A stretch of DNA of 64,000 bases. It comes from Capitulum mitella. Lineage: Eukaryota > Arthropoda > Thecostraca > Pollicipedomorpha > Pollicipedidae. This document shows, piece by piece, positions 1-64,000 of this stretch. Where the stretch lies: the NCBI GenBank assembly GCA_030062745.1, contig CP099853.1:4501634-4565633 (forward strand). The letters are read 5' to 3'. A model generated the notes under the pieces. The model did not search any database. It was not told where the DNA came from and worked only from the letters and a program-made list of their open reading frames with translations. A program made the position numbers and the translations under genes. Each line of letters opens with the position of its first letter. Position 1 is the stretch's first letter.

Positions 1-3000
1 TTTAAAAACAAAAATCAAGAAGCATTTTCATAGGTTTTACTAAAAGGTCCGGCGAAACGAACATGAAAACCGGGGGTTTAAAGCGTTTTGGGGATTTGTG
101 CCAAAAACTTACGAACACATACTGGTTGAGGGGTGCAAACATCGCTGGCTCGTGACACATGACCGATGTCATCTGTAGCACAAAAACATTTTTTTATATC
201 GTTTTCCCTATGCTATGGTTCATTATAGTGCATTCTGTCTTATTTAATGTGAAAAACGCAATACATTTTCCAATCAGTATTTTAACTGAAACAGAGATGA
301 ACCATTAATATTGTCACGCATGACGGCAGCTGAACGTCAACAGCTGATCATGAAACTGCCTTGACGTTTCTCAGCGGTTCGGATTTTTCTCACGGCCGCC
401 GAATTACCAGCACACATTCGCCACATCCTCAGCCTTGGGAGTACGGGAAGCACGTCATCCTGCGCCGTGGCAAAGCGTCCTAGTATGAGCACGCAACGCA
501 CCAGCGCAGCGCAGCCCTGGAGACTAATCCGAATCGAAAATGTCCTTCCCACTGGGCCACACGCGTCAGCAGTTCCTCCATGGCGACGTCCTGCGGACCA
601 TTCAGTCCTCCCGAGGGGAAGGCTGCAAGACAGCGCCGCGTTGTCTGGCAGCGGGAACGCCAGACGGTCTGAGCGCCGCACTCCTGGAAGCGGCCGGGCG
701 GTCTCCTTTGAGGCCACGATCGGCGCGGCTGAATGGGATTGCGGGAAGGCGCCGGCACCACCTGTGCGCCGGCTAGGGCCCGGCAGAAGATTACCTTCAT
801 CTGGACACACCCAGGCGCCGGGGCTTCTGCTGCGCGGAAGGTTTCTGGGAAACTCTGGCATCATGGTGTGCTCCGGAGATTAAATATTGGCTCCGCTCAG
901 TTGCATAAGGCGATGGAATTAAACCGTAGAGTGGTTAAAAGTGCTGCCACCTACCCCGCTTAACTTGATTTAGCTTTCGTGAGGTCTGTCAATGCACCTG
1001 TGCTGGCGCGACACGGTTTTCAGAGAACGACATCGTACGAACAGATTACGGGCGGTACAAGCGCAAGCATAGTCTGGAAAGTTGCCCGTCGCCCCTCCGC
1101 GTTTAGGGAAACTGAAAATTAGCCCTGTGTGGCTTTGCATGAAAGAAACGACATGAAATGGCTTTCGTCTGGTTGGCTTTTCGTCGATACCCAGCTGGAA
1201 GCCTCGGCAGATTTGTTTCTGCTACTTGATAAATAACATAGCGTTACTGAAAGTGTCACGTATGGAACAAAAATTTCCGGACAGAAGCAAAATGAAAAAG
1301 CAAAAGAGGCGATCATGTCAACAAAATCAACGACTAGTTTCTGATGTTTCTGTTCTGGTTCAAGTCCTTTCATACCACAACGTTTGAAACCCATGGACAG
1401 AGGTCCAGGAAACGCCGACACTGTCTCCGTGTAAGGGAAGTGAAATGCACAGTCGTCTCCCAACGCAAAACGCAAACACACAATTTGGTATAAATTGCCT
1501 CAATGGCGAGCGCAGCTTGAAATTGCGCGCTTGGCTTTTCTAAAGGAGGAAGACAGTCGGCGAAGGTCGATGCGCCGAACGCAAAAGGCCGAAAGTGGCC
1601 CTTAACGACAATGCCAGCCAGGTGATCGCTACCGACCATCTGCGACTGCCGACTAGCTGAAAAGGCAGTCACTAAATTTAACTTCTTCTCATTGAACTAT
1701 ACGTTCGGACAGACGTAGCCATGGCGAAGGTAGGACTGTGAGAAAACTGGACATGCCCGTCGTTTCTAAGCATTATGCATGGGCCTACACCAGGGACAGT
1801 CTCCCCAGGGCACTGCAGGCTCTTAGCACTGGCCCCAATCAGATTCGGAGAGTCAGAGTCAGAGCTCTTCTGAACCTCTTCCCACTGGTGATTCTCTTTA
1901 CGTCCCACAAAATGCATAGAACTGACAATCGGAGCAAGCATCAAGTGCAGACAGGCACTTGAAGTCGGGATAAAGGTCAGCTGTGTGGTACCGCGGTTCG
2001 CTCGAGTCGCTGCAGAGGTAACGCACGCGCGATGAATAATAATCATGGGATACATGCCGGCACCCCATCTCTAACGACGCTGGGTCACAGTGAAGTTTTC
2101 TACAGGAACACTTATCTACGGCACATTCATGGAAATTCGGCCCCTAAAAACCTCAGCAGCGCCAAGGTGAGACTGCCGCTGCTGTCGGTGTGCTGAATGC
2201 GATTTGTAACAAAAAGACACGAGGGTTAAAACGGTTTTCACTTGTCCGGATGCACTAGTGACTACTGCATCCGGACAAACTTCGCTTATTCATTTCAGAC
2301 AAGGTCACTAAATATCTGCATCATACTCACATCCCAGTCGCCCTCGCGGGCTTTATGTCCATTTTGTCATGTCCCGGAGATGGAAGAGGTCGTAGTAGAC
2401 GCCTGCCACCCTGTACCGGGAATATCACGGGCGGCCACGGCCTCGTGGGGTAATCACGCGCTGGCGGGCAGCACCGCTCCAGGAATTCCGCCGTGTAGGT
2501 AGCAATCGGCGTTCCGGCCTCTCAGAACCTGACCAGCGCCCGGAGGATCTCCCGGGAAGGCGGTGCGGTGTGCTGGTGCAGGTAGGTGTGGTGCAGTGCA
2601 GGATACCGGCAGGGGAAGGAAGCAGCGATCAGACCACGACACCGGGTTCGCGACATGACGCACTAGGGCTGGCTCAAGTTTTTTTTTAACCCAAATTAGC
2701 CAAAGCACAAACCCAAGGGCCCACGGCGGGCGCAGAGCTTCTCGTGGTTCGAAGTGGTAAATAAGCAAAACGTGACAAACCGTGTCTTGTTGAAGGATGT
2801 AGATCCAGTGATGTAGTGTAGATGTAGGTGTAGAACATCAGGGGCAGTATCAGGGTACAAGGTTAAAGGTTCACTTTTCCAGTTTTACAAAACGACGTGA
2901 TTGCGACCATCCATGTTTAGAGGTTAGTTTCTCAATCGTGTCCGGACAGAACTTCGTATCGCATTTCCTCGTATCGCATTTCTTCGTACGCAAAACTTCG

Positions 3001-3301
3001 AACGCAAATTTTCGTATCGCATTTCCTCATATACGCAAAACCTTCGTATCCTCGTATTTTGGGGGGAAGGGGTACTCAAAAATTGCCGTCGTGTTAATGA
3101 TCATACGAAAGGCTTCATGTTAATTTTCTTCCCATCGCGGCTTCAAACATGAGATGACTGTTCTGATGAAGCCGGCACCTGAAGGCTGCCAAAGGACTCA
3201 GCAGCCGAAAAGTCATTTGAACAGCATCGTCATTTTCTTGCGTTTAAGTCGGAACAATTATTGCATTTGTCATGATAAGATTTTATTTAAAAAAGTTATC
3301 C
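1..3301. other. Unassigned flank, no recognisable gene
   Basis: No recognisable gene. A GC- and CpG-rich block at about 440-880 is open on both strands (337-864 on -, 467-883 on +), but neither translation shows a known domain and simultaneous opening on both strands is what high GC alone gives. The remainder is AT-rich single-copy-looking DNA with scattered short open frames. Confidence 0.4.
2945..3062. repeat. Degenerate short tandem repeat (TTCGTATCGCATTTC-like)
   Basis: The phrase CGTATCGCATTTC recurs four times in about 110 bp with variants (CGTACGCAAAAC, CGAACGCAAATTT). A looser echo lies at about 3,727-3,765. No coding sense was seen. Confidence 0.5.
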
Positions 3302-3372
3302 ATCGTGCTCGTGGCCGAGGGGGTAGGGACGTTGACTGGTCCAGATGACGCCGGGTTCGAGTCCCGGGAACA
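3302..3372 (+). repeat. tRNA-derived SINE head or tRNA pseudogene
   Basis: Contains an A-box-like stretch (TGGCCGAGGGGGTAGGG) and, about 40 nt later, a B box with a perfect 5-bp T arm (CCGGG-TTCGAGT-CCCGG). The A/B spacing fits a tRNA-derived RNA polymerase III promoter. There is no complete 7-bp acceptor stem, so a functional tRNA is unlikely and a SINE 5' head is more probable. The unrelated tail that follows is AT-rich. Confidence 0.5.
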
Positions 3373-6300
3373 ACAAAAAGGAACTCGAACTGTTTGGCCC
3401 GACCATTCTTAGCGTAGTTAATTGGTAACTGACCAGAAAGGACAAACCCGGTATTGGGAGGCCGTGTCGCAAGATTGTACGGTACGAAAAAGATCCCTCC
3501 GCGGTCCTCTGGCTAAAAAAGCCGGAAGAGAAATTATCCGTTGAACTGGAATTGCATTACTGGATGGTGCGCTCAGGATACTTACAACAAGCTCTGTTTA
3601 GCACATAGGTGTTCTGAGTCAAAAGCAATCCATACAAACCGTTCAAAGAAAATTTCAAAAAAAAGAAAATAAGGAGTTCATCTTTATCTTTTTGCAAAAC
3701 GGCGCGGAAAAGTTGCCTTTGCATCCGCAAAAATTCGTATAGGGAGATATTCGTATCTCATGGGAGGGGGGCAGACACGTTTTCCCCCATAGGACTAATG
3801 TTAAATCTCCCAAAAAGTGCGGTGCATGTCCTCGCCTTTCCCCCCTCTTCTCTGTTCCTACACCCATGGTCTGGTGCATCATTGTCACAGAATCCAATCT
3901 ACGTACGTGCACAAAAAGGTACCCTGCTGACCTGCAAAGCGGACCCCTGTCATCTGAAACGGGAACGCTGTGCAGGTATACGGTTGTCAGGATTTGTTTC
4001 ATCTTATACGTCCTCAATCTTCCAAGGCATGACAGTACGGTGATGCTTAGAAAGAAGAGCCTAGAGCGGATTTTGCTCATCACTAAACATTCTGGGACAT
4101 TTTTTCTCACGACCAGTCAGTTTTCCACATTTTCGGTTTCAATTTTTTCTATCTATAACTATAACCGAAATTATGTTCCTTGATACGTTGGCACTGGAAA
4201 CCTTCAGCTGACTTCTGCTTTTGGTCATGGAAACAAAACGGTACCTTTTCGCCATATTTCTATCGTCCCCCGCCAGTATTGTCAACGCCAGAAGCGTCCG
4301 TTGGTGCAGTGTCAGTTCACGCAAACCTTTTCGGCCAATGCAAAGCGCATACGTTATTTACTTGCACGTTGACAAAAAAAAGACATTTCAGTTTTGGACT
4401 CGTACACATTTTATGTTGAGGGTATTGGAACAGGGAAGAGAAACAGCTGGCCATGCCGCCTGCCGTCCCCTCAGTTTAGATGATGTTTTCTTTCTTTCAA
4501 ATACCGCAGTGCATTGAAACATAGCTCAGAATTGCCATGAGCCATCGCTATGGGTGCAGCCACGTCCCAGACATTGGGAGGGGGAGGCAAACCAGAATCG
4601 TGGGGAGGGGCGATCTGACCCGAGGTTTTATTTTCCAACAGGGAATGCAAAAAACGTGCACTTTCCGACCAAAATAGGGGAAGGGGGACAAAAGCCTATT
4701 TTGTCGAAATTGAAAGGGATATGTCCCGCCAGTCCCTCGGTGGATACACTCATGACCTTCGCCAGAACTGCACACTCTTCACCACGCATCTTGAAAGTTT
4801 GGACATATCTCTTGGACGTGTCTCGGTATTGAAAACAGTCATTGTCCTCGGGGTCTGTTACGGTGGGGGGGGGGGGGTGGACGGGATTGTCGATTAAGGA
4901 ACTTGCCAATGAAACCTGAAAAGGCATATAGAAGCTTGTAGTCAGTGCTGTTGGTCAGTCATCACACGGCACCTGCAGAAATTTCAGAACCACCCCGCTG
5001 ATGACGAGAACGAGCAGTTTGGCGATGCCTTGGGCTGTATGAGCCTCGACTGAGCTGCTTCGAGCATTTTCCAAGATATTGCTGCCATTAATCATTTTAA
5101 TGCACTGAATATTGTACTGAGTTTTTCTGAGGCTGCAACTGAGTTTTTGGGCTTTTTTGGGCCACAGAATGAGGGTTTTCTTAAAAACAGTGGGTACTAC
5201 TGGTGGTCCGTATGACGGCACCTTTCACTGGTTGAGTTGGCATGGCATGATCCTAAAGGTTTCGAACTATGTGTTTTATACAGTGAACGAACCGCCGAAT
5301 ACCTTCACGTGTCGCTCTACACTCCCTACAAGCCGTATAGATGGCGCTCTTGTCAGCGGCGGTGCACGTGCCTGCGGAGGTGGTGCCATCTCTCGGGAGC
5401 AGGACCAACATTTATGAGGCCGTCTGTAAGGCTTCAAACTAAACATTTGTTTCCTACTAGAGATATAGCGTGTCCATTGTTTATTTATTTGAGAGGTAGG
5501 AGGCGCAGCCTCCGAGCTCAGGGGACAAGAAACTTGTGTCAGGTTTTGCATCTTGTCAGAAGCCAAATCAGCCGCCTGGGTGTTGGTCCAGATGGTGTGT
5601 TTATCGTTATGTTGTGTTTATCAGCCCAGTGTAACGGCGCCATGGCTACGAATGGGGCTGCTCGGTGTTTGTTTGCCAGGCCATGGCTGGGGGCCTGTGT
5701 TGAGAAGCGCCTAGTTTCCGATTTGACGATGGGGCTTTGGATTAGCGGGTCGTGGCGTGTCACACCGGAACAGCCAGGTGACGTGCGTGCGATCGCGCCA
5801 CTCTCACCTCTGGCCCGCCCCCGTCTGGTCGTCCTGGTCTACCCAACATTCGGGGATTGTTGGCCTGTCGTTCGGGACAAATGCTTGAAACATGAGGAAT
5901 AATTTGGGGTGGCGTAGAATTGGCCTAACAGCAAGCTTTTTTAGCGAGATTCATGTTTTCTGTATTAATGGCATAATACAAAGGTCCAAATCTCGAAATC
6001 CACTCTTCCTATACGGCTGAAGTCCAGGGAGTTCGTAAACAAGGTGGACGAGTAGCTGACTGCGGGCTGCCCACACCCACGCGTTGCATGCGAGGCGCTG
6101 GGGGCCGGACTGCAGGTCTACTGTTTGGAGCATCACGCACTTGAATGGTGTTGCAACGCGTGTTGTTTTTACACCTCACCGGTCCGCATGGCTCAGAAAT
6201 CGTTGCGCGTCGGGTGGAATGCACAGCGGTGGGATGGGTAAGGCGCGTAGTTTATTCTGAGGGCTTGCTGATGACGATCTACGGTCGGCTGAGTGCAATG

Positions 6301-7252
6301 GATGGACCCGCTGATTTATCACACAACGTCACCGCCAGAGAACGAAAACACAAAGGGTGGGCTAGAAATGCATCAAGGCATGGCGGATGGTCTCTCTGAC
6401 AGCAGCTCTCATCGCCAAACGGTGAACGTCTGATGCTTTCAAGGGCCCGAAATGCATTATCTCATATGTACCCTATGCCAGAGTGATGATGTGCTTGGAT
6501 TGCGCGAGCTCGAGTAATGTAGTAATGAATTTGGCATACATTTGCGGGGAAATGAAGTCATCTGGAGACCTTGTGGTACCTCAGAATATGAATCATGGCA
6601 TCGTTAAGTGACTCTCATGAAAAGTTTGCTTCTTAAGTTAAATACATGGAATTCTGCGATGCGTCATACTGCAATAAAGAATCATGGCTAGTATTAAATC
6701 GACGTTCTATAGTCTATTGTAAAGTTCCTTTTCTGGTTTTATACGACTGGCCTCAAAACTGTATGGCCCCCATAGTCTCTGCCGTACCCAGTCTCCTTGG
6801 GTGCTGATAGGAAGCATAACTCTGCACTTTATTTAAACTTTTCGTGGTCATGAAAAGGCTCATTTGGGTCAAATATCCCTGAAAACGAAGAACGTTGAAA
6901 CCGCATCCAAATTGCGCATCCCCAGCCCGAAGGGTCTTGCAGACATGTGTCGTCATGTGCACAACTTGTATTTTGAAATGAACAACTCCAACTCTAACAA
7001 TTCCGTCCAGTTTGTATTATTCACCGCTCGCTCGGAGGAGGGTATTTGCGTCGTTCCCTCGGCGAGGGGTCTGAAAGACCCTCATCGGCTTTCTCGAGAA
7101 CGGAAAGCGATAGAGAAAATAAAAAAATCCCTTCATTATGTTTTGTCATGCTGATAGCACGAAGGCAAGCAGCATGTGACTTGCGTGACCTTTAACAGAC
7201 CAGCTTAGGTCAAATGGTCAATGGAATGTTTTATTTATTAATTAATATTTCC

Positions 7253-7255
<3 letters not shown>
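3373..7255. other. Unassigned region, no supported gene
   Basis: Nothing recognisable. The longest open frame (5,237-5,902, +, 221 codons from ATG) is rich in Arg, Cys and Leu, shows no known motif and is matched by overlapping open frames on the other strand. A G run occurs at about 4,864-4,877. I find no splice-supported exon chain or RNA gene here. Confidence 0.35.

Positions 7256-7314
<59 letters not shown>
7256..7314. repeat. (TA)n microsatellite
   Basis: An uninterrupted TA dinucleotide run of about 58 bp in AT-rich DNA. Similar runs occur at about 24,208-24,246, 26,639-26,680 and 47,211-47,288. Confidence 0.95.
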
Positions 7315-7317
<3 letters not shown>

Positions 7318-8265
7318 CTAATAATTAATCAAACACGACATTGCTGACATTGTCGACACTGAAAAGAAACACGACAAAAGAAACACGACATTGTCGTGTT
7401 TCTTTTTCCAGCACATGACTTTGATTGGGTAGTGCTAGATAAAAGTGGAATCATGCATCAAAACAGGACTTGTTTAAGCGTGCGTCACCGACGAGCAACG
7501 CCTGCAACGATTGAAACTTGCATGCAGTTATTTCTATGGATTCACTTTTAGCTAGGGAGCACCATGCTGGTCTTCGTTAAGTACTGTAGCAGAACTCTGT
7601 GGCGTCATCTTCTCTTGCCATCCCTTTTTGCAGTTTTGCGGTTAAGTAATGTTGCGCAACATTCTGCTATGTTACAAATGCACATTTTGCGAATGCAGAT
7701 GTAAAACACGTTACATCAGGGCTTTGTCTCACATGTTCATGGGGGGGGGGCTCAGCCCCGCTGTGCGGTCGTCAGCCCCCTCCAGTCAAAGAAAAACTGT
7801 GTGGCTGCGAGGAGGGAGAGGGAAGGACAGTTTGAATGCTCGAACTAATAAAACTAATACGGGGTTTCCTGTGGAAACGTGGCGTTTTTTCAGAATACGA
7901 AATCGCTGCAAAAATGACTCGTCCATCCATTTTTCAGCGACGTCTGTATCGCCAGAGATAGTGTGTGCTTTAAACAAACACAAGGCTATCTATGCTAATA
8001 CAATAAATATGTAGAAAAATATGTATGCTAACTAAATAAATGTAGGATATTCTGTGGAAAAATCAGATTTTTCCAGATGCAAAGCCACTGCAAACATGCT
8101 TCGTCTACCATTTTTTCGTACGTTTGAATCACCAGTGGTAGTGCATGCAAATGATATATGCTGATAGGATTTTAATTGTACCATAACACCGAAAAGGGGA
8201 AAACCTTAAACAGTTCGGCCAAAATATGAAGAGAAAATGGCAAAACGTACAGGAGATAAAAAATA
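7315..8265. other. AT-rich DNA with an imperfect tandem duplication
   Basis: Two related stretches of about 100 bp (about 7,877-7,976 and 8,053-8,148) share the order CTGTGGAAA, TTTTTCAGA, GCCACTGCAAA, CGTC, CCATTTTT and CACCAG, offset by about 175 bp, suggesting an old tandem duplication. A short hairpin-like phrase (AAACACGACA) repeats at 7,331-7,405. No gene recognised. Confidence 0.35.
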
Positions 8266-9365
8266 AAGAAAACGGATCTAGAAAAGTCAGTTATCTTTTA
8301 TGCAGCCTCCAAAACCGGAAACCAGGCCTCCCTTTTTTTCGAACGGGTCTGCTTCAGAAGAATTTGCCTGTTTTAAACCATGCATTTTCGCCTTAAAAAT
8401 ATCCGTTTTCCGCACTTGCATACTTTCTCATGAGGCATAAGCTCGTTTTGACCACACCAAGTCAATAAACTTGGGCCCATTGAAATGCAGAATGTCCTAA
8501 TATTTTACCTCACTTTTCCTACAGTACCTCTTCGTGCATCTTTTAAGTGATAATGGTCCTATATGAGCCATTTTATTAAACGTGGAACCAAATTTGTTAG
8601 CATCCGTCGTACGATTACAAGACATGATAACGTTTGGTATGAAATGGGAAAATACTGCAAGCAAACCAACGAACAAACGACGGGCGTAAATTGCAGACGG
8701 GAAAATATGGAATGCCAGATATCGATGTGGAGACTAATGTAGAGAACCAATTATTTCGTCGAACAAAGCATGAAAGGAAAAGCATGAAATGAAAAGTGTT
8801 GAACAGATATATCGGAGCAATATAAACATTTTTTTTTTATCAAATAACAGATGACTGAATGACACGACATCGAGACAGGAATCAATACTGCGTCTGATTA
8901 AAACCTGAAATGAACAATACTGCGAGACACCATGTAGCGCAACACGGTGGGCACAAGCACTGACCTCCCGAAAACGGCTGGACATCCCAGCAGGAACGCA
9001 GCGAAAGTTTTGTAAGGATTGCACATAATCTCCCAAATGTCTTAGGTGTTTAGTTGGAATTCTCTAAAATGAATATTCTTATAATTTCAAGGGGCTGTTG
9101 CACTACTACTTTGCTACTGAACTACTGAACCGACCGGACAAATATCCTGATTGCGCCCTGGAACTGATGGTGTGGCTGCAGAATACTGGCATCTTGTGTC
9201 CGACGGTATGAGGAGTTTGAGTCCTGGACGAAAAATTATTTTCCCAGTAGTCTTTTGAGGCTAAGCTGTGATTCCTGGTACCGGGGATCTCCGCTACTTA
9301 GGTTCGGAGAAATACTTCAAATAAAGTAGCCATTGATAAAAGAAAGGCCTCGGGGGCAGGGGGTT
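8210..9365 (+). repeat. Third, degenerate copy of arm-1 sequence
   Basis: Read on +, 8,266-9,290 follows arm 1 at about 25,030-26,165 in direct orientation: shared landmarks include GCTTCAGAAGAATYTGCC, TCAATAAACTT, TGCTACTGAACTACTGAACCGACC and CTGGAACTGATGGTGTGGC. Its start (CCAAAATATGARGAGAAAA) resembles about 23,636 and its end (GAAAGRCCTC followed by GGGGCAGGGGG) resembles about 31,655-31,680. It looks like a collinear arm-1 copy with large internal deletions. It carries no P450 exon. Confidence 0.55.
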
Positions 9366-10166
9366 TCTTCACTGAGCGAAGGTCCAGAGTCCTTTGTTTA
9401 CGGACTCTTGTTATTTGAGCTTGACGTACGCCCAGGCACGTCAGAGACGTTTTCATCACAGGAAAACTAGAGCTGAGCCGCGACGAAAAGCTGTGACTTG
9501 TGCTCGTGGCGGCATTCGGTCATGAACGACTGGCGCACCAACAGCGGCATTTATGTAAACAGACCTTCCGAGTTTCTCCAAGTCGGCTCTTGATCGGACC
9601 CTCGGACCCTCGGATTCACTATTCCTATCGGCTGGTCATCACCCTGCACCAGGACATTTGACCTGAATGACGCCTGTTGTTTACATGCTGTCATCTCCCA
9701 TGCATATCATCCTGTAAATACATATATGCTGCATGTGTTGCTTTCTCCCTGACAGCGTAGGACCCGTGATGCGTTCGTACAATCCGACAGCTGATATGAT
9801 GCTAACTGATGGGATTTCCAAGCTCCAGAAGCGACTTCAGACACTCATGTGGCTACGAAAAATCGAAAACAGGTCGAAATGATTACATTGCATGCTCCTA
9901 GATGTAGATTGTTACAACAGATACAGATATGGTGGTGTATAGGAACGTGTTGTTGTGAGCGTTACCAGGTTCAAGCCTCCGTCTGCCGCCTTTGTCTGTT
10001 ACGTCTCTAAAGTACCCTGACAAGGGGGAGGGTCGTACTGTGGAGACGCGAAGTTACTTTAACACGCAAGGGTACACTCACTAGTAAGCGTCAGCACCGA
10101 TCAACATAAAAGCAACTAGCACATACCATGGAGCACAGCGCAGGAGCGGGAACGGATATGAACGCC

Positions 10167-10379
10167 GTTAGTGTCGGGTTTGGGTTGAAGTTCGGCGAGG
10201 ACCTCAGAGAGTAGCCCTGAGTAAGGCAGCTCCAGCCGTTAGTGTCGGGTTTGGGTTGAAGTTCGGCGAGGACCTCAGAGAGTAGCCCTGAGTAAGGCAG
10301 CTCCAGCTGTTAGTGTCGGGATTGGGTTGAAGTTCGGCGAGGACTTCAGAGAATAGCCCTGAGTAAGGCTTCTCTAGCT
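10167..10379. repeat. 71-bp minisatellite, three units
   Basis: Units start at 10,167, 10,238 and 10,309 with the phrase GTTAGTGTCGGG; a partial fourth start is at 10,380. The first two units are almost identical and the third has drifted. The array lies in the segment of block A missing from the right copy. Confidence 0.9.
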
Positions 10380-11106
10380 GTTAGCGTCAGCTGGAACGAG
10401 AGGCAGGGGCACGAGACCTTGACATTACAAAATAGGCGGCTGTGGCGGCGGTGGCCTTCGCGTCAACGGCGCTGCGTGCGGCAGCGACCGCATGGGCGTT
10501 AGAGCTCCGGCAGTGCTGCCCGCGAGGCGGGCTGCGGACTGGACTCGGTCTGCGAGGACGCCAGCGGCCGCAGAAACCCTCGGTTAACTGGTCCAAGCCA
10601 GTGTATCGTTACGTGTGAAAGGTACGGCAGCAGAGTAGTGGCCAGGCCAAGCAGTGATGACCGGTTTCGTGGGGGTGGCTGTATTGTTGCTAGCTGTTAA
10701 TTTGCGGTGGTGTGTATGATCGGAAGTGTGGGTTGGTCTCCTCCACGTCTCAGCGGGAGGTGTTTTGTAGCCATGACTGCGCAGGACTCGGACGCCGGCG
10801 CCTGCGGCCCGCTGACCCGGCGGGCCTTCGCGGCCAACCGTTTGACCGTATCTAGCTGTGGGCGGTGGTTGCACCACCCCACCTGACATGTGCGCTTGTC
10901 GGGAGGAACCGGCTACAGTCTCAAGAGAGATCCCAGCTTTGAGGGATGTCCTGGTCTGCCGCGGTGCCTGGAAAAGTGTCCCGGCCTGCCGCTCCACTCG
11001 AAGACAGGTCATGACCGTATTGAGAAATGTTAAAATAAATCACCGTGCTTCACGTGTATTTACTGTCATTATTAAAAGAAAAAAACGATGCGAATGGTTC
11101 GCTGTG

Positions 11107-11452
11107 ATGCTGTAAAGCCAGAGCCCGTGCTGAGCAGTGCTTGCACAGACTGACATACACCGGATCGCGCTATGCCAACCTAACTGCATAATTCGGAGGC
11201 GAAAGTTTAACGTACGGGTGTGACCCTCACGATCGCGCAGTAGTCAACATCTCCTTCTGTGGGTCGCTTGGAGGGTGAAGCAGTGGTGAGCAGTGCTTGT
11301 GCAGACAGTCATGCACTGGATCGCGCTGTGCCAACATATCTGCATAATTCGGGGGCGCTCCAGGGGAAAAAGTGAGGGCCGGCACGATTCGAACCCACCT
11401 GGCCATGGTGGGCAGCGGCAATAGGCGCTTAACCAAATGAGCGACCGACACG
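11107..11452 (-). mobile_element. tRNA-derived SINE, left copy
   Basis: On the - strand the element starts near 11,452 with a tRNA-like head: an A-box-like TCGCTCATTTGGTTAAGCG and a B-box GGTTCGAATCG about 45 nt later. The body holds two diverged copies of one module (GAATTATGCAG ... GCGCGATCC ... CAAGCACTGCTCA). A second copy sits at the matching place in the right block A (60,363-60,715), with A box TCGCTCAGTTGGTTAAGCG. The T stem is poorly paired, so a working tRNA is unlikely. It probably moved by LINE-assisted retrotransposition; the partner LINE is not identified. Confidence 0.6.
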
Positions 11453-11699
11453 GCAGTTACATACTACATGCACCTTTCTTGCGGACTATTATTTTGCTTT
11501 CATGAAAAATGTCATGCCGCATGATACTGTGTCCGTTAAAACTGGGGTCAAGATGAAGGAAAAGCGTCCGATGGCCGAGATCTCGGCTGTTTATTCAATG
11601 CCCATGGCGGGCGCTGACGGAGTCACTCCCAGTGACGTCACACGGCGGCTTCCGCAGATTTTAAACAAATCGCTTGGTGATGATACCTCCTCTAGAGGG

Positions 11700-12021
11700 C
11701 CTTGATTACAACCAAGGGGTATTTGATTTAGTTTCTCTATTTGCTTTGCACGATTGGATGTGTTGCCTCAGTCACCTAGCCCTGTTTAGTACCACCTCTA
11801 ATCCCTAGTATCACAATAGCAAATCAGCTGGATGAAATCCCCACAAAATAAATGCATGTGTTATGATAATGCCGTGTGGGGAGGTTTTTTTTGTCTTTTC
11901 CCTTTTTTTGTTTTTCTTTTTTTCTCTCTTTCCCTTTCCCCCCAAGAAAAAAAAAAAAAAATATATCTCTCGCGGGGGGGGGGGGCGGGGAGAAAGAAAA
12001 AAAACCGGGGGGGGGAAGAAA

Positions 12022-12052
<31 letters not shown>

Positions 12053-12470
12053 GTTTTTTGGTTTGTTTGTTTAAAAAAATAATACAGCATCTCTTCTCCT
12101 TGTCCCGTTTTCGTGTTCTTCCTTGTCTCGTGTTTCGTGTTCAACCAACTCAAATCGTTTTCACTGATTTGAGTTGGTTGACCAGTTGTGGAGTATCAGG
12201 TCACAATATGTGCACTTTACCGTGGTACCTATATGCCGGGTTCGTGCAATGCTTTCCTTCACTAGTCCATATTTCTAATGCCCTTACATTGTCTACGCTC
12301 AAGTTACTGTACAGCAATTAAGGCCGTAGCCAGATAGGCTCGCATGCATCTCGTAGTCCCGTTTCTTTTCCCAGTAAAAGTCGATTTCTCTGTAAGGCAG
12401 CTGGAATCCCAGGAAAACAACAGTATCGAATTAAACTCTGTACCTGTTGGTTGACGCCCTCAAAGTAAAA
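11700..12470 (+). repeat. Local inverted repeat partner of 14,330-14,830
   Basis: The stretch with GATTACAACCAAGG, TTTGCTTTGCACGATTGGATGTG, GTTGACCAGTTGTGGAGT and AAGTCGATTTCTCTGTAAGGC returns in reverse complement at 14,330-14,830. Because of the large duplication the right half also has two copies, at about 55,965-56,420 and 60,950-61,405. This small inverted repeat predates the large one, since both copies were carried along. Confidence 0.7.
11880..12075. repeat. Low-complexity homopolymer block (T, C, A, G runs)
   Basis: A chain of T-rich, C-rich, A-rich and finally very long G runs (over 25 G at about 12,023-12,050). The other three copies of this repeat (about 14,640, 56,100, 61,085) have ordinary sequence here, so the block is an insertion private to this copy or a base-calling/assembly artefact. 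Confidence 0.7.
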
Positions 12471-12899
12471 AAATGACAGCAAACATTGAAGCTACCTCGA
12501 CGAACAGGAAAAACGTCGAGGCCGTTCAAGAGAAAACCAGGTTGGGGTAGTCCCGTGTCAACACGATGGAGCTCTGTCGGATTCCTGTAGTAATTTGAAG
12601 GCCGAATATCGTGCTGGAAGGATACAGCATGAGCAAGCTGACTCGACAGTAATTCCCAGGAACTCCTCACCTTGATCTCCATAATGCTGAGCCCTGACTA
12701 AGATACGTTGTAAGATTCTTATGACCGCGGGGTATCGAGCTTTCTGGATATCAGCTTTGGTAACACTGTTTTACAGTAACGTCTTCGTGGTGTCAGCGAG
12801 TGAACTTTGGCTGAGCATTTTGCCTTTTTCATTGCCTTGGAGAAGCAAAATCCATTTCAATTGATCTGTCCACTGTTCATGTGTTTTCAGCTCTTATCT

Positions 12900-13030
12900 G
12901 TAGTAAAGTCTGTAGTACAGTAAGTCTGTATGTTGTGTAGTCTGGTATAGTTAGTCTGTATGTTGTGTAGTCTAGTATAACTAGTCTGTATGTGGTAAAG
13001 TCTGTAGTCTTATCTGTGGCAAAGTTTATC
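12900..13030. repeat. Short-period repeat (AGTCTGTATGTTGTGTAGTCT-like)
   Basis: The phrase TAGTCTGTATGTTGTGTAGTC recurs with drift every 35 bp or so. A decayed version lies at about 63,025-63,110 in the right block A. Confidence 0.7.
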
Positions 13031-13140
13031 TCTTAGACGAAGTATATGCAGCTTGCAACATTTCCATCTTTCAAATGCGTTTAACTGCGTCATTGATTAA
13101 AAATATAGTCATACAGATAAAGCTAGGCAGTCAGGAAACG

Positions 13141-13926
13141 TCAAGGTATAGGAGATAGGTCGTCAAGTTTGCGTGCATGTTCTCCACGGGTTCGAGAGGC
13201 TGTGATGTCCGGCGGCAGGCGGTTCCAGGACGAGGCCGCGCGGTACCGTGCATGTTCTCCACGGGTTCGAGAGGCGGTGATGTCCGGCGGCTGGCGGTTC
13301 CAGGACGAGGCCGCGCGGTACCGTGCATGTTCTCCACGGGTTCGAGAGGCGGTGATGTCCGGCGGCTGGCGGTTCCAGGACGAGGCGGCGCGGTACGAAA
13401 GAGCTCTGCGGACCACAGACAGACCGAAAGTCGGCGACTCGTAAGGCGCCGGCCGCCGACGCCCGGGTGGCACGCTGTGTAAGTCTATATGTAAGTCTGT
13501 GTAAGACACAGAGCTACGTGGAGTGAACAGGGACCGGACCGCCACCGGAGCACGCATGTCGTTCAGGGCTCGGAAGACACCAGTGCTGTCGCGACTCACA
13601 ACTAGGTCACATACGGCGCGCCAGCCTAACGCCCTCAAGGTCGCTGACACCGAATCCCGCTTACGAGCCCCGGATACGATCCTTTCCCCAAAGTTCACCA
13701 CCCTATGAGTTCTTCTCAGTTGGCACGACGCGGCCCCGCCCCAGACCGAAAGGCAGTGAAGGATGTGGGGGAAAACATGTGACTGGATTAGGAGTGTGAC
13801 GACTTCGGGTGTAAGGAGGTGACGTATCTTATACAAACAGAGCAGGATGGAGCTGCACTTTTTGGTAACCTTGGATATGTGCTCCTCCGACTGGGAAGTG
13901 CACAGTTCTCTTGGCATCATGCACAT
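13141..13926 (-). pseudogene. C-terminal end of a non-LTR retrotransposon reverse transcriptase
   Basis: The - strand frame (261 codons) matches the region after the RT catalytic core in CR1/L2-type elements: HISKVTKKCSSILLCLYKIR, a VWGG motif, an ALGW motif and a final FSYRA-like plus WNRLPPDI motif (here SYRAASSWNRQPPDI). The catalytic YADD box and everything upstream are absent, so this is a 5'-truncated insertion. The last 25-codon unit (starting RYRAASSWNRQPPDI) is repeated three times in frame, a 75-bp minisatellite at about 13,170-13,400. The right counterpart (63,240-63,640) has lost the triplication and is broken; arm 2 keeps only the part above 13,727 (56,838-57,026, +). Clade assignment is tentative. 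Confidence 0.7.
13173..13397. repeat. 75-bp minisatellite inside the RT tail, three units
   Basis: Three nearly identical 75-bp units beginning GTGCATGTTCTCCACGGGTT. The length is a multiple of three, so the reading frame of the RT remnant is preserved across all units. Confidence 0.9.
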
Positions 13927-14830
13927 CTGGGTGAAAATTCGGAGTTACTGGCGTTTTCCCTTCGGCTGAGATATAACAAAATCCCGTAGTAATTATTTTC
14001 CATCAGAATCGTTTGGTAATGATCATTTTCCTCGTAGGCATTGGTATAAGCAGGGAAGTTTCTGCCTTCGTCAATGGGTATCACGCTTGTTTTGTGAGGT
14101 TTTCATGCCTCGATCCTTAAAAATCGGTGAACTTGCTGCATCTGTTGTATCTGCTGTATCTGTAAACAAAAGTTCTGGGACCCTGAGCCAACTTAGGGAC
14201 GCAACTTGCCGCGCCAGTTGCCACATTAGAGCGTGCGTTTTACACGGCCAACAAGAACCTGCCGACGCAACCGACAAGCTATTGGCAAAACCGTCCAGAA
14301 ACGGAGGCTCAACCGACTACGTAAGTCAAATCCCTGGGGTGTCAACCAACAGGCACAACGTTTAACTTGCCGCTGTTGTTTTCCTGGAATTTCTGTTGCC
14401 TTGCAGAGAAATCGACGTTTACTGAGGAAAGAAACGGGAGTACGAGATATATGCGAGCCTGTAAGACTGCGGCCTCAATTCTTATTCAGTAACTTGAGCG
14501 TAGACAACGTAACGGCATTATAAATGTCGACTAATCAAGGAAGGCATTGCACGAACCCGGCGTTGTGCATATACTGTGACTCCACAACTGGTCGCCTAAC
14601 TCAAATCAGTGAACTTCGGAGACATGGAAAAAGGACAACGAGAAAACATCCATTTATTTTTTATGGATTTAACCTAGCCGATTCTTTATGGTGAGGCTAG
14701 GTATAAGAGTGATATGACTAGGTATATGACTGGCACTAACAGGTCTGTGTGACAGAGACAGCACATCCAATTGTGCAAAGCAAATAGAGAAACTACGTCG
14801 AATACCCTTGGTTGTAATGCTGTTTTTCTC

Positions 14831-15780
14831 AGCTTGATGAAAGGCTGCCTCTAAGAATCAGTCGGTTGTTGAAGCGTCAGGACATTATCACCGTTATGGT
14901 CGAGGTGAAGCGTTGGGTCCGCGCAGTAATTCATGCTTCATGACTCGTCTCGTCTTGCGAGATTATCAGAACTTCCAGAGGAAATTTTTTAAAGGAAATC
15001 ATTTTTTTAATACTGTTAAAATCCTAACGTTACCCCAAGTCGTGTCATCATGACGTCTGTGACATTTTGCTGCCTCTGAAGATCGTTCGCCATTCGCGGA
15101 CAGATCAAGAGATATATGGGAGCAAAGTTGGTATGAGATCACTGGAGACGCACTGTAGGCCCCATTACTCAGGGGCGGAGGAAGAGGGACGAACGAAGGG
15201 AGCCTTCGCGCCTGCCTTGGGCACCCTGTGGAGCTACCAATTCGTGCTGAGGTTTAACAGGTTGAATATATTGAAGAACGAGAAAAACACAGAAAAGAAG
15301 GGGAAGCGTGTCGCCTTTCATGAGGACCTCCGACATGTCAAAGGTACCCACATCCCTTGAAACAGTCCTGAATCCACCCCTGATGCCCCTGAAGTATTAC
15401 GTAATGGATATTCATGTGAATAGCTGTGTTCGGCATAGATCTGCATGATCATCTAAAGCTCTTCAGAACACACGAATTACGCGGGAATCTGAGGCCAAAC
15501 TGAAGCGGTCGGACGACTTCGTGGGCAGCTGTCCTCACCTTAGGCGACAGGCCACGGAACCCGCGTCCAAGGTCGCACGCTACCTTCTCATCGTCGCCCG
15601 CCGAGCAGCACCCGCCTCCTGCGCAGGGGCAGACCAAGGAACAGAACTGGGGAGGCGGGAACCCATTCACAAAACGAGAATAGTGCATGCAGACCTCCAG
15701 ACCGGTTATGCTAGGCCTGCACTCACCCTTCCTAGTAACAGTCCTAGCGCCACCCCTGCGCCGAATTTTGACGCAATGCG
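14831..15780. other. 5' flank of P450 copy 1, no gene seen
   Basis: Reverse complement of about 55,000-55,900 in arm 2. It holds short open frames only (for example 15,521-15,859) whose translations show no domain. Presumed to include upstream regulatory DNA of the P450. Confidence 0.4.
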
Positions 15781-15795
15781 CATAAAAGCGGCAGT

Positions 15796-15842
15796 TCAGT
15801 GTGGTCGTCGCATCCTTGATGGCGCGACGCACAGCACAGTAA
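15796..15842 (+). promoter_or_regulatory. Candidate initiator (TTCAGTG) and short uORF upstream of P450 copy 1
   Basis: TTCAGTG at about 15,795-15,801 fits the arthropod initiator TCAGT and is kept in copy 2. An ATG at 15,819 opens a 7-codon uORF ending TAA at 15,840-15,842, about 30 nt before the P450 ATG. In copy 2 this ATG is ACG, so the uORF is absent there. No conserved TATA box was found. That transcription starts here is inference. Confidence 0.25.
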
Positions 15843-15872
15843 ACAAGGCCGCACACTGACGTCGCTTGCACG

Positions 15873-15966
15873 ATGTCGACGCTCTTCGCTGTGGCCGCTG
15901 TCGTGTCGTTACTGGTGATATTTCTGTGGGCCCGAAGGCCCAAACGACCGCCAAATTTTCCACCAG
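15873..15966 (+). CDS. P450 copy 1, exon 1 (membrane anchor)
   Basis: Starts with ATG at 15,873 and encodes 31 codons plus one base: a hydrophobic stretch (roughly residues 5-19), then basic residues and a proline-rich hinge ending PPNFPP. The donor reads CAG|GTGAGC. The same exon of identical length is in arm 2. Too short to be recognised from an open frame alone; it is supported by its reading into exon 2 as PPGPSTF, the canonical P450 hinge. Confidence 0.85.
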
Positions 15967-16057
15967 GTGAGCCCGTTGGATGTGCCTTCGCTTCAAAGCC
16001 GTAGCAACTCTGGAAATTCCGTAATTAAATGATGTTCTGGCTTTTTAATTCGCATTA

Positions 16058-17263
16058 GACTAGGGGTGGCTGCCCCGTGAAATTTTCCCAAGATTGCGAG
16101 AGAACAAACAAACGTAGCGTCACGAAACTTTGTGTACTCTGCTTGGCCATTTTTGCACTTCGTGTCACATTTGTGACCTCAAGTCAAGTCAGGTGTGTGA
16201 CCTACGTTAGCCGAAGTGGACCTATGTCCAAGAGCGCTTAACACCCCGTAACGTTTTCGGAAAACAAGGTATCACTGTAAAGATCCTAAATAAGAGGGAT
16301 CTTGATAAATGTAACAAATTTGTTATCTCACATTTTTCGGAATGTTACGGGCCACTGACCTAAGATGAACCCCATTTTTAAGAGATGTGGTTGTGTTTTT
16401 GGACGTCGACCATTTCTAATCACTTTTTTAGTATGAAGTGATGCAGACATCCCGGTACCTTCGATGGACAAAGTATCAATGACTTTCAGCCATTGACCTG
16501 ACGTCAGGTGACGAATAACTGTTATGAGCCGAAATGCACTGCAGTCAAAATCGGCGATGAATGACTCAGAACGGTTAGAAAATGGTAGAAATGGCCCGCA
16601 AAGTCGCGAATCATACCAAGAAGCTCTAAAAGTTTCAAAAAGTGCTTATTTTGTCCATAAACATTTTCGCGAATAAATCTCTGTCAACTGTGTAGATTGA
16701 TAATTACTCCGTTTTCCAAATTTAAGCACGAGAAACTATCACAAGGGTCACTACAACTGAGAAATGTAACATGAAAAGTCCTGTATCATAAAATAAAGAT
16801 ACGATGAAATTAGCTCCCGTTAATTTCATATGGCGTTTGGCTACGGCGACCGCCGGTTGTCAGCGCGAAAATCGCCGTGTTTTTAACTGAACGTTTGCCG
16901 TATATATGAAACAAATCGGAGAAATTAGGGATGCATCGGCAACTGCGGACTTTTACCTGTTCATTGTTGCCTTTACCTAGACGTTATTAATGACGGCCTT
17001 TGAAATCTAGGCGGCTTTTCGTTTTCATGCTGTCGGCTGTGAGAAAACGTATATAGGGTGGAAATGGCTTAAATAATATCCAAAAGCAAAAATGAGGCCA
17101 GTTTCGAGCTTGACTTGTCACGAACTTCCTAACGGCGTGTTTATTTTTTTTCGTGCGACCAGCCATTCGTGAGCTAGAGATTGCGGTCAACCGCCGCCTC
17201 TAACTCACCGAGCGTAGTTAGAGGAGCGTGATCGGCGCCGACTGCCAGTCGGGCGCGGGTTAA
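16058..17263. mobile_element. TTAA-type MITE, family B, inside P450 intron 1
   Basis: The right end is intact (GCGCGGGTTAA, TTAA at 17,260-17,263) and matches the terminus of the complete family-B copy at 58,548-59,772; the left end (about 16,058) has lost the outermost TTAACCC. Arm 2 has the same insertion at about 53,755-54,745, there truncated at the other end, so it entered before the duplication. It contains the 18-bp perfect palindrome TGACCTGACGTCAGGTCA at 17,354-17,371 just outside its right end. No coding capacity. Confidence 0.65.
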
Positions 17264-17606
17264 GCTGAAACGTGCATATATGATGCGTCATCAGAAATGA
17301 ATGACAAATGCACTTCATTTCCATTTTGTCGCATATTCCATTTTGTCACCAACTGACCTGACGTCAGGTCACTGACCCTTCACAAACGGTATGTTACATC
17401 ACTTAAACGCATTAGACGATTTGTGTGCCATTTCTCGTCCATCAAAACAGCCTCCTGCACATGACAATTTCTAGCAGAAAGACCAAAGCACCGTCTCAGA
17501 ACGGTTGACCTGAGATCAGGCGAAACAATTTCCAGACAAATTAAGAAGGTACGTTTGGTAGAGAATGTGCTGAAGATTAGAACAGCGTTTTCCTGTTGTC
17601 AATTAA

Positions 17607-19788
17607 AGGTTTACACGGGGCGGCCAGTCGTTCGTGTGGCCGGCTATAGCCTATGGCCAACGGGGCGGGCGGCTGCAAAAACCCAGCAAAGCATGGCTGC
17701 GGCTGTGGCCACGGCTGTTGTCTGGCTAAGGATGACACACAAAATTTAGCAGATGCTGCTATATTCTAAACTTACCTTCACACTTTCTGCCATACCCAGT
17801 ACGTAATAACAAAATTCTATGGCGTAAAATAGGAAACACAAACACCATATGTGCCATAACTCATTACTTTCACAACTTATCTGAGATAAAGGAAAGCTGT
17901 AATGCAGATGATGCACAAGGGTAAGCAGTCAACTATGAACAGAATGAAATGGAAAGGCAGAAATTAGCCACTTTATTCTAATGAACAAGCTACATTTTCG
18001 CCAGATCCTGAAAAAGTACCTTCAAGCTTCAGTCCTGTGTTGAACGTTTGGTTAGATACCTAGCTACCTAGGTAGTTAATTCTGTAAAGCTAAACAAATT
18101 CCAGGCTTCATCATCATAGGTATCTTTGTATGGCAGTGCAATATGTTACAGAGGGGAAGGATGGCCTTGGTTCTGCTAGCCCAGTGCCTACCAGCTATTT
18201 ACTCGACAAAACATCAGAATCTCAGTCCCATAGGGCAAGTGGGTAAGTGTCCCAACTACCTAGGTAGACATCTAGACAGCCTACCTTGACTTGTGCCTCT
18301 TACGCCATGTGATTTTTGATAAGCCCTATACGTACCTTTTGCCTAAGAATGTGACGCAGCCAGCTTTTTGCGTTACGTTTGCAACTAGTGTGCCTTATCT
18401 GAATCTTTGCTCGCAATTTTTGAAAATATCCCTTCTAAGAGGTAGAAAAATATTTGGATTGTTGGCCGAGTCTTTTTAATCCATAATATTTGTGGAATAT
18501 GAAACAATGGAACAAAATGCTCTTCGGTTATGTTATACAAATTGACATTTATTTTTATAATTTTTCTAGCAAGTAATTCACACATGAAGTGCAATATACT
18601 GCATGTCATGTGTCTTTTCTTAGAGCTTCCGTATCGTCCTAACAGACATTTAAACCGCATCTGCGACATTTGCAGAAACCCATGAAATTTTGCAATAGAA
18701 GCTTACGACGCAGATCACTGACTGACGTCCGACGAGACACAGGACTTGACCAAAGACCTTGGACACCTGGTCCAAGAGGCTGTGTGCCCTAACTCACAGA
18801 CAGACAAACAAGCAATAGAAGCTTGGTTAGGTAACGTCAAATATCAATGATTTTTGTGTCACTCCGCTGTTAACTCTACGATGGCTTCCTGTGAAACCTC
18901 AGTGAGCCACATTTTATCATTTTCCGAGGTTGCTGTTCCTTAGTTGTGTTGGTTGATGTTGGTCAGAACCTTGTAGTGCTTGCTGCGGTTGCTGATTGCT
19001 ACAGGCTTTTTCTGGTTGGTAAAGATTATTCTATTATGAACGTAATGATAGCTGTATGGTCATGAAGACGACTTGTACTGCATTTTGGGCGACTCGTTCT
19101 CCTGGTAAGTTATGGCTTGAGTCTCTTGATGCAGTCAGCCAGACTTATTTAGGACGGTAGGCAGGCAACGATGCATGCATTTTTAACTGTGGCTACTGTT
19201 ACTGTTACTGTTTAACTGGACTGTACCTACCTACCTACCTACCTACCTACCCAATCAGTTTCGCAAGCCATTTTCCAGGAAAGGTAGTCCAGGTGGTAGG
19301 TTAACAGGGCCATGTTAATGTTTGGGCACATTGCTGCTATTGTTTTCAAGTTCTGAGTTTTGGATAATTATGGATAAACTTGGTAAACCATGCATGTACC
19401 TATGGCTAGTTTCTGAAACTCAGACAGTTCAGCCAACTTGCCTATGATAAGAACAGAATAAGTAGGCTGAATTGCATTTAAACACACATGGATGTCAAAG
19501 AGAAAAGCAGGATTAGAAGTGGAAAGATAAGTAACCAGTTAAGTGGTAAGATGCAGTCATTTGGTAGGTTTTGTGGTGCTGCAGCTCTGCTGTTCTTTCA
19601 CATGATTCATATTCAAGCGTCACCTTACCCTAGAAAAGGTGTTTTCTTTGAATGAAATTTTGAAAGAAACTTACACGGTTGGCCAACGGCTGACTGATGG
19701 ACCTGTGGGTAAGGCTGCGGCTCGCTGGGGCTAGGTTGCTATAGCTGTGGAGTGGGGCGGCTAAATAAAAATACAACCGTGTAAACCT
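17607..19788. mobile_element. Unclassified 2.2-kb TIR element in P450 intron 1 (arm 1 only)
   Basis: Starts AGGTTTACACGG and ends CCGTGTAAACCT, a perfect 12-bp terminal inverted repeat. Arm 2 lacks it: at the matching point arm 2 reads (reverse complement) TTTTGTCAGTACCTC, whereas arm 1 has TTGTCA before and TTGCCAGTACCTC after the element, with a few extra bases on each side. Subterminal regions contain repeated GGCGGC/GGCTGCGG and GGCCAACG motifs. It contains a (CTAC)n run and no recognisable transposase, so it is probably non-autonomous. Superfamily unknown. Confidence 0.7.
19223..19252. repeat. (CTAC)n microsatellite
   Basis: Seven consecutive TACC/CTAC units in the TIR element of the P450 intron. 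Confidence 0.9.
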
Positions 19789-19852
19789 CTATTGCCAGTA
19801 CCTCTACTGAACAATACCTGGAGCACGCTTTAACGTTTCTTAATGCTATGCG

Positions 19853-20260
19853 TAACCCTGTTCCCAGAGGGCTAGACGGTATGGCCGATTTCCGGCAGGG
19901 TGCGGATTCGATGAGTTGATGATTCCTCTGAGATGTCTAGAGCTACACATCGGATTACCGCAACGGATTTGCCATTACGTGAACTACACTTTTATAAAAA
20001 GATGTTTTAAAAATTTTGAAATGGGTGGATACAGGAGAGCAAAAATCGAAATTGTAGATTCTTTTGGACTTGTTATAACTCTGTTGATTTTGAACTGATT
20101 TTAAAGAAATTGGCATGAATCGAGAACACACAAATTGGGCTTTCATCATGGCCCATACATCTGAAATTTTGAGAAAATTCATAGACGTTCACAGGGTTGT
20201 AAAAATGGAAGCATTAGTTTTCCAAAAACTGATCTAACGAAAAGTTTAGCTGGCGGAACC
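19853..20260. mobile_element. MITE family A, left-end fragment, in P450 intron 1
   Basis: Begins GTAACCCTGTTCCCAGAGGG, a worn form of the family-A left end (TTAACCCTATTCCCGGAGGG), then the family-specific GGGCTAGACGGTATGG and GGCATGAATCGAG. It breaks off at about 20,260, so the right end is missing. The same truncated piece is in arm 2 at about 52,975-53,376, so the insertion and truncation predate the duplication. Confidence 0.7.
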
Positions 20261-21085
20261 ATAGTCAGTATCCAGAGAGTGGTCTTTCTCAATTCATTGA
20301 AGATTAAGAAGACTTAAACAAATGTGCAAATGAAGCTGCAACAGCTTGTGGCTTACGCATACAGCAGATTGGACCTTACCTCCGCTACATAATACCCTGA
20401 GCATACAACACCCTCACGAAGATTGTATAACACGTATCATCGCAAAGAACGCCAGATCGTTTACGAAAACGGACGAGGTGCAGTGAACCCTGTGCACGAT
20501 ATTGGTTTCCAGTCTGGAAAAATGCCGAAAGGGTAAAGTTGCCCGCATGTAGTTATTGTTTTAGATGCTTATTGGCACGCAGTCATCGGAAATAATCAAG
20601 ACAATTACAAGGAAATTGGCACGTGGTGAGCGCCCACAGTCGATTTGCGATACGAGCTGGTTGCTTCGTTAAATGATCGTCAATGACTGCGCACGCTTCT
20701 TCGCACTACCACAAGCAAACACGGTGCCAGCATGACTCAGAATGTACGGGAAAAGTTATGCCGGCAACCTGACCTTCCTCTGCGGAGCGCAAGTCCTGGA
20801 GCTTCGACGGAAGTAACCTGCGCGTTGTGTACAAAGTGTGGTGAAAAAGCATTGAACATTATTTTTGACCGTGTTTTATTGATTGTCATTTGCCTTACGC
20901 GACTTTCTCTTCGTGGCAGTGGTAGTTTTCGGGTTTTTGTGCTCGGTAGGAATGGCACTCATTTCTCGAGAATAACAGACCGAATATTATGACACCAACA
21001 CTCGGTTTGTCTTCGCGTGTGTCAACGGGCTGACGTTGTTCATGCGGAAGAATTCCTTTTCGTGACTGTTTTTCTTCATTTCCAG

Positions 21086-22475
21086 GTCCTTCAACATTCC
21101 TCGTGTTTGGAAACCTAAAGGAGACGATAGAAGCCATTCGAGGAGAATTTCCCGCAATGGTGAAAAGATGTCGCAAGGAGTTCGGAGACATTTTTGGTCT
21201 TTTGTCCCCTGACGGTACCAGGATACTTCACTTGTTGAACTTCGACGACATCAAAGACGCCTGCGGAAGGCCGGAATTCTCCGGCAGACCCAACTCTTTC
21301 GCGTTTCTCGTGCGCAGCTACCAGCAGAAGCTGGGCATCGTGTTCAGCGAAGGCCCTTCCTGGAGCGAACACCGACGCTTCGCCTTGCGCCACCTGCGCG
21401 ATCTCGGCTTCGGCAAGAACTCGTTGGAGTCGACTGTCCTGGATGAGTTCGAGGAGGTCGCGAAGGAGATGGAGCAGGCCGTCGGCTCGCCGATGAAGGT
21501 GAACTTCCGCTTCAACCTGACGGTGCTGAACATCCTCTGGCGGCTGGTCGCCAGCAAGCGACTAGACAGCAGCGACCCGAAGGCGCAGATATACATCGAC
21601 ACGGTGAACGAGTTCGTCACGACGATCGGGCCGAGTAACCCGATGAACCTGGCGCCGTGGCTGCGCCACCTGTTCCCCGAGTGGAGCGGCTACGCGCCGC
21701 TGATCCGGCACCGCGAGACAACCGCCGGCATGTTCCACGAGTTGGTGCGCGAGCACGCCGAGACGCTGGACCGCGCCAACCCGCGCGACTTCATCGACCA
21801 CTTCCTCCTGGAGATGGAGGCGCCCGACGCCGAGCGGCGCGGCTTCACCGAGCTCAATCTGGGCGTCGTCGGCATGGACTTCTTCATCGCCGGCATGGAG
21901 ACCACGTCCACCACACTAAGCTGGTCGCTGCTGCTGATGGTGATGCGGCCGGACGTGCAGCGGCGTGTACAGCGCGAGATCGACCAGGTGCTCGGCGGCC
22001 GCCTGCCGTCGTACGCCGACCGCACGCGCATGCCGTTCACGGAGGCAACCCTGATGGAAATCGCGCGTTTCTGCCCGGTGGCTCCGCGCAAGGCGTGCCG
22101 CACAGCACGATGGAGGACACGTCGTTCCGCGGCTACAACATCCCCAAGGACACGGTCGTGACCATGCACATCGAGGCGGTGCACCACGACCCGACGCACT
22201 GGGGCGACCCGGAGGTGTTCCGGCCGGAGCGGTTCATCAAGCCGGACGGCGCGGTCCGCCGCGACGAGTGGCTCATCCCTTTCGGCATCGGGAAGCGGTT
22301 CTGCCTGGGCGAGACGCTCGCGCGCATGGAGCTGTTCATGCTGTTCACCTGCCTGATGCAGCGCTTCTCGTTCGCCGCGGCGCCGGGCCAGCAGCTGACG
22401 CTCGAGACCCACTTCGCCTTGGTGCAGCAGCCGAAAGAGTTCTTCGTTACCTACACTCTCCGCGACATGCAGTGA
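21086..22475 (+). CDS. P450 copy 1, exon 2 (catalytic domain, frameshifted)
   Basis: Holds the whole catalytic domain from the proline hinge (GPSTFLVFGNL) to the stop TGA at 22,473. The acceptor is TTTCCAG with a pyrimidine-rich tract. Reading is open to the AA insertion at 22,090-22,091 and then continues in the +2 frame. GC content is far above that of the intron. Compared with copy 2 I count about two dozen amino-acid differences, none in AGMETT, EIAR, PERF or FGIGKRFCLG. Confidence 0.85.
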
Positions 22476-23620
22476 TCCCAATCCTGTGGCGGCAGCAGGA
22501 GGCTGCGCACTCCGCAACTAGCTACCTTCATTGTGCAGCAGCCGCAGGATCCGATGGCCTTCGCGACCAGGGTAAACCTTCATTTTGTGCCACCCACAGG
22601 AACCTAAGGTCTCTGCAACCATCGGCGAAATTTGCTCTCTGACAGCGGCAGTAACCAAATCCACCGCGGTCAGCACTAAAACACCACGTCTGCCATTGAC
22701 AGTATCCTACAGCTGAGCGACCAGCAGTGACCTTTTGCGTCGGCGGAAGAAACATACAACTTCTACGATGAACGGTAGGCTTCATTCTGTGACAGTCGCA
22801 GTAACCAACACCCTCCGCAACCAGCGACGACCTGCATGCAACAGCCGCACCTATTGACATTCACTGCAGTACGCCGTATCATCCGCTTCCCGTGAACGGC
22901 AGTGACATGCAACCTCTGCAGCCAGTAGCCTTCACTCTGCGGCAACCGCAGTAACTTGTACCAATCAAGGTCAGCAATGTCATCGTCTCTCTGTCAACCG
23001 CAGTAACATACGCTGTTCGTAGTCACAGACAGTCCACAGTGTTAGCCAATGGCGAGCGACAGGTAACTGATGTCTTCGGCGGGCTCCGGGACCCCAGTGA
23101 CTGAGGAGGAGCTCCAGGGTCACGGACTCTTCAGCAACGATCACGGACGACATCCGTGAGCGGCAGAAACCTGACAGCTCAGGGCCACGCATGTTTGGAG
23201 CCCGTGATTCGTCGGCAGCTGGCTGCCCGTTCGGTGTTTAGGACAGCATGGGAGGCCGCTGGCCAAGTGCACCTATTCCACCGCTTACATGCCGGTTGGC
23301 AGCCTTTTGAACTCGTGAGCAGGTACTGTTGAACTTGGAAAATTGCACTGATCTGACGGAAACATTGAACGAGAAAGGGCATAAATGATTGCTACTGTTG
23401 TGGCCAGCGGTGACGCATCATGTTCTTTAGTGCTGCCGATTAAGTGATGCAGATTTTGTCGTTTTAAAGGAGTCGCCTGTAACATCGTCTGCTTCCATCT
23501 CTGGTCATGTCAAACACTGGAAAATATCTACGCTGCTTGTTCTACAGTTTGTTTCTTGAGTGACTGAAACGACTGAATCCATGCAGTGGCGTAAATTGTG
23601 TGATTTTAGAGATGTGCGCG
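22476..23620. other. 3' flank of P450 copy 1 with degenerate GCAGTAAC repeats
   Basis: No gene. A loose phrase (CTTCATTCTGTG...CAGCCGCAGTAACC...) recurs several times at about 22,570-23,010. Arm 2 has a shorter version (about 50,360-50,745), so repeat number differs between arms. The 3' UTR and polyadenylation site could be here, but no clear AATAAA was found. Confidence 0.4.
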
Positions 23621-24206
23621 TTTTAAAATGCCGTCCAAAATATGAGGAGAAAACGGCAAAGAAGACAGCAGGTTATCCCGCGCAGTTGAAGGGGGTTTCG
23701 TGCTAACACACACAGGAAGGGGGGGCACAAAATTGCGCCCTCCGTTATCGGAAACGGAAAAAGGTAGAGACATGACATTTGATGGACGGGATGTGGGGCT
23801 AGATCGATCTACATTGCGTGCAATTTTCATGACCCTAGGTCGATATCTTCAAGGTCAAATGGGGTCGAAAATGTCAAATTCTGATGCCTTCTCAGACCGC
23901 ACTGGCTATTCAGTACGACTTTTCGAATGAAACGGGAAAAGGATGTTTGCTTGAGCGTTAAAACGTGGAATACGGGAACTTCCTTTCATTTTGCGCCTTG
24001 TTTGGGGATTTCGGGTCGACGTCATGTCGGGGCATTGACCTATGGCGTTATTTTTTCATCTTTTGCAGATCAGATTTCGAGCAACACGGGATAGCTCCAG
24101 TGTAGATAAGGTCTCCACACATATCTTTTGGCGTATTTTCAGTGAAGGTAGCCAACATCGGTACATTCGGTCGCTTCCAGCGTTCATATTTATCTATGTA
24201 TGTATA

Positions 24207-24207
<1 letters not shown>

Positions 24208-24250
<43 letters not shown>
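24208..24250. repeat. (TA)n microsatellite
   Basis: A TA run of about 40 bp. Arm 2 at the matching place (about 49,600-49,640) has only a decayed CATATATACATA, so the run expanded or shrank after duplication. Confidence 0.9.
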
Positions 24251-24252
<2 letters not shown>

Positions 24253-24285
24253 TGCGTGTGAGTATCAATGTCCCAAACGTGCTTT

Positions 24286-24710
24286 AGTAGGATCTTTTGA
24301 ATGCGCATTTCAGACAAATCGACATGTTGCAAAACAAATCTGGACCAGGCCAGAAAAGTGCCCTTGACCTTTGATGATCTTGGTCTGAAATGATCATGGT
24401 ATATATAAGCGGACCCATGTACGTACACGTGTTTTTATTAGGATCTTTGAATGTATATTTCATACAAATCGACATGTTTCATAACAAATCTGGACCAGGT
24501 CAGAAGATATTAGACCTTGGCCTTCAATGACCTTGACCTTTACTGACCCTGGTGTTTGTAAACGTATTTGTGTTCGCACACGTGTTTTTATTTGGGTCTT
24601 TGAATGCATATTTCATACAAACTGACATGTTGCAAAGCAAATGTAGATTAGGTTATAAGCTGTGTGGCCTTGACCTTTGATTACCTTGGCCTTTATTAAT
24701 CCTTGCTTTC
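24286..24710. repeat. 152-bp degenerate tandem repeat with AGGTCA half-sites, arm 1
   Basis: Three units begin at about 24,296, 24,447 and 24,599 with TTTGAATG...CATTTCA.ACAAAYTGACATGTT. Each unit carries several TGACCT/TTGACC hexamers. The reverse complement is in arm 2 at about 49,140-49,620 with the same number of units. Confidence 0.75.
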
Positions 24711-26635
24711 TTCTTAGTACATCCATCACTTATGCTCGAATGACGTCGCATAATTGTGTTCAATAAGTAATCTTAGTTAGAACGCCGGTTCCTTCACCAA
24801 GTTCCCATTTGTCAGCGAGAGGCTTTGTTTCTTTTATGTTTGCGTGATTACAAATGCCTGAAACTTCAAAACTTTTTGGCCTATTTTCGACTTTTCTGAG
24901 TCAATCGACGACTTATTCAACTTCCATAAATCTCACAAAGCGGCAGCAACCAGCTCCCATGCGTTCTCGAGATGTTCAGGAAAAACAGGTGTGGGGCACA
25001 AAAAGACCCCACTTCCAGTGGGCGTATTATAGGTAAAGAAAAACTGAACTAGTATCTAGAGGAAAGACTGTATCTCCTGAGGCTGGTATCTCCAGGAAAG
25101 AGGACTGCGTTATTCGTGACTGGTTTGCTTCAGAAGAATCTGCCTTCTTCAAATCATGCACTTTTCCTTGAAAATGGTGGTTTTCCGCACCTGCCTGCTT
25201 TCCATTGAGCATAAACTCGTTTTAACCACACCAGCTCAATAAACTTAGAGCGCACTGAAATGGGTAATGACATGAAATTTCACCTCCCTTGGCCTATAGG
25301 TTTTTGATGCATGTTTTAAGCCATATTGTTCCCAAATCAGCCATTTTATTAGACCTTTTATTAGACATTTTATTAGACGTGGAACCAGATATGCTAGTAT
25401 GCGTCGTATGATTGCCGGACATAATACCGTTTGGTATGAAATGCAAAAAGTTGAAAAGGAACCAACGAATACAGGATGGGCGTAAACTGCGGACGGGAAA
25501 ATTTCGAATACCAGATATCGATCAGAAAATTAATGTCGAAAACCGAAAGAACAAAAAAAAGACAAAGGATTCGTCGAACAAAGCATAGAATAAAAACAAG
25601 GAAAGTGTTCAACATGAACACATTCATGGTGAACAAGACGCAAACATAGAGAATGTTTAACAGATATAACGAAGAAGCAAAAGTGTAGACCGGCTTTATA
25701 TGAAATGATACATGATTGAATGACATAGCATCAGGGCAGGAATCAAGAACGGACTGGCTAAATATTTAACTGAAAAATGCTGCAAGACGCCATATAGAGC
25801 AACACGGTGGGTGCAGGCAAGGACGTCTCCCGAAAACGGGTGACATCCTAGCAGTCACGCCGTGAAACTTTTCCAAGGATTGCACGTCATCTCTCAAATG
25901 CCTGAGGTATTTATCTAGATAGAGTTTTCTAAAATGAGTATTGCAATAGTTTCAAGGGGGTGTTGAACTACTATTATGCTACTGAACTACTGAACCGACC
26001 AGAGAAATATTCTAGTTGCACCCTGGAACTGATGGTGTGGCTGCAAAAATAATGACATTTTTCGTCGAATAATATGCGGTGTTCGTGTGCTGGACGTAAA
26101 AATTCTTTCTCTTTTCCCAGTGGTCTTTTGGGGATAAGCTATGGTTCCTGTTGCCAGGGATCTTTCACGAGGTAACAACGCATGACAGTGAGTTATAAAT
26201 ATTTTCCCTTGCGTCTCGAACACAAAAACCGTAGAAAATACCGCCAGTCGCCGGCGACGTGCCGTGATGATTACCGCATCCGTCAACAACGGTTACAATT
26301 TGGAAAGAAGGAGTGGAAATGTTCGAACAATTGAGACTTGAGCTCCGTTCGAGATCTTGACAGACGGAAATCTTGACCATCATACATTCAGGACCATGTC
26401 CTGTTGCAATCTTCAATCTCTGAGGTATTTAGCTGCTACATAGTGTCTCACTGCATATTTTGCAATGGGAAAGTTGGCCAGTCTATACCCCCCCACGTAT
26501 TATACCTCCCTGATGCGATGGTACCAAGTACAATCTCGATACGACGAAAAAAGTAAAACATGGCGATATTTTGCCCTTTCGGCATTTTCCCGGTTTGATG
26601 TTTTGTTCCGTAATATTTTTCACTGTGACAGTGTG

Positions 26636-26638
<3 letters not shown>

Positions 26639-26684
<46 letters not shown>
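26639..26684. repeat. (TA)n microsatellite, empty site of the hAT insertion
   Basis: A TA run followed by CACATATATCGCTATCCGG. In arm 2 the hAT element (43,516-47,210) sits in the matching TA run, so this is the unoccupied allele. Confidence 0.9.
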
Positions 26685-27237
26685 TCGCTATCCGGTATTT
26701 ATTCATCTTAGGTTATGTTATATATTTTGTCCTTTGATGTTTTACCGTTTGTTCTTCATCGGTCGGCATTCGTTCTGCTGGATATTTTGCTTTCGACTTG
26801 TTATTTTGAATGTTTCCACAGTCGATATTTCTCCATATCACATTTTGTGGGGTAATCGCATCGTCCCTAGTCCTGAGATCACGACGGGTAGAACGCGGGC
26901 TAGAACTTAATGCTGGCAACAGCAACTCAAGGCGGGAGACAAACCAAACCAAACCAAACCAATGATGCGCGGTAAAATGCATGTATTAATCACATGCGAC
27001 ATCAAGGAATTGTGATCGGTTTTCGCACTGTCTTACGAGTATGCTTAACATTGCTGATTTTTCCTGCAGTTGTTCTAATGCTGCATATGCAAGTTCATTT
27101 ATCACGAAACGGAGTACAGATGTCTATAGTACCTTACATGCAAGTAGCAGTGCTTCGTATTATTCTGCATATCACAATGCCATCATTATCAACCAAATCC
27201 ATATCTCTCCTGTAACTGCGTCATTCCCTCGTAACCA

Positions 27238-28004
27238 TCAACCCGCGCACGACCGTCGGTCAGTTACGATCATGCCCGACTGGGGGGGGGGGGCAGTTGG
27301 CTGCCTTTCTAACTCACGAACGGTTGGTCGCACGATAAAAAGCGCACCCTTGGAAAGCTTGTGACGAGTAGAGCTCAAAACTGGTCTCATTTTTTAGTTT
27401 TAGATAATATGTAAGATATTTACGCCCTATATATGTTTCCTCATAGACGACTGCATGAGACCGAGAAACGCCTGAATCTCAAGGGCTGTGACTAATAACG
27501 CATAGGTAAAGGCACCAGCGCACAAGTAAAGGTCCACAAATCCCGATACATATCTAATTTCTCAGATTTGTTCAATATATACGCCGAAACGTTGAGTTAG
27601 AGACACAGCAATTTTCGCGCTCGGCGTACGGCGCAGCCGTATGCATCAAGAAACTGACAAGAACTAATTTCAATGTTCTTTTATTTTCGCGAAAAAAGCC
27701 AATGCATGTAAATTGTATTGATCTTAGTGGTTCCTGTGATGGTTTTTCATGCCTAAATTTTGGAAAAATTCGTTAGTTACCAATCTACAAAATTGGCGGA
27801 GCTTTATTTGCGAGAGCATGTTTTTTCCAAAATACGCAATTTTGTAAAACTTTTTGAGGTTCCTGGTAGTACTGACGTCTGTGCAAGGCAGTTCTGTCAA
27901 TTTCTACCGATTATAAGTAATTCATCGCTGATTTTGACGGAGATACATTTTGGCTCACTGCAGTTATTCGTGACCTGACTTCAGGTCAACAGCTGGAAGT
28001 CATT
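27238..28004. mobile_element. MITE family B, left-end fragment (arm 1 only)
   Basis: Starts at TCAACCCGCGCACGACCGTC, almost identical to the family-B left end at 58,548, and runs collinear with it to about 28,004, where it is cut off next to ACACACCAAATAGG. Arm 2 reads through the site (CTCGTAACCATTAACATATTGC in reverse complement), so this entered after duplication, and about 280 bp of host sequence kept in arm 2 was lost from arm 1. Confidence 0.65.
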
Positions 28005-28345
28005 GATACTTTGTGCTACACACCAAATAGGTCCGAGTTCATACAATGGAGCCAAGAAATTCTGCATGAACCTATTTGTATTGTACAAATGACACCGGAA
28101 GACCAAAAGTCGTACCTGTGAATCGTTCAAGTGTTCCTAGCGTCACAACGAACGCAGCCAGTCAAACACTGCAGCAGTGTAGTGACATGAGTCATTTGTT
28201 TAGCCAGACAAAGATGAATTCTTCAAAGTTCTGTGAAAGTATGATTTTTGAAAATTTTTTGAAAGAAAGTATGAAAGTATTTCATGATTAAAGTATTGCA
28301 TAAAAAAGGTACTGAGGCCGATTTTGTTGAAGAAATTACATGATG

Positions 28346-30770
28346 TTAACCCGGCCTTGACTGGGGGTTAATTCACACACTCCCTAACGTTTTAGAAACA
28401 TTACAAGAATATAAACAAGTCTATACAAATATAAATACACAAATATAAACAAGAATATAAACAAGCGCGGTAAAATCTTAAGTCCATTTCGCTTGGTTCT
28501 TTTCTACATGTTATATCGAGTCAGGTTTTTGGCCTAGGTCAAGTAAAGAGGACCTTTGTCCAAAGAAGTTTAGCGCCTTGCAGTGTTTTTGGAAAACAAG
28601 ACCGCCCAATGAAACTTGGAAGGATTAAAGGTTTTGCAGACGCAATATTTCTGCTGTCTCAAATTTGTTCTGAACTTTTCGGGTAACTGATACTATTATT
28701 GTTACTCTGAAATAAGATCAGAAGAGGTTTCAAGACATAGTGTAGTTTTTCGGAAACTGACAGCATTGTATGGAACATTTTGAGTGGAAGTGTGCGGACA
28801 ACCAATGATCGTCATTGGGAGTGGGAGAAGCATCAGTGACCTCTAACCATAGACGTGAAGTCAGGTCATCAATAACTATTATGAGCCAAAATGCGCCACC
28901 GTCAAAATCGCGAAAAATGACTTAGACCGGATGATAGTTACCAATTACACCAAAAAATTCAATGTTTTTTTTTTTAAACAAATTGCGTATTTCAGAAAGA
29001 AACAGGTTTCCGCGAGTAAAGCTCTGCAACTGTCTAGATTCATATTTCATAAATTGCTTTAACCCTTTTCCCGGAGGGCAAGACGGTATGGTCGATTCCC
29101 GGCAGGGGGGGGGGCGGATTCGGCCCCCCCCCTGAGATCTCGAGAACTACTTGTTCGATTTCATCGCAACAAAGGCAATCAATTTGCCGTGACGTGAACT
29201 ACACTTTTATAAAAAAAACTCAAAATTTTAAAATTTGTGGATAAAGGGGGGCAAAAATGTCAAAATCGGGGATACTTTTGGACTTTTTATAACTCCGTTG
29301 TTTATTGACCGATTTCGATGAAACTGGCATGAATCGAGAGGTTATGGATAAGGCTTTTAACGTGGGTCCGCAAATCTGAAATTGTGAGAAAATTCATGGG
29401 CGTTCACAGGGTTTCAAAAATAGGAGGATTAGTTTTCTAACAACTGAATGAACAAAAGAGGCAAACACCCTTTTTTTGGCTTTTGCTAGTCATGTTATAC
29501 TACAGAAGTACAAATCGCATTACAATGCTAGGATAATGTTAGCATAGGCGGTGCCAGGGACATGAAAAAGGGGGAACTGTCATGGTCACACGTTTCTCAG
29601 ATCAACTTGTGACCTTTGACCTTAAATGACCTCCAGTGACCTTGGGGTCACTCGGAGTGATCTCCTGTGCATTTAATATTATTTTTAAACGTTTTCAATC
29701 ATTTGAATTCACTCTATTTCAAAAATTTCGTTTTATGGCTATTGCGATATAGGGTACGCGCACGGACATTTCAGGTCATAGCTCCGTGACCCGACCTGAT
29801 ATCAAGCCAAAACTTGATACACAAGTAGAAGGCATCCTACTACGTCATATGTGTTCCGGGTTTGGCATTTGAAAAAACGGCCCCGAAATTATAGCGAAAA
29901 AACAAATTTTGAATTTTGACCTTGACCTGACCTTGTAAAATGACCTCAGGAGAACAAAACTACATCTGCGCATTGCCCAACTATTTAGCTATACATCCAT
30001 AGAAAGTTTTAAGTTCTATTTTTAAAACTCTGTTTTTTGCAGACATTTTCATTTTACCCTCAACATGACCAAAAATGGCATGAGGTGCCCCCAAAAACGT
30101 TGCCTGACTCCACCCCTGAGCAAAATAGAATTTTGAAATCTTGTCACAGCACGTAGAAAGAATAGCTAGGAAAAGTCACCAAGCTTCGTGAAGCTGCGTG
30201 AAAAAGCCTGGAATTGGCAAGTAAAAACCCGAGGGGGGGGCGGACTCCGCCCCCCCCCCTGCCGGGAATAGGGTTAAAAGATTAAACACGGAAAACATAG
30301 CATGAACCAACAGCATTAAAATACATCACTTGGCAAGGCTTAGTTTATTAAAGTCAAGAAATGCAAAAATTTCAGCCCGTTTATTTCATTCTGTGTTAGG
30401 CAACGCGCCACTGTGCAGTGGAGAAAAAATCGCTGTGTCTGACTCAACGTTTCCGCGCAAATTTTTAACAAGTCATGAAGATTGGATGTGTATCGGGATC
30501 TGCAAACTTTTGCCTATTCCCTGCTGCCTTCACTTAGACTTTAATAATCACATCCCTTGAGATACAGACCGATTCTCGGGTTCACATAGTAGTCTATGAA
30601 AACATATATAGGGTGTAAACGCATTACATATTATACAGGAGTAAAAATGAGGCCAGTTTCGAGCTCTACCGGTCACGATCCTTTCAACAATCTGCCTATT
30701 TTCTTTGTACCACCGAAACCTCACGAGTTAGAGGGGTGCAGGAGTGGGATGGGTATCAACAGCCTTCCCC
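28346..30770. mobile_element. MITE family B with nested family A (arm 1)
   Basis: TTAACCCGGCC at 28,346 opens a family-B copy in the opposite orientation to the one at 58,548. It is interrupted by the family-A element at 29,059-30,277 and ends near 30,770; the two pieces total about 1.2 kb, the length of the intact family-B element. The arm-2 counterpart is interrupted by the Helitron. Confidence 0.6.
29059..30277 (+). mobile_element. MITE family A, complete copy, TTAA target site
   Basis: TTAA at 29,059-29,062 and 30,274-30,277 flank the element, which begins CCCTTTTCCCGG and ends CCGGGAATAGGG. Arm 2 has the empty site: in reverse complement it reads GAATTGCTTTAAAAGATTAAAC with one TTAA. 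TTAA duplication with CCC...GGG ends is the hallmark of the piggyBac superfamily. Both ends contain a G-run/C-run foldback (at about 29,105-29,130 and 30,232-30,260). A perfect DR1 element TGACCTTTGACCT lies at 29,610-29,622. No transposase is encoded, so it is non-autonomous. Confidence 0.85.
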
Positions 30771-31685
30771 AATCCGGCGTGCAAGGCATTACTGCTAGTC
30801 CTGCGCAGATTAAATGATGTTATTGTGGGAATTCCCTTGCTTCACCTGTCATGTATTTATCGTATGCACGATGTAGCAGTACAGTGTTACTTACACCACG
30901 TTTGTCTTCCCAACTGTGTGTTATCGACATGTTTGAACGGACTTGGCTCTGCTGCGATAAAAATGTTTTTCCAGGTGCATCTATTACCAGACAAGCGCAC
31001 CTAAATTTTCATGAGGCTATGTAGGGTAAATACACAGTAGGGCAAATGCAAAGTCCCTTTTGAACTGACGGAGACAAAATATAGGGTTGATGATGGTTTA
31101 AACGAGTTTATAAGGAGGATGGCAATCGGAAAATAGATCGTTTTCACTGAAAAAATATATGGTTAAAAACAGTCTAATTCCGCGCAGCGCGGCCCAAACA
31201 AATTCCAACGAAATTTGCCCCCTTTGAGTTAGTTTTAGATGTATGCAAATTTTTCGTGATTTCACTTTTGCCCCACCGTAGTAGGTTGACTGTACGGGAA
31301 ACCAAGTTGAAGGTCGTGCCGTCTTCCAGTAAAATTATTTAGACGAGGCCCGGCGTCACACTCCTTGCAAAGTACGACTGTTCGTTTCAGCACGCCTTGC
31401 TAAATTATCTTTGGGACCATAGGCACGTTATCTTTTAAGCATGATAAAGGCCAGACATTTTGTACTTACCAGACCATTCATAGCTTTTGCAAAATCCAGT
31501 CATGACGCGATCTTGAGAAACATGTCACTTAAAGTCACCTCAATCAGAATTATTTAGATTCCATAATACCTTGTAAAAATGTATAAAACTTGACAACTAA
31601 GGTTGATTTAGGTCAAATATTATATAAAATATTACATAAAAAATAAACATTATTAAAGAAAGACCTCAAGGGTAGGGGGAGTCTC
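30771..31685. other. Inner tip of arm 1, no gene
   Basis: Mirrored by 33,062-33,990. It contains AT-rich DNA and a short GC-rich palindromic phrase (CCGCGCAGCGCGG at 31,181). Nothing coding was recognised. Confidence 0.4.
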
Positions 31686-33061
31686 TTAACCCTATTCCCG
31701 GCAGGGAGGCTGAATCGGCCAACCATCAGGTTTTTTTGCCAATTCCAGGGCTTTTGACGCAGATTCACGAAATGTGGTGACCTTTCCTAGCTATTCGTTC
31801 TATGTACTGTAACAAAATTTCGTAATTCAATCTTGCTCAAAGGTGGAGCCAGGCAGCGTTCTTTTGCGGGGGGGGGGGGCGCCCGAGGCCATTTTTGGCC
31901 TTGTTGAGGGTAAAAGAAAAATTTCCCCCCAAAATGGAAGAACTGCATGCAATAAACAGCAATCAATTTGCCATGACTTAATCTACATTTCTATACAAAA
32001 GTTCTCGAAATTTTCAAAGGGGGTTGGTGTAGGGAAAAATGTCGAAATGGGGGATATTTTTGTACTTCTTATAACTTCCTTGTTTTAAGGCGATTTTGAA
32101 GAAGCTGGCATGAATCCATGGATTATGGATGGGAGTTTTACCATTGATTAATACATTTGAAATTTTGAGGGAATTCATAGACGTTCACAGGGTTTCAAAA
32201 ACAGGAGTATTAATTTTTCAAAAACTGAGTCAATAAAAAATTTAAAAACATCTTTTTGGTTTCTAATAGTCATGTTATGGTAAAGAAGTACAAACTGTAT
32301 TACATTGTTTGTATAATATTAGCATAAGCGGTGCCAGGGGCATGAAAAAGGGCCTTGTCATGGTGACATGTACCTCAGATCGGCTTACATCTTTGACCTT
32401 TAAAGACCTCTAATGACCTTCGAGTCGCTTAAAATGATCTCTTGTGCATTTGGTATTATCCGAGAACGTTTCTTATCACCTGAATTAACTATTTCTAAAA
32501 CTCCGTTTTACGGCTGTTCTGATACAGGGTACGCGCAATAACCTTCTAGGTCATAGCCTTGTGATCCGCCCTGATAGCAAGCTTAAACTTGATGCACAAA
32601 TGGAAGGCTCCCTGGTTCGTCATATGTATTCCGGATTTTGCATTTTAAAAAATTAGCGCCAAAATTTTTGGTATAAAACCGCAATTTGACTTTTAACCTT
32701 GACCTGACCTTGTAAATTGACCTCAGATAAACAAAATTGCACTTCTATCTTGCGCAACTATCTACCTATATATCCAACTAAAGTTTGAAGTTCTCTATTA
32801 AAAACGGTTTTTTGGGAGGCATTTTTCTTTTACCCTCAACAGCGACAAAAATGGCCTGAGTTGCCCCACACGCACCCGAAAAGAGCCTTTCCTAGCTCCG
32901 CCCTTGAGCAAAACTGAATTACGAAATTTCGTCACAGTACGTAGAACGAATAGCTAGGAAAAGTCACCACATTTTATGAATCTGCGTCAAAAACCCTGGA
33001 GTTGGGAAACAAAAAACCTTATGGTTGGCCGATTCAGCCTCCCTGCCGGGAATAGGATTAA
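31686..33061. mobile_element. MITE family A at the centre of the palindrome (rearranged)
   Basis: TTAA at 31,686-31,689 and 33,058-33,061. Other family-A members have different left and right ends with only a short terminal inverted repeat. Here both ends are the RIGHT end: about 230-250 bp (to about 31,934 and from about 32,811) are inverted copies of each other, and the usual left end (GAGGGCTAGACGGTATGG) is missing. The interior (about 31,950-32,810) is ordinary family-A sequence. The element is thus both the palindrome loop and its two arm tips. Confidence 0.8.
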
Positions 33062-35461
33062 AAGACTCCCACAACCCTTGAGGTCTTTCTTTAATAATGT
33101 TTATTTTATTTGTCGCAATATTTTATATAATATTTGACGTAAATCAACCTTAGTTGTCAAGTTTTATACATTTTTACAAGGTATTATGGAATCTGAATAA
33201 TTCTGATTGAGATGACTTTAAGTGACATGTTTCTCAAGATCGCGTCATGACTGGATTTTGCAAAAGCCATGAATGGTCTGGTAAGTGCAAAATGTCTGGC
33301 CTTTATTGTGCTTTAAAAATAACGTGCCCAAGGTCCCAAAGATAATTTAGCAAGGTGTGCTGAAACGAACAGTGGCACTTTGTAAGGCGTGACACGCTGG
33401 GCCTCGTCTAAGTAATTTTACGGGTGAGGCAGTACCTTCAACTTGGTTTTTGATAGAACCAACCTACTACGGTGGGGTAAAAGTGAAACATGAAAAATCT
33501 GCATACATCTAAAGGTGACTCATAGGGGAGATATTTCATTTACATTTGTTTAGCGGGCGCGCTGCGCGGAACTGGGCTTTTTTGAATCATATATTTTTGC
33601 CCTGAAAACGATCGTTGCTCCGATTGCTAACCTCCTTATAAACTCATTTAAACCACACCAACCCTATATTTTATCTCCGTCAGTTCGAAAGGGACTTTGC
33701 ATTTACCCTACATAGCCCCATGAAAATTTAGGTGCGGTTGTCGGGTAATAGTAGAAAGACATTTAGACACCTAGAAAAACATTTTTATCGAAGCAAAGCC
33801 AAGTCCGTTCAAACATGTTGAGAACGCACAGTTGGGAAGACAAACGTAGGCTAAGTAACACTGTGCTGCTAAATCATGCATACGATAAATACATGACAGG
33901 TGAAGCAAGGAAATTCCCACAATAACATCACTTAATCCGCGCAGGACTGGCAGTAGGTGCCTTGCACACCGGACTGGGGAACGCTGTTGATACCCATCCC
34001 ATGGTACGAAGAAAATAGGCAAACTGTTGAAAGGATCGTGACCGGCAGAGCTCGAAACTGGCCTCATTTTTACTCCTGTATAATATGTAATCCGTTTACA
34101 CCCTATATATGTTTTCATAGCCGACTGCGTGAACCCGAGAAACGGTCTGTATCTAACAAATGTGATTATTCAAGTCTAAGTAAAGGCAGCAGGGAGTAGG
34201 CAAAATTTCGCAGACGCCGTAGACATCTAATCTCCATGGCTTGTTAAAAATTTGCGCGGAAACGTTGAGTTAGACACAGCGATTTTCGCTCCACTGCACA
34301 GCGGCGCGTTGCCGAACGCAGAATGAAGTAAACGGGCTGAAATTTTTGCATTTCTTGATTTTGGTAAAATAAGCCTTGCCAAGTGATGTGTTTTAATTCT
34401 GTTGGTTCGTGTTATGTTTTCCGTGTTTAATCTTTTAAAGCAATTCATGAAATATGAATCTAGACAGTTGCAGAGCTTTACTCGCGCAAACCTGTTCCTT
34501 TCTGAAATATGTAATTTAAAAAAAGAATTTGAACTTTGTGGGCATGATTGCTAAGTATGAGAACAGTTCTGCCATTTTCTATGCGGTCTACGTCATTTAT
34601 CGCGATTTTGAGGGCGGTGCATTTTGGCTCATAGTAGTTATTGATGACTTGACTTCACGTCTATGGTTAGAGGTCACTGATGCTTCTCCCACTCCCAATG
34701 ACGATCATTGGTCGCCTGCATCACTTACATTTAAAATGTTCCATACAATGCTGTCAGTTTCCGAAAAACGACACCATGTCTCGAAAACTGTTTTGATCAC
34801 CTATATTCATACGCGGTTCAAATATTTAGGTACATAATGCTCGGCTCTCAGTGGGTCTGCAGACAAGCCAATTGCACCAGTAGAAACTGCGCAATCGGGA
34901 GCATATTGTAGGACATGTCGCGTTTTTCGGAGGTTTCCAGATTCTTTCAAATTCGACAAACAAAAAACTACGGTTTCGCCAGGGCCGTATCGCTGGCCAC
35001 ATCGCCCGCAGGCGGCCGTGCGGCCAAACCGCCAACGAGTCACGGACAAATTTGGTGTCGATCGAAGCGCACTGCAAAACTGGTACCAACAACATAACGG
35101 TGTTATGTGGTTTTGCTCCAAAATGCAGAAAAACGCCTGAAATGCCCGAAAATTACCGAAAAAGTTTCGACCAATCGTGTTGTCACGTGACCGTAGGTGT
35201 CAGCTGACTATCGCCTCGGCGCATGGCGTCCCCTATTTACCGCGGCGGAAAGTGGCTCCGAAAGACAAGTGGTTTTTCGCCGTCAGTGTCGCGTGCAATG
35301 GCATCCGAGGTGCTTTGATGATGTTCACCGTTCAATTGTGCGTGGAATTCGGGTGTTTTTCGTGCGGAAAAGTGCAGTGACCATTTCAAACATCGACTGA
35401 CAGAAGGTGGTGTCGGGCTGTCCGAGGGCGGTTTTGCCCGCAGCTTGCAGTGCAAGTAGCG

Positions 35462-38400
35462 ATGCCGCGACAGCGCCGAGGTCTGGGTCGTGTGAGGAGA
35501 GTGAGAGTGCCGACGGAGGCCCCTCCAGTGGTGAGTGGCAATGGTCCTGACCAGAAGCACAGGAACTTTTCTTGAATTGGAGGGAGGGGGATCAGTTTTG
35601 AGTCTGTTCTTTCCAGACAAGGCTCATAGCGTCAATGTTTCATTTAAAGAAATTGGGGAGGGGGCTGGGGCCCCCATGCTTGGTTGGCTTCTGGGTTATT
35701 CAACGAAGTTTTCGACTGCCAGGGTCATTTCACGTCGCCTTTTAACCCCATGACTCCCGCGCCTATGTATCCGACTAAAGTTGTCATATATTAGACAGAA
35801 AACAGTTTGGGAAGTCAGATGAGTCCATCTGCTAATGCATGGCCATATTTCAGGTGCCCGAGCGTGTGGATGACCTGGACGTCGCCCGCCACACGTGTGG
35901 ACCCATGGACGTGGCCTGCCACCACTGCAACGCGCTGCACTTTGCCGGCGAGCGTCGTCGCCGTGGTGGCTTCAGCGAGTGTTGCCAGCAGGGTAAGGTG
36001 GCCTTGGAGCCACTCGGTGCCGCCCCCCAGCTGTTGCAGACGCTGCTGACCGCCGACAACGTCGAGGGTCGGAGCTACCGCGAGAACATCCGCCGTTATA
36101 ACGGCGCTCTGGCGATGGCTTCGTTCGTCGCCGATGTGGAGATTCCTGCCGGTAAGTTTTCCCGAAAAATGGCCTAACGTGCTTCAGGTGTTCGCCGCTT
36201 TAATCCAACAACTGTCTGGGAGCGTGTTTGGGGAGGTGGCCTAAATGAAGCCCCAAATTAGGTTGTGCGTCGAGCAGCAGTGTGCGCACCGAGTCGAACG
36301 TTGTCCTTACAGTTGCGTATTTTCTTGCGCTTGCAGGAAGGGGGCCGTACTGCTACAAGGTGCACGGCCAAACCTACCACCACCTGGGCGCCCCACATCC
36401 GGGTGGCGACAGCAGGCGGCGGCAGTTCGCCCAGCTCTACGTGGTGGCCGTCGCCAACGAGGAACACCTGGGACGGTTTGATGCCAACCGTTGCGTGGCT
36501 CACGTGCTGGCCGCGCTGGAGCATATGTTGACCGAGTGCGACCCGCACGTGCAGGCGTTTCGTTTCATGAACGACGTCGTGCTGCAGGAGGAGCAGGACG
36601 CAGCGGCTGCCGGTCGCGCCCCGGAGCAGGTGCGGCTGTTCTTCCACCGCGAGCGCCACCAGGACCCGCGACGCTACAACGACCCGGTCGGCAGCGAGGT
36701 GGCGGCCGTGTTCGTCGGGCGCGACGGCGCTCCTCCCGTCCGGGACCTGGTGGTGTACCCGCGCGGTAACCGGCTGCAGGTCCTGAACCTGCTCAGCCCG
36801 CACGTCGACCCGCTGACTTACCCGCTGCTCTTTCCACAGGGAGAGTTCGGCTGGCGTTTGCGACAGCCGCACGTCACCGAACGTGCCACCCGGGTGCGTA
36901 ACACCGTCACCACCATGGAGCACTACGCTTATCGTCTGTCTGTCCGTCCTGGTTTCAGCGTGCTGCACGCCTCCGGGAAGCTGCTGCAGCAGTTCGCCGT
37001 GGACGTCTACACACGCGTGGAGGCCGGGCGGCTGCAGTACCTGCGCGAGAACCAGGCGCTCTTCCGGGCGGAGATGCTGCAGGGGCTCGCCGACCACCTG
37101 CACGGCGACGGCGCTGGACGACCCGTCGGCCGCCTGGTGGTACTACCGGCCACGTTCGCGGGAGGTCCGCGGGCCATGCAGCAGAGGTACCAGGACGCCA
37201 TGGCGGTCGTCGACAGGTTTGGCCCTCCTGACCTGTTTATCACTTTCACGTGTAACCCTCGCTGGCAGCAACTAACGGACAACCCGGGCCCACAGCAGCG
37301 TGTGTGCGACCGACCGGACCTGGTGGCGCGTGTGTTTCACCTGAAACTGCACGCGCTGCTGGCCGACCTGAACGACGGTCAGCTCCTCGGTCATCCGTCC
37401 GCTCTGTTCTATTCCATAGAGTACCAGAAGAGGTCGCTGCCCCACGCTCACATCCTGGTCATCCTGCAGCACGACGGCAAGTACCGGGACCCCGAGGACG
37501 TCGACGGCGTTGTGTGCGCCGAGCCGCCTGACCCACTTCTGCAGCCCCGTCTCCACGCCGTGGTAAGGGGCCAGATGCTGCACGGTCCGTGCGGTCTGGC
37601 CCACCCCAACTGTCCTTGCATGGTTGACGGTGTGTGCTCCAAGCGTTTTCCCAGGGAGTTCCAGCCGGAGACGCGCATGCTGGCCAACGGGTACCCGCTC
37701 TACCGGAGGCGCGACGACGGCCGCACCGTTCATGTCCGCGGCACCGACCTGGACAACCGCTCCGTGGTGCCATACAACCCGACGCTGTGCCTCAAGTCCG
37801 ACGCGCACATCAACGTGGAGATCCCGTCCGGCATCATCCCGGTGAAGTATACCTACAAGTACATCACCAAGGGTCACGACTGTGCGCGTGTGCAGCTTAA
37901 CCGTGTGCCGGCAGCAGGTCCCGCAGCCGCTGCAGTGGACGACGCCCGCCCGCCGCAGCCGCCGCAGCAGCAGCAGCCGCCGCCGCCGCCGCCGCCCGGA
38001 GCTCCAGCAGCAGCCGAGGACGCACCGCCGCAGAACCGCAACGAGATCGAGATGTTCCTCAACGCCCGGTACGTTTGCGCTCCGGAGGCGATGTGGCGGC
38101 TGTTCGGGTTCGAGGTGACCCACCAGTCGCACAGTGTTCAGCGTCTCGCCGTTCACCTGCCCGGTCGGCAGCTGGTCTATTTTGCAGAGGGCCAAGAGGC
38201 CGGCGCGCTGGAGCGGGCTCGGCGGCGCGACTCGACGCTGACCGCCTGGTTCCTGCTGAACCAGAAGCGGCCGGAGGCGCGTGAGTATCGGCACGCCGAG
38301 GTACCGACTCACTTCACGTTCGACAAGACTGCCCACAGGTGGAAGCCGCGACAGCAGCGCGGCGGCAACGTCATCACCCGGCTGGTCTCCATCAGCCCCG

Positions 38401-40325
38401 GGACGCGGAACGCTTCCACCTGCGTCTCCTGCTGCTGCACGTGGCCGGCGCACTCGGCTTCGAGGACCTGCGCACCGTCGACGGTGAGCTGTGTCCCACC
38501 TTCCGGGAGGCGGCGCGCCGCCGCGGTCTGCTCGCTGACGACGGCGAGTGGGACCGGTGTCTGACCGAGGCCTCTCTGTTTCAGATGCCTCGCCAGCTGC
38601 GCTTCCTGTTCGCCATGCTGTGCGTGTATAACGCCGTCAGCGACTCGCAAGCTCTGTTCCAGAACCACGAGCGCACCCTCACCGAGGACCTGAACCGCCG
38701 TTTGGGAGCCGCAGGCGGCGTGGCGCGCGCGCAGCGCCACGTGCTGGCGGTGCTGCGTGCCAACGACCTGACGGCAGCCGACGTCGGCCTGGACTGGGCG
38801 GACACCGCTGACCCGCAGCAGGACCAGCCGGAGTTGATGGACGACGAAGGCGGCGACGGCGAGCGGGTGGCGGACGCAGCTGCGGCCGTCGCCCGTCTGG
38901 ACACCCTGTCGGCGGAGCAGCGGCGCGTCGTCGACGGCGTCCTGGTCGACGTCGCCGAGGTCAGCGGCGCCGCTCCGGCGGCGCCCCGGTCGCGCGCCAC
39001 GTTCATGTGTGCCGCAGCCGGCTGCGGCAAAACGTACGTGTACAACACGCTAATCCATCTTTTGCGCAGCAGGGGCCGGTCGGTGCTGCCGGTGGCGTGG
39101 ACGGGCATCGCCGCCACCCTGCTGGAGGGCGGGCGCACGGTGCACGCCCAGTTCAAGCTGCCCATCCCGGTGGTGGAGGACTGCACCTGCTACGTGAGTG
39201 CCCGCGGCCCCCAGGCGGACGCCATCCGGGCTGCCAGCCTGGTGGTCTGGGACGAGATCGCCATGTCGCCGTCTCACGCCCTGACCGCTGTTGATAGGCT
39301 GTTCCGGGACCTGCGCGGCGCCGACGTGCCCTTCGGCGGCCTGCCCGTCCTGTTCGGCGGCGACTTCCGGCAGATAGCGCCGGTGGTTCGCCGCGGCGGG
39401 CGGGCGGACGTTGTGGACCTGTGCGTGCGCCAGAGTCCTGTCTGGCCGCACGTGCGTAGCATGTTCCTCCGGCAGAACATGCGGGCGGACGCGGAGGAGC
39501 ACGACTTCAGCGACTGGCTGCTGGCTGTTGGCGACGGCCGTCTGCCACGGCTGCCGGGTCGCGGCGAGCACGCCGTGGAGCTGCCCGACGTGGTCGTGGA
39601 GGTGGGCGAGATGGTTGACTCTGTGTTTCCGCAGGAGGTGCTTCACGCCGAGCAGCAGGTGACGCAGTGCGCCATCCTCTGCGTCAGGAACGATGAGTCG
39701 CTGGCCGTCAACGGCGCCGTCCTTGGACCGCCTACCCGGCCAGGTGCAGCTCTACGAGAGCGTCGAGACGGTCGGCGAGGAGGACGACGAGCTGGCCGAG
39801 GTCGTCCCCGTGGAGTACCTCCACACGCTAACGCCATCCGGCATGCCTCCCCACCAGCTGCGCCTGAAGGTGGGAGCCGTCGTCATGCTGTTGCGCAACC
39901 TGGACATCGACAACGGCCTGCGTAACGGAACCAGGCTTGTCCTCACACGGCTGGGCGACGCGGTGCTGGACGCCGAGGTCATCACGGGCGCTGCCATCGG
40001 TCGGCGGGTGCTCATCCCGCGGATGGTGCTGACCCCGTCCGACACCGGAGGCCAGGTCACCTTCCGTCGCCGCCAGTTCCCGCTGCGCCTGGGCTTCGCC
40101 ATGACGGTGAACAAGGCGCAGGGACAGACCTTCGACATGGTGGGTCTGCACCTGCGCCGTCCGGTGTCCACCCATGGCCAGCTATACGTGGCGCTGTCTC
40201 GTGTTCGCAGGTTTGCAGCTCTACGCGTCAAGATCGCCGAGGGCCAGCGGTAGGGTCGCCTGCCGGGCGGCGGCTCATGGTACACCCAGAACGTGGTGTA
40301 TCACGAGCTGCTGCCCATCTACTAA
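35462..40325 (+). pseudogene. Helitron RepHel protein (rolling-circle Rep plus Pif1-type helicase), three exons, three lesions
   Basis: Initiates rolling-circle transposition (HUH Rep) and unwinds DNA (SF1 helicase). Exons: 35,462-35,530, 35,854-36,151, 36,337-40,325 with GTGAGT/TTTCAG and GTAAGT/TTGCAG introns. Start MPRQRRGLGR is typical. Exon 2 holds the zinc-finger-like CHHCNALHF...FSECC. Exon 3 holds ITFTCNPRW (about residue 420), the HUH motif PHAHIL (about 490), the tyrosine motif YTYKYITKG (about 626), a Gln/Pro-rich linker, Walker A AAGCGKT (about 1,013), Walker B VVWDEIAM (about 1,091), GGDFRQIAP, TVNKAQGQTFD and YVALSRV. Lesions: one C missing in the run at 38,396-38,399, one extra T at 39,723-39,724, and an in-frame TAG at 40,251-40,253, after which the usual Helitron tail (QNVVYHELLP) still follows to TAA at 40,323. 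About 1,430 codons in all. Inactive as given, but recently autonomous. Confidence 0.88.
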
Positions 40326-40838
40326 CGACGTACCTGACGTGGCCGGCATGGAAAGTGTATTTGGCGGTGTTTGGCGATGTACGACGTGTATCGAATTGTA
40401 ATTTATGATATACACTGATGTATGTATGCATGCATGCGCTGTAATTTGCATATGTGTTACTGTGCCCGTTGCCGGCAGCAGGTATTACGGCATTTCCAGT
40501 GTCTCGCGGTGCATTCGAATGGTATGCATTTCGGTGGGTTGGACGACTTGCGTGATGTGTATGACATAATTCCTTGCATATCACTGCGTTGTTTTGTTTC
40601 CGTTTGTGTCCGTGCATATCGCAATAGAGTGAATAAATGAATAACAAAACTGCAGTAGTTTTGCGCAACATGCTACCAAATGATATGGCAGCCCTGTGAC
40701 ATCAGGTATCCATGAAGGATTCCTTTAATTTTTGATTTAATTCCTTTAATTCAATTGATTCCTTATTTGTAACTTTGGTATTTATGGACCGATTTTCAAA
40801 ATTCTTTTCTTAATTAAAAACCAAAGGCGTACTCAACA

Positions 40839-40869
40839 ATGCCGCGGGGACGTGGCATGACCGCGCTAG
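40839..40869 (+). terminator. Helitron 3' hairpin and CTAG end
   Basis: Stem 40,839-40,846 with 40,851-40,858, tetraloop GGGA, spacer of seven bases, then CTAG. This is the Helitron transposition terminator signal, not a transcription terminator. Confidence 0.88.
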
Positions 40870-41520
40870 TTTTGATTTATTTCAGAGTAACAGTAAAAGT
40901 ATCGGTAACCCTAAAAGTTCAGAACAAATTTGAGACAGCAGATTTGTTGCACCTGCAAAACCTCTAATTCTTGCAAGTTTCATTGGGGCGTCTTGTTTCC
41001 GAAACAAAGCAAGGTGACTCGATATGTGATCAAAACTTTGACATAACATGTAGAAAAGGACCAAGCGAAATGGACTTCAGATTTTACCGCGCTGCACTTG
41101 TTTATATTCTTGTAATGTTTCTAAAACGTTAGGGAGTGAGTGGATTAACCCCCAGTCAGGGCCGGGTTATCATCATGTAATTTCTTCAACAAAATCGGCC
41201 TCAGTACCTTTTTCATGCAATACTTTAATCATGAAATTAACTTTCACAGAACTTTGAGGAATTCATCTTTGTCTGGCTAAACAACCGACTGATGTCACTA
41301 CATTGCTGCAGTGTTTGACTGGCTGCGTTCGTTGTGACGCTAGGAACACTTGAACGATTCACAGGTACGACTTTTGGTCTTCCGGTGTCATTTGTACAGT
41401 ACAAATAGGTTCATGCAGAATTTCTTGGCTCCATTGTATGAACTCGGACCTATTTGGTGTGTAGCAACCACGTTTCGAAAAGGGATTGGCAATTTCGTAT
41501 CCGACAATTCCCTGCCAATA

Positions 41521-41758
41521 TGTAGCAAGAAGCTCACTACCATTTATATGGTAGACCTGCATTCATCGACGGGTATCGAGATGAGAGACTGATCTTATTG
41601 ATGTTTCTATCTTCCCAGATAATTAGCGTCTGCAAAGCATGTAGCAAGAAGCTCACTACCATTTATATGGTAGACTTGCATTCATCGACGGGTATCGAGA
41701 TGAGAGACTGCTCTTATTGATGTTTCTATCTTCCCAGGTCATTAGCGTCTGCAAAGCA
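41521..41758. repeat. 119-bp tandem duplication
   Basis: Two nearly identical units start TGTAGCAAGAAGCTCACTACC at 41,521 and 41,640. Found only in arm 2; the matching stretch is deleted in arm 1. Confidence 0.92.
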
Positions 41759-41863
41759 ATATGTTAATGGTTACGAGGAAATGATGCAGTTTCTGAACGG
41801 ATATGGGTTTGATTGATAATGATGGCATTGCGATATGCACAGGAACACGAAGCACTGCTACTC

Positions 41864-43088
41864 TTAACCCTATTCCCGGCAGGGGGGGGGGGGGCGGAAT
41901 CCGCCCCCCCTCGGGTTATTTGCTTGCCAATTCCAGGCTTTTTGACGCAGCTTCACGAAACTTGGTGACTTTTCCTAGCTATTCCTTCTACGCGCCGTGA
42001 CAAAATTTCGAAATTCTATTTTGCTCAGGGGCGGAGCCAGGCAACGTTTTTGGGAGGCACCTCAGGTTATTTTTGGCCATGTTGAGGGTAAAAGGAAAAT
42101 GTCTGCCAAAAACAGAGTTTTTAAGATACTACTTAAAACTTTATATAAATATATAGCTAAAAAGTTGGGCAATGTGCATATGTAATTTTGTTTATCTGAG
42201 GTCACTTTACGAGGTCAGGTCAAGGTGAAAAGTCAAAATTTGTTTTTTCGCAATAATTTCGGCGCCGTTTTTTCAAATGCCAAACCCGGAACATATATGA
42301 CGTATAAAGATGCCCTCTACTTGTGTACCAAGTTTCAGCTTGATATCAGGTCAGGTCACGGAGCTATGACCTAAAATGTCAGTGCACGTACCCTATATCG
42401 CAAAAGCCAAAAAATGAATTTTTTGGAATAGAGTGAATTTAATCGATTAAAAACGTTTACAGATAATATTGAATGCACACGACATCATTCCAGGTGACCC
42501 CAAGGTCACTGGAGGTCATTTAAGGTCAAAGGTCACAAGTTGATCTGAGAAACGTGTGACCATGACAGTTCCCCCTTTTTTATGTCCCTGGCACCGCCTA
42601 TGCTAACATTATACAAACATTGTAATGCGATTTGTACTTCTTTAGCATAACATGACTAGCAGAAGCTAAAAAAGTGTTTTGGCCTCTTTTGTTCATTCCG
42701 TTATTGGAAAACTAATCCTCCTATTTTTGAAACCCTGTGAACGCCCATGAATTTTCTCAAAATTTCAAATTTGCATACCCATGGTAAAAGCCCTATCCAT
42801 AATCTCTCGATTGATGCCAGTTTCATCGAAATCGGTCCATAAACAACGGAGTTATAAGAAGTCAAAAAGTACCCCCCATTTTGACTTTTTTGCCCCCCTG
42901 TATCCACAAATTTCAAAATTTTGAAAATTTCTTTTTATCAAAATGTAGTTCACGTGACGGCAAATTGATTGCCGTTTGTTGCGATGAAATCGGATAAGTA
43001 GTTCTCGAGATCTCAGGGGGGGGCCGAATCCGCCCCCCCCCCTGCCGGGAATCGGCCATACCGTCTAGCCCTCCGGGAATAGGGTTAA
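41864..43088 (-). mobile_element. MITE family A, complete copy, arm 2 only
   Basis: TTAA at 41,864-41,867 and 43,085-43,088; opposite orientation to the copy at 29,059. The first end folds back as GGGGGGCGGA-A-TCCGCCCCCC, the other as G-run/C-run at about 43,016-43,042. A DR1 element AGGTCAAAGGTCA is at 42,523-42,535. Arm 1 is uninterrupted at the matching site (about 27,128-27,148), so it inserted after duplication. Non-coding. Confidence 0.85.
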
Positions 43089-43530
43089 GTAAGGGGCATC
43101 TGTATTCTGTTTGATGTTAACGAACTTGCATATGCAGCATTAGAACAACTGCAGGATAAATCAGCAATGCTAAGCATAAGACATTGCACAAACTGATCAC
43201 AATTCCTTGATGTCGCATGTGATTAATACATGCATTCTACCGCACACCATTGGTTTGGTTCGGTTTGTCTCCGGCCTTGGTTTGTTGTTGCCAGCATTGA
43301 TTTGTAGCCCGCGATCTACCCGTCGTAATCTCAGGACTAGGGACGATGCGATTACCCCACAAAATGTGGTATGGAGAAATATGGAATGTGGAAATATCCA
43401 AAACAAGTCGAAAGCAAAATATCCAGCAGAATGAATGCCGACCAATGAAGAACAAACGGTAAAACATCGAAGGACCAAATATCTAGGATGAATAAGTATC
43501 GGATGGCGATATATACATAGGTGGGCACTG

Positions 43531-43712
43531 GTCCGTTACTCCGTTACTCCGTTACTAACGAAGTTACTTTTTTGAGTAACGGAGTAACGGACCCGTTACT
43601 TTTATTTTACTGTAACGGACTGAGTAACGGAAGTTACTTTTGTGGTCCGTTACTCCGCTACTTTTTGGTCCGTTACTCCGTTACTCCGTTACTCCGTTAC
43701 TTTTTAAACTCC
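43531..43712. repeat. hAT left subterminal CCGTTACT motif array
   Basis: Direct and inverted copies of CCGTTACT, about a dozen in 180 bp. The mirror array is at the right end. Confidence 0.85.
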
Positions 43713-44244
43713 TTACAGACACCGCCCGGCTTTATTTGCATCGGCACACGCCATTGGCTACTTGAATAGCCAACACCCAATAGCGTGCGGCGATACAAGC
43801 GCGGCTGGGCGCGCACTCAGCTGACAATCGCGGAGTAGACTTGTTGACAATATTCGTCAGCTGATAAACGTTGACGGCAAGCTGGCGGCAATGGTTCAGT
43901 ATAAAGGCCAGCTGACTTTGGTCTCCTTTGGGACAAAAGTATTGAATTATGCGTAAGTTTGATATGACTTAAAATTATAAATTAACCAGTCGTCATTTTT
44001 CAGGCTGAAAGTTATCAAAGTTATTGTCATTTATACTGGAACAGCCAGCTGACGGCAGTTTTCAATGTTGTCTCAAGTTAGTTACGGATTGCTTACCACC
44101 GCCACACTTTTCCCCGCCAACATCACTCAAGGCTGTGGAGCACATGATTACTGCCGCCATGGCCTTGGATCTGTGACGTCCATGGGGTGATGGAGTGGTG
44201 ATTGATTCTTGACTGGCCTGAAATTTTAACTACCTGACACTAAA

Positions 44245-44544
44245 ATGTCCCATCAAGGCGTCTTTACGGCGCCACTGGAGGTCGAAAACCTTGACTCCAA
44301 GTCCGACAGCGCCTCAGCTTCGGAGGCAGAGGACGAGCCCGGTCTGGGTCACCCATGGCCACATCTAGAAGCGTACTTTGAGTTTAAGGAGGAAGGGAAA
44401 AACGTCGTTTTTACGTATGTCCTGTGCCGGCCGAAAGAGGTTATAATCAAGGGTCACAAGAGTAGCCTTTCAAACCTAAAGGCACATATCAAGAGGAAGC
44501 ATTATTTACGGCATTTCCAGGTGACAACAGAATGTGCACAATAA
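44245..44544 (+). pseudogene. BED-type zinc finger ORF in the hAT element
   Basis: 99 codons from ATG to TAA. Acidic Ser/Ala-rich N-terminus (residues 15-32), then an aromatic stretch (HLEAYFEF), a Cys (TYVLCRPKE) and SNLKAHIKRKH, matching the CxxC...HxxxxH spacing of a BED finger, the DNA-binding domain at the N-terminus of hAT transposases. The first metal-binding Cys is replaced by Tyr (TAT), so zinc binding would fail. The frame ends soon after the finger, with a possible donor (CAG|GTGACA) at about 44,519. No downstream transposase exon was found in the element. Confidence 0.6.
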
Positions 44545-47060
44545 GTTGTCAGTAGTGAAGCATAATTATGAAGCTTGTCGACTATTGCTTGGACTTTTTG
44601 CCTTAACCATATTCTCTGCAGGCAGTGAGATTCACATTACCCTGGGGGGGGGGCAGATCTGCGGTAATCTACCTTTCGGCCGACGCTTACGCGTAATTTT
44701 TGGAGACGCGGAAGTGGCAACACAAGTTGTGTGAACAATTTAGCCCATTCAGGTATTTTTCGAAGCACTGGCCCCTACTTGATGTGTGAACTGACTTGGT
44801 TAGGTAACTCTTGAATTTTGATTCAGTTGACACATGTTTGCCTTCAGCCGATACGAGCTAACCAAACCAAAAAACAGGCAAATTGAACCTAACAAAAAAT
44901 TAGTTTTACATGCCCATCTGGGGCAATCCCTGCAACCATACAGTAGGTTTTAGGTTAGGTTAGGTTAAATCATTTTTGACTTGGAGGACAGCCTACATTG
45001 TCCATGCGATTCGAGTCACCACTCCTGCGTTCCCGAAAAAAATATCAACTGGCCGAAACACCTTTCGCCTGACACATTATTTTTTGTAGACGCAGAAGTG
45101 AGGACCCAAACTCAAACATGATATGAGCCGTTGCCACTTTTGCACCTTCGAAAAATATGCATTGGCCGAAAGGTGAAGATTACCAATTCTGCCGCCTCCC
45201 CTTCCCTCCCCGCCCTTCCAGAGATCTCGAGATGCATTCGTCCAATGTTGATGGAATAAATGCCATTTAATATGTTTCAACGAGATCTCGAATTCCAGAC
45301 CCCAAAAACTCAAAAATTGCAAAAATAGGGCGTGGGGGCAAACAAACTCCAAAATTTCGGGATTTTGAAAGGCCACTGCGGCCGTGTTTACCAACCAATT
45401 TTGATGGGAATAACACGGCTCAGCTTGAAATGTCCAAGTCTTTTATATACCGAAAGCTGAAATTTAAAACAGAAAACCATAGGCAGTTCCAGGGAGGGCA
45501 GAAAGGGTGATTTTTGAAATAAGAAATTTCCTTTGCTTTTGTTTGTTTTGGGTGATATCAACATCAGATGTACAACTAGCAAGCCAGTTTAAGTTTATAT
45601 GTAGCGAAGAGGTGGATCCAGGTAAACAAAATTGGGAGGGCACCATAAGCACAATAGTGTGCTCCCCTATTTTTTCAGTACCTGGGTGTGCGTTCGCCTG
45701 AAAATGTGTGTGCATACGCATTGTTTAGGATGTGTATGACTATATAAATGAGTCAGTGATCTTTATTTCTACTCAGAATGTCACGATAGTGAACCGCACA
45801 TCTTTGCAGCTTCACGCACAGCAGATTACCGCCGAAAACGGGGGCTTGGAACCGCCTCTGCGGGACCGATTTTTTTTTAAATGTTGACAAAACACTTGTG
45901 TATCAATTCCATGAAATGCCAGAAAATCTTGTGGCGCTGCGGCAAACAGTGTGGGAGCGACAAGCAAAAAGACACGGGTAGCACAATCTGCCCCCCCCCC
46001 ACAGGGAATAGGGTTAAATGAAGTGTTTTTAACCCGTCTCCGGCCGGGCTCAGAATGCCCTTTGCCCGGCCGGAGGGGGAGCGCGGATTTCCGCACCTCC
46101 CAGGATCTCGGCTCCCAGATATCGCACGGAAAAAAGGAAAACACCGGCGGAAAGGTTTTGTCAAACCGAGACGAAAACATTCAAGAGTTTTGACCTCAGA
46201 CCAATTTTGAGGCCACCAGACGCCATGAAAGGTCAAAACACGTTCTTGGAATTACGTAAATAGACACAATACCCTGTCCCTGAAAAGCTGAACTTAAGCG
46301 GCATATACTGAACCGTAAGACAATAGCCAGTTCATTGATATCAATTTTGGCCTTTCACAGGGGTCAGGTCAGGTCACGTCATCGTTCCAAAATGTTCCAC
46401 TTGTGAACGGCTAACATCCTCCGTTGCATCTTACTTATGACCATGTTTTTATAGCTAATTTGTCTTTTCAAGGGTGCTGAAGAGGTATTAAAGCACCTTT
46501 TTTAGTCTTTTATTTCACAATAATAAAATCCATATCAGTCATGTTTTTTTGAGTCCTTCGTCGTTTGGTATTAAAAAAACGTCAGGGGTATCAGGAATCT
46601 TACCTCCACGCACGCGCTCGTACACAAACTAATACACACATATAATTTCAAAACAAAACAAGAAGTTCGCGAGACCGAAACGAGCTCTGAACGGAGACCA
46701 TTATGTTCAGGGCGGATACTTCGAGAGGCATTGTTGATCAAACCCAGTCGATAGATGTCCGCCGTTTGTCGCATTTTGCATGCGTCCGCTCCAGCGCCGG
46801 TTGTTCCCGCTCCGTCGGCGCCGCGGGCAATGAACAGGAATTCGTTGGTTTGAACATTGTGGCTAACACAGTGGTAGAATACCCGCCGCGGCTGTTGTCC
46901 CGGCGCCGCCGACTCTACAACGGCTGGTGAGGGCAGTGGGCAGCTAGCGTAGTGTTTTGGGTAGGAGCTTTTTGTTTCTTCCCTTTGTATATGGAATGCG
47001 TTTTACAACCACAAAGCAGCATAAAAGACTTAAAACCCGCGTTCATTTGGTTTTCACCGC
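44545..47060. other. hAT interior: non-coding, with further TTAA-type ends
   Basis: Contains a G run with CAGATCTGCGGTAATC (44,646-44,673), and two more TTAACCC-type termini back to back: CAGGGAATAGGGTTAA ending at 46,017 and TTTTAACCCGTCTCCGGCC beginning at about 46,028, the latter with a large GGCCGGGC/GCCCGGCC foldback. Short open frames here (45,077-45,394, 46,703-46,930) have no recognised domain. Confidence 0.4.
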
Positions 47061-47064
47061 ATTT

Positions 47065-47195
47065 AAAAAAGTAACGGAATAACGGAGTAACGGTAACTTC
47101 CGTTACTTTTTAAGGCAGAGTAACGGAGTAACGAGTAACGGACTGGCTTTTTTGAGTAACGGAGTAACGAGTAACGAAGTTACATTTTTTAGTAA
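47065..47195. repeat. hAT right subterminal AGTAACGG motif array
   Basis: AGTAACGG and its complement recur about ten times, mirroring the left array. Confidence 0.85.
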
Positions 47196-47209
47196 CGATG
47201 CCCACCTAT

Positions 47210-47210
<1 letters not shown>

Positions 47211-47288
<78 letters not shown>
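47211..47288. repeat. (TA)n microsatellite flanking the hAT
   Basis: About 76 bp of TA, the longest in the window, abutting the right end of the hAT element. Confidence 0.95.
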
Positions 47289-47290
<2 letters not shown>

Positions 47291-48860
47291 ACCATGAAAA
47301 ATATTACGGGACAAAACATAACATCGGGAAAATGCCGTATGACAAAATATCGCCATGTTTTACTTTTTATCATCGTATCAAGGTCGTACTAGGTACCATC
47401 GCATCAGGGAGGTATAATAGGTGGGCGGGTATAGAATGGCTAACTTTCCCATTGCAAAATATGCAGTGGGACACTATGTAGCAACTAAATACCTCAGAGA
47501 TTGAATATTGCAACAGGACAAGATCCTGAATGTAAGATAGTCCAGATTTCCGTCTGTCAAGATCTCGAACGGAAATCAAGTCTCAATTGTTCGAACATTT
47601 CCACTCCTTTCCAAATGGTAACCGTTGTTCACGGATGCGGTAATCATCACGGCACCTCGCCGGCGACTGGCGGTATTTTGTACAGTTTCTGTATCAGAGA
47701 GGCAACGGAAAATATTTATAACTCACTGCCCTGCGTTGTTACCTCGTGAAAGGTTGCTGGCAACAAGAATCATAGTTTATCATCAAAAGACCACTGGTAA
47801 AAGAGAAAGAATTTTTACGTCCAGCACTCGAACACCGCATATTATTCGACGAAAAATGTCATTATTTTTGCAGCCACACCATCAATTCCAGGGCGCAAAC
47901 AGGATATTTGTCCGGTCGGTTCAGTGGTTCAGTAGCATAAAAGTGGTTCAACACTCCCTTGAAACTATTACAATATTCATTTTAGAAAACTCTATCTAGC
48001 TAAATACCTCAGGCATTTGGGAGATGACGTGCAATCCTTGGAGAAGTTTCACGGCGTGACTGCTAGGATGCCACCCGTTTTCGGGAGAAGTCCTTTCCTG
48101 CACCCATCGTGTTGCTCTATATGGCGTCTTGCAGTATTTTTCAGTTAAATATTTAGCCTGTCCGTTCTTGATTCCTGCCCTAATGCTATGTCATTCAATC
48201 ATGTATCATTTGATATAAAGCCGGTTTACACTTTTGCTTCTTCGTTGTATCTCTTAAACATTCTCTATGTTTGTGTCTTGTTCACCATGAATGTGTTCAT
48301 GTTGAACACATTCCTTGTTTTTTATTGTATGCTTTGTTCGACGATTCCTTTTTTTATTTTTTTCGGTTTTCTACATTAATCTCCAGATTGATAGCTGGCA
48401 TTCCAAATTTTTCCCTCTGCAGTATAGGCCCGTCCTGTATTCGTTGTTTTTTTTGCAACCTTTTGCATTTCAAACCAAATGGTATTATGTCCGATAATCG
48501 TACGACGCATACTAGCAAATCTGGTTCCACGTCTAATAAAGTGGCTGATTTGGGAACATCAAACATGCATCAAAAGCTTATAGGCCAAATGAGGTCAAAC
48601 AGCATGTCATTTCGCATTTCAGTGCGCTCTAAATTTATTGAGTTGGTGTAATTAAAATGAGCTTATGCTCAATGTAAAGCAGGCGTGTGTGGAAAACGGC
48701 CATTTTCAAGGAAAAATGCATGATTTGAAGAAGGCGAATTCTTCTGAATCAAACCAGTCACGAATATCACGGTCCTCTTTCCCGGGTTTCGAGGATGCAT
48801 TAAAGATAATTATGATTTTTACTAGCGCAGTCTTTCTTTACCTTTAAGACGCGCACTGGA
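47289..48860 (-). repeat. Arm-2 copy of the arm-1 25.0-26.6 kb repeat; unassigned ORFs
   Basis: Mirror of about 25,030-26,635, with a third relative at 8,266-9,290. Several frames stay partly open in more than one copy (25,394-25,726 on - and 48,188-48,379 on + share the start MSFNHVSF, a Phe/Leu-rich stretch; 26,165-26,416 and 47,501-47,749 share SLNCSNISTP). None matches a family I know. It may be an old transposon body. Confidence 0.4.
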
Positions 48861-49139
48861 AGAGGGTCTTTTTGTGTCCCCAGCTGTTTTTCCTGAATAT
48901 CTCGAGAACGAATCGGAGCTGGCAGCTGCCACCTTGTGACGTTTTTGGCAATTAGATAACTCGTCGATTGACTCAGAAAAATCGAAAACTGCCCAAAAAG
49001 TTTTGAGGTTTCAGGCTTTTGTAGTCACGCAAACATAACTGAAACGACGGTTGGCGCTGACAAATGGGAACTTTGTGAAAGAACCAGCGTCCTATTTAAG
49101 ATTGCTGTTTGGACACAATTATGCGACGTCATTTGAGCA

Positions 49140-49620
49140 TAAGTGTACCAACAAAAAAGCAAGGATTTATAACGGTCAAGGTCATCAAAGGTCAAGGCCA
49201 CACAGCTTATAACCTAATCCACATTTGCTTTGCAACATGTCGGTTTGTATGAAATATGCATTTAAAGACCCAAATAAAAAGACGTGTGCGCACACAGATA
49301 CGTTTCAAAACAGCGGGGTCAATAAAGGTGAAGGTCATTAAAGATCAAGGTCCAATATGTTGGACCTGCTCCAGATTTGTTTTGGAACATGTCGATTTGT
49401 ATGAAATATATATTCAAAGACCCTGATAAAAAGACGTGCGCACGTGGATACGCTTATATGTATATACCACGGTCATTTCAGATCAACATCACAAAGGTCA
49501 AGGGTAACTTTTTGTGACCTGGTCCAGATTTGTTTTGCAACATGCCGATTTGTCTGAAATGCGCATTCAAACATCCTACTAAAGCACGTTTTGGACATTG
49601 ATACTCACATTTATATACAT
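49140..49620. repeat. 152-bp degenerate tandem repeat, arm 2
   Basis: Mirror of 24,286-24,710. Units share AAACATGTCGATTTGT.TGAAAT.C.CATTCAAA and carry AAGGTCA hexamers. Confidence 0.75.
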
Positions 49621-50748
49621 ATATACATACTCATGCACAGATAAATATGAACGCTGGAGGCGACCAAATGTACCAATGTTGGCTACCTTCACTGAAAATA
49701 CGCCAAAAGATATGTGTGGAGATCTTATCTACACTCAAGCTATCCCGTGTTGTCAGAAATCCTGATCTGCAAAACATAAAAAATAACGCCATAGGTCAAT
49801 GACCTGATATGACCTCGACCCGAAATCCCCATCCAAGACGCAAAATGAAAGGAAGCTGTCGCATTCCACGTTTTAACGCTAAAACAAATATCCCTTTCCC
49901 GTTTCGTTCCAAAAGTCGTACGGAATACCCTGTACGGTCCGAGAAGGTGTCAGAAGTTGACATTTTCGACCCTTCTTTGCAGTTTTCTCCTCATATTTTG
50001 GACGGCATTTTAAAAGGCGCACATCTCTAAAATCACACAATTTACGCCACTGCATGGCTTCAGTCGTTTCAGTCATTTAACAACCAAACTGTAAAACAAG
50101 CAGCGTAGATATTTTACAGTGTTTGACATGACCAGAGATGGAAGCAGACGATGTTATAGGCGACTCCTTTAAAACGGCAAAATCTGCATCATTTAATCGG
50201 CAGCACTAAAGAACATGATGCGTCACTGTTAGTCACAATAGTAGCGATCATTTATGCCCTTTCTTGTTCAATGTTTCTGTCAGATCAGTGCATTCTTCCA
50301 AGTTCAGCAGTACCTGCTCACGAGTTCAAAAGGATGCTAATCGTCATTTAAGCGGTGGAATAGGTGCACTTGGCCACCGGCCTCCCATGCTGTCGTAAAC
50401 ATCGAACGGACAGCCCATCACCAGCTGCCGACGAATCACGGGTTCCAAATATGTCTGGCCCTAAGCTGTCAGGTTTCTGCCGCTCACGGATGTCGTCCGT
50501 GATCGTTGCTGAAGAGTCCGTGACCCTGGAGCTCGTCCTTAGTCACCGCAGTCCCGGAGCCCGCCGAAGACGTCGATTACCTGCCGCTGGCTGTAAGGCA
50601 ACGCTGTGGTCTGCCTGTGATCACGAACGCTATGTAATACTATTAGTTACTGCCGCTGTCAGAGAGCAAATTTCACCGTTGGCTGCAGAGGCTTTAGGTC
50701 CCTGTGGGTCGCACAGAATGAAGGTTATCGCTGGTCACAGGACTGGGA

Positions 50749-52138
50749 TCACTGCTGGTCGCGGAGGGTGTAGGTGACGAAGAACTCTTTCGGCTTCTGC
50801 ACCACGGCAAAGTGGGTCTCGAGCGTCAGGTGCTGGCCCGATGCCGCGGTGAACGAGAAGCGCTGCATCAGGCAGGTGAACAGCATGAACAGCTCCATGC
50901 GCGCGAGCGTCTCGCCCAGGCAGAACCGCTTCCCGATGCCGAAGGGGATGAGCCGCTCGTCGCGGCGGACCGCGCCGTCGGGCTTGATGAACCGTTCCGG
51001 CCGGAACACCTCCGGGTCGCCCCAGTGCGTCGGGTCGTGGTGCACCGCCTCGATGTGCACGATCACGACCGTGTCCTTGGGGATGTTGTAGCCGCGGAAC
51101 GACGTGTCCTCCATCGTGCTGTGCGGCACGCCGCGCGGGATCGCCGGGCAGAGACGCGCGATTTCCATCAGGGTCGCCTCAGTGAACGGCATGCGCGTGC
51201 GGTCGGCGTACGTCGGCAGGCGGCCGCCGAGCACCTGGTCGATCTCGCGCTGCACACGCCGCTGCACGTCCGGCCGCATCACCATCAGCAGAAGCGACCA
51301 GCTCAGCGAGGTGGACGTGGTCTCCATGCCGGCGATGAAGAAGTCCATGCCGACGACGCCCAGATTGCGCTCGGTGAAGCCGCGCCGCTCGGCGTCGGGC
51401 GCCTCCATCTCCAGGAGGAAGTGGTCGATGAAGTCGCGCGGGTTGGCGCGGTCCAGCGTCTCGGCGTGCTCGCGCACCAACTCGTGGAACATGCCGGCGG
51501 TTGTCTCGCGGTGCCGGATCAGCGGCGCGTAGCCGCTCCACTCGGGGAACAGATGGCGCATCCACGGTGTTAGGTTCATCAGGTTCTTCGGCCCGATCGT
51601 CGTAAAGAACTCGTTCACCGTATCGATGTACTTTTGCGCCTTCGGGTCGCTGCTGTCTAGTCGCTTGCTGGCGACCAGCCGCCAGAGGATGTTCAGCACC
51701 GTCAGGTTGAAGCGGAAGTTCACCTTCATCGGCGAGCCGATGGCCTGCTCCATCTCCTTCGCGACCTCCTCGAACTCGTCCAGGACAGTCGACTCCATCG
51801 AGTTCTTGCCGAAGCCGAGGTCGCGCAGGTGGCGCAAGGCGAAGCGCCGGTGTTCGCTCCAGGAAGGGCCCTCGCTGAACACGATGCCCAGCTTCTGCTG
51901 GTAGCTGCGCACGAGAATCGCGAGAAGGAGTTGGGTCTCCCGGAGAATTCCGGCCTTCCGCAGGCGTCCTTGATGTCGTCGAAGTTCAACAAGTGAAGTA
52001 TCCTGGTACCGTCAGGGGACAAAAGAACAAAAATGTCTCCGAACTCCTTACGACATCTTTTCACCATTGCGGGAAATTCTCCTCGAATGGCTTCTATCGT
52101 CTCCTTTAGGTTTCCAAACACGAGGAATGTTGAAGGAC
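50749..52138 (-). CDS. P450 copy 2, exon 2 (catalytic domain, frameshifted)
   Basis: Opens at the acceptor TTTCCAG|GTCCTTC on the - strand and ends in TGA. It contains all catalytic-domain motifs. Here the segment that is broken in copy 1 reads cleanly as EIARLCPAIPRGVPHS, which locates the copy-1 insertion exactly. Confidence 0.85.
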
Positions 52139-52974
52139 CTGGAAATGAAGAAAAACAGTCACGAAAAAGAATCCTTCCGCATGAACGTCAGCTCGTGGAA
52201 TGATGCGAAGACAAACTGAGTGTTGGTATCATCATATTCGGTTTGTTATTCTCAAGAAATGAATACCATTCCTACCGAGCAACACCCGAAAATTATCATT
52301 GCCATGAAGCCAAAGTCTTCACAAGCACCGCGTAAGGCAAATGCGAATCAATACAATACGGTGAAAAATAATATGCAATACTTTTTCAACACACTTTGTT
52401 CACAAAGTGCACGTTATTTAGGTCGAAACTCTAAGGCTCGCGCTCCGCAAAGGAAGGTCAGGTTGTCGGCATAACTTTTTCGGTACATGCTGCGTCATGA
52501 TGGCATGGTGTTTGCTTCTAGTAATGCGAAGAAACGTGCGCAGTCATTTATGATCATTCAGCGAAGCAACCAGCTGGTATCGCAAATCGATTGCGGCGGT
52601 GAACATCATGCTAATGTCCCTGTAATTGTCTTGATTATTTTCGACGACTGTGTCCCAAAAAGCATCCAAAACAACTACTGAATACGCGCAAATTTACCAT
52701 TGCGGCATATGTCTAGACTGGAAGCCAATATCGTACAGGGGGCACTACACCTCGTCCGTTTTCGTAAATGATCTGGCGTTCTTTGCGACAATACCTGTTA
52801 CACAGTCTTGGTGAGGGTGTTTTCTGTTCGCGGTGTTATGTAGCGAAAGTAAGAGTTAATATGCTGTATGCATAACCCACACACTGCTGGAGCTTCATTT
52901 ATACATTCGATGAAGTGCTTCAATAAGTTGAGAAACGACCATTCTCTGGAGACTGACTATGATTCTGCCAGCGA

Positions 52975-53376
52975 AGTTTTTTGCTGAATCAGTTTTGGAA
53001 AAAAACTAATCCTATTTTGAGAACCCTGTGAACGCCTATGAATGTTCTCAAAATTTGAGATCTTTGAGCCATGATGAAAGCCCAGTTTATAATCTCTCGA
53101 TTCATGCCAATTTCCATTGAAATCAGTTCAAAAACAACAGAATTATGAGACACCCAAAAATATCTATCATTTTAACCTTTTTGCCCTCCTGTATCCCACC
53201 CGTTTCAAAATTTTTAAAACGTTTTTTTTTAAAAGTGTAGTTCACGTCATGGCAAATTGATTGCCGTTTGTTGCGATGAAATCCGATGTGTAGTTCTCGA
53301 CATCTGAGGGGGGGGGCCGAATCCGCCCCCTGCCGCGAATCGGCCATGCCGTCTAACCCTCCTGGGACAGGGTTAA
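52975..53376. mobile_element. MITE family A, left-end fragment, in copy-2 intron
   Basis: Reverse complement of 19,853-20,260; ends GGGACAGGGTTAA with TTAA at 53,373. Same truncation point as in arm 1. Confidence 0.65.
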
Positions 53377-53754
53377 GCACGGCATTAAAAAAAAACGTTA
53401 AAGCGTGCTCCAGTGATTGTTAAAGAGAGGTACTGACAAAAGCAATACGCTGTTCTCATCTTCAACCCATTCTCTACCAAATGCACCTTCTTAATTTGTC
53501 AGAAAATTGTTTCGCCTGACCTCAGGTGAACCGTTCTGAGACGATGTTTTGTTCTTTTCGCTAGAAATTGCCATGTGCAGGAGGCTACTTTTATGAACGA
53601 GATATGGCATACAAAACATCTGGTAAGTTTTTTAAGTGATGTGATGTACCGTTTGTCAACGGTCAGTGATCTGAGGTCAGGTCAGTTGGTGACAAAATAG
53701 AATATGCGACAACATGGGAGTGAAATGCATTTGCCATTCATTTCTGATGACGTA

Positions 53755-54745
53755 ATAATTTAGGAAACATTTTTGCTTTTGGATATTATGCAAGCCATTT
53801 TTTAGACATTTCCATCGTATATACGTCTTGTCACAGCCGACTGCGTGAAACCGACAAGCGGCCTAGATCTCAAAGGCTGTCATTAATAACGAACGGCAAC
53901 AATGAACAGGTAAAAGACCGCAGTTGCCGATACATGTCTAATTTCTCTGATTTAATACATACGCCGAAACACTGAGTTCAAAACACGGCGATTTTCGCTC
54001 TGACAACCGGCGGGTGCCGTAGTCAAACGCGGTATGAAATTCACGGCAACTCATTTCGTGTAACATTTCTTAGCTGTGGTGGCCCTTGTGATAGTTTCTC
54101 TCGCTTAAAATTGGAAAACTGTAGTAGTCATCAATCTATACAATTGGCACTGCTTTTATCGCGAAAATGTTTATTGCCAAAATAAACAATTTGTGAAAGT
54201 TGTTGAACTGCTTGGTATTACTCGCAACTGTGCGAGCCAGACATACCATTTTCTACCCGTTCTGAGTCATTCATCGTTGATTTTGACGGCGCTGCATTTC
54301 GGCTCATAACAGTCATTCGTGACCTCACCTCAGGTTAATTGGCTAGAATCGAGGGTAACGGGACGTCTGCATCACTTCATATCAAAAATATGATAAGAGA
54401 CATGTCTTAAAAATGGGGTTGACATTGCGTCAGTGGCCCGTAAAATGCCGAGAAATCTGAGATAACAGATTTGTTGCATTTATCAAAATCCCTGACATGA
54501 CATCCCTGACATGGTATTTACTGTGATATCTTGTTTTCCGAAAACCTTACGGGGCGTTAAGCGTTTTTACACATAGATCCACTTAACCTAACATAGGCCA
54601 TACACCTGACTTTACCTGAGATCAAAAATGTGACACAAAGTGTAAAAATGACTACGCAAAAAGTACACAAAGTTTCGTAACGCTACGTTTGTTCGTTCTC
54701 TCGCAGTCTTGGAAAAATTTCAAGGGGCAGCCACCCCCAGTGGTG
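53755..54745. mobile_element. MITE family B, fragment, in copy-2 intron
   Basis: Counterpart of 16,058-17,263; the GCGGGTTAA end is deleted here, at about 53,755. Confidence 0.55.
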
Positions 54746-54831
54746 CGAATAAGAAGCCTGAACACCATCTAATTACGAATCTTCCAGAGTTGCTACGGCT
54801 TTGAAGAGAAGGCAGATCCAACCGGCCTCAC

Positions 54832-54925
54832 CTGGTGGAAAATTTGACGGTCGTTTGGGCCTTCGGGTCCACAGAAATACCACCAGTAACGACACGACAG
54901 CGGCCACAGCGAAGAGCGTCGACAT
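54832..54925 (-). CDS. P450 copy 2, exon 1 (membrane anchor)
   Basis: 94 nt from ATG (54,925-54,923) to the donor CAG|GTGAGG. The protein differs from copy 1 at only three positions (I/V, A/T, P/S). Its 5' flank keeps the TTCAGTG motif but not the uORF. Confidence 0.85.
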
Positions 54926-56620
54926 CGTCAAGCGACGTCCGTGCGCTGCCTTGCTTGCTGCAATGTGCCGTCAAGGATGCGACGACCACACTGAACTGCC
55001 GCCTTGATGCGCATTACGTCGAGACTCGGCGCAGGGGTGACGCAAGGACTGTTACTAGGAAGGGTGAATGCAGGCCTAGCATTACCGGCCTGGAGGTCTG
55101 CATGCACTATTCTCGTTTTGTGAATGGGTTCCCGCCTCCCCAGTTCTGTTCCTTGGTCTGCCCCTGCGCAGGAGCGGGTGCTGCTCGGCGGGCGGCGATG
55201 AGAAGGTAGCGTGCGACCTTGGACGCGGGTTCCGTGGCCTGTCGCCTAAGGTGGGGACAGCTGCCCACGAAGTCGTCCGACCGCTTCAGTTTCGCCACAG
55301 ATTCCCGCGTAATTCGTCTATTCTGAAGAGCTTTAGATGATCATGCAGATCTATGCCGAGCACAGCTCTCCACATGAATATCCATGGCGTAATACTTACG
55401 GGTCGGCAGGGGTGGATTCAGGACTGTTTCAAGGGTTGGGGGTACGTTTGACATGTCGGAGGTTCTCATGAAAGGCGACAAGCTTCTTCTTTTCTGCCTT
55501 TTCTCATTCTGCAATATATTGCCTGTTACACTTCAGCACGAATTGGTAACTCCACAGGGTGCCCAAGGCAGGCGCAAAGGCTCCCTTCGTTCGTGCCTCC
55601 TCGTCCCCTCCCCCGACTAATAGGGCCTACAGTGCGTCTCCAGTGATCTCATACCAGCTTTGCTCCCATATATCGCTTGAACTGTCCGCGAATGGCGAAC
55701 GATCTTCAGAGTCAGTAAAATGTCACAGACGGCTTGGTGCCGGGGCTGGGGGTAACGTTAAGATGTCAGCAATCTTAAGAAAAAAGCAGAATGCCTTTGT
55801 GTGGAAGTTCTGATAATCTCGCAAGACCAGAACGGTCATCATGCAACAATTTCTCTGCGGACCCAACGCTTCTCCTCGACCATAATGGTGATAATGCCAT
55901 GATGCTTCGACAACCGACTGATTCTTAGGGGCAGCATTTCATCGAGCTGTCAAAAATAACAATAAAACCAGGGGTATATGATGTAGTTTTTCTATTTGCT
56001 TTGCCTGATTGCATGCTGCTGTCTCAGTCATCCAGCATGTTGAGTGCCACCCCTTATCCCTAGCATCACCAAAGCAAATCAGCTGGATATGATCCATTAA
56101 AAATAAATGCATCTTTTCTCCTTATCATTTTTCCATGTCTCTTAAGGTCACTGCTTAGAGTTGGGTGACCAGTTGTGGAGTATGACGTCACAATATGTGC
56201 ACAACGCCGGGCTCGTGCAATGCCTTCCTTGATTAATCCATATTTATAATGTTCTTACATTGTCCACGCCCAACCTACTGTATAACAACTGAGACCGCAG
56301 TCTTACAGGCCCGCTTTCTTTCCCCCACAAACGTCGATTTCTCTGCCAGGCGACTGAAATTCCAGGAAAACAACATTGGCGAGTTAAACTCTGTGCCTGT
56401 TTGTTGACACCGCAAAGGGGTTTGACTTACGTAGTCGGTTGAGCCTCCGTTTCTGGGCGGTTTTGCCTATAGCTTGTCGGTTGCGTCGGCAGGTTCTCGT
56501 TGGCTGCGTAAAACGCACGCTCTAATGTGGCAACTGGCGTGGTAAGTTCCGTCCCCATGTTAGCTCAGGTCTCCAAACTTTTTGTTCACAGATAGAACCC
56601 AGATGTAACAGATACAACAG
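54926..56620. other. 5' flank of P450 copy 2, no gene
   Basis: Mirror of 14,100-15,872, including one copy of the small inverted repeat (about 55,965-56,420). No recognisable coding region. Confidence 0.4.
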
Positions 56621-57027
56621 ACATAACAAGTTTATCGATTCTGAATGATGGAGGCATGAAAACGTGACAAAATACGTCTGACACCCATTGACATAGGCAG
56701 AAACTTCCCTGTTTAATACCAGTCCCTACGAGGAAAATAAACATTGCCAAACGATTTTGATGTGAAATAAGTACCACGGGATTGTCTTATACCTCAGCCG
56801 AAGGAGAAAACGCCAGTAACTCGGAATTTTTACCCAGATGCTCATGATGCCATGAGAACTGTGCACTTCCCAGTCGGAGGAGCAGAAAGGGTTATCAAAA
56901 AGCGCAGCTCCATTCTGCTCTGTGTCGGATACGTCACCTCCCTATGCCCAAGGTCAGGACACTCCTAATGTAATGACATGTCTTCCCCCACATCCTTTAC
57001 TGCCTTTCGGCCTGGGGCGGGGCATGA

Positions 57028-57115
57028 CATGTAGTTCTTGAGATCTCAGGGGGGCCGAATCCACCCTCCCACCGGGAATCAACAATACCGTCTAGCCCTC
57101 CGGGAATAGGGTTAA
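57028..57115 (-). mobile_element. MITE family A left-end fragment at the unit junction
   Basis: Contains GGGGGGCCGAATCC, ATACCGTCTAGCCCTCC and CGGGAATAGGGTTAA (TTAA at 57,112-57,115), which is the family-A left end in reverse orientation. It lies exactly between the outer end of arm 2 (about 57,026) and the start of block A' (about 57,112). Confidence 0.8.
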
Positions 57116-57834
57116 GCGAGCGATTGCTCAAGTTTATTCGTTTATGGACTTCATCATTTTGAGCTTGACGGACGCCTAGGCACATGAAAGGCGTTTTCAT
57201 CACAGGAAAACTAGAACTGAGCCGCGACGAAAGATTGTGACATATGCTCGTGGCGGCATTCGGTCATGAACGACTGGCGCATCAACAGTGGCATTTATGT
57301 AAACAGACCTTCCGAGTTTCTCCAAGGCGGCTTTTGATCGACCCTCGGACCCTCGGATTCGCTTTCTCTCGGCTGGTCATCACCCTGGATCAGGTTATCT
57401 GACCTGAATGGCCCCTATTCTTTACATGCTGCCATTTCCCGTGCATATGATCCTGTAGATACAGATATGCTGCATGTGTTGCTTTCTCCCTGACAGCGTA
57501 GGACCTATGATGCGTGCGTACAATCCGGCTACTGATATGATGTCGACTGATGGGATTTCCAAGCTCCAGAAGCGACTTCAGACACTCATGTGGCTACGAA
57601 AAATTAGACAGGTCGAAATGATTACATTGCATGCTCCCTGATGCGGATTGTCACAACAGATATGGTGGCGTATATTGACGCATTGTTGTGAGCATTACCG
57701 GGTTCAAGCCTCCGTTTGCCGCTTTTGTCTGTCAGGTCTCTAAAGTACCTTGACAAGAGAGAGGGGGTTATTGTGGAGACGCAAGGTTACTTTAACACGC
57801 AAGGGTATACACACTAGAAGGCGCTAGCACCGAT

Positions 57835-57867
57835 CAACATAAAAGCAACTATGTTGCTTTTATGTTG
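57835..57867. repeat. Perfect 15-bp inverted repeat with 3-nt spacer
   Basis: CAACATAAAAGCAAC, spacer TAT, then GTTGCTTTTATGTTG. It sits at the point where about 900 bp present in the left copy (10,113-11,029) is missing; the left copy has only the first half of the hairpin. Confidence 0.9.
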
Positions 57868-57942
57868 AAATAAATCACCGTGCATCACGTGTACTTACTG
57901 TCATTACTAAAAGAAAAATGAATCGAAGAGTTCACGGGGTGC

Positions 57943-60362
57943 TTAACCCTATTCCTGGAGGGCTAGACGGTATGGTCCATTCCCGGCGTGGAGGACGGAG
58001 GATTGGGCACCCCTCAGGTCTCGAGAACAACACATCCGATTTCGTCGCAACAAACGGCAATCGATTTACCATGACGTAAACTATATTTTTATATAAAAAG
58101 TTTTGAAAATTTGGAAAGGAGTAGATACAGGGGAATGTCAAAATTAGGGGTATTTTTGGACTTCTATAACTGCGTTGTTTCTGTACCGATTTCGATGAAA
58201 CTGGCATGAATCGAGGGATTATGAATGATACTTTTACCATTGGTATACACATTTGAAATTGTGAGTGAATTCATAGGCGTTCACAGGATTTTGAAAATAG
58301 GAGGATTGGTTTTTCATGATCTGAATGAACAGAAGAGGCAAAAACGCTTTTTTGGCTTTTGCTAGTCATGTTATGCTAAAGAAGTACAAATCGCATTACA
58401 ATGTTTGTATAATGTTAGCATAGGCGGTACCAGGGACATGAAAACGGACAACTGTCATGATCACAGTTCCTTGAAATCAACTTGTGACCTTTGACCTAAA
58501 ATGACCTCCAGTGACCTTGGAGTCACTTGGAATGATATCATGTGCCTTTAACCCGCGCACGACCGTCGGTCGGTTTCAAACATGGGCGACTGGGGGGGGG
58601 GGCAGCTGGTCGCCCCCTCTAACTCACAAACGGTTGGTCGCACGATAAAAATAAGCATACCATTGGAAAGCTTGTGACGAATAGAGCTCAAAACTGGTCT
58701 CATTTTAGTTTTTAGATTATATGTAAGCAATTTACGTCCTATATATGTTTTCTCATAGCCGGCTTAATGAGACCCAGAAATGGCCTGAATCTCAAGGGCT
58801 GTGACTAATAACGCAAAGGTAAAGGCACCAGCGCACAAGTAAAGGTCCGCAAATGCCGATACACGTGTAATTTCCCACATTTGTCCAATGTATACGCCGA
58901 AATGTTGAGTTAAAGACACAGCAATTCTCGCGCCAGCTTTAGGCGTGCGCCGTTCCCGTATGCGGTAACAAATTGACGGGAACTAATTTTAGTGTTCCTT
59001 TATTTTCGCGAAAAAAGACGATCTGTGTAAATTTTATTGATCTTTGTGGTTCTTGTGATGGTTTTCATGCTGAAATTTTGGAAAAATTCATTAGTTACCA
59101 ATCTACGCAACTGGCGGAGCTTTCTTCGGGAGAAGCCTGTTTATTTCCAAAATATGCTATGATTTCAGAATTTTTGAGGCTCGTGGTATTACTTACGTCC
59201 GTGCAAGCTAGTTCTGCCATTTTCTACCAATGCTGAGTAATTTATCGCCGATTTTGACGGTGGTGCATTTTGGCTCACTACAGTTATTCGTGACCTGACC
59301 TCAGGTCAATGGCTGGAAGCCAATGATACTTTGCCCAATGACGGTAACTAGATGTCTGCTTGATTCCACACTAAAAACGTTATGAAATATTCCGTCAATT
59401 TCCCAAAAAACGACATGTCTTAAAAATGGCTTGACCTTGGGCCAATGACCCGGAAAATTCCGAAAAATCTGAGATAGCAGATTTGTTGCATCTATCACGA
59501 TCACTAATCCCTGAAAGTATTATTGAGATATCTTGTTTTGGAAAAAAGTTACAGGGCGCTTAACTTTTTTGACATAGGTCTGTTTGATCTAAGCTAGGTC
59601 AGGCACTTGACCTGACCTGAAGTCAAAATTTTAACACGAGATGTGCAATTGATAAAGCAAAAGGTACACAAAATTTCGTGACTCTGTGTTTATTGGTTTG
59701 GTTCTCTCGCAATCCCAGAAAAACCACATGGTGGAGCAGTCAACTGGCCCCCACCAGTCGGGGACGGGTTAATATTATCTGTAAACGTTTTCAATTATTT
59801 GATTTCGCTCCATTTCAAATATTCCATTTTACCGCTGTTGTGATGTAGGATACACGCACTGGACAATTTAGGTCATAGATCCGTGACCCGACCTCATATC
59901 AAGCTGAAAATTAATGCACAAGTAGAGGACACTCTTCTATGTCATATATATTCCGAGTTTGATATTTGAAAAAAATAGCACCAAAATTATTACTATAAAA
60001 CCAAATTTCTGACTTTTAACCTTGACCTGACCTTGTAAAATGACCTCACGTGAACAAAACTGTTCCTGCGCATTGGCTATACATTCGCATAAAGTTTTAG
60101 GTTTTGTATCAAAAGCGCTTCTTTGGCAGACATTCTTCTTTTGCCCTCAATATGGACAAAAAATTGCCTGAGGTTCCTCTCAAAAACGTTGTCTGGCTCC
60201 GCCCCTGAGCAAAATAGAATTACAAAATTTTGTCACGACACGTAGAAAGAACAGCTAGGAAAAGTCACCACGTTTCGCGAAGCTGCGTCAAAAAGCCTGG
60301 AATTGGCAAGCAAAAAACCTGAGGGGGGCGGATTCAGCCCCTCCTGCCGGGAATAGGGTTAA
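57943..60362 (+). mobile_element. MITE family A with nested family B, in block A'
   Basis: TTAA at 57,943-57,946 and 60,359-60,362; begins CCCTATTCCTGGAGGG, ends CCGGGAATAGGG. The left block A is the empty site (GATGCTGTAAAGCCAGAG at 11,106). It is interrupted by the family-B element at 58,548-59,772; without it the length is about 1.2 kb as in other copies. DR1 element TGACCTTTGACCT at 58,485-58,497. Confidence 0.85.
58548..59772 (+). mobile_element. MITE family B, complete copy, TTAA target site
   Basis: TTAA at 58,548-58,551 and 59,769-59,772; begins CCCGCGCACGACC, ends GGGGACGGG. The uninterrupted family-A copies read GTGCATTTAATATTAT here, with one TTAA, which shows the target duplication directly. 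It has no coding capacity; a G run with a foldback lies near the left end (58,588-58,612). Probably mobilised by a piggyBac-type transposase like family A, although the termini beyond CCC differ. Confidence 0.85.
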
Positions 60363-60715
60363 AGCCAGAGCCCGTGCTGAGCAGTGCGTGCACAGAGTGA
60401 CATACACTGGATCGCACTATACCAGCATAATTGCGTAATTCGGAGGCGAAAGTTTAACGTACGGGTGTGACCCTCACGATCGCGCGGTAGTCAGCATCTC
60501 TTTCTATGGGTCGTTTGGAGGGTTAAGCAGTGCTAAGCAGTGCTTGTGCATACAGTCGTGCGCTGGATCGCGCTATGCCAACATAATTGCATAGTTCGGA
60601 GGCGCTCCAGGAGAAAAAGGTGAGGGCCGAGACGATTCGAACCCACCTGGCCATGGTGGGCAGTGGCAATAGACGCTTAACCAACTGAGCGACCGACGCG
60701 GCAATCACATAATAC
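60363..60715 (-). mobile_element. tRNA-derived SINE, right copy
   Basis: Starts near 60,715 on - with TCGGTCGCTCAGTTGGTTAAGCG and GGTTCGAATCG. Direct counterpart of 11,107-11,452 with the same two internal modules. Its tail directly abuts the family-A MITE. Confidence 0.6.
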
Positions 60716-61419
60716 ATGCACCTTTCTTGCGGATTATTATTTTGCCTTCATGAAAAAATGGCATACCGCATGATGTTGTGTCCGTTAAAATTGGGTTGAA
60801 GATGAACGAAAAGCGTCCGATGGCCGAGATCTGGGCTGTTTATTCAATGTCCATGGCGCGTGCTGACGGAGTCACTCCCAGTGACGTCACACGGCGGCTT
60901 CCGCAGATTTTAAACAAATCGCTTGGTGATGATACCTCCTATAGAGGGCCTTGATTACAACCAAGGGTGTTTGATGTAGTTTCTCAATTTGTGTAGCACA
61001 GTTGGATGTGTTGCCTCAGTACCTAGCCCTGTTTAGTACCACCTCTAATCCCTAGCATCACAATAGCAAATCAGTTGGATAAAATTCAGAAATGCATATT
61101 TTTTCCTGGTCCTGTTTGGTGTTCACTGATTTGAGTTGGTTGACCAGTTGTTGAGTATCACGTCACAATATGTGCACAACGCCGGGTTCGTGCAATGTGT
61201 TCCTTGACTAGTCTATATTTATAATGCCCTTACATTGCCTACCCCCAAGATACTGTATAACAATTACGGCCGTAGTCTTACAGCATCGCATGTATCTCGT
61301 AGTCCCGTTTCTTTTCTCAGTAAAAGTCGATTTCTCTGTAACGCAGTTGAAATCCTAGAAAAACAACAGTACCGAGTCACGCTCTGTACCTGTTGGTTGA
61401 CGCCCCTCAAAGCTAAACA

Positions 61420-62610
61420 AGACTGACAGAAAAGAAACGCTGCCTGTGACATCAGCGATGGAGCCGCCCTCTGCGAGGTTTGCCCTTCGAAACGCTGCCT
61501 GTGACATCGGCGATGGAGCCGCCCTCTGCGAGGTTTGCCCTTCCCAGTAGTGTCATCTTTCGTTAGAGGGAGAACTATCATTCAAGGCTTGAGAAATCGT
61601 AACAATTTTCCTCTAGATGGGCTAGTTATTGGGTTATTTAACAACGCTCTCGACTACAGTGATCATTTCAAATCGCGACCTTCCAGGCTGGTTGTCGCAA
61701 AGGACTGCGAAATGTCGTTCTTCTTAATGGTCACCATGACAGCAGTTATATTCCTTCTGTACAACTACATGGCCATTTCAAGTTAACTGATGGACGTGCA
61801 TATGAAATGCTGTCTCATCTGAGAATGCTGAGCATTCCTTGATGCTATAAGTCCTTTGCCTATAGTTCTTCGTGGCATAACAATAAGATTTTTTTCAGGA
61901 CGACAAATACGAATACCCCATGGATAATAGAACATATAGATAACAGAAAGTATATGGGAGAGAGGAGTGTTTACGCCAGAACATATGTTATTTACCTGAA
62001 CGAGTCTATCAAAAACTGCCTTATCAAAAGTTGAAGTAACAGCTAGTATTAGTGTCAGTTGTGCTGACAGTACTATTTTTATATCTGGCACAATTACTAC
62101 CTGTACTGACAAAAACATTTAACATGGATCAGAAAACGCATGACGTCACATTGTCGCGAACGCCAATCGGTGCGAAAGCAAAATATGAGTCAGCCGAGAC
62201 AAATAAAAAGTCAGTAACAGATTTCCGATTATGTTCACGTGACACGTTATCCTTAATCTCAACCGTGGAACCTCTATTCTGGCCACCTTCCAAGCGCACC
62301 TATCGCCTGCGCTGCGGCCCAGTCAAGTGTGTAGTGATCGTCGATCCGTCTGAGTGGCAACACCGCCGGAAACCGCACACTTCCGGTGCCACTGCCTGTC
62401 GGGGTGTTTGCGTTTCTGCGGCTGAAGCTCCTTCTTCGGTGCGGCACTTAAACGCGGCGGAGGGAGGGATCTGTGAGAGGGATCGAACTTTGTACAGGTC
62501 TGGGGCGAAACGGCATGACAGTTTCTTAAGGAACCAGCGGTTTGCCGCCGCCGGAGCCGAATGAAAGCAACAACGAATCCAGATGAAGTGAATTTAGTGT
62601 TACATTATAA
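61420..62610. other. Insert private to block A', unassigned ORF
   Basis: Absent from the left block A at about 12,470-12,500. It opens with two copies of a 54-bp unit (GAAACGCTGCCTGTGACATC at 61,436 and 61,490). An open frame at 62,052-62,564 (+, 170 codons) starts with a hydrophobic stretch and continues basic and Ser-rich; no domain recognised, and I do not claim it is a gene. Confidence 0.4.
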
Positions 62611-63239
62611 CCGAGAAACTGCCTCGGCGAACAGAGGAGACGTCCAGGTCGTTCAAGAGAATTAACCAGGTTGGACAAGTCCCATGTCAAAAGGATGGAG
62701 CTCTGTCCGGTTTCTGTAGTAATTTGAAAGCCGAATATCGTGCTGGAAGGATACAACAAGAATAAGTTGACTGAAACGTAATTCTCAGAAACTCCCCACC
62801 TTGATCTCCATAACGCTGAGTCCTGACAAAGATACGTTGTAGGATTCTTGTGACCGCGGGGGATATCGAACTTTCTGGACATCAGCTTTGGTAACGCTGT
62901 TTTGCGGTAACGTCCTCCTGGTGTTAACGTGTAAATTTTGGCTGCACATCTTGCCTTCTTTACCTTGGAGAACCAAAATCCAACTCAGACCATCTGTCCA
63001 CTGTTCATATGTTTTCAGCTGTTATCTGTAGTATAGTCTGTAGTATAGTAAGTCGGTATGTAATGTGGTTTGGTATAATTACTCTGTATGTGGTAAAGCC
63101 TGTCATCTTAAATGTGGTAAAGTTTATCTTTCACCCGAATCATATATAGCTTCGCAACATTTCCATCTTTTAAATGCGTTTAACTGCGTCATTGAATAAA
63201 AATTAGTCATACAGATAAAACTAGGCAGTCAGAAACGTC

Positions 63240-63640
63240 AAGGTATAGGAGATAGCTCGTCAAGTTTGCATACAAGCTCTCCACGGGTTCGAGAGGCGGT
63301 TCCAGGACGAGGCCCGCAGACAAACAGACTCAGACAAACAGAAAATAGGCGGTTCTAAGGCGCCGGCCGCCGACACCTGCAACTGCGTGGCACGCAGAAA
63401 CACAGCTGTACGTGAAGTGAACAGGGACCGGACCGCCACCGGAGCACGCGAGTCGTTCAGGGCTCGGAAGACACCAATGCTGTCGTATCTCACAACTAGG
63501 TCACATACGGCGCGCCAGCCTAACGCCCTCAAGGTCGCCGACACCGAATCCCGCTTACGAGCTCCGGATCCGATCCTTTCCTCCAAAGTTCACTACGCTA
63601 TGAGCTCTTCTCAGGTGGCACGACGCGGCCCCGTCCAAAA
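63240..63640 (-). pseudogene. Non-LTR reverse transcriptase tail, right copy (decayed)
   Basis: Shares SGARKRDSVSATLRALGWRAVCDLVV and FRALND..APVAVRSLF with the left copy at 13,141-13,926, but the C-terminal WNRLPPDI region is rearranged and only one of the three 75-bp units is recognisable. It is broken by frameshifts upstream. Confidence 0.65.
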
Positions 63641-64000
63641 CTGAAAGGCAGTGAAGGATTTGGGGAAAGCATGTGACTGGATTTGACGTATCTCGTATAA
63701 ACGGAGCAGGATGGAGCTGCACAATTTGATAACCTTGGATATGTGCTGACTGGGAAGTGCGCTGCTCTCATGGCATCATGCACATCTGGGAAAAATTCGG
63801 AGTTACTGGCGTTTTCCCTTCGGCTGAGGTATAACACAGTCCCGTAGTAATTACTCTCCATCAAAATCGTCTGACAATGATCATTTTCCTCTTAAGGATT
63901 GGTATTGCCCGATGAAGTTTCTGCCTACGTCAATGGGTGTCACGCTTATTTTGTGACGTTTTCATGCCTCGATCATTCAAAATCGGTGAACTTGATGTAT

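Follow-up and report, generated by a model that had tools for sequence, protein, structure and literature searches.

Two P450 genes lie in mirror order within a 64,000-nucleotide stretch of the Capitulum mitella genome (contig C15, 4,501,634-4,565,633; hereafter the window), which raises the question of how such a palindrome came about and whether it represents an amplification of gene dosage. An initial annotation of this DNA had read it as a palindromic duplication, with a head-to-head join of two diverged haplotypes as the alternative. Here we examined the window, an extra 60 kb on each side, and the genome (477 Mb in 16 contigs); the resulting 184 kb were searched by tblastn with the P450 pieces (E up to 1e-3).

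The mirror-image arms

Comparison of the window with itself by BLAST returned nine inverted segments, running from 13,733/57,023 inward to 31,934/32,810, several of them with E = 0. This mirror similarity is far beyond chance and bears out the mirror copies described initially, including their proposed outer ends at 13,727 and 57,026, which were correct to within a few bases. Arms A (13,733-31,934) and B (57,023-32,810) show 11.6% mismatch over 12,548 gap-free aligned positions, with values of 8.9-14.1% in the individual segments, and the nine segment alignments contain 94 gap events, only two of which fall in exon 2 of the P450 gene. Outside the P450 exons, the mismatch between A and B is 12.6% (1,394/11,066). 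Of the 18 kb of an arm, about 12.5 kb is common to both; the mirror itself thus stands, but not the length of about 18 kb that had been assigned to it. The arms and their P450 exons are as follows, unit C being the third unit described below:

13,733..31,681, plus strand: arm A, the remainder of unit A; inverted match to B, and direct match to unit C up to 23,598
32,810..57,023, minus strand: arm B, read here as an inverted middle unit; inverted match to A
15,873..15,966, plus strand: P450 copy A, exon 1 (MSTLFAVAAVV... anchor), with a GT donor after 15,966
21,086..22,475, plus strand: exon 2 of P450 copy A; both pieces of its frame match PF00067; aligned with B, C and a distant relative (L024)
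54,832..54,925, minus strand: P450 copy B, exon 1
50,749..52,138, minus strand: P450 copy B, exon 2; PF00067; aligned with A, C and the same relative

Exon 1, which encodes a membrane anchor of 31 residues, stops at a GT donor at 15,966 in A and 54,832 in B, while exon 2 is a single block of about 1.39 kb that follows an AG acceptor. Both exons occupy mirrored positions on opposite strands, confirming the mirror order of the two genes. In a Pfam scan that covered copies A and B, PF00067 was matched by copy B with E 2.2e-98 and by copy A in two pieces (7.1e-60 and 6e-38), and the closest PDB structures are CYP2B, 2D6 and 2C. The P450 of both arms is a predicted two-exon gene of the CYP2 clan. 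tRNA and Rfam scans gave 0 matches, and Pfam on ten further reading frames gave one weak match, below the cut-off.

Point changes are found all along the arms, together with insertions private to each:

17,602..19,788, no strand: 2.2-kb insert in the intron of A, ends GGTTTACACGG...CCGTGTAAACC; not present in B or C
27,240-28,013: F2a, in A only
29,059..30,281, plus strand: F1a, a non-coding element in A, flanked by TTAA, terminal sequences CCCTTTTCCCGG...CCGGGAATAGGG; exact empty site in B
34,797..40,868, plus strand: Helitron, in B only, with TC...CTAG ends; Rep and PIF1-type helicase in three frame pieces
41,861..43,089, minus strand: F1c, in B only; approximate empty site in A
43,515..47,233, no strand: about 3.7 kb inserted into an AT microsatellite, in B only, ends CATAGGTGGGCA...TGCCCACCTATG

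The Helitron, of about 6.1 kb, matches Helitron_like_N (E 2.8e-53) and PIF1 (E 5.5e-54), its CTAG end is followed by T, and its empty site in A is approximate. The 3.7-kb insert is presumably hAT-like; the empty sites of this insert, of F2a and of the 2.2-kb insert were compared by eye. F1 elements have CCCT...AGGG ends and a TTAA target duplication, from which we take F1 to be a piggyBac-like element; a one-TTAA empty site is exact for F1a, whereas F1c, and F1d in the right-hand flank, fit the TTAA pattern only approximately. Since A and B diverge by about 12% and have gained different transposons, the arms have long been separate, as the initial annotation had proposed from their point changes and independent insertions.

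Direct repeats, a third copy and a split element

The mirror homology stops at 13,733/57,023. Two features had previously been missed: the sequence beyond these points is not mirrored, and it includes a block that is repeated directly. This block, X, has two copies:

9,393..13,732, plus strand: block X1, forming the upstream portion of unit A; repeated in direct orientation at 57,137-63,630
57,137..64,000, plus strand: block X3 and the start of unit C, split by F1d/F2d at 57,942-60,363; unit C runs to about 71,162

X1 and X3 align in five direct segments, including the start of F4, with 11.5% mismatch over 3,030 columns, a divergence equal to that of the arms. Searched against the genome, the first 550 bp of X gave 14 matches and are found at 2 places only, the other 12 matches covering only the last ~175 bp, a dispersed repeat. 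An X block of unit B (X2) was not seen. To the left of X1, the segment 8,254-9,290 is 69% identical to 25,031-26,163, and 59 bp match the inner end of A at 75%, a hint of an older unit that we do not claim because the segment is a dispersed repeat (64 matches).

If the units form a direct array, a third unit is expected beyond the right edge of the window. A direct third P450 copy was accordingly foretold there before the flanks were examined, and was found at 65,653-70,033:

65,653-65,745, plus strand: P450 copy C, exon 1, found by tblastn beyond the right edge of the window
68,646-70,033, plus strand: P450 copy C, exon 2, open to its own stop

Apart from A and B, copy C was the only P450 that tblastn recognised in the 184 kb. 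Unit A is collinear with unit C and in the same orientation (9,393-23,598 to 57,137-71,162), the same segment being repeated head to tail as in a tandem array; the match ends at the A-equivalent position 23,598, and the A/C comparison therefore covers the outer half of the arm. A genome search with exon 2 DNA gave 13 matches. Only A, B and C, all on contig C15 within about 49 kb, are among those at 96-100%; the next-best match (71%) lies on contig C3.

The boundaries of arm B fall within F1 elements:

31,683..31,934, minus strand: truncated F1 that closes arm A on its inner side, spanning F1 positions 1228 to 977
31,935..31,948, no strand: inversion junction 1, 14 bases, read directly from the sequence
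31,949..33,064, plus strand: larger part of the unit B F1, F1 positions 107-1228
57,026..57,117, minus strand: inversion junction 2, together with what is left of that F1 (positions 96 to 1, at 57,026-57,115), which bears a TTAA end and adjoins X3

One F1 is thus split, with positions 107-1228 at the centre beside B and positions 96-1, reversed, beside the right X. Undoing an inversion of about 31,935-57,029 brings the two parts to within 10 bases of each other, in the interval that separates B from the right X. The 14 extra bases of junction 1 hold the hexamer AGAACT, which F1 also contains close to each of the two break positions, suggesting that the junctions may have formed by microhomology joining.

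Because X is direct, F1 is split and a third, direct P450 lies outside the window, we read B as an inverted unit of an array: the palindrome is very probably the inverted middle unit of an old direct tandem array of three P450 copies. The same three observations speak against palindromic duplication as its origin. Each unit would have comprised X, promoter, exon 1, intron, exon 2 and a tail ending at an F1 element, and at least three such units, all direct, would originally have been present, then diverged and gained transposons. The middle unit would have flipped through breaks in the F1 of unit A (near position 977) and in the F1 of unit B (near positions 96-107), with loss of the rest of the first F1 and, it is assumed, of the X block of unit B, leaving A facing B as a palindrome, followed by the direct unit C. 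Copies A and B would each have acquired a 2-base frameshift later, while the frame of C stayed open. We infer that the inversion was a single event, accompanied by loss of X2. A palindrome in one window can hide a direct array; here, the split transposon and the direct flank block gave the clue, and from clues within the window the next array copy could be predicted and found.

Alternative origins of the palindrome

A fold-back or template switch, in which B would have been copied inverted from A in one replication error and inserted into A's own F1, gives the same order of parts without requiring the loss of X2, and the F1 remnant of A (1228-977) and the outer fragment (96-1) could then be two sides of one F1. 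Under this scenario, however, the landing points 96 and 107 would match to 10 bases by chance, the two arms should be each other's closest relatives, and the sequences flanking the palindrome should either mirror each other or show no relation. Instead, X is direct, and in three alignments outside the exons the distances are 0.144, 0.170 and 0.145 for A-B, 0.121, 0.135 and 0.123 for A-C, and 0.131, 0.163 and 0.172 for B-C, A-C being the smallest in all three. In exon 2 the closest pair is B-C (0.032, against 0.042 for A-B and 0.041 for A-C). Since A-B is never the smallest of the non-exon distances, B does not appear to be a late copy of A. We therefore regard a fold-back as distinctly unlikely, and it was dropped as the main reading because A and C are closer than A and B outside the exon. 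Rooting with the distant relative yielded 3, 5 and 8 shared derived sites, which do not settle the order of A, B and C.

Two further explanations place the origin of the palindrome in the assembly, which is the single source for both junctions and both frameshifts. The middle piece could have been misoriented, or the junctions made by a chimeric read, in a region that is rich in repeats and in which three genes or elements are frame-broken as assembled. The 184 kb around the locus contain no N, though, the junctions lie inside elements, between sequences without long overlap, where overlap assemblers seldom join, and both ends are explained by one broken F1, so that an artefact of this kind seems very unlikely. 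The second explanation is the head-to-head joining of two diverged haplotypes raised initially. Very heterozygous animals exist, and a dS of 0.08-0.09 is within the range of the most extreme. Joined haplotypes should nevertheless give two copies only and a mirror that continues through both flanks, whereas the arms are finite, ending at 13,733/57,023 with X direct beyond them, and a haploid assembly holds three copies, in three places, with all pairs similarly diverged. A mismatch of 11-12%, with about 25-33 amino-acid-changing differences, is also high for alleles. This explanation is extremely improbable, and we reject it in favour of the inverted array unit.

Apparent decay and constraint in the P450 copies

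P450s are characterised by a haem-binding FxxGxRxCxG motif, an AGxxTT-type helix and an ExxR motif. All three copies, A, B and C, show FGIGKRFCLG, AGMETT and ExxR in their aligned codons. As assembled, copy A carries a private 2-base insertion near 22,088-22,091 that breaks the frame before the haem-binding cysteine, and copy B a private 2-base insertion near 51,925-51,929 that likewise breaks the frame; both insertions are absent from C and from the distant relative. Only copy C combines a GT donor and an AG acceptor with a frame free of premature stops; A and B, as assembled, do not. We infer that the two frameshifts are real rather than assembly errors, and copy C is probably the working gene. 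With A and B each frameshifted and only C open, the proposed role of the palindrome in gene dosage is weakened: inverted P450 copies need not mean dosage amplification. A highly improbable alternative role is that the convergent, frame-broken A and B supply antisense or double-stranded RNA that tunes C, which they match at about 96% in the exon; if so, the inversion would be a regulatory change and not just decay.

Over 490 codons, dN/dS is 0.35 for A-B, 0.26 for A-C and 0.27 for B-C, with dS of 0.076-0.088 among the pairs (0.084 for A-B), suggesting that the three copies evolved mostly under purifying selection. Divergence between A and B is 4.2% in exon 2 but 12.6% outside the exons, and the dN/dS of 0.35 at a dS of 0.084 indicates that selection would account for most of this low divergence. 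Divergence is somewhat lower at four-fold sites than at noncoding ones (14/216 versus 1,394/11,066, p = 0.005), and some gene conversion or codon constraint is therefore possible in exon 2. Upstream of the gene, at 15,441-15,741, there are just 9 A/B differences in 300 aligned bases, compared with 12.6% in the noncoding arm, so that the P450 promoter or 5' leader looks constrained. Private nonsynonymous and synonymous changes, at 15.5:15.5 in A, 13:11 in B and 7:12 in C, gave no significant sign of relaxed selection in A and B relative to C (p = 0.42).

In the literature, we recognised no paper describing this P450 locus. For Capitulum mitella, the available text of the genome report gives 16 chromosomes and 482.98 Mb of scaffolds (PMC8416341). 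An expansion of CYP450 genes by tandem duplication is described for barnacles in the available part of another study, with 16 chromosomes, alongside the 16 contigs here (PMC11331182). At Anopheles detoxification loci, the accessible portion of a survey lists 2 of 44 copy-number variants as tandem inversions and 33 as tandem duplications (PMC6673711). Segments carrying detoxification genes can thus be inverted there as well, but the Anopheles variants, as that portion presents them, segregate and were called from read pairs, whereas the present locus is an old structure in one assembly (PMC6673711).

The locus also resembles the tandem P450 clusters that evolve by birth and death, in its adjacent paralogues, some open and some frame-broken, in the signature of purifying selection, and in a promoter and exons that are more alike than the introns. 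Unlike such clusters, its middle unit is inverted, and its copies are old, with about 12% noncoding divergence and no recent gain in dosage. We conclude that the locus is an old P450 cluster of an ordinary kind, carrying one inverted unit and shaped by gain, inversion and decay.

Conserved block upstream of the P450 gene

15441-15741, block upstream of the P450 gene, arm A
54990-55348, block upstream of the P450 gene, arm B

Between the mirror-image arms A and B, this block is nearly unchanged, with 9 differences in 300 aligned bases, and that of the third P450 copy, C, strongly resembles both. The conserved block is likely a promoter or 5' leader. A distantly related P450 (G000:C3:31525401-31526536, ~71% identity) has its exon 2-like sequence directly abutting exon 1-like sequence, and may lack the intron.

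Sequences around the start of arm A

13141-13944, minus strand, frame resembling by eye a non-LTR reverse transcriptase C-terminus

Pfam gave no match for this frame, whose coding part contains a 75-bp tandem repeat. Immediately before block X1, the upstream part of unit A, 8254-9368 comprises a 69% copy of 25,031-26,163, followed by 59 bp resembling the inner end of arm A. It is possibly the tail of an older array unit, but the segment belongs to a dispersed repeat.

Mobile elements and local repeats

34797-40868, Helitron, arm B
58551-59769, F2, second TTAA-flanked repeat, within F1d

The Helitron's Rep/helicase reading frame is in three pieces as assembled, and GC is ~65-70% across 36-40 kb. 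Also in arm B, a 119-bp sequence present twice (41520-41758, 96-97% identity), with none seen in arm A, lies between F1c, a piggyBac-like copy, and shared arm sequence. F2 is inserted into F1d, the piggyBac-like copy in the right-hand X block; the transposons are nested.
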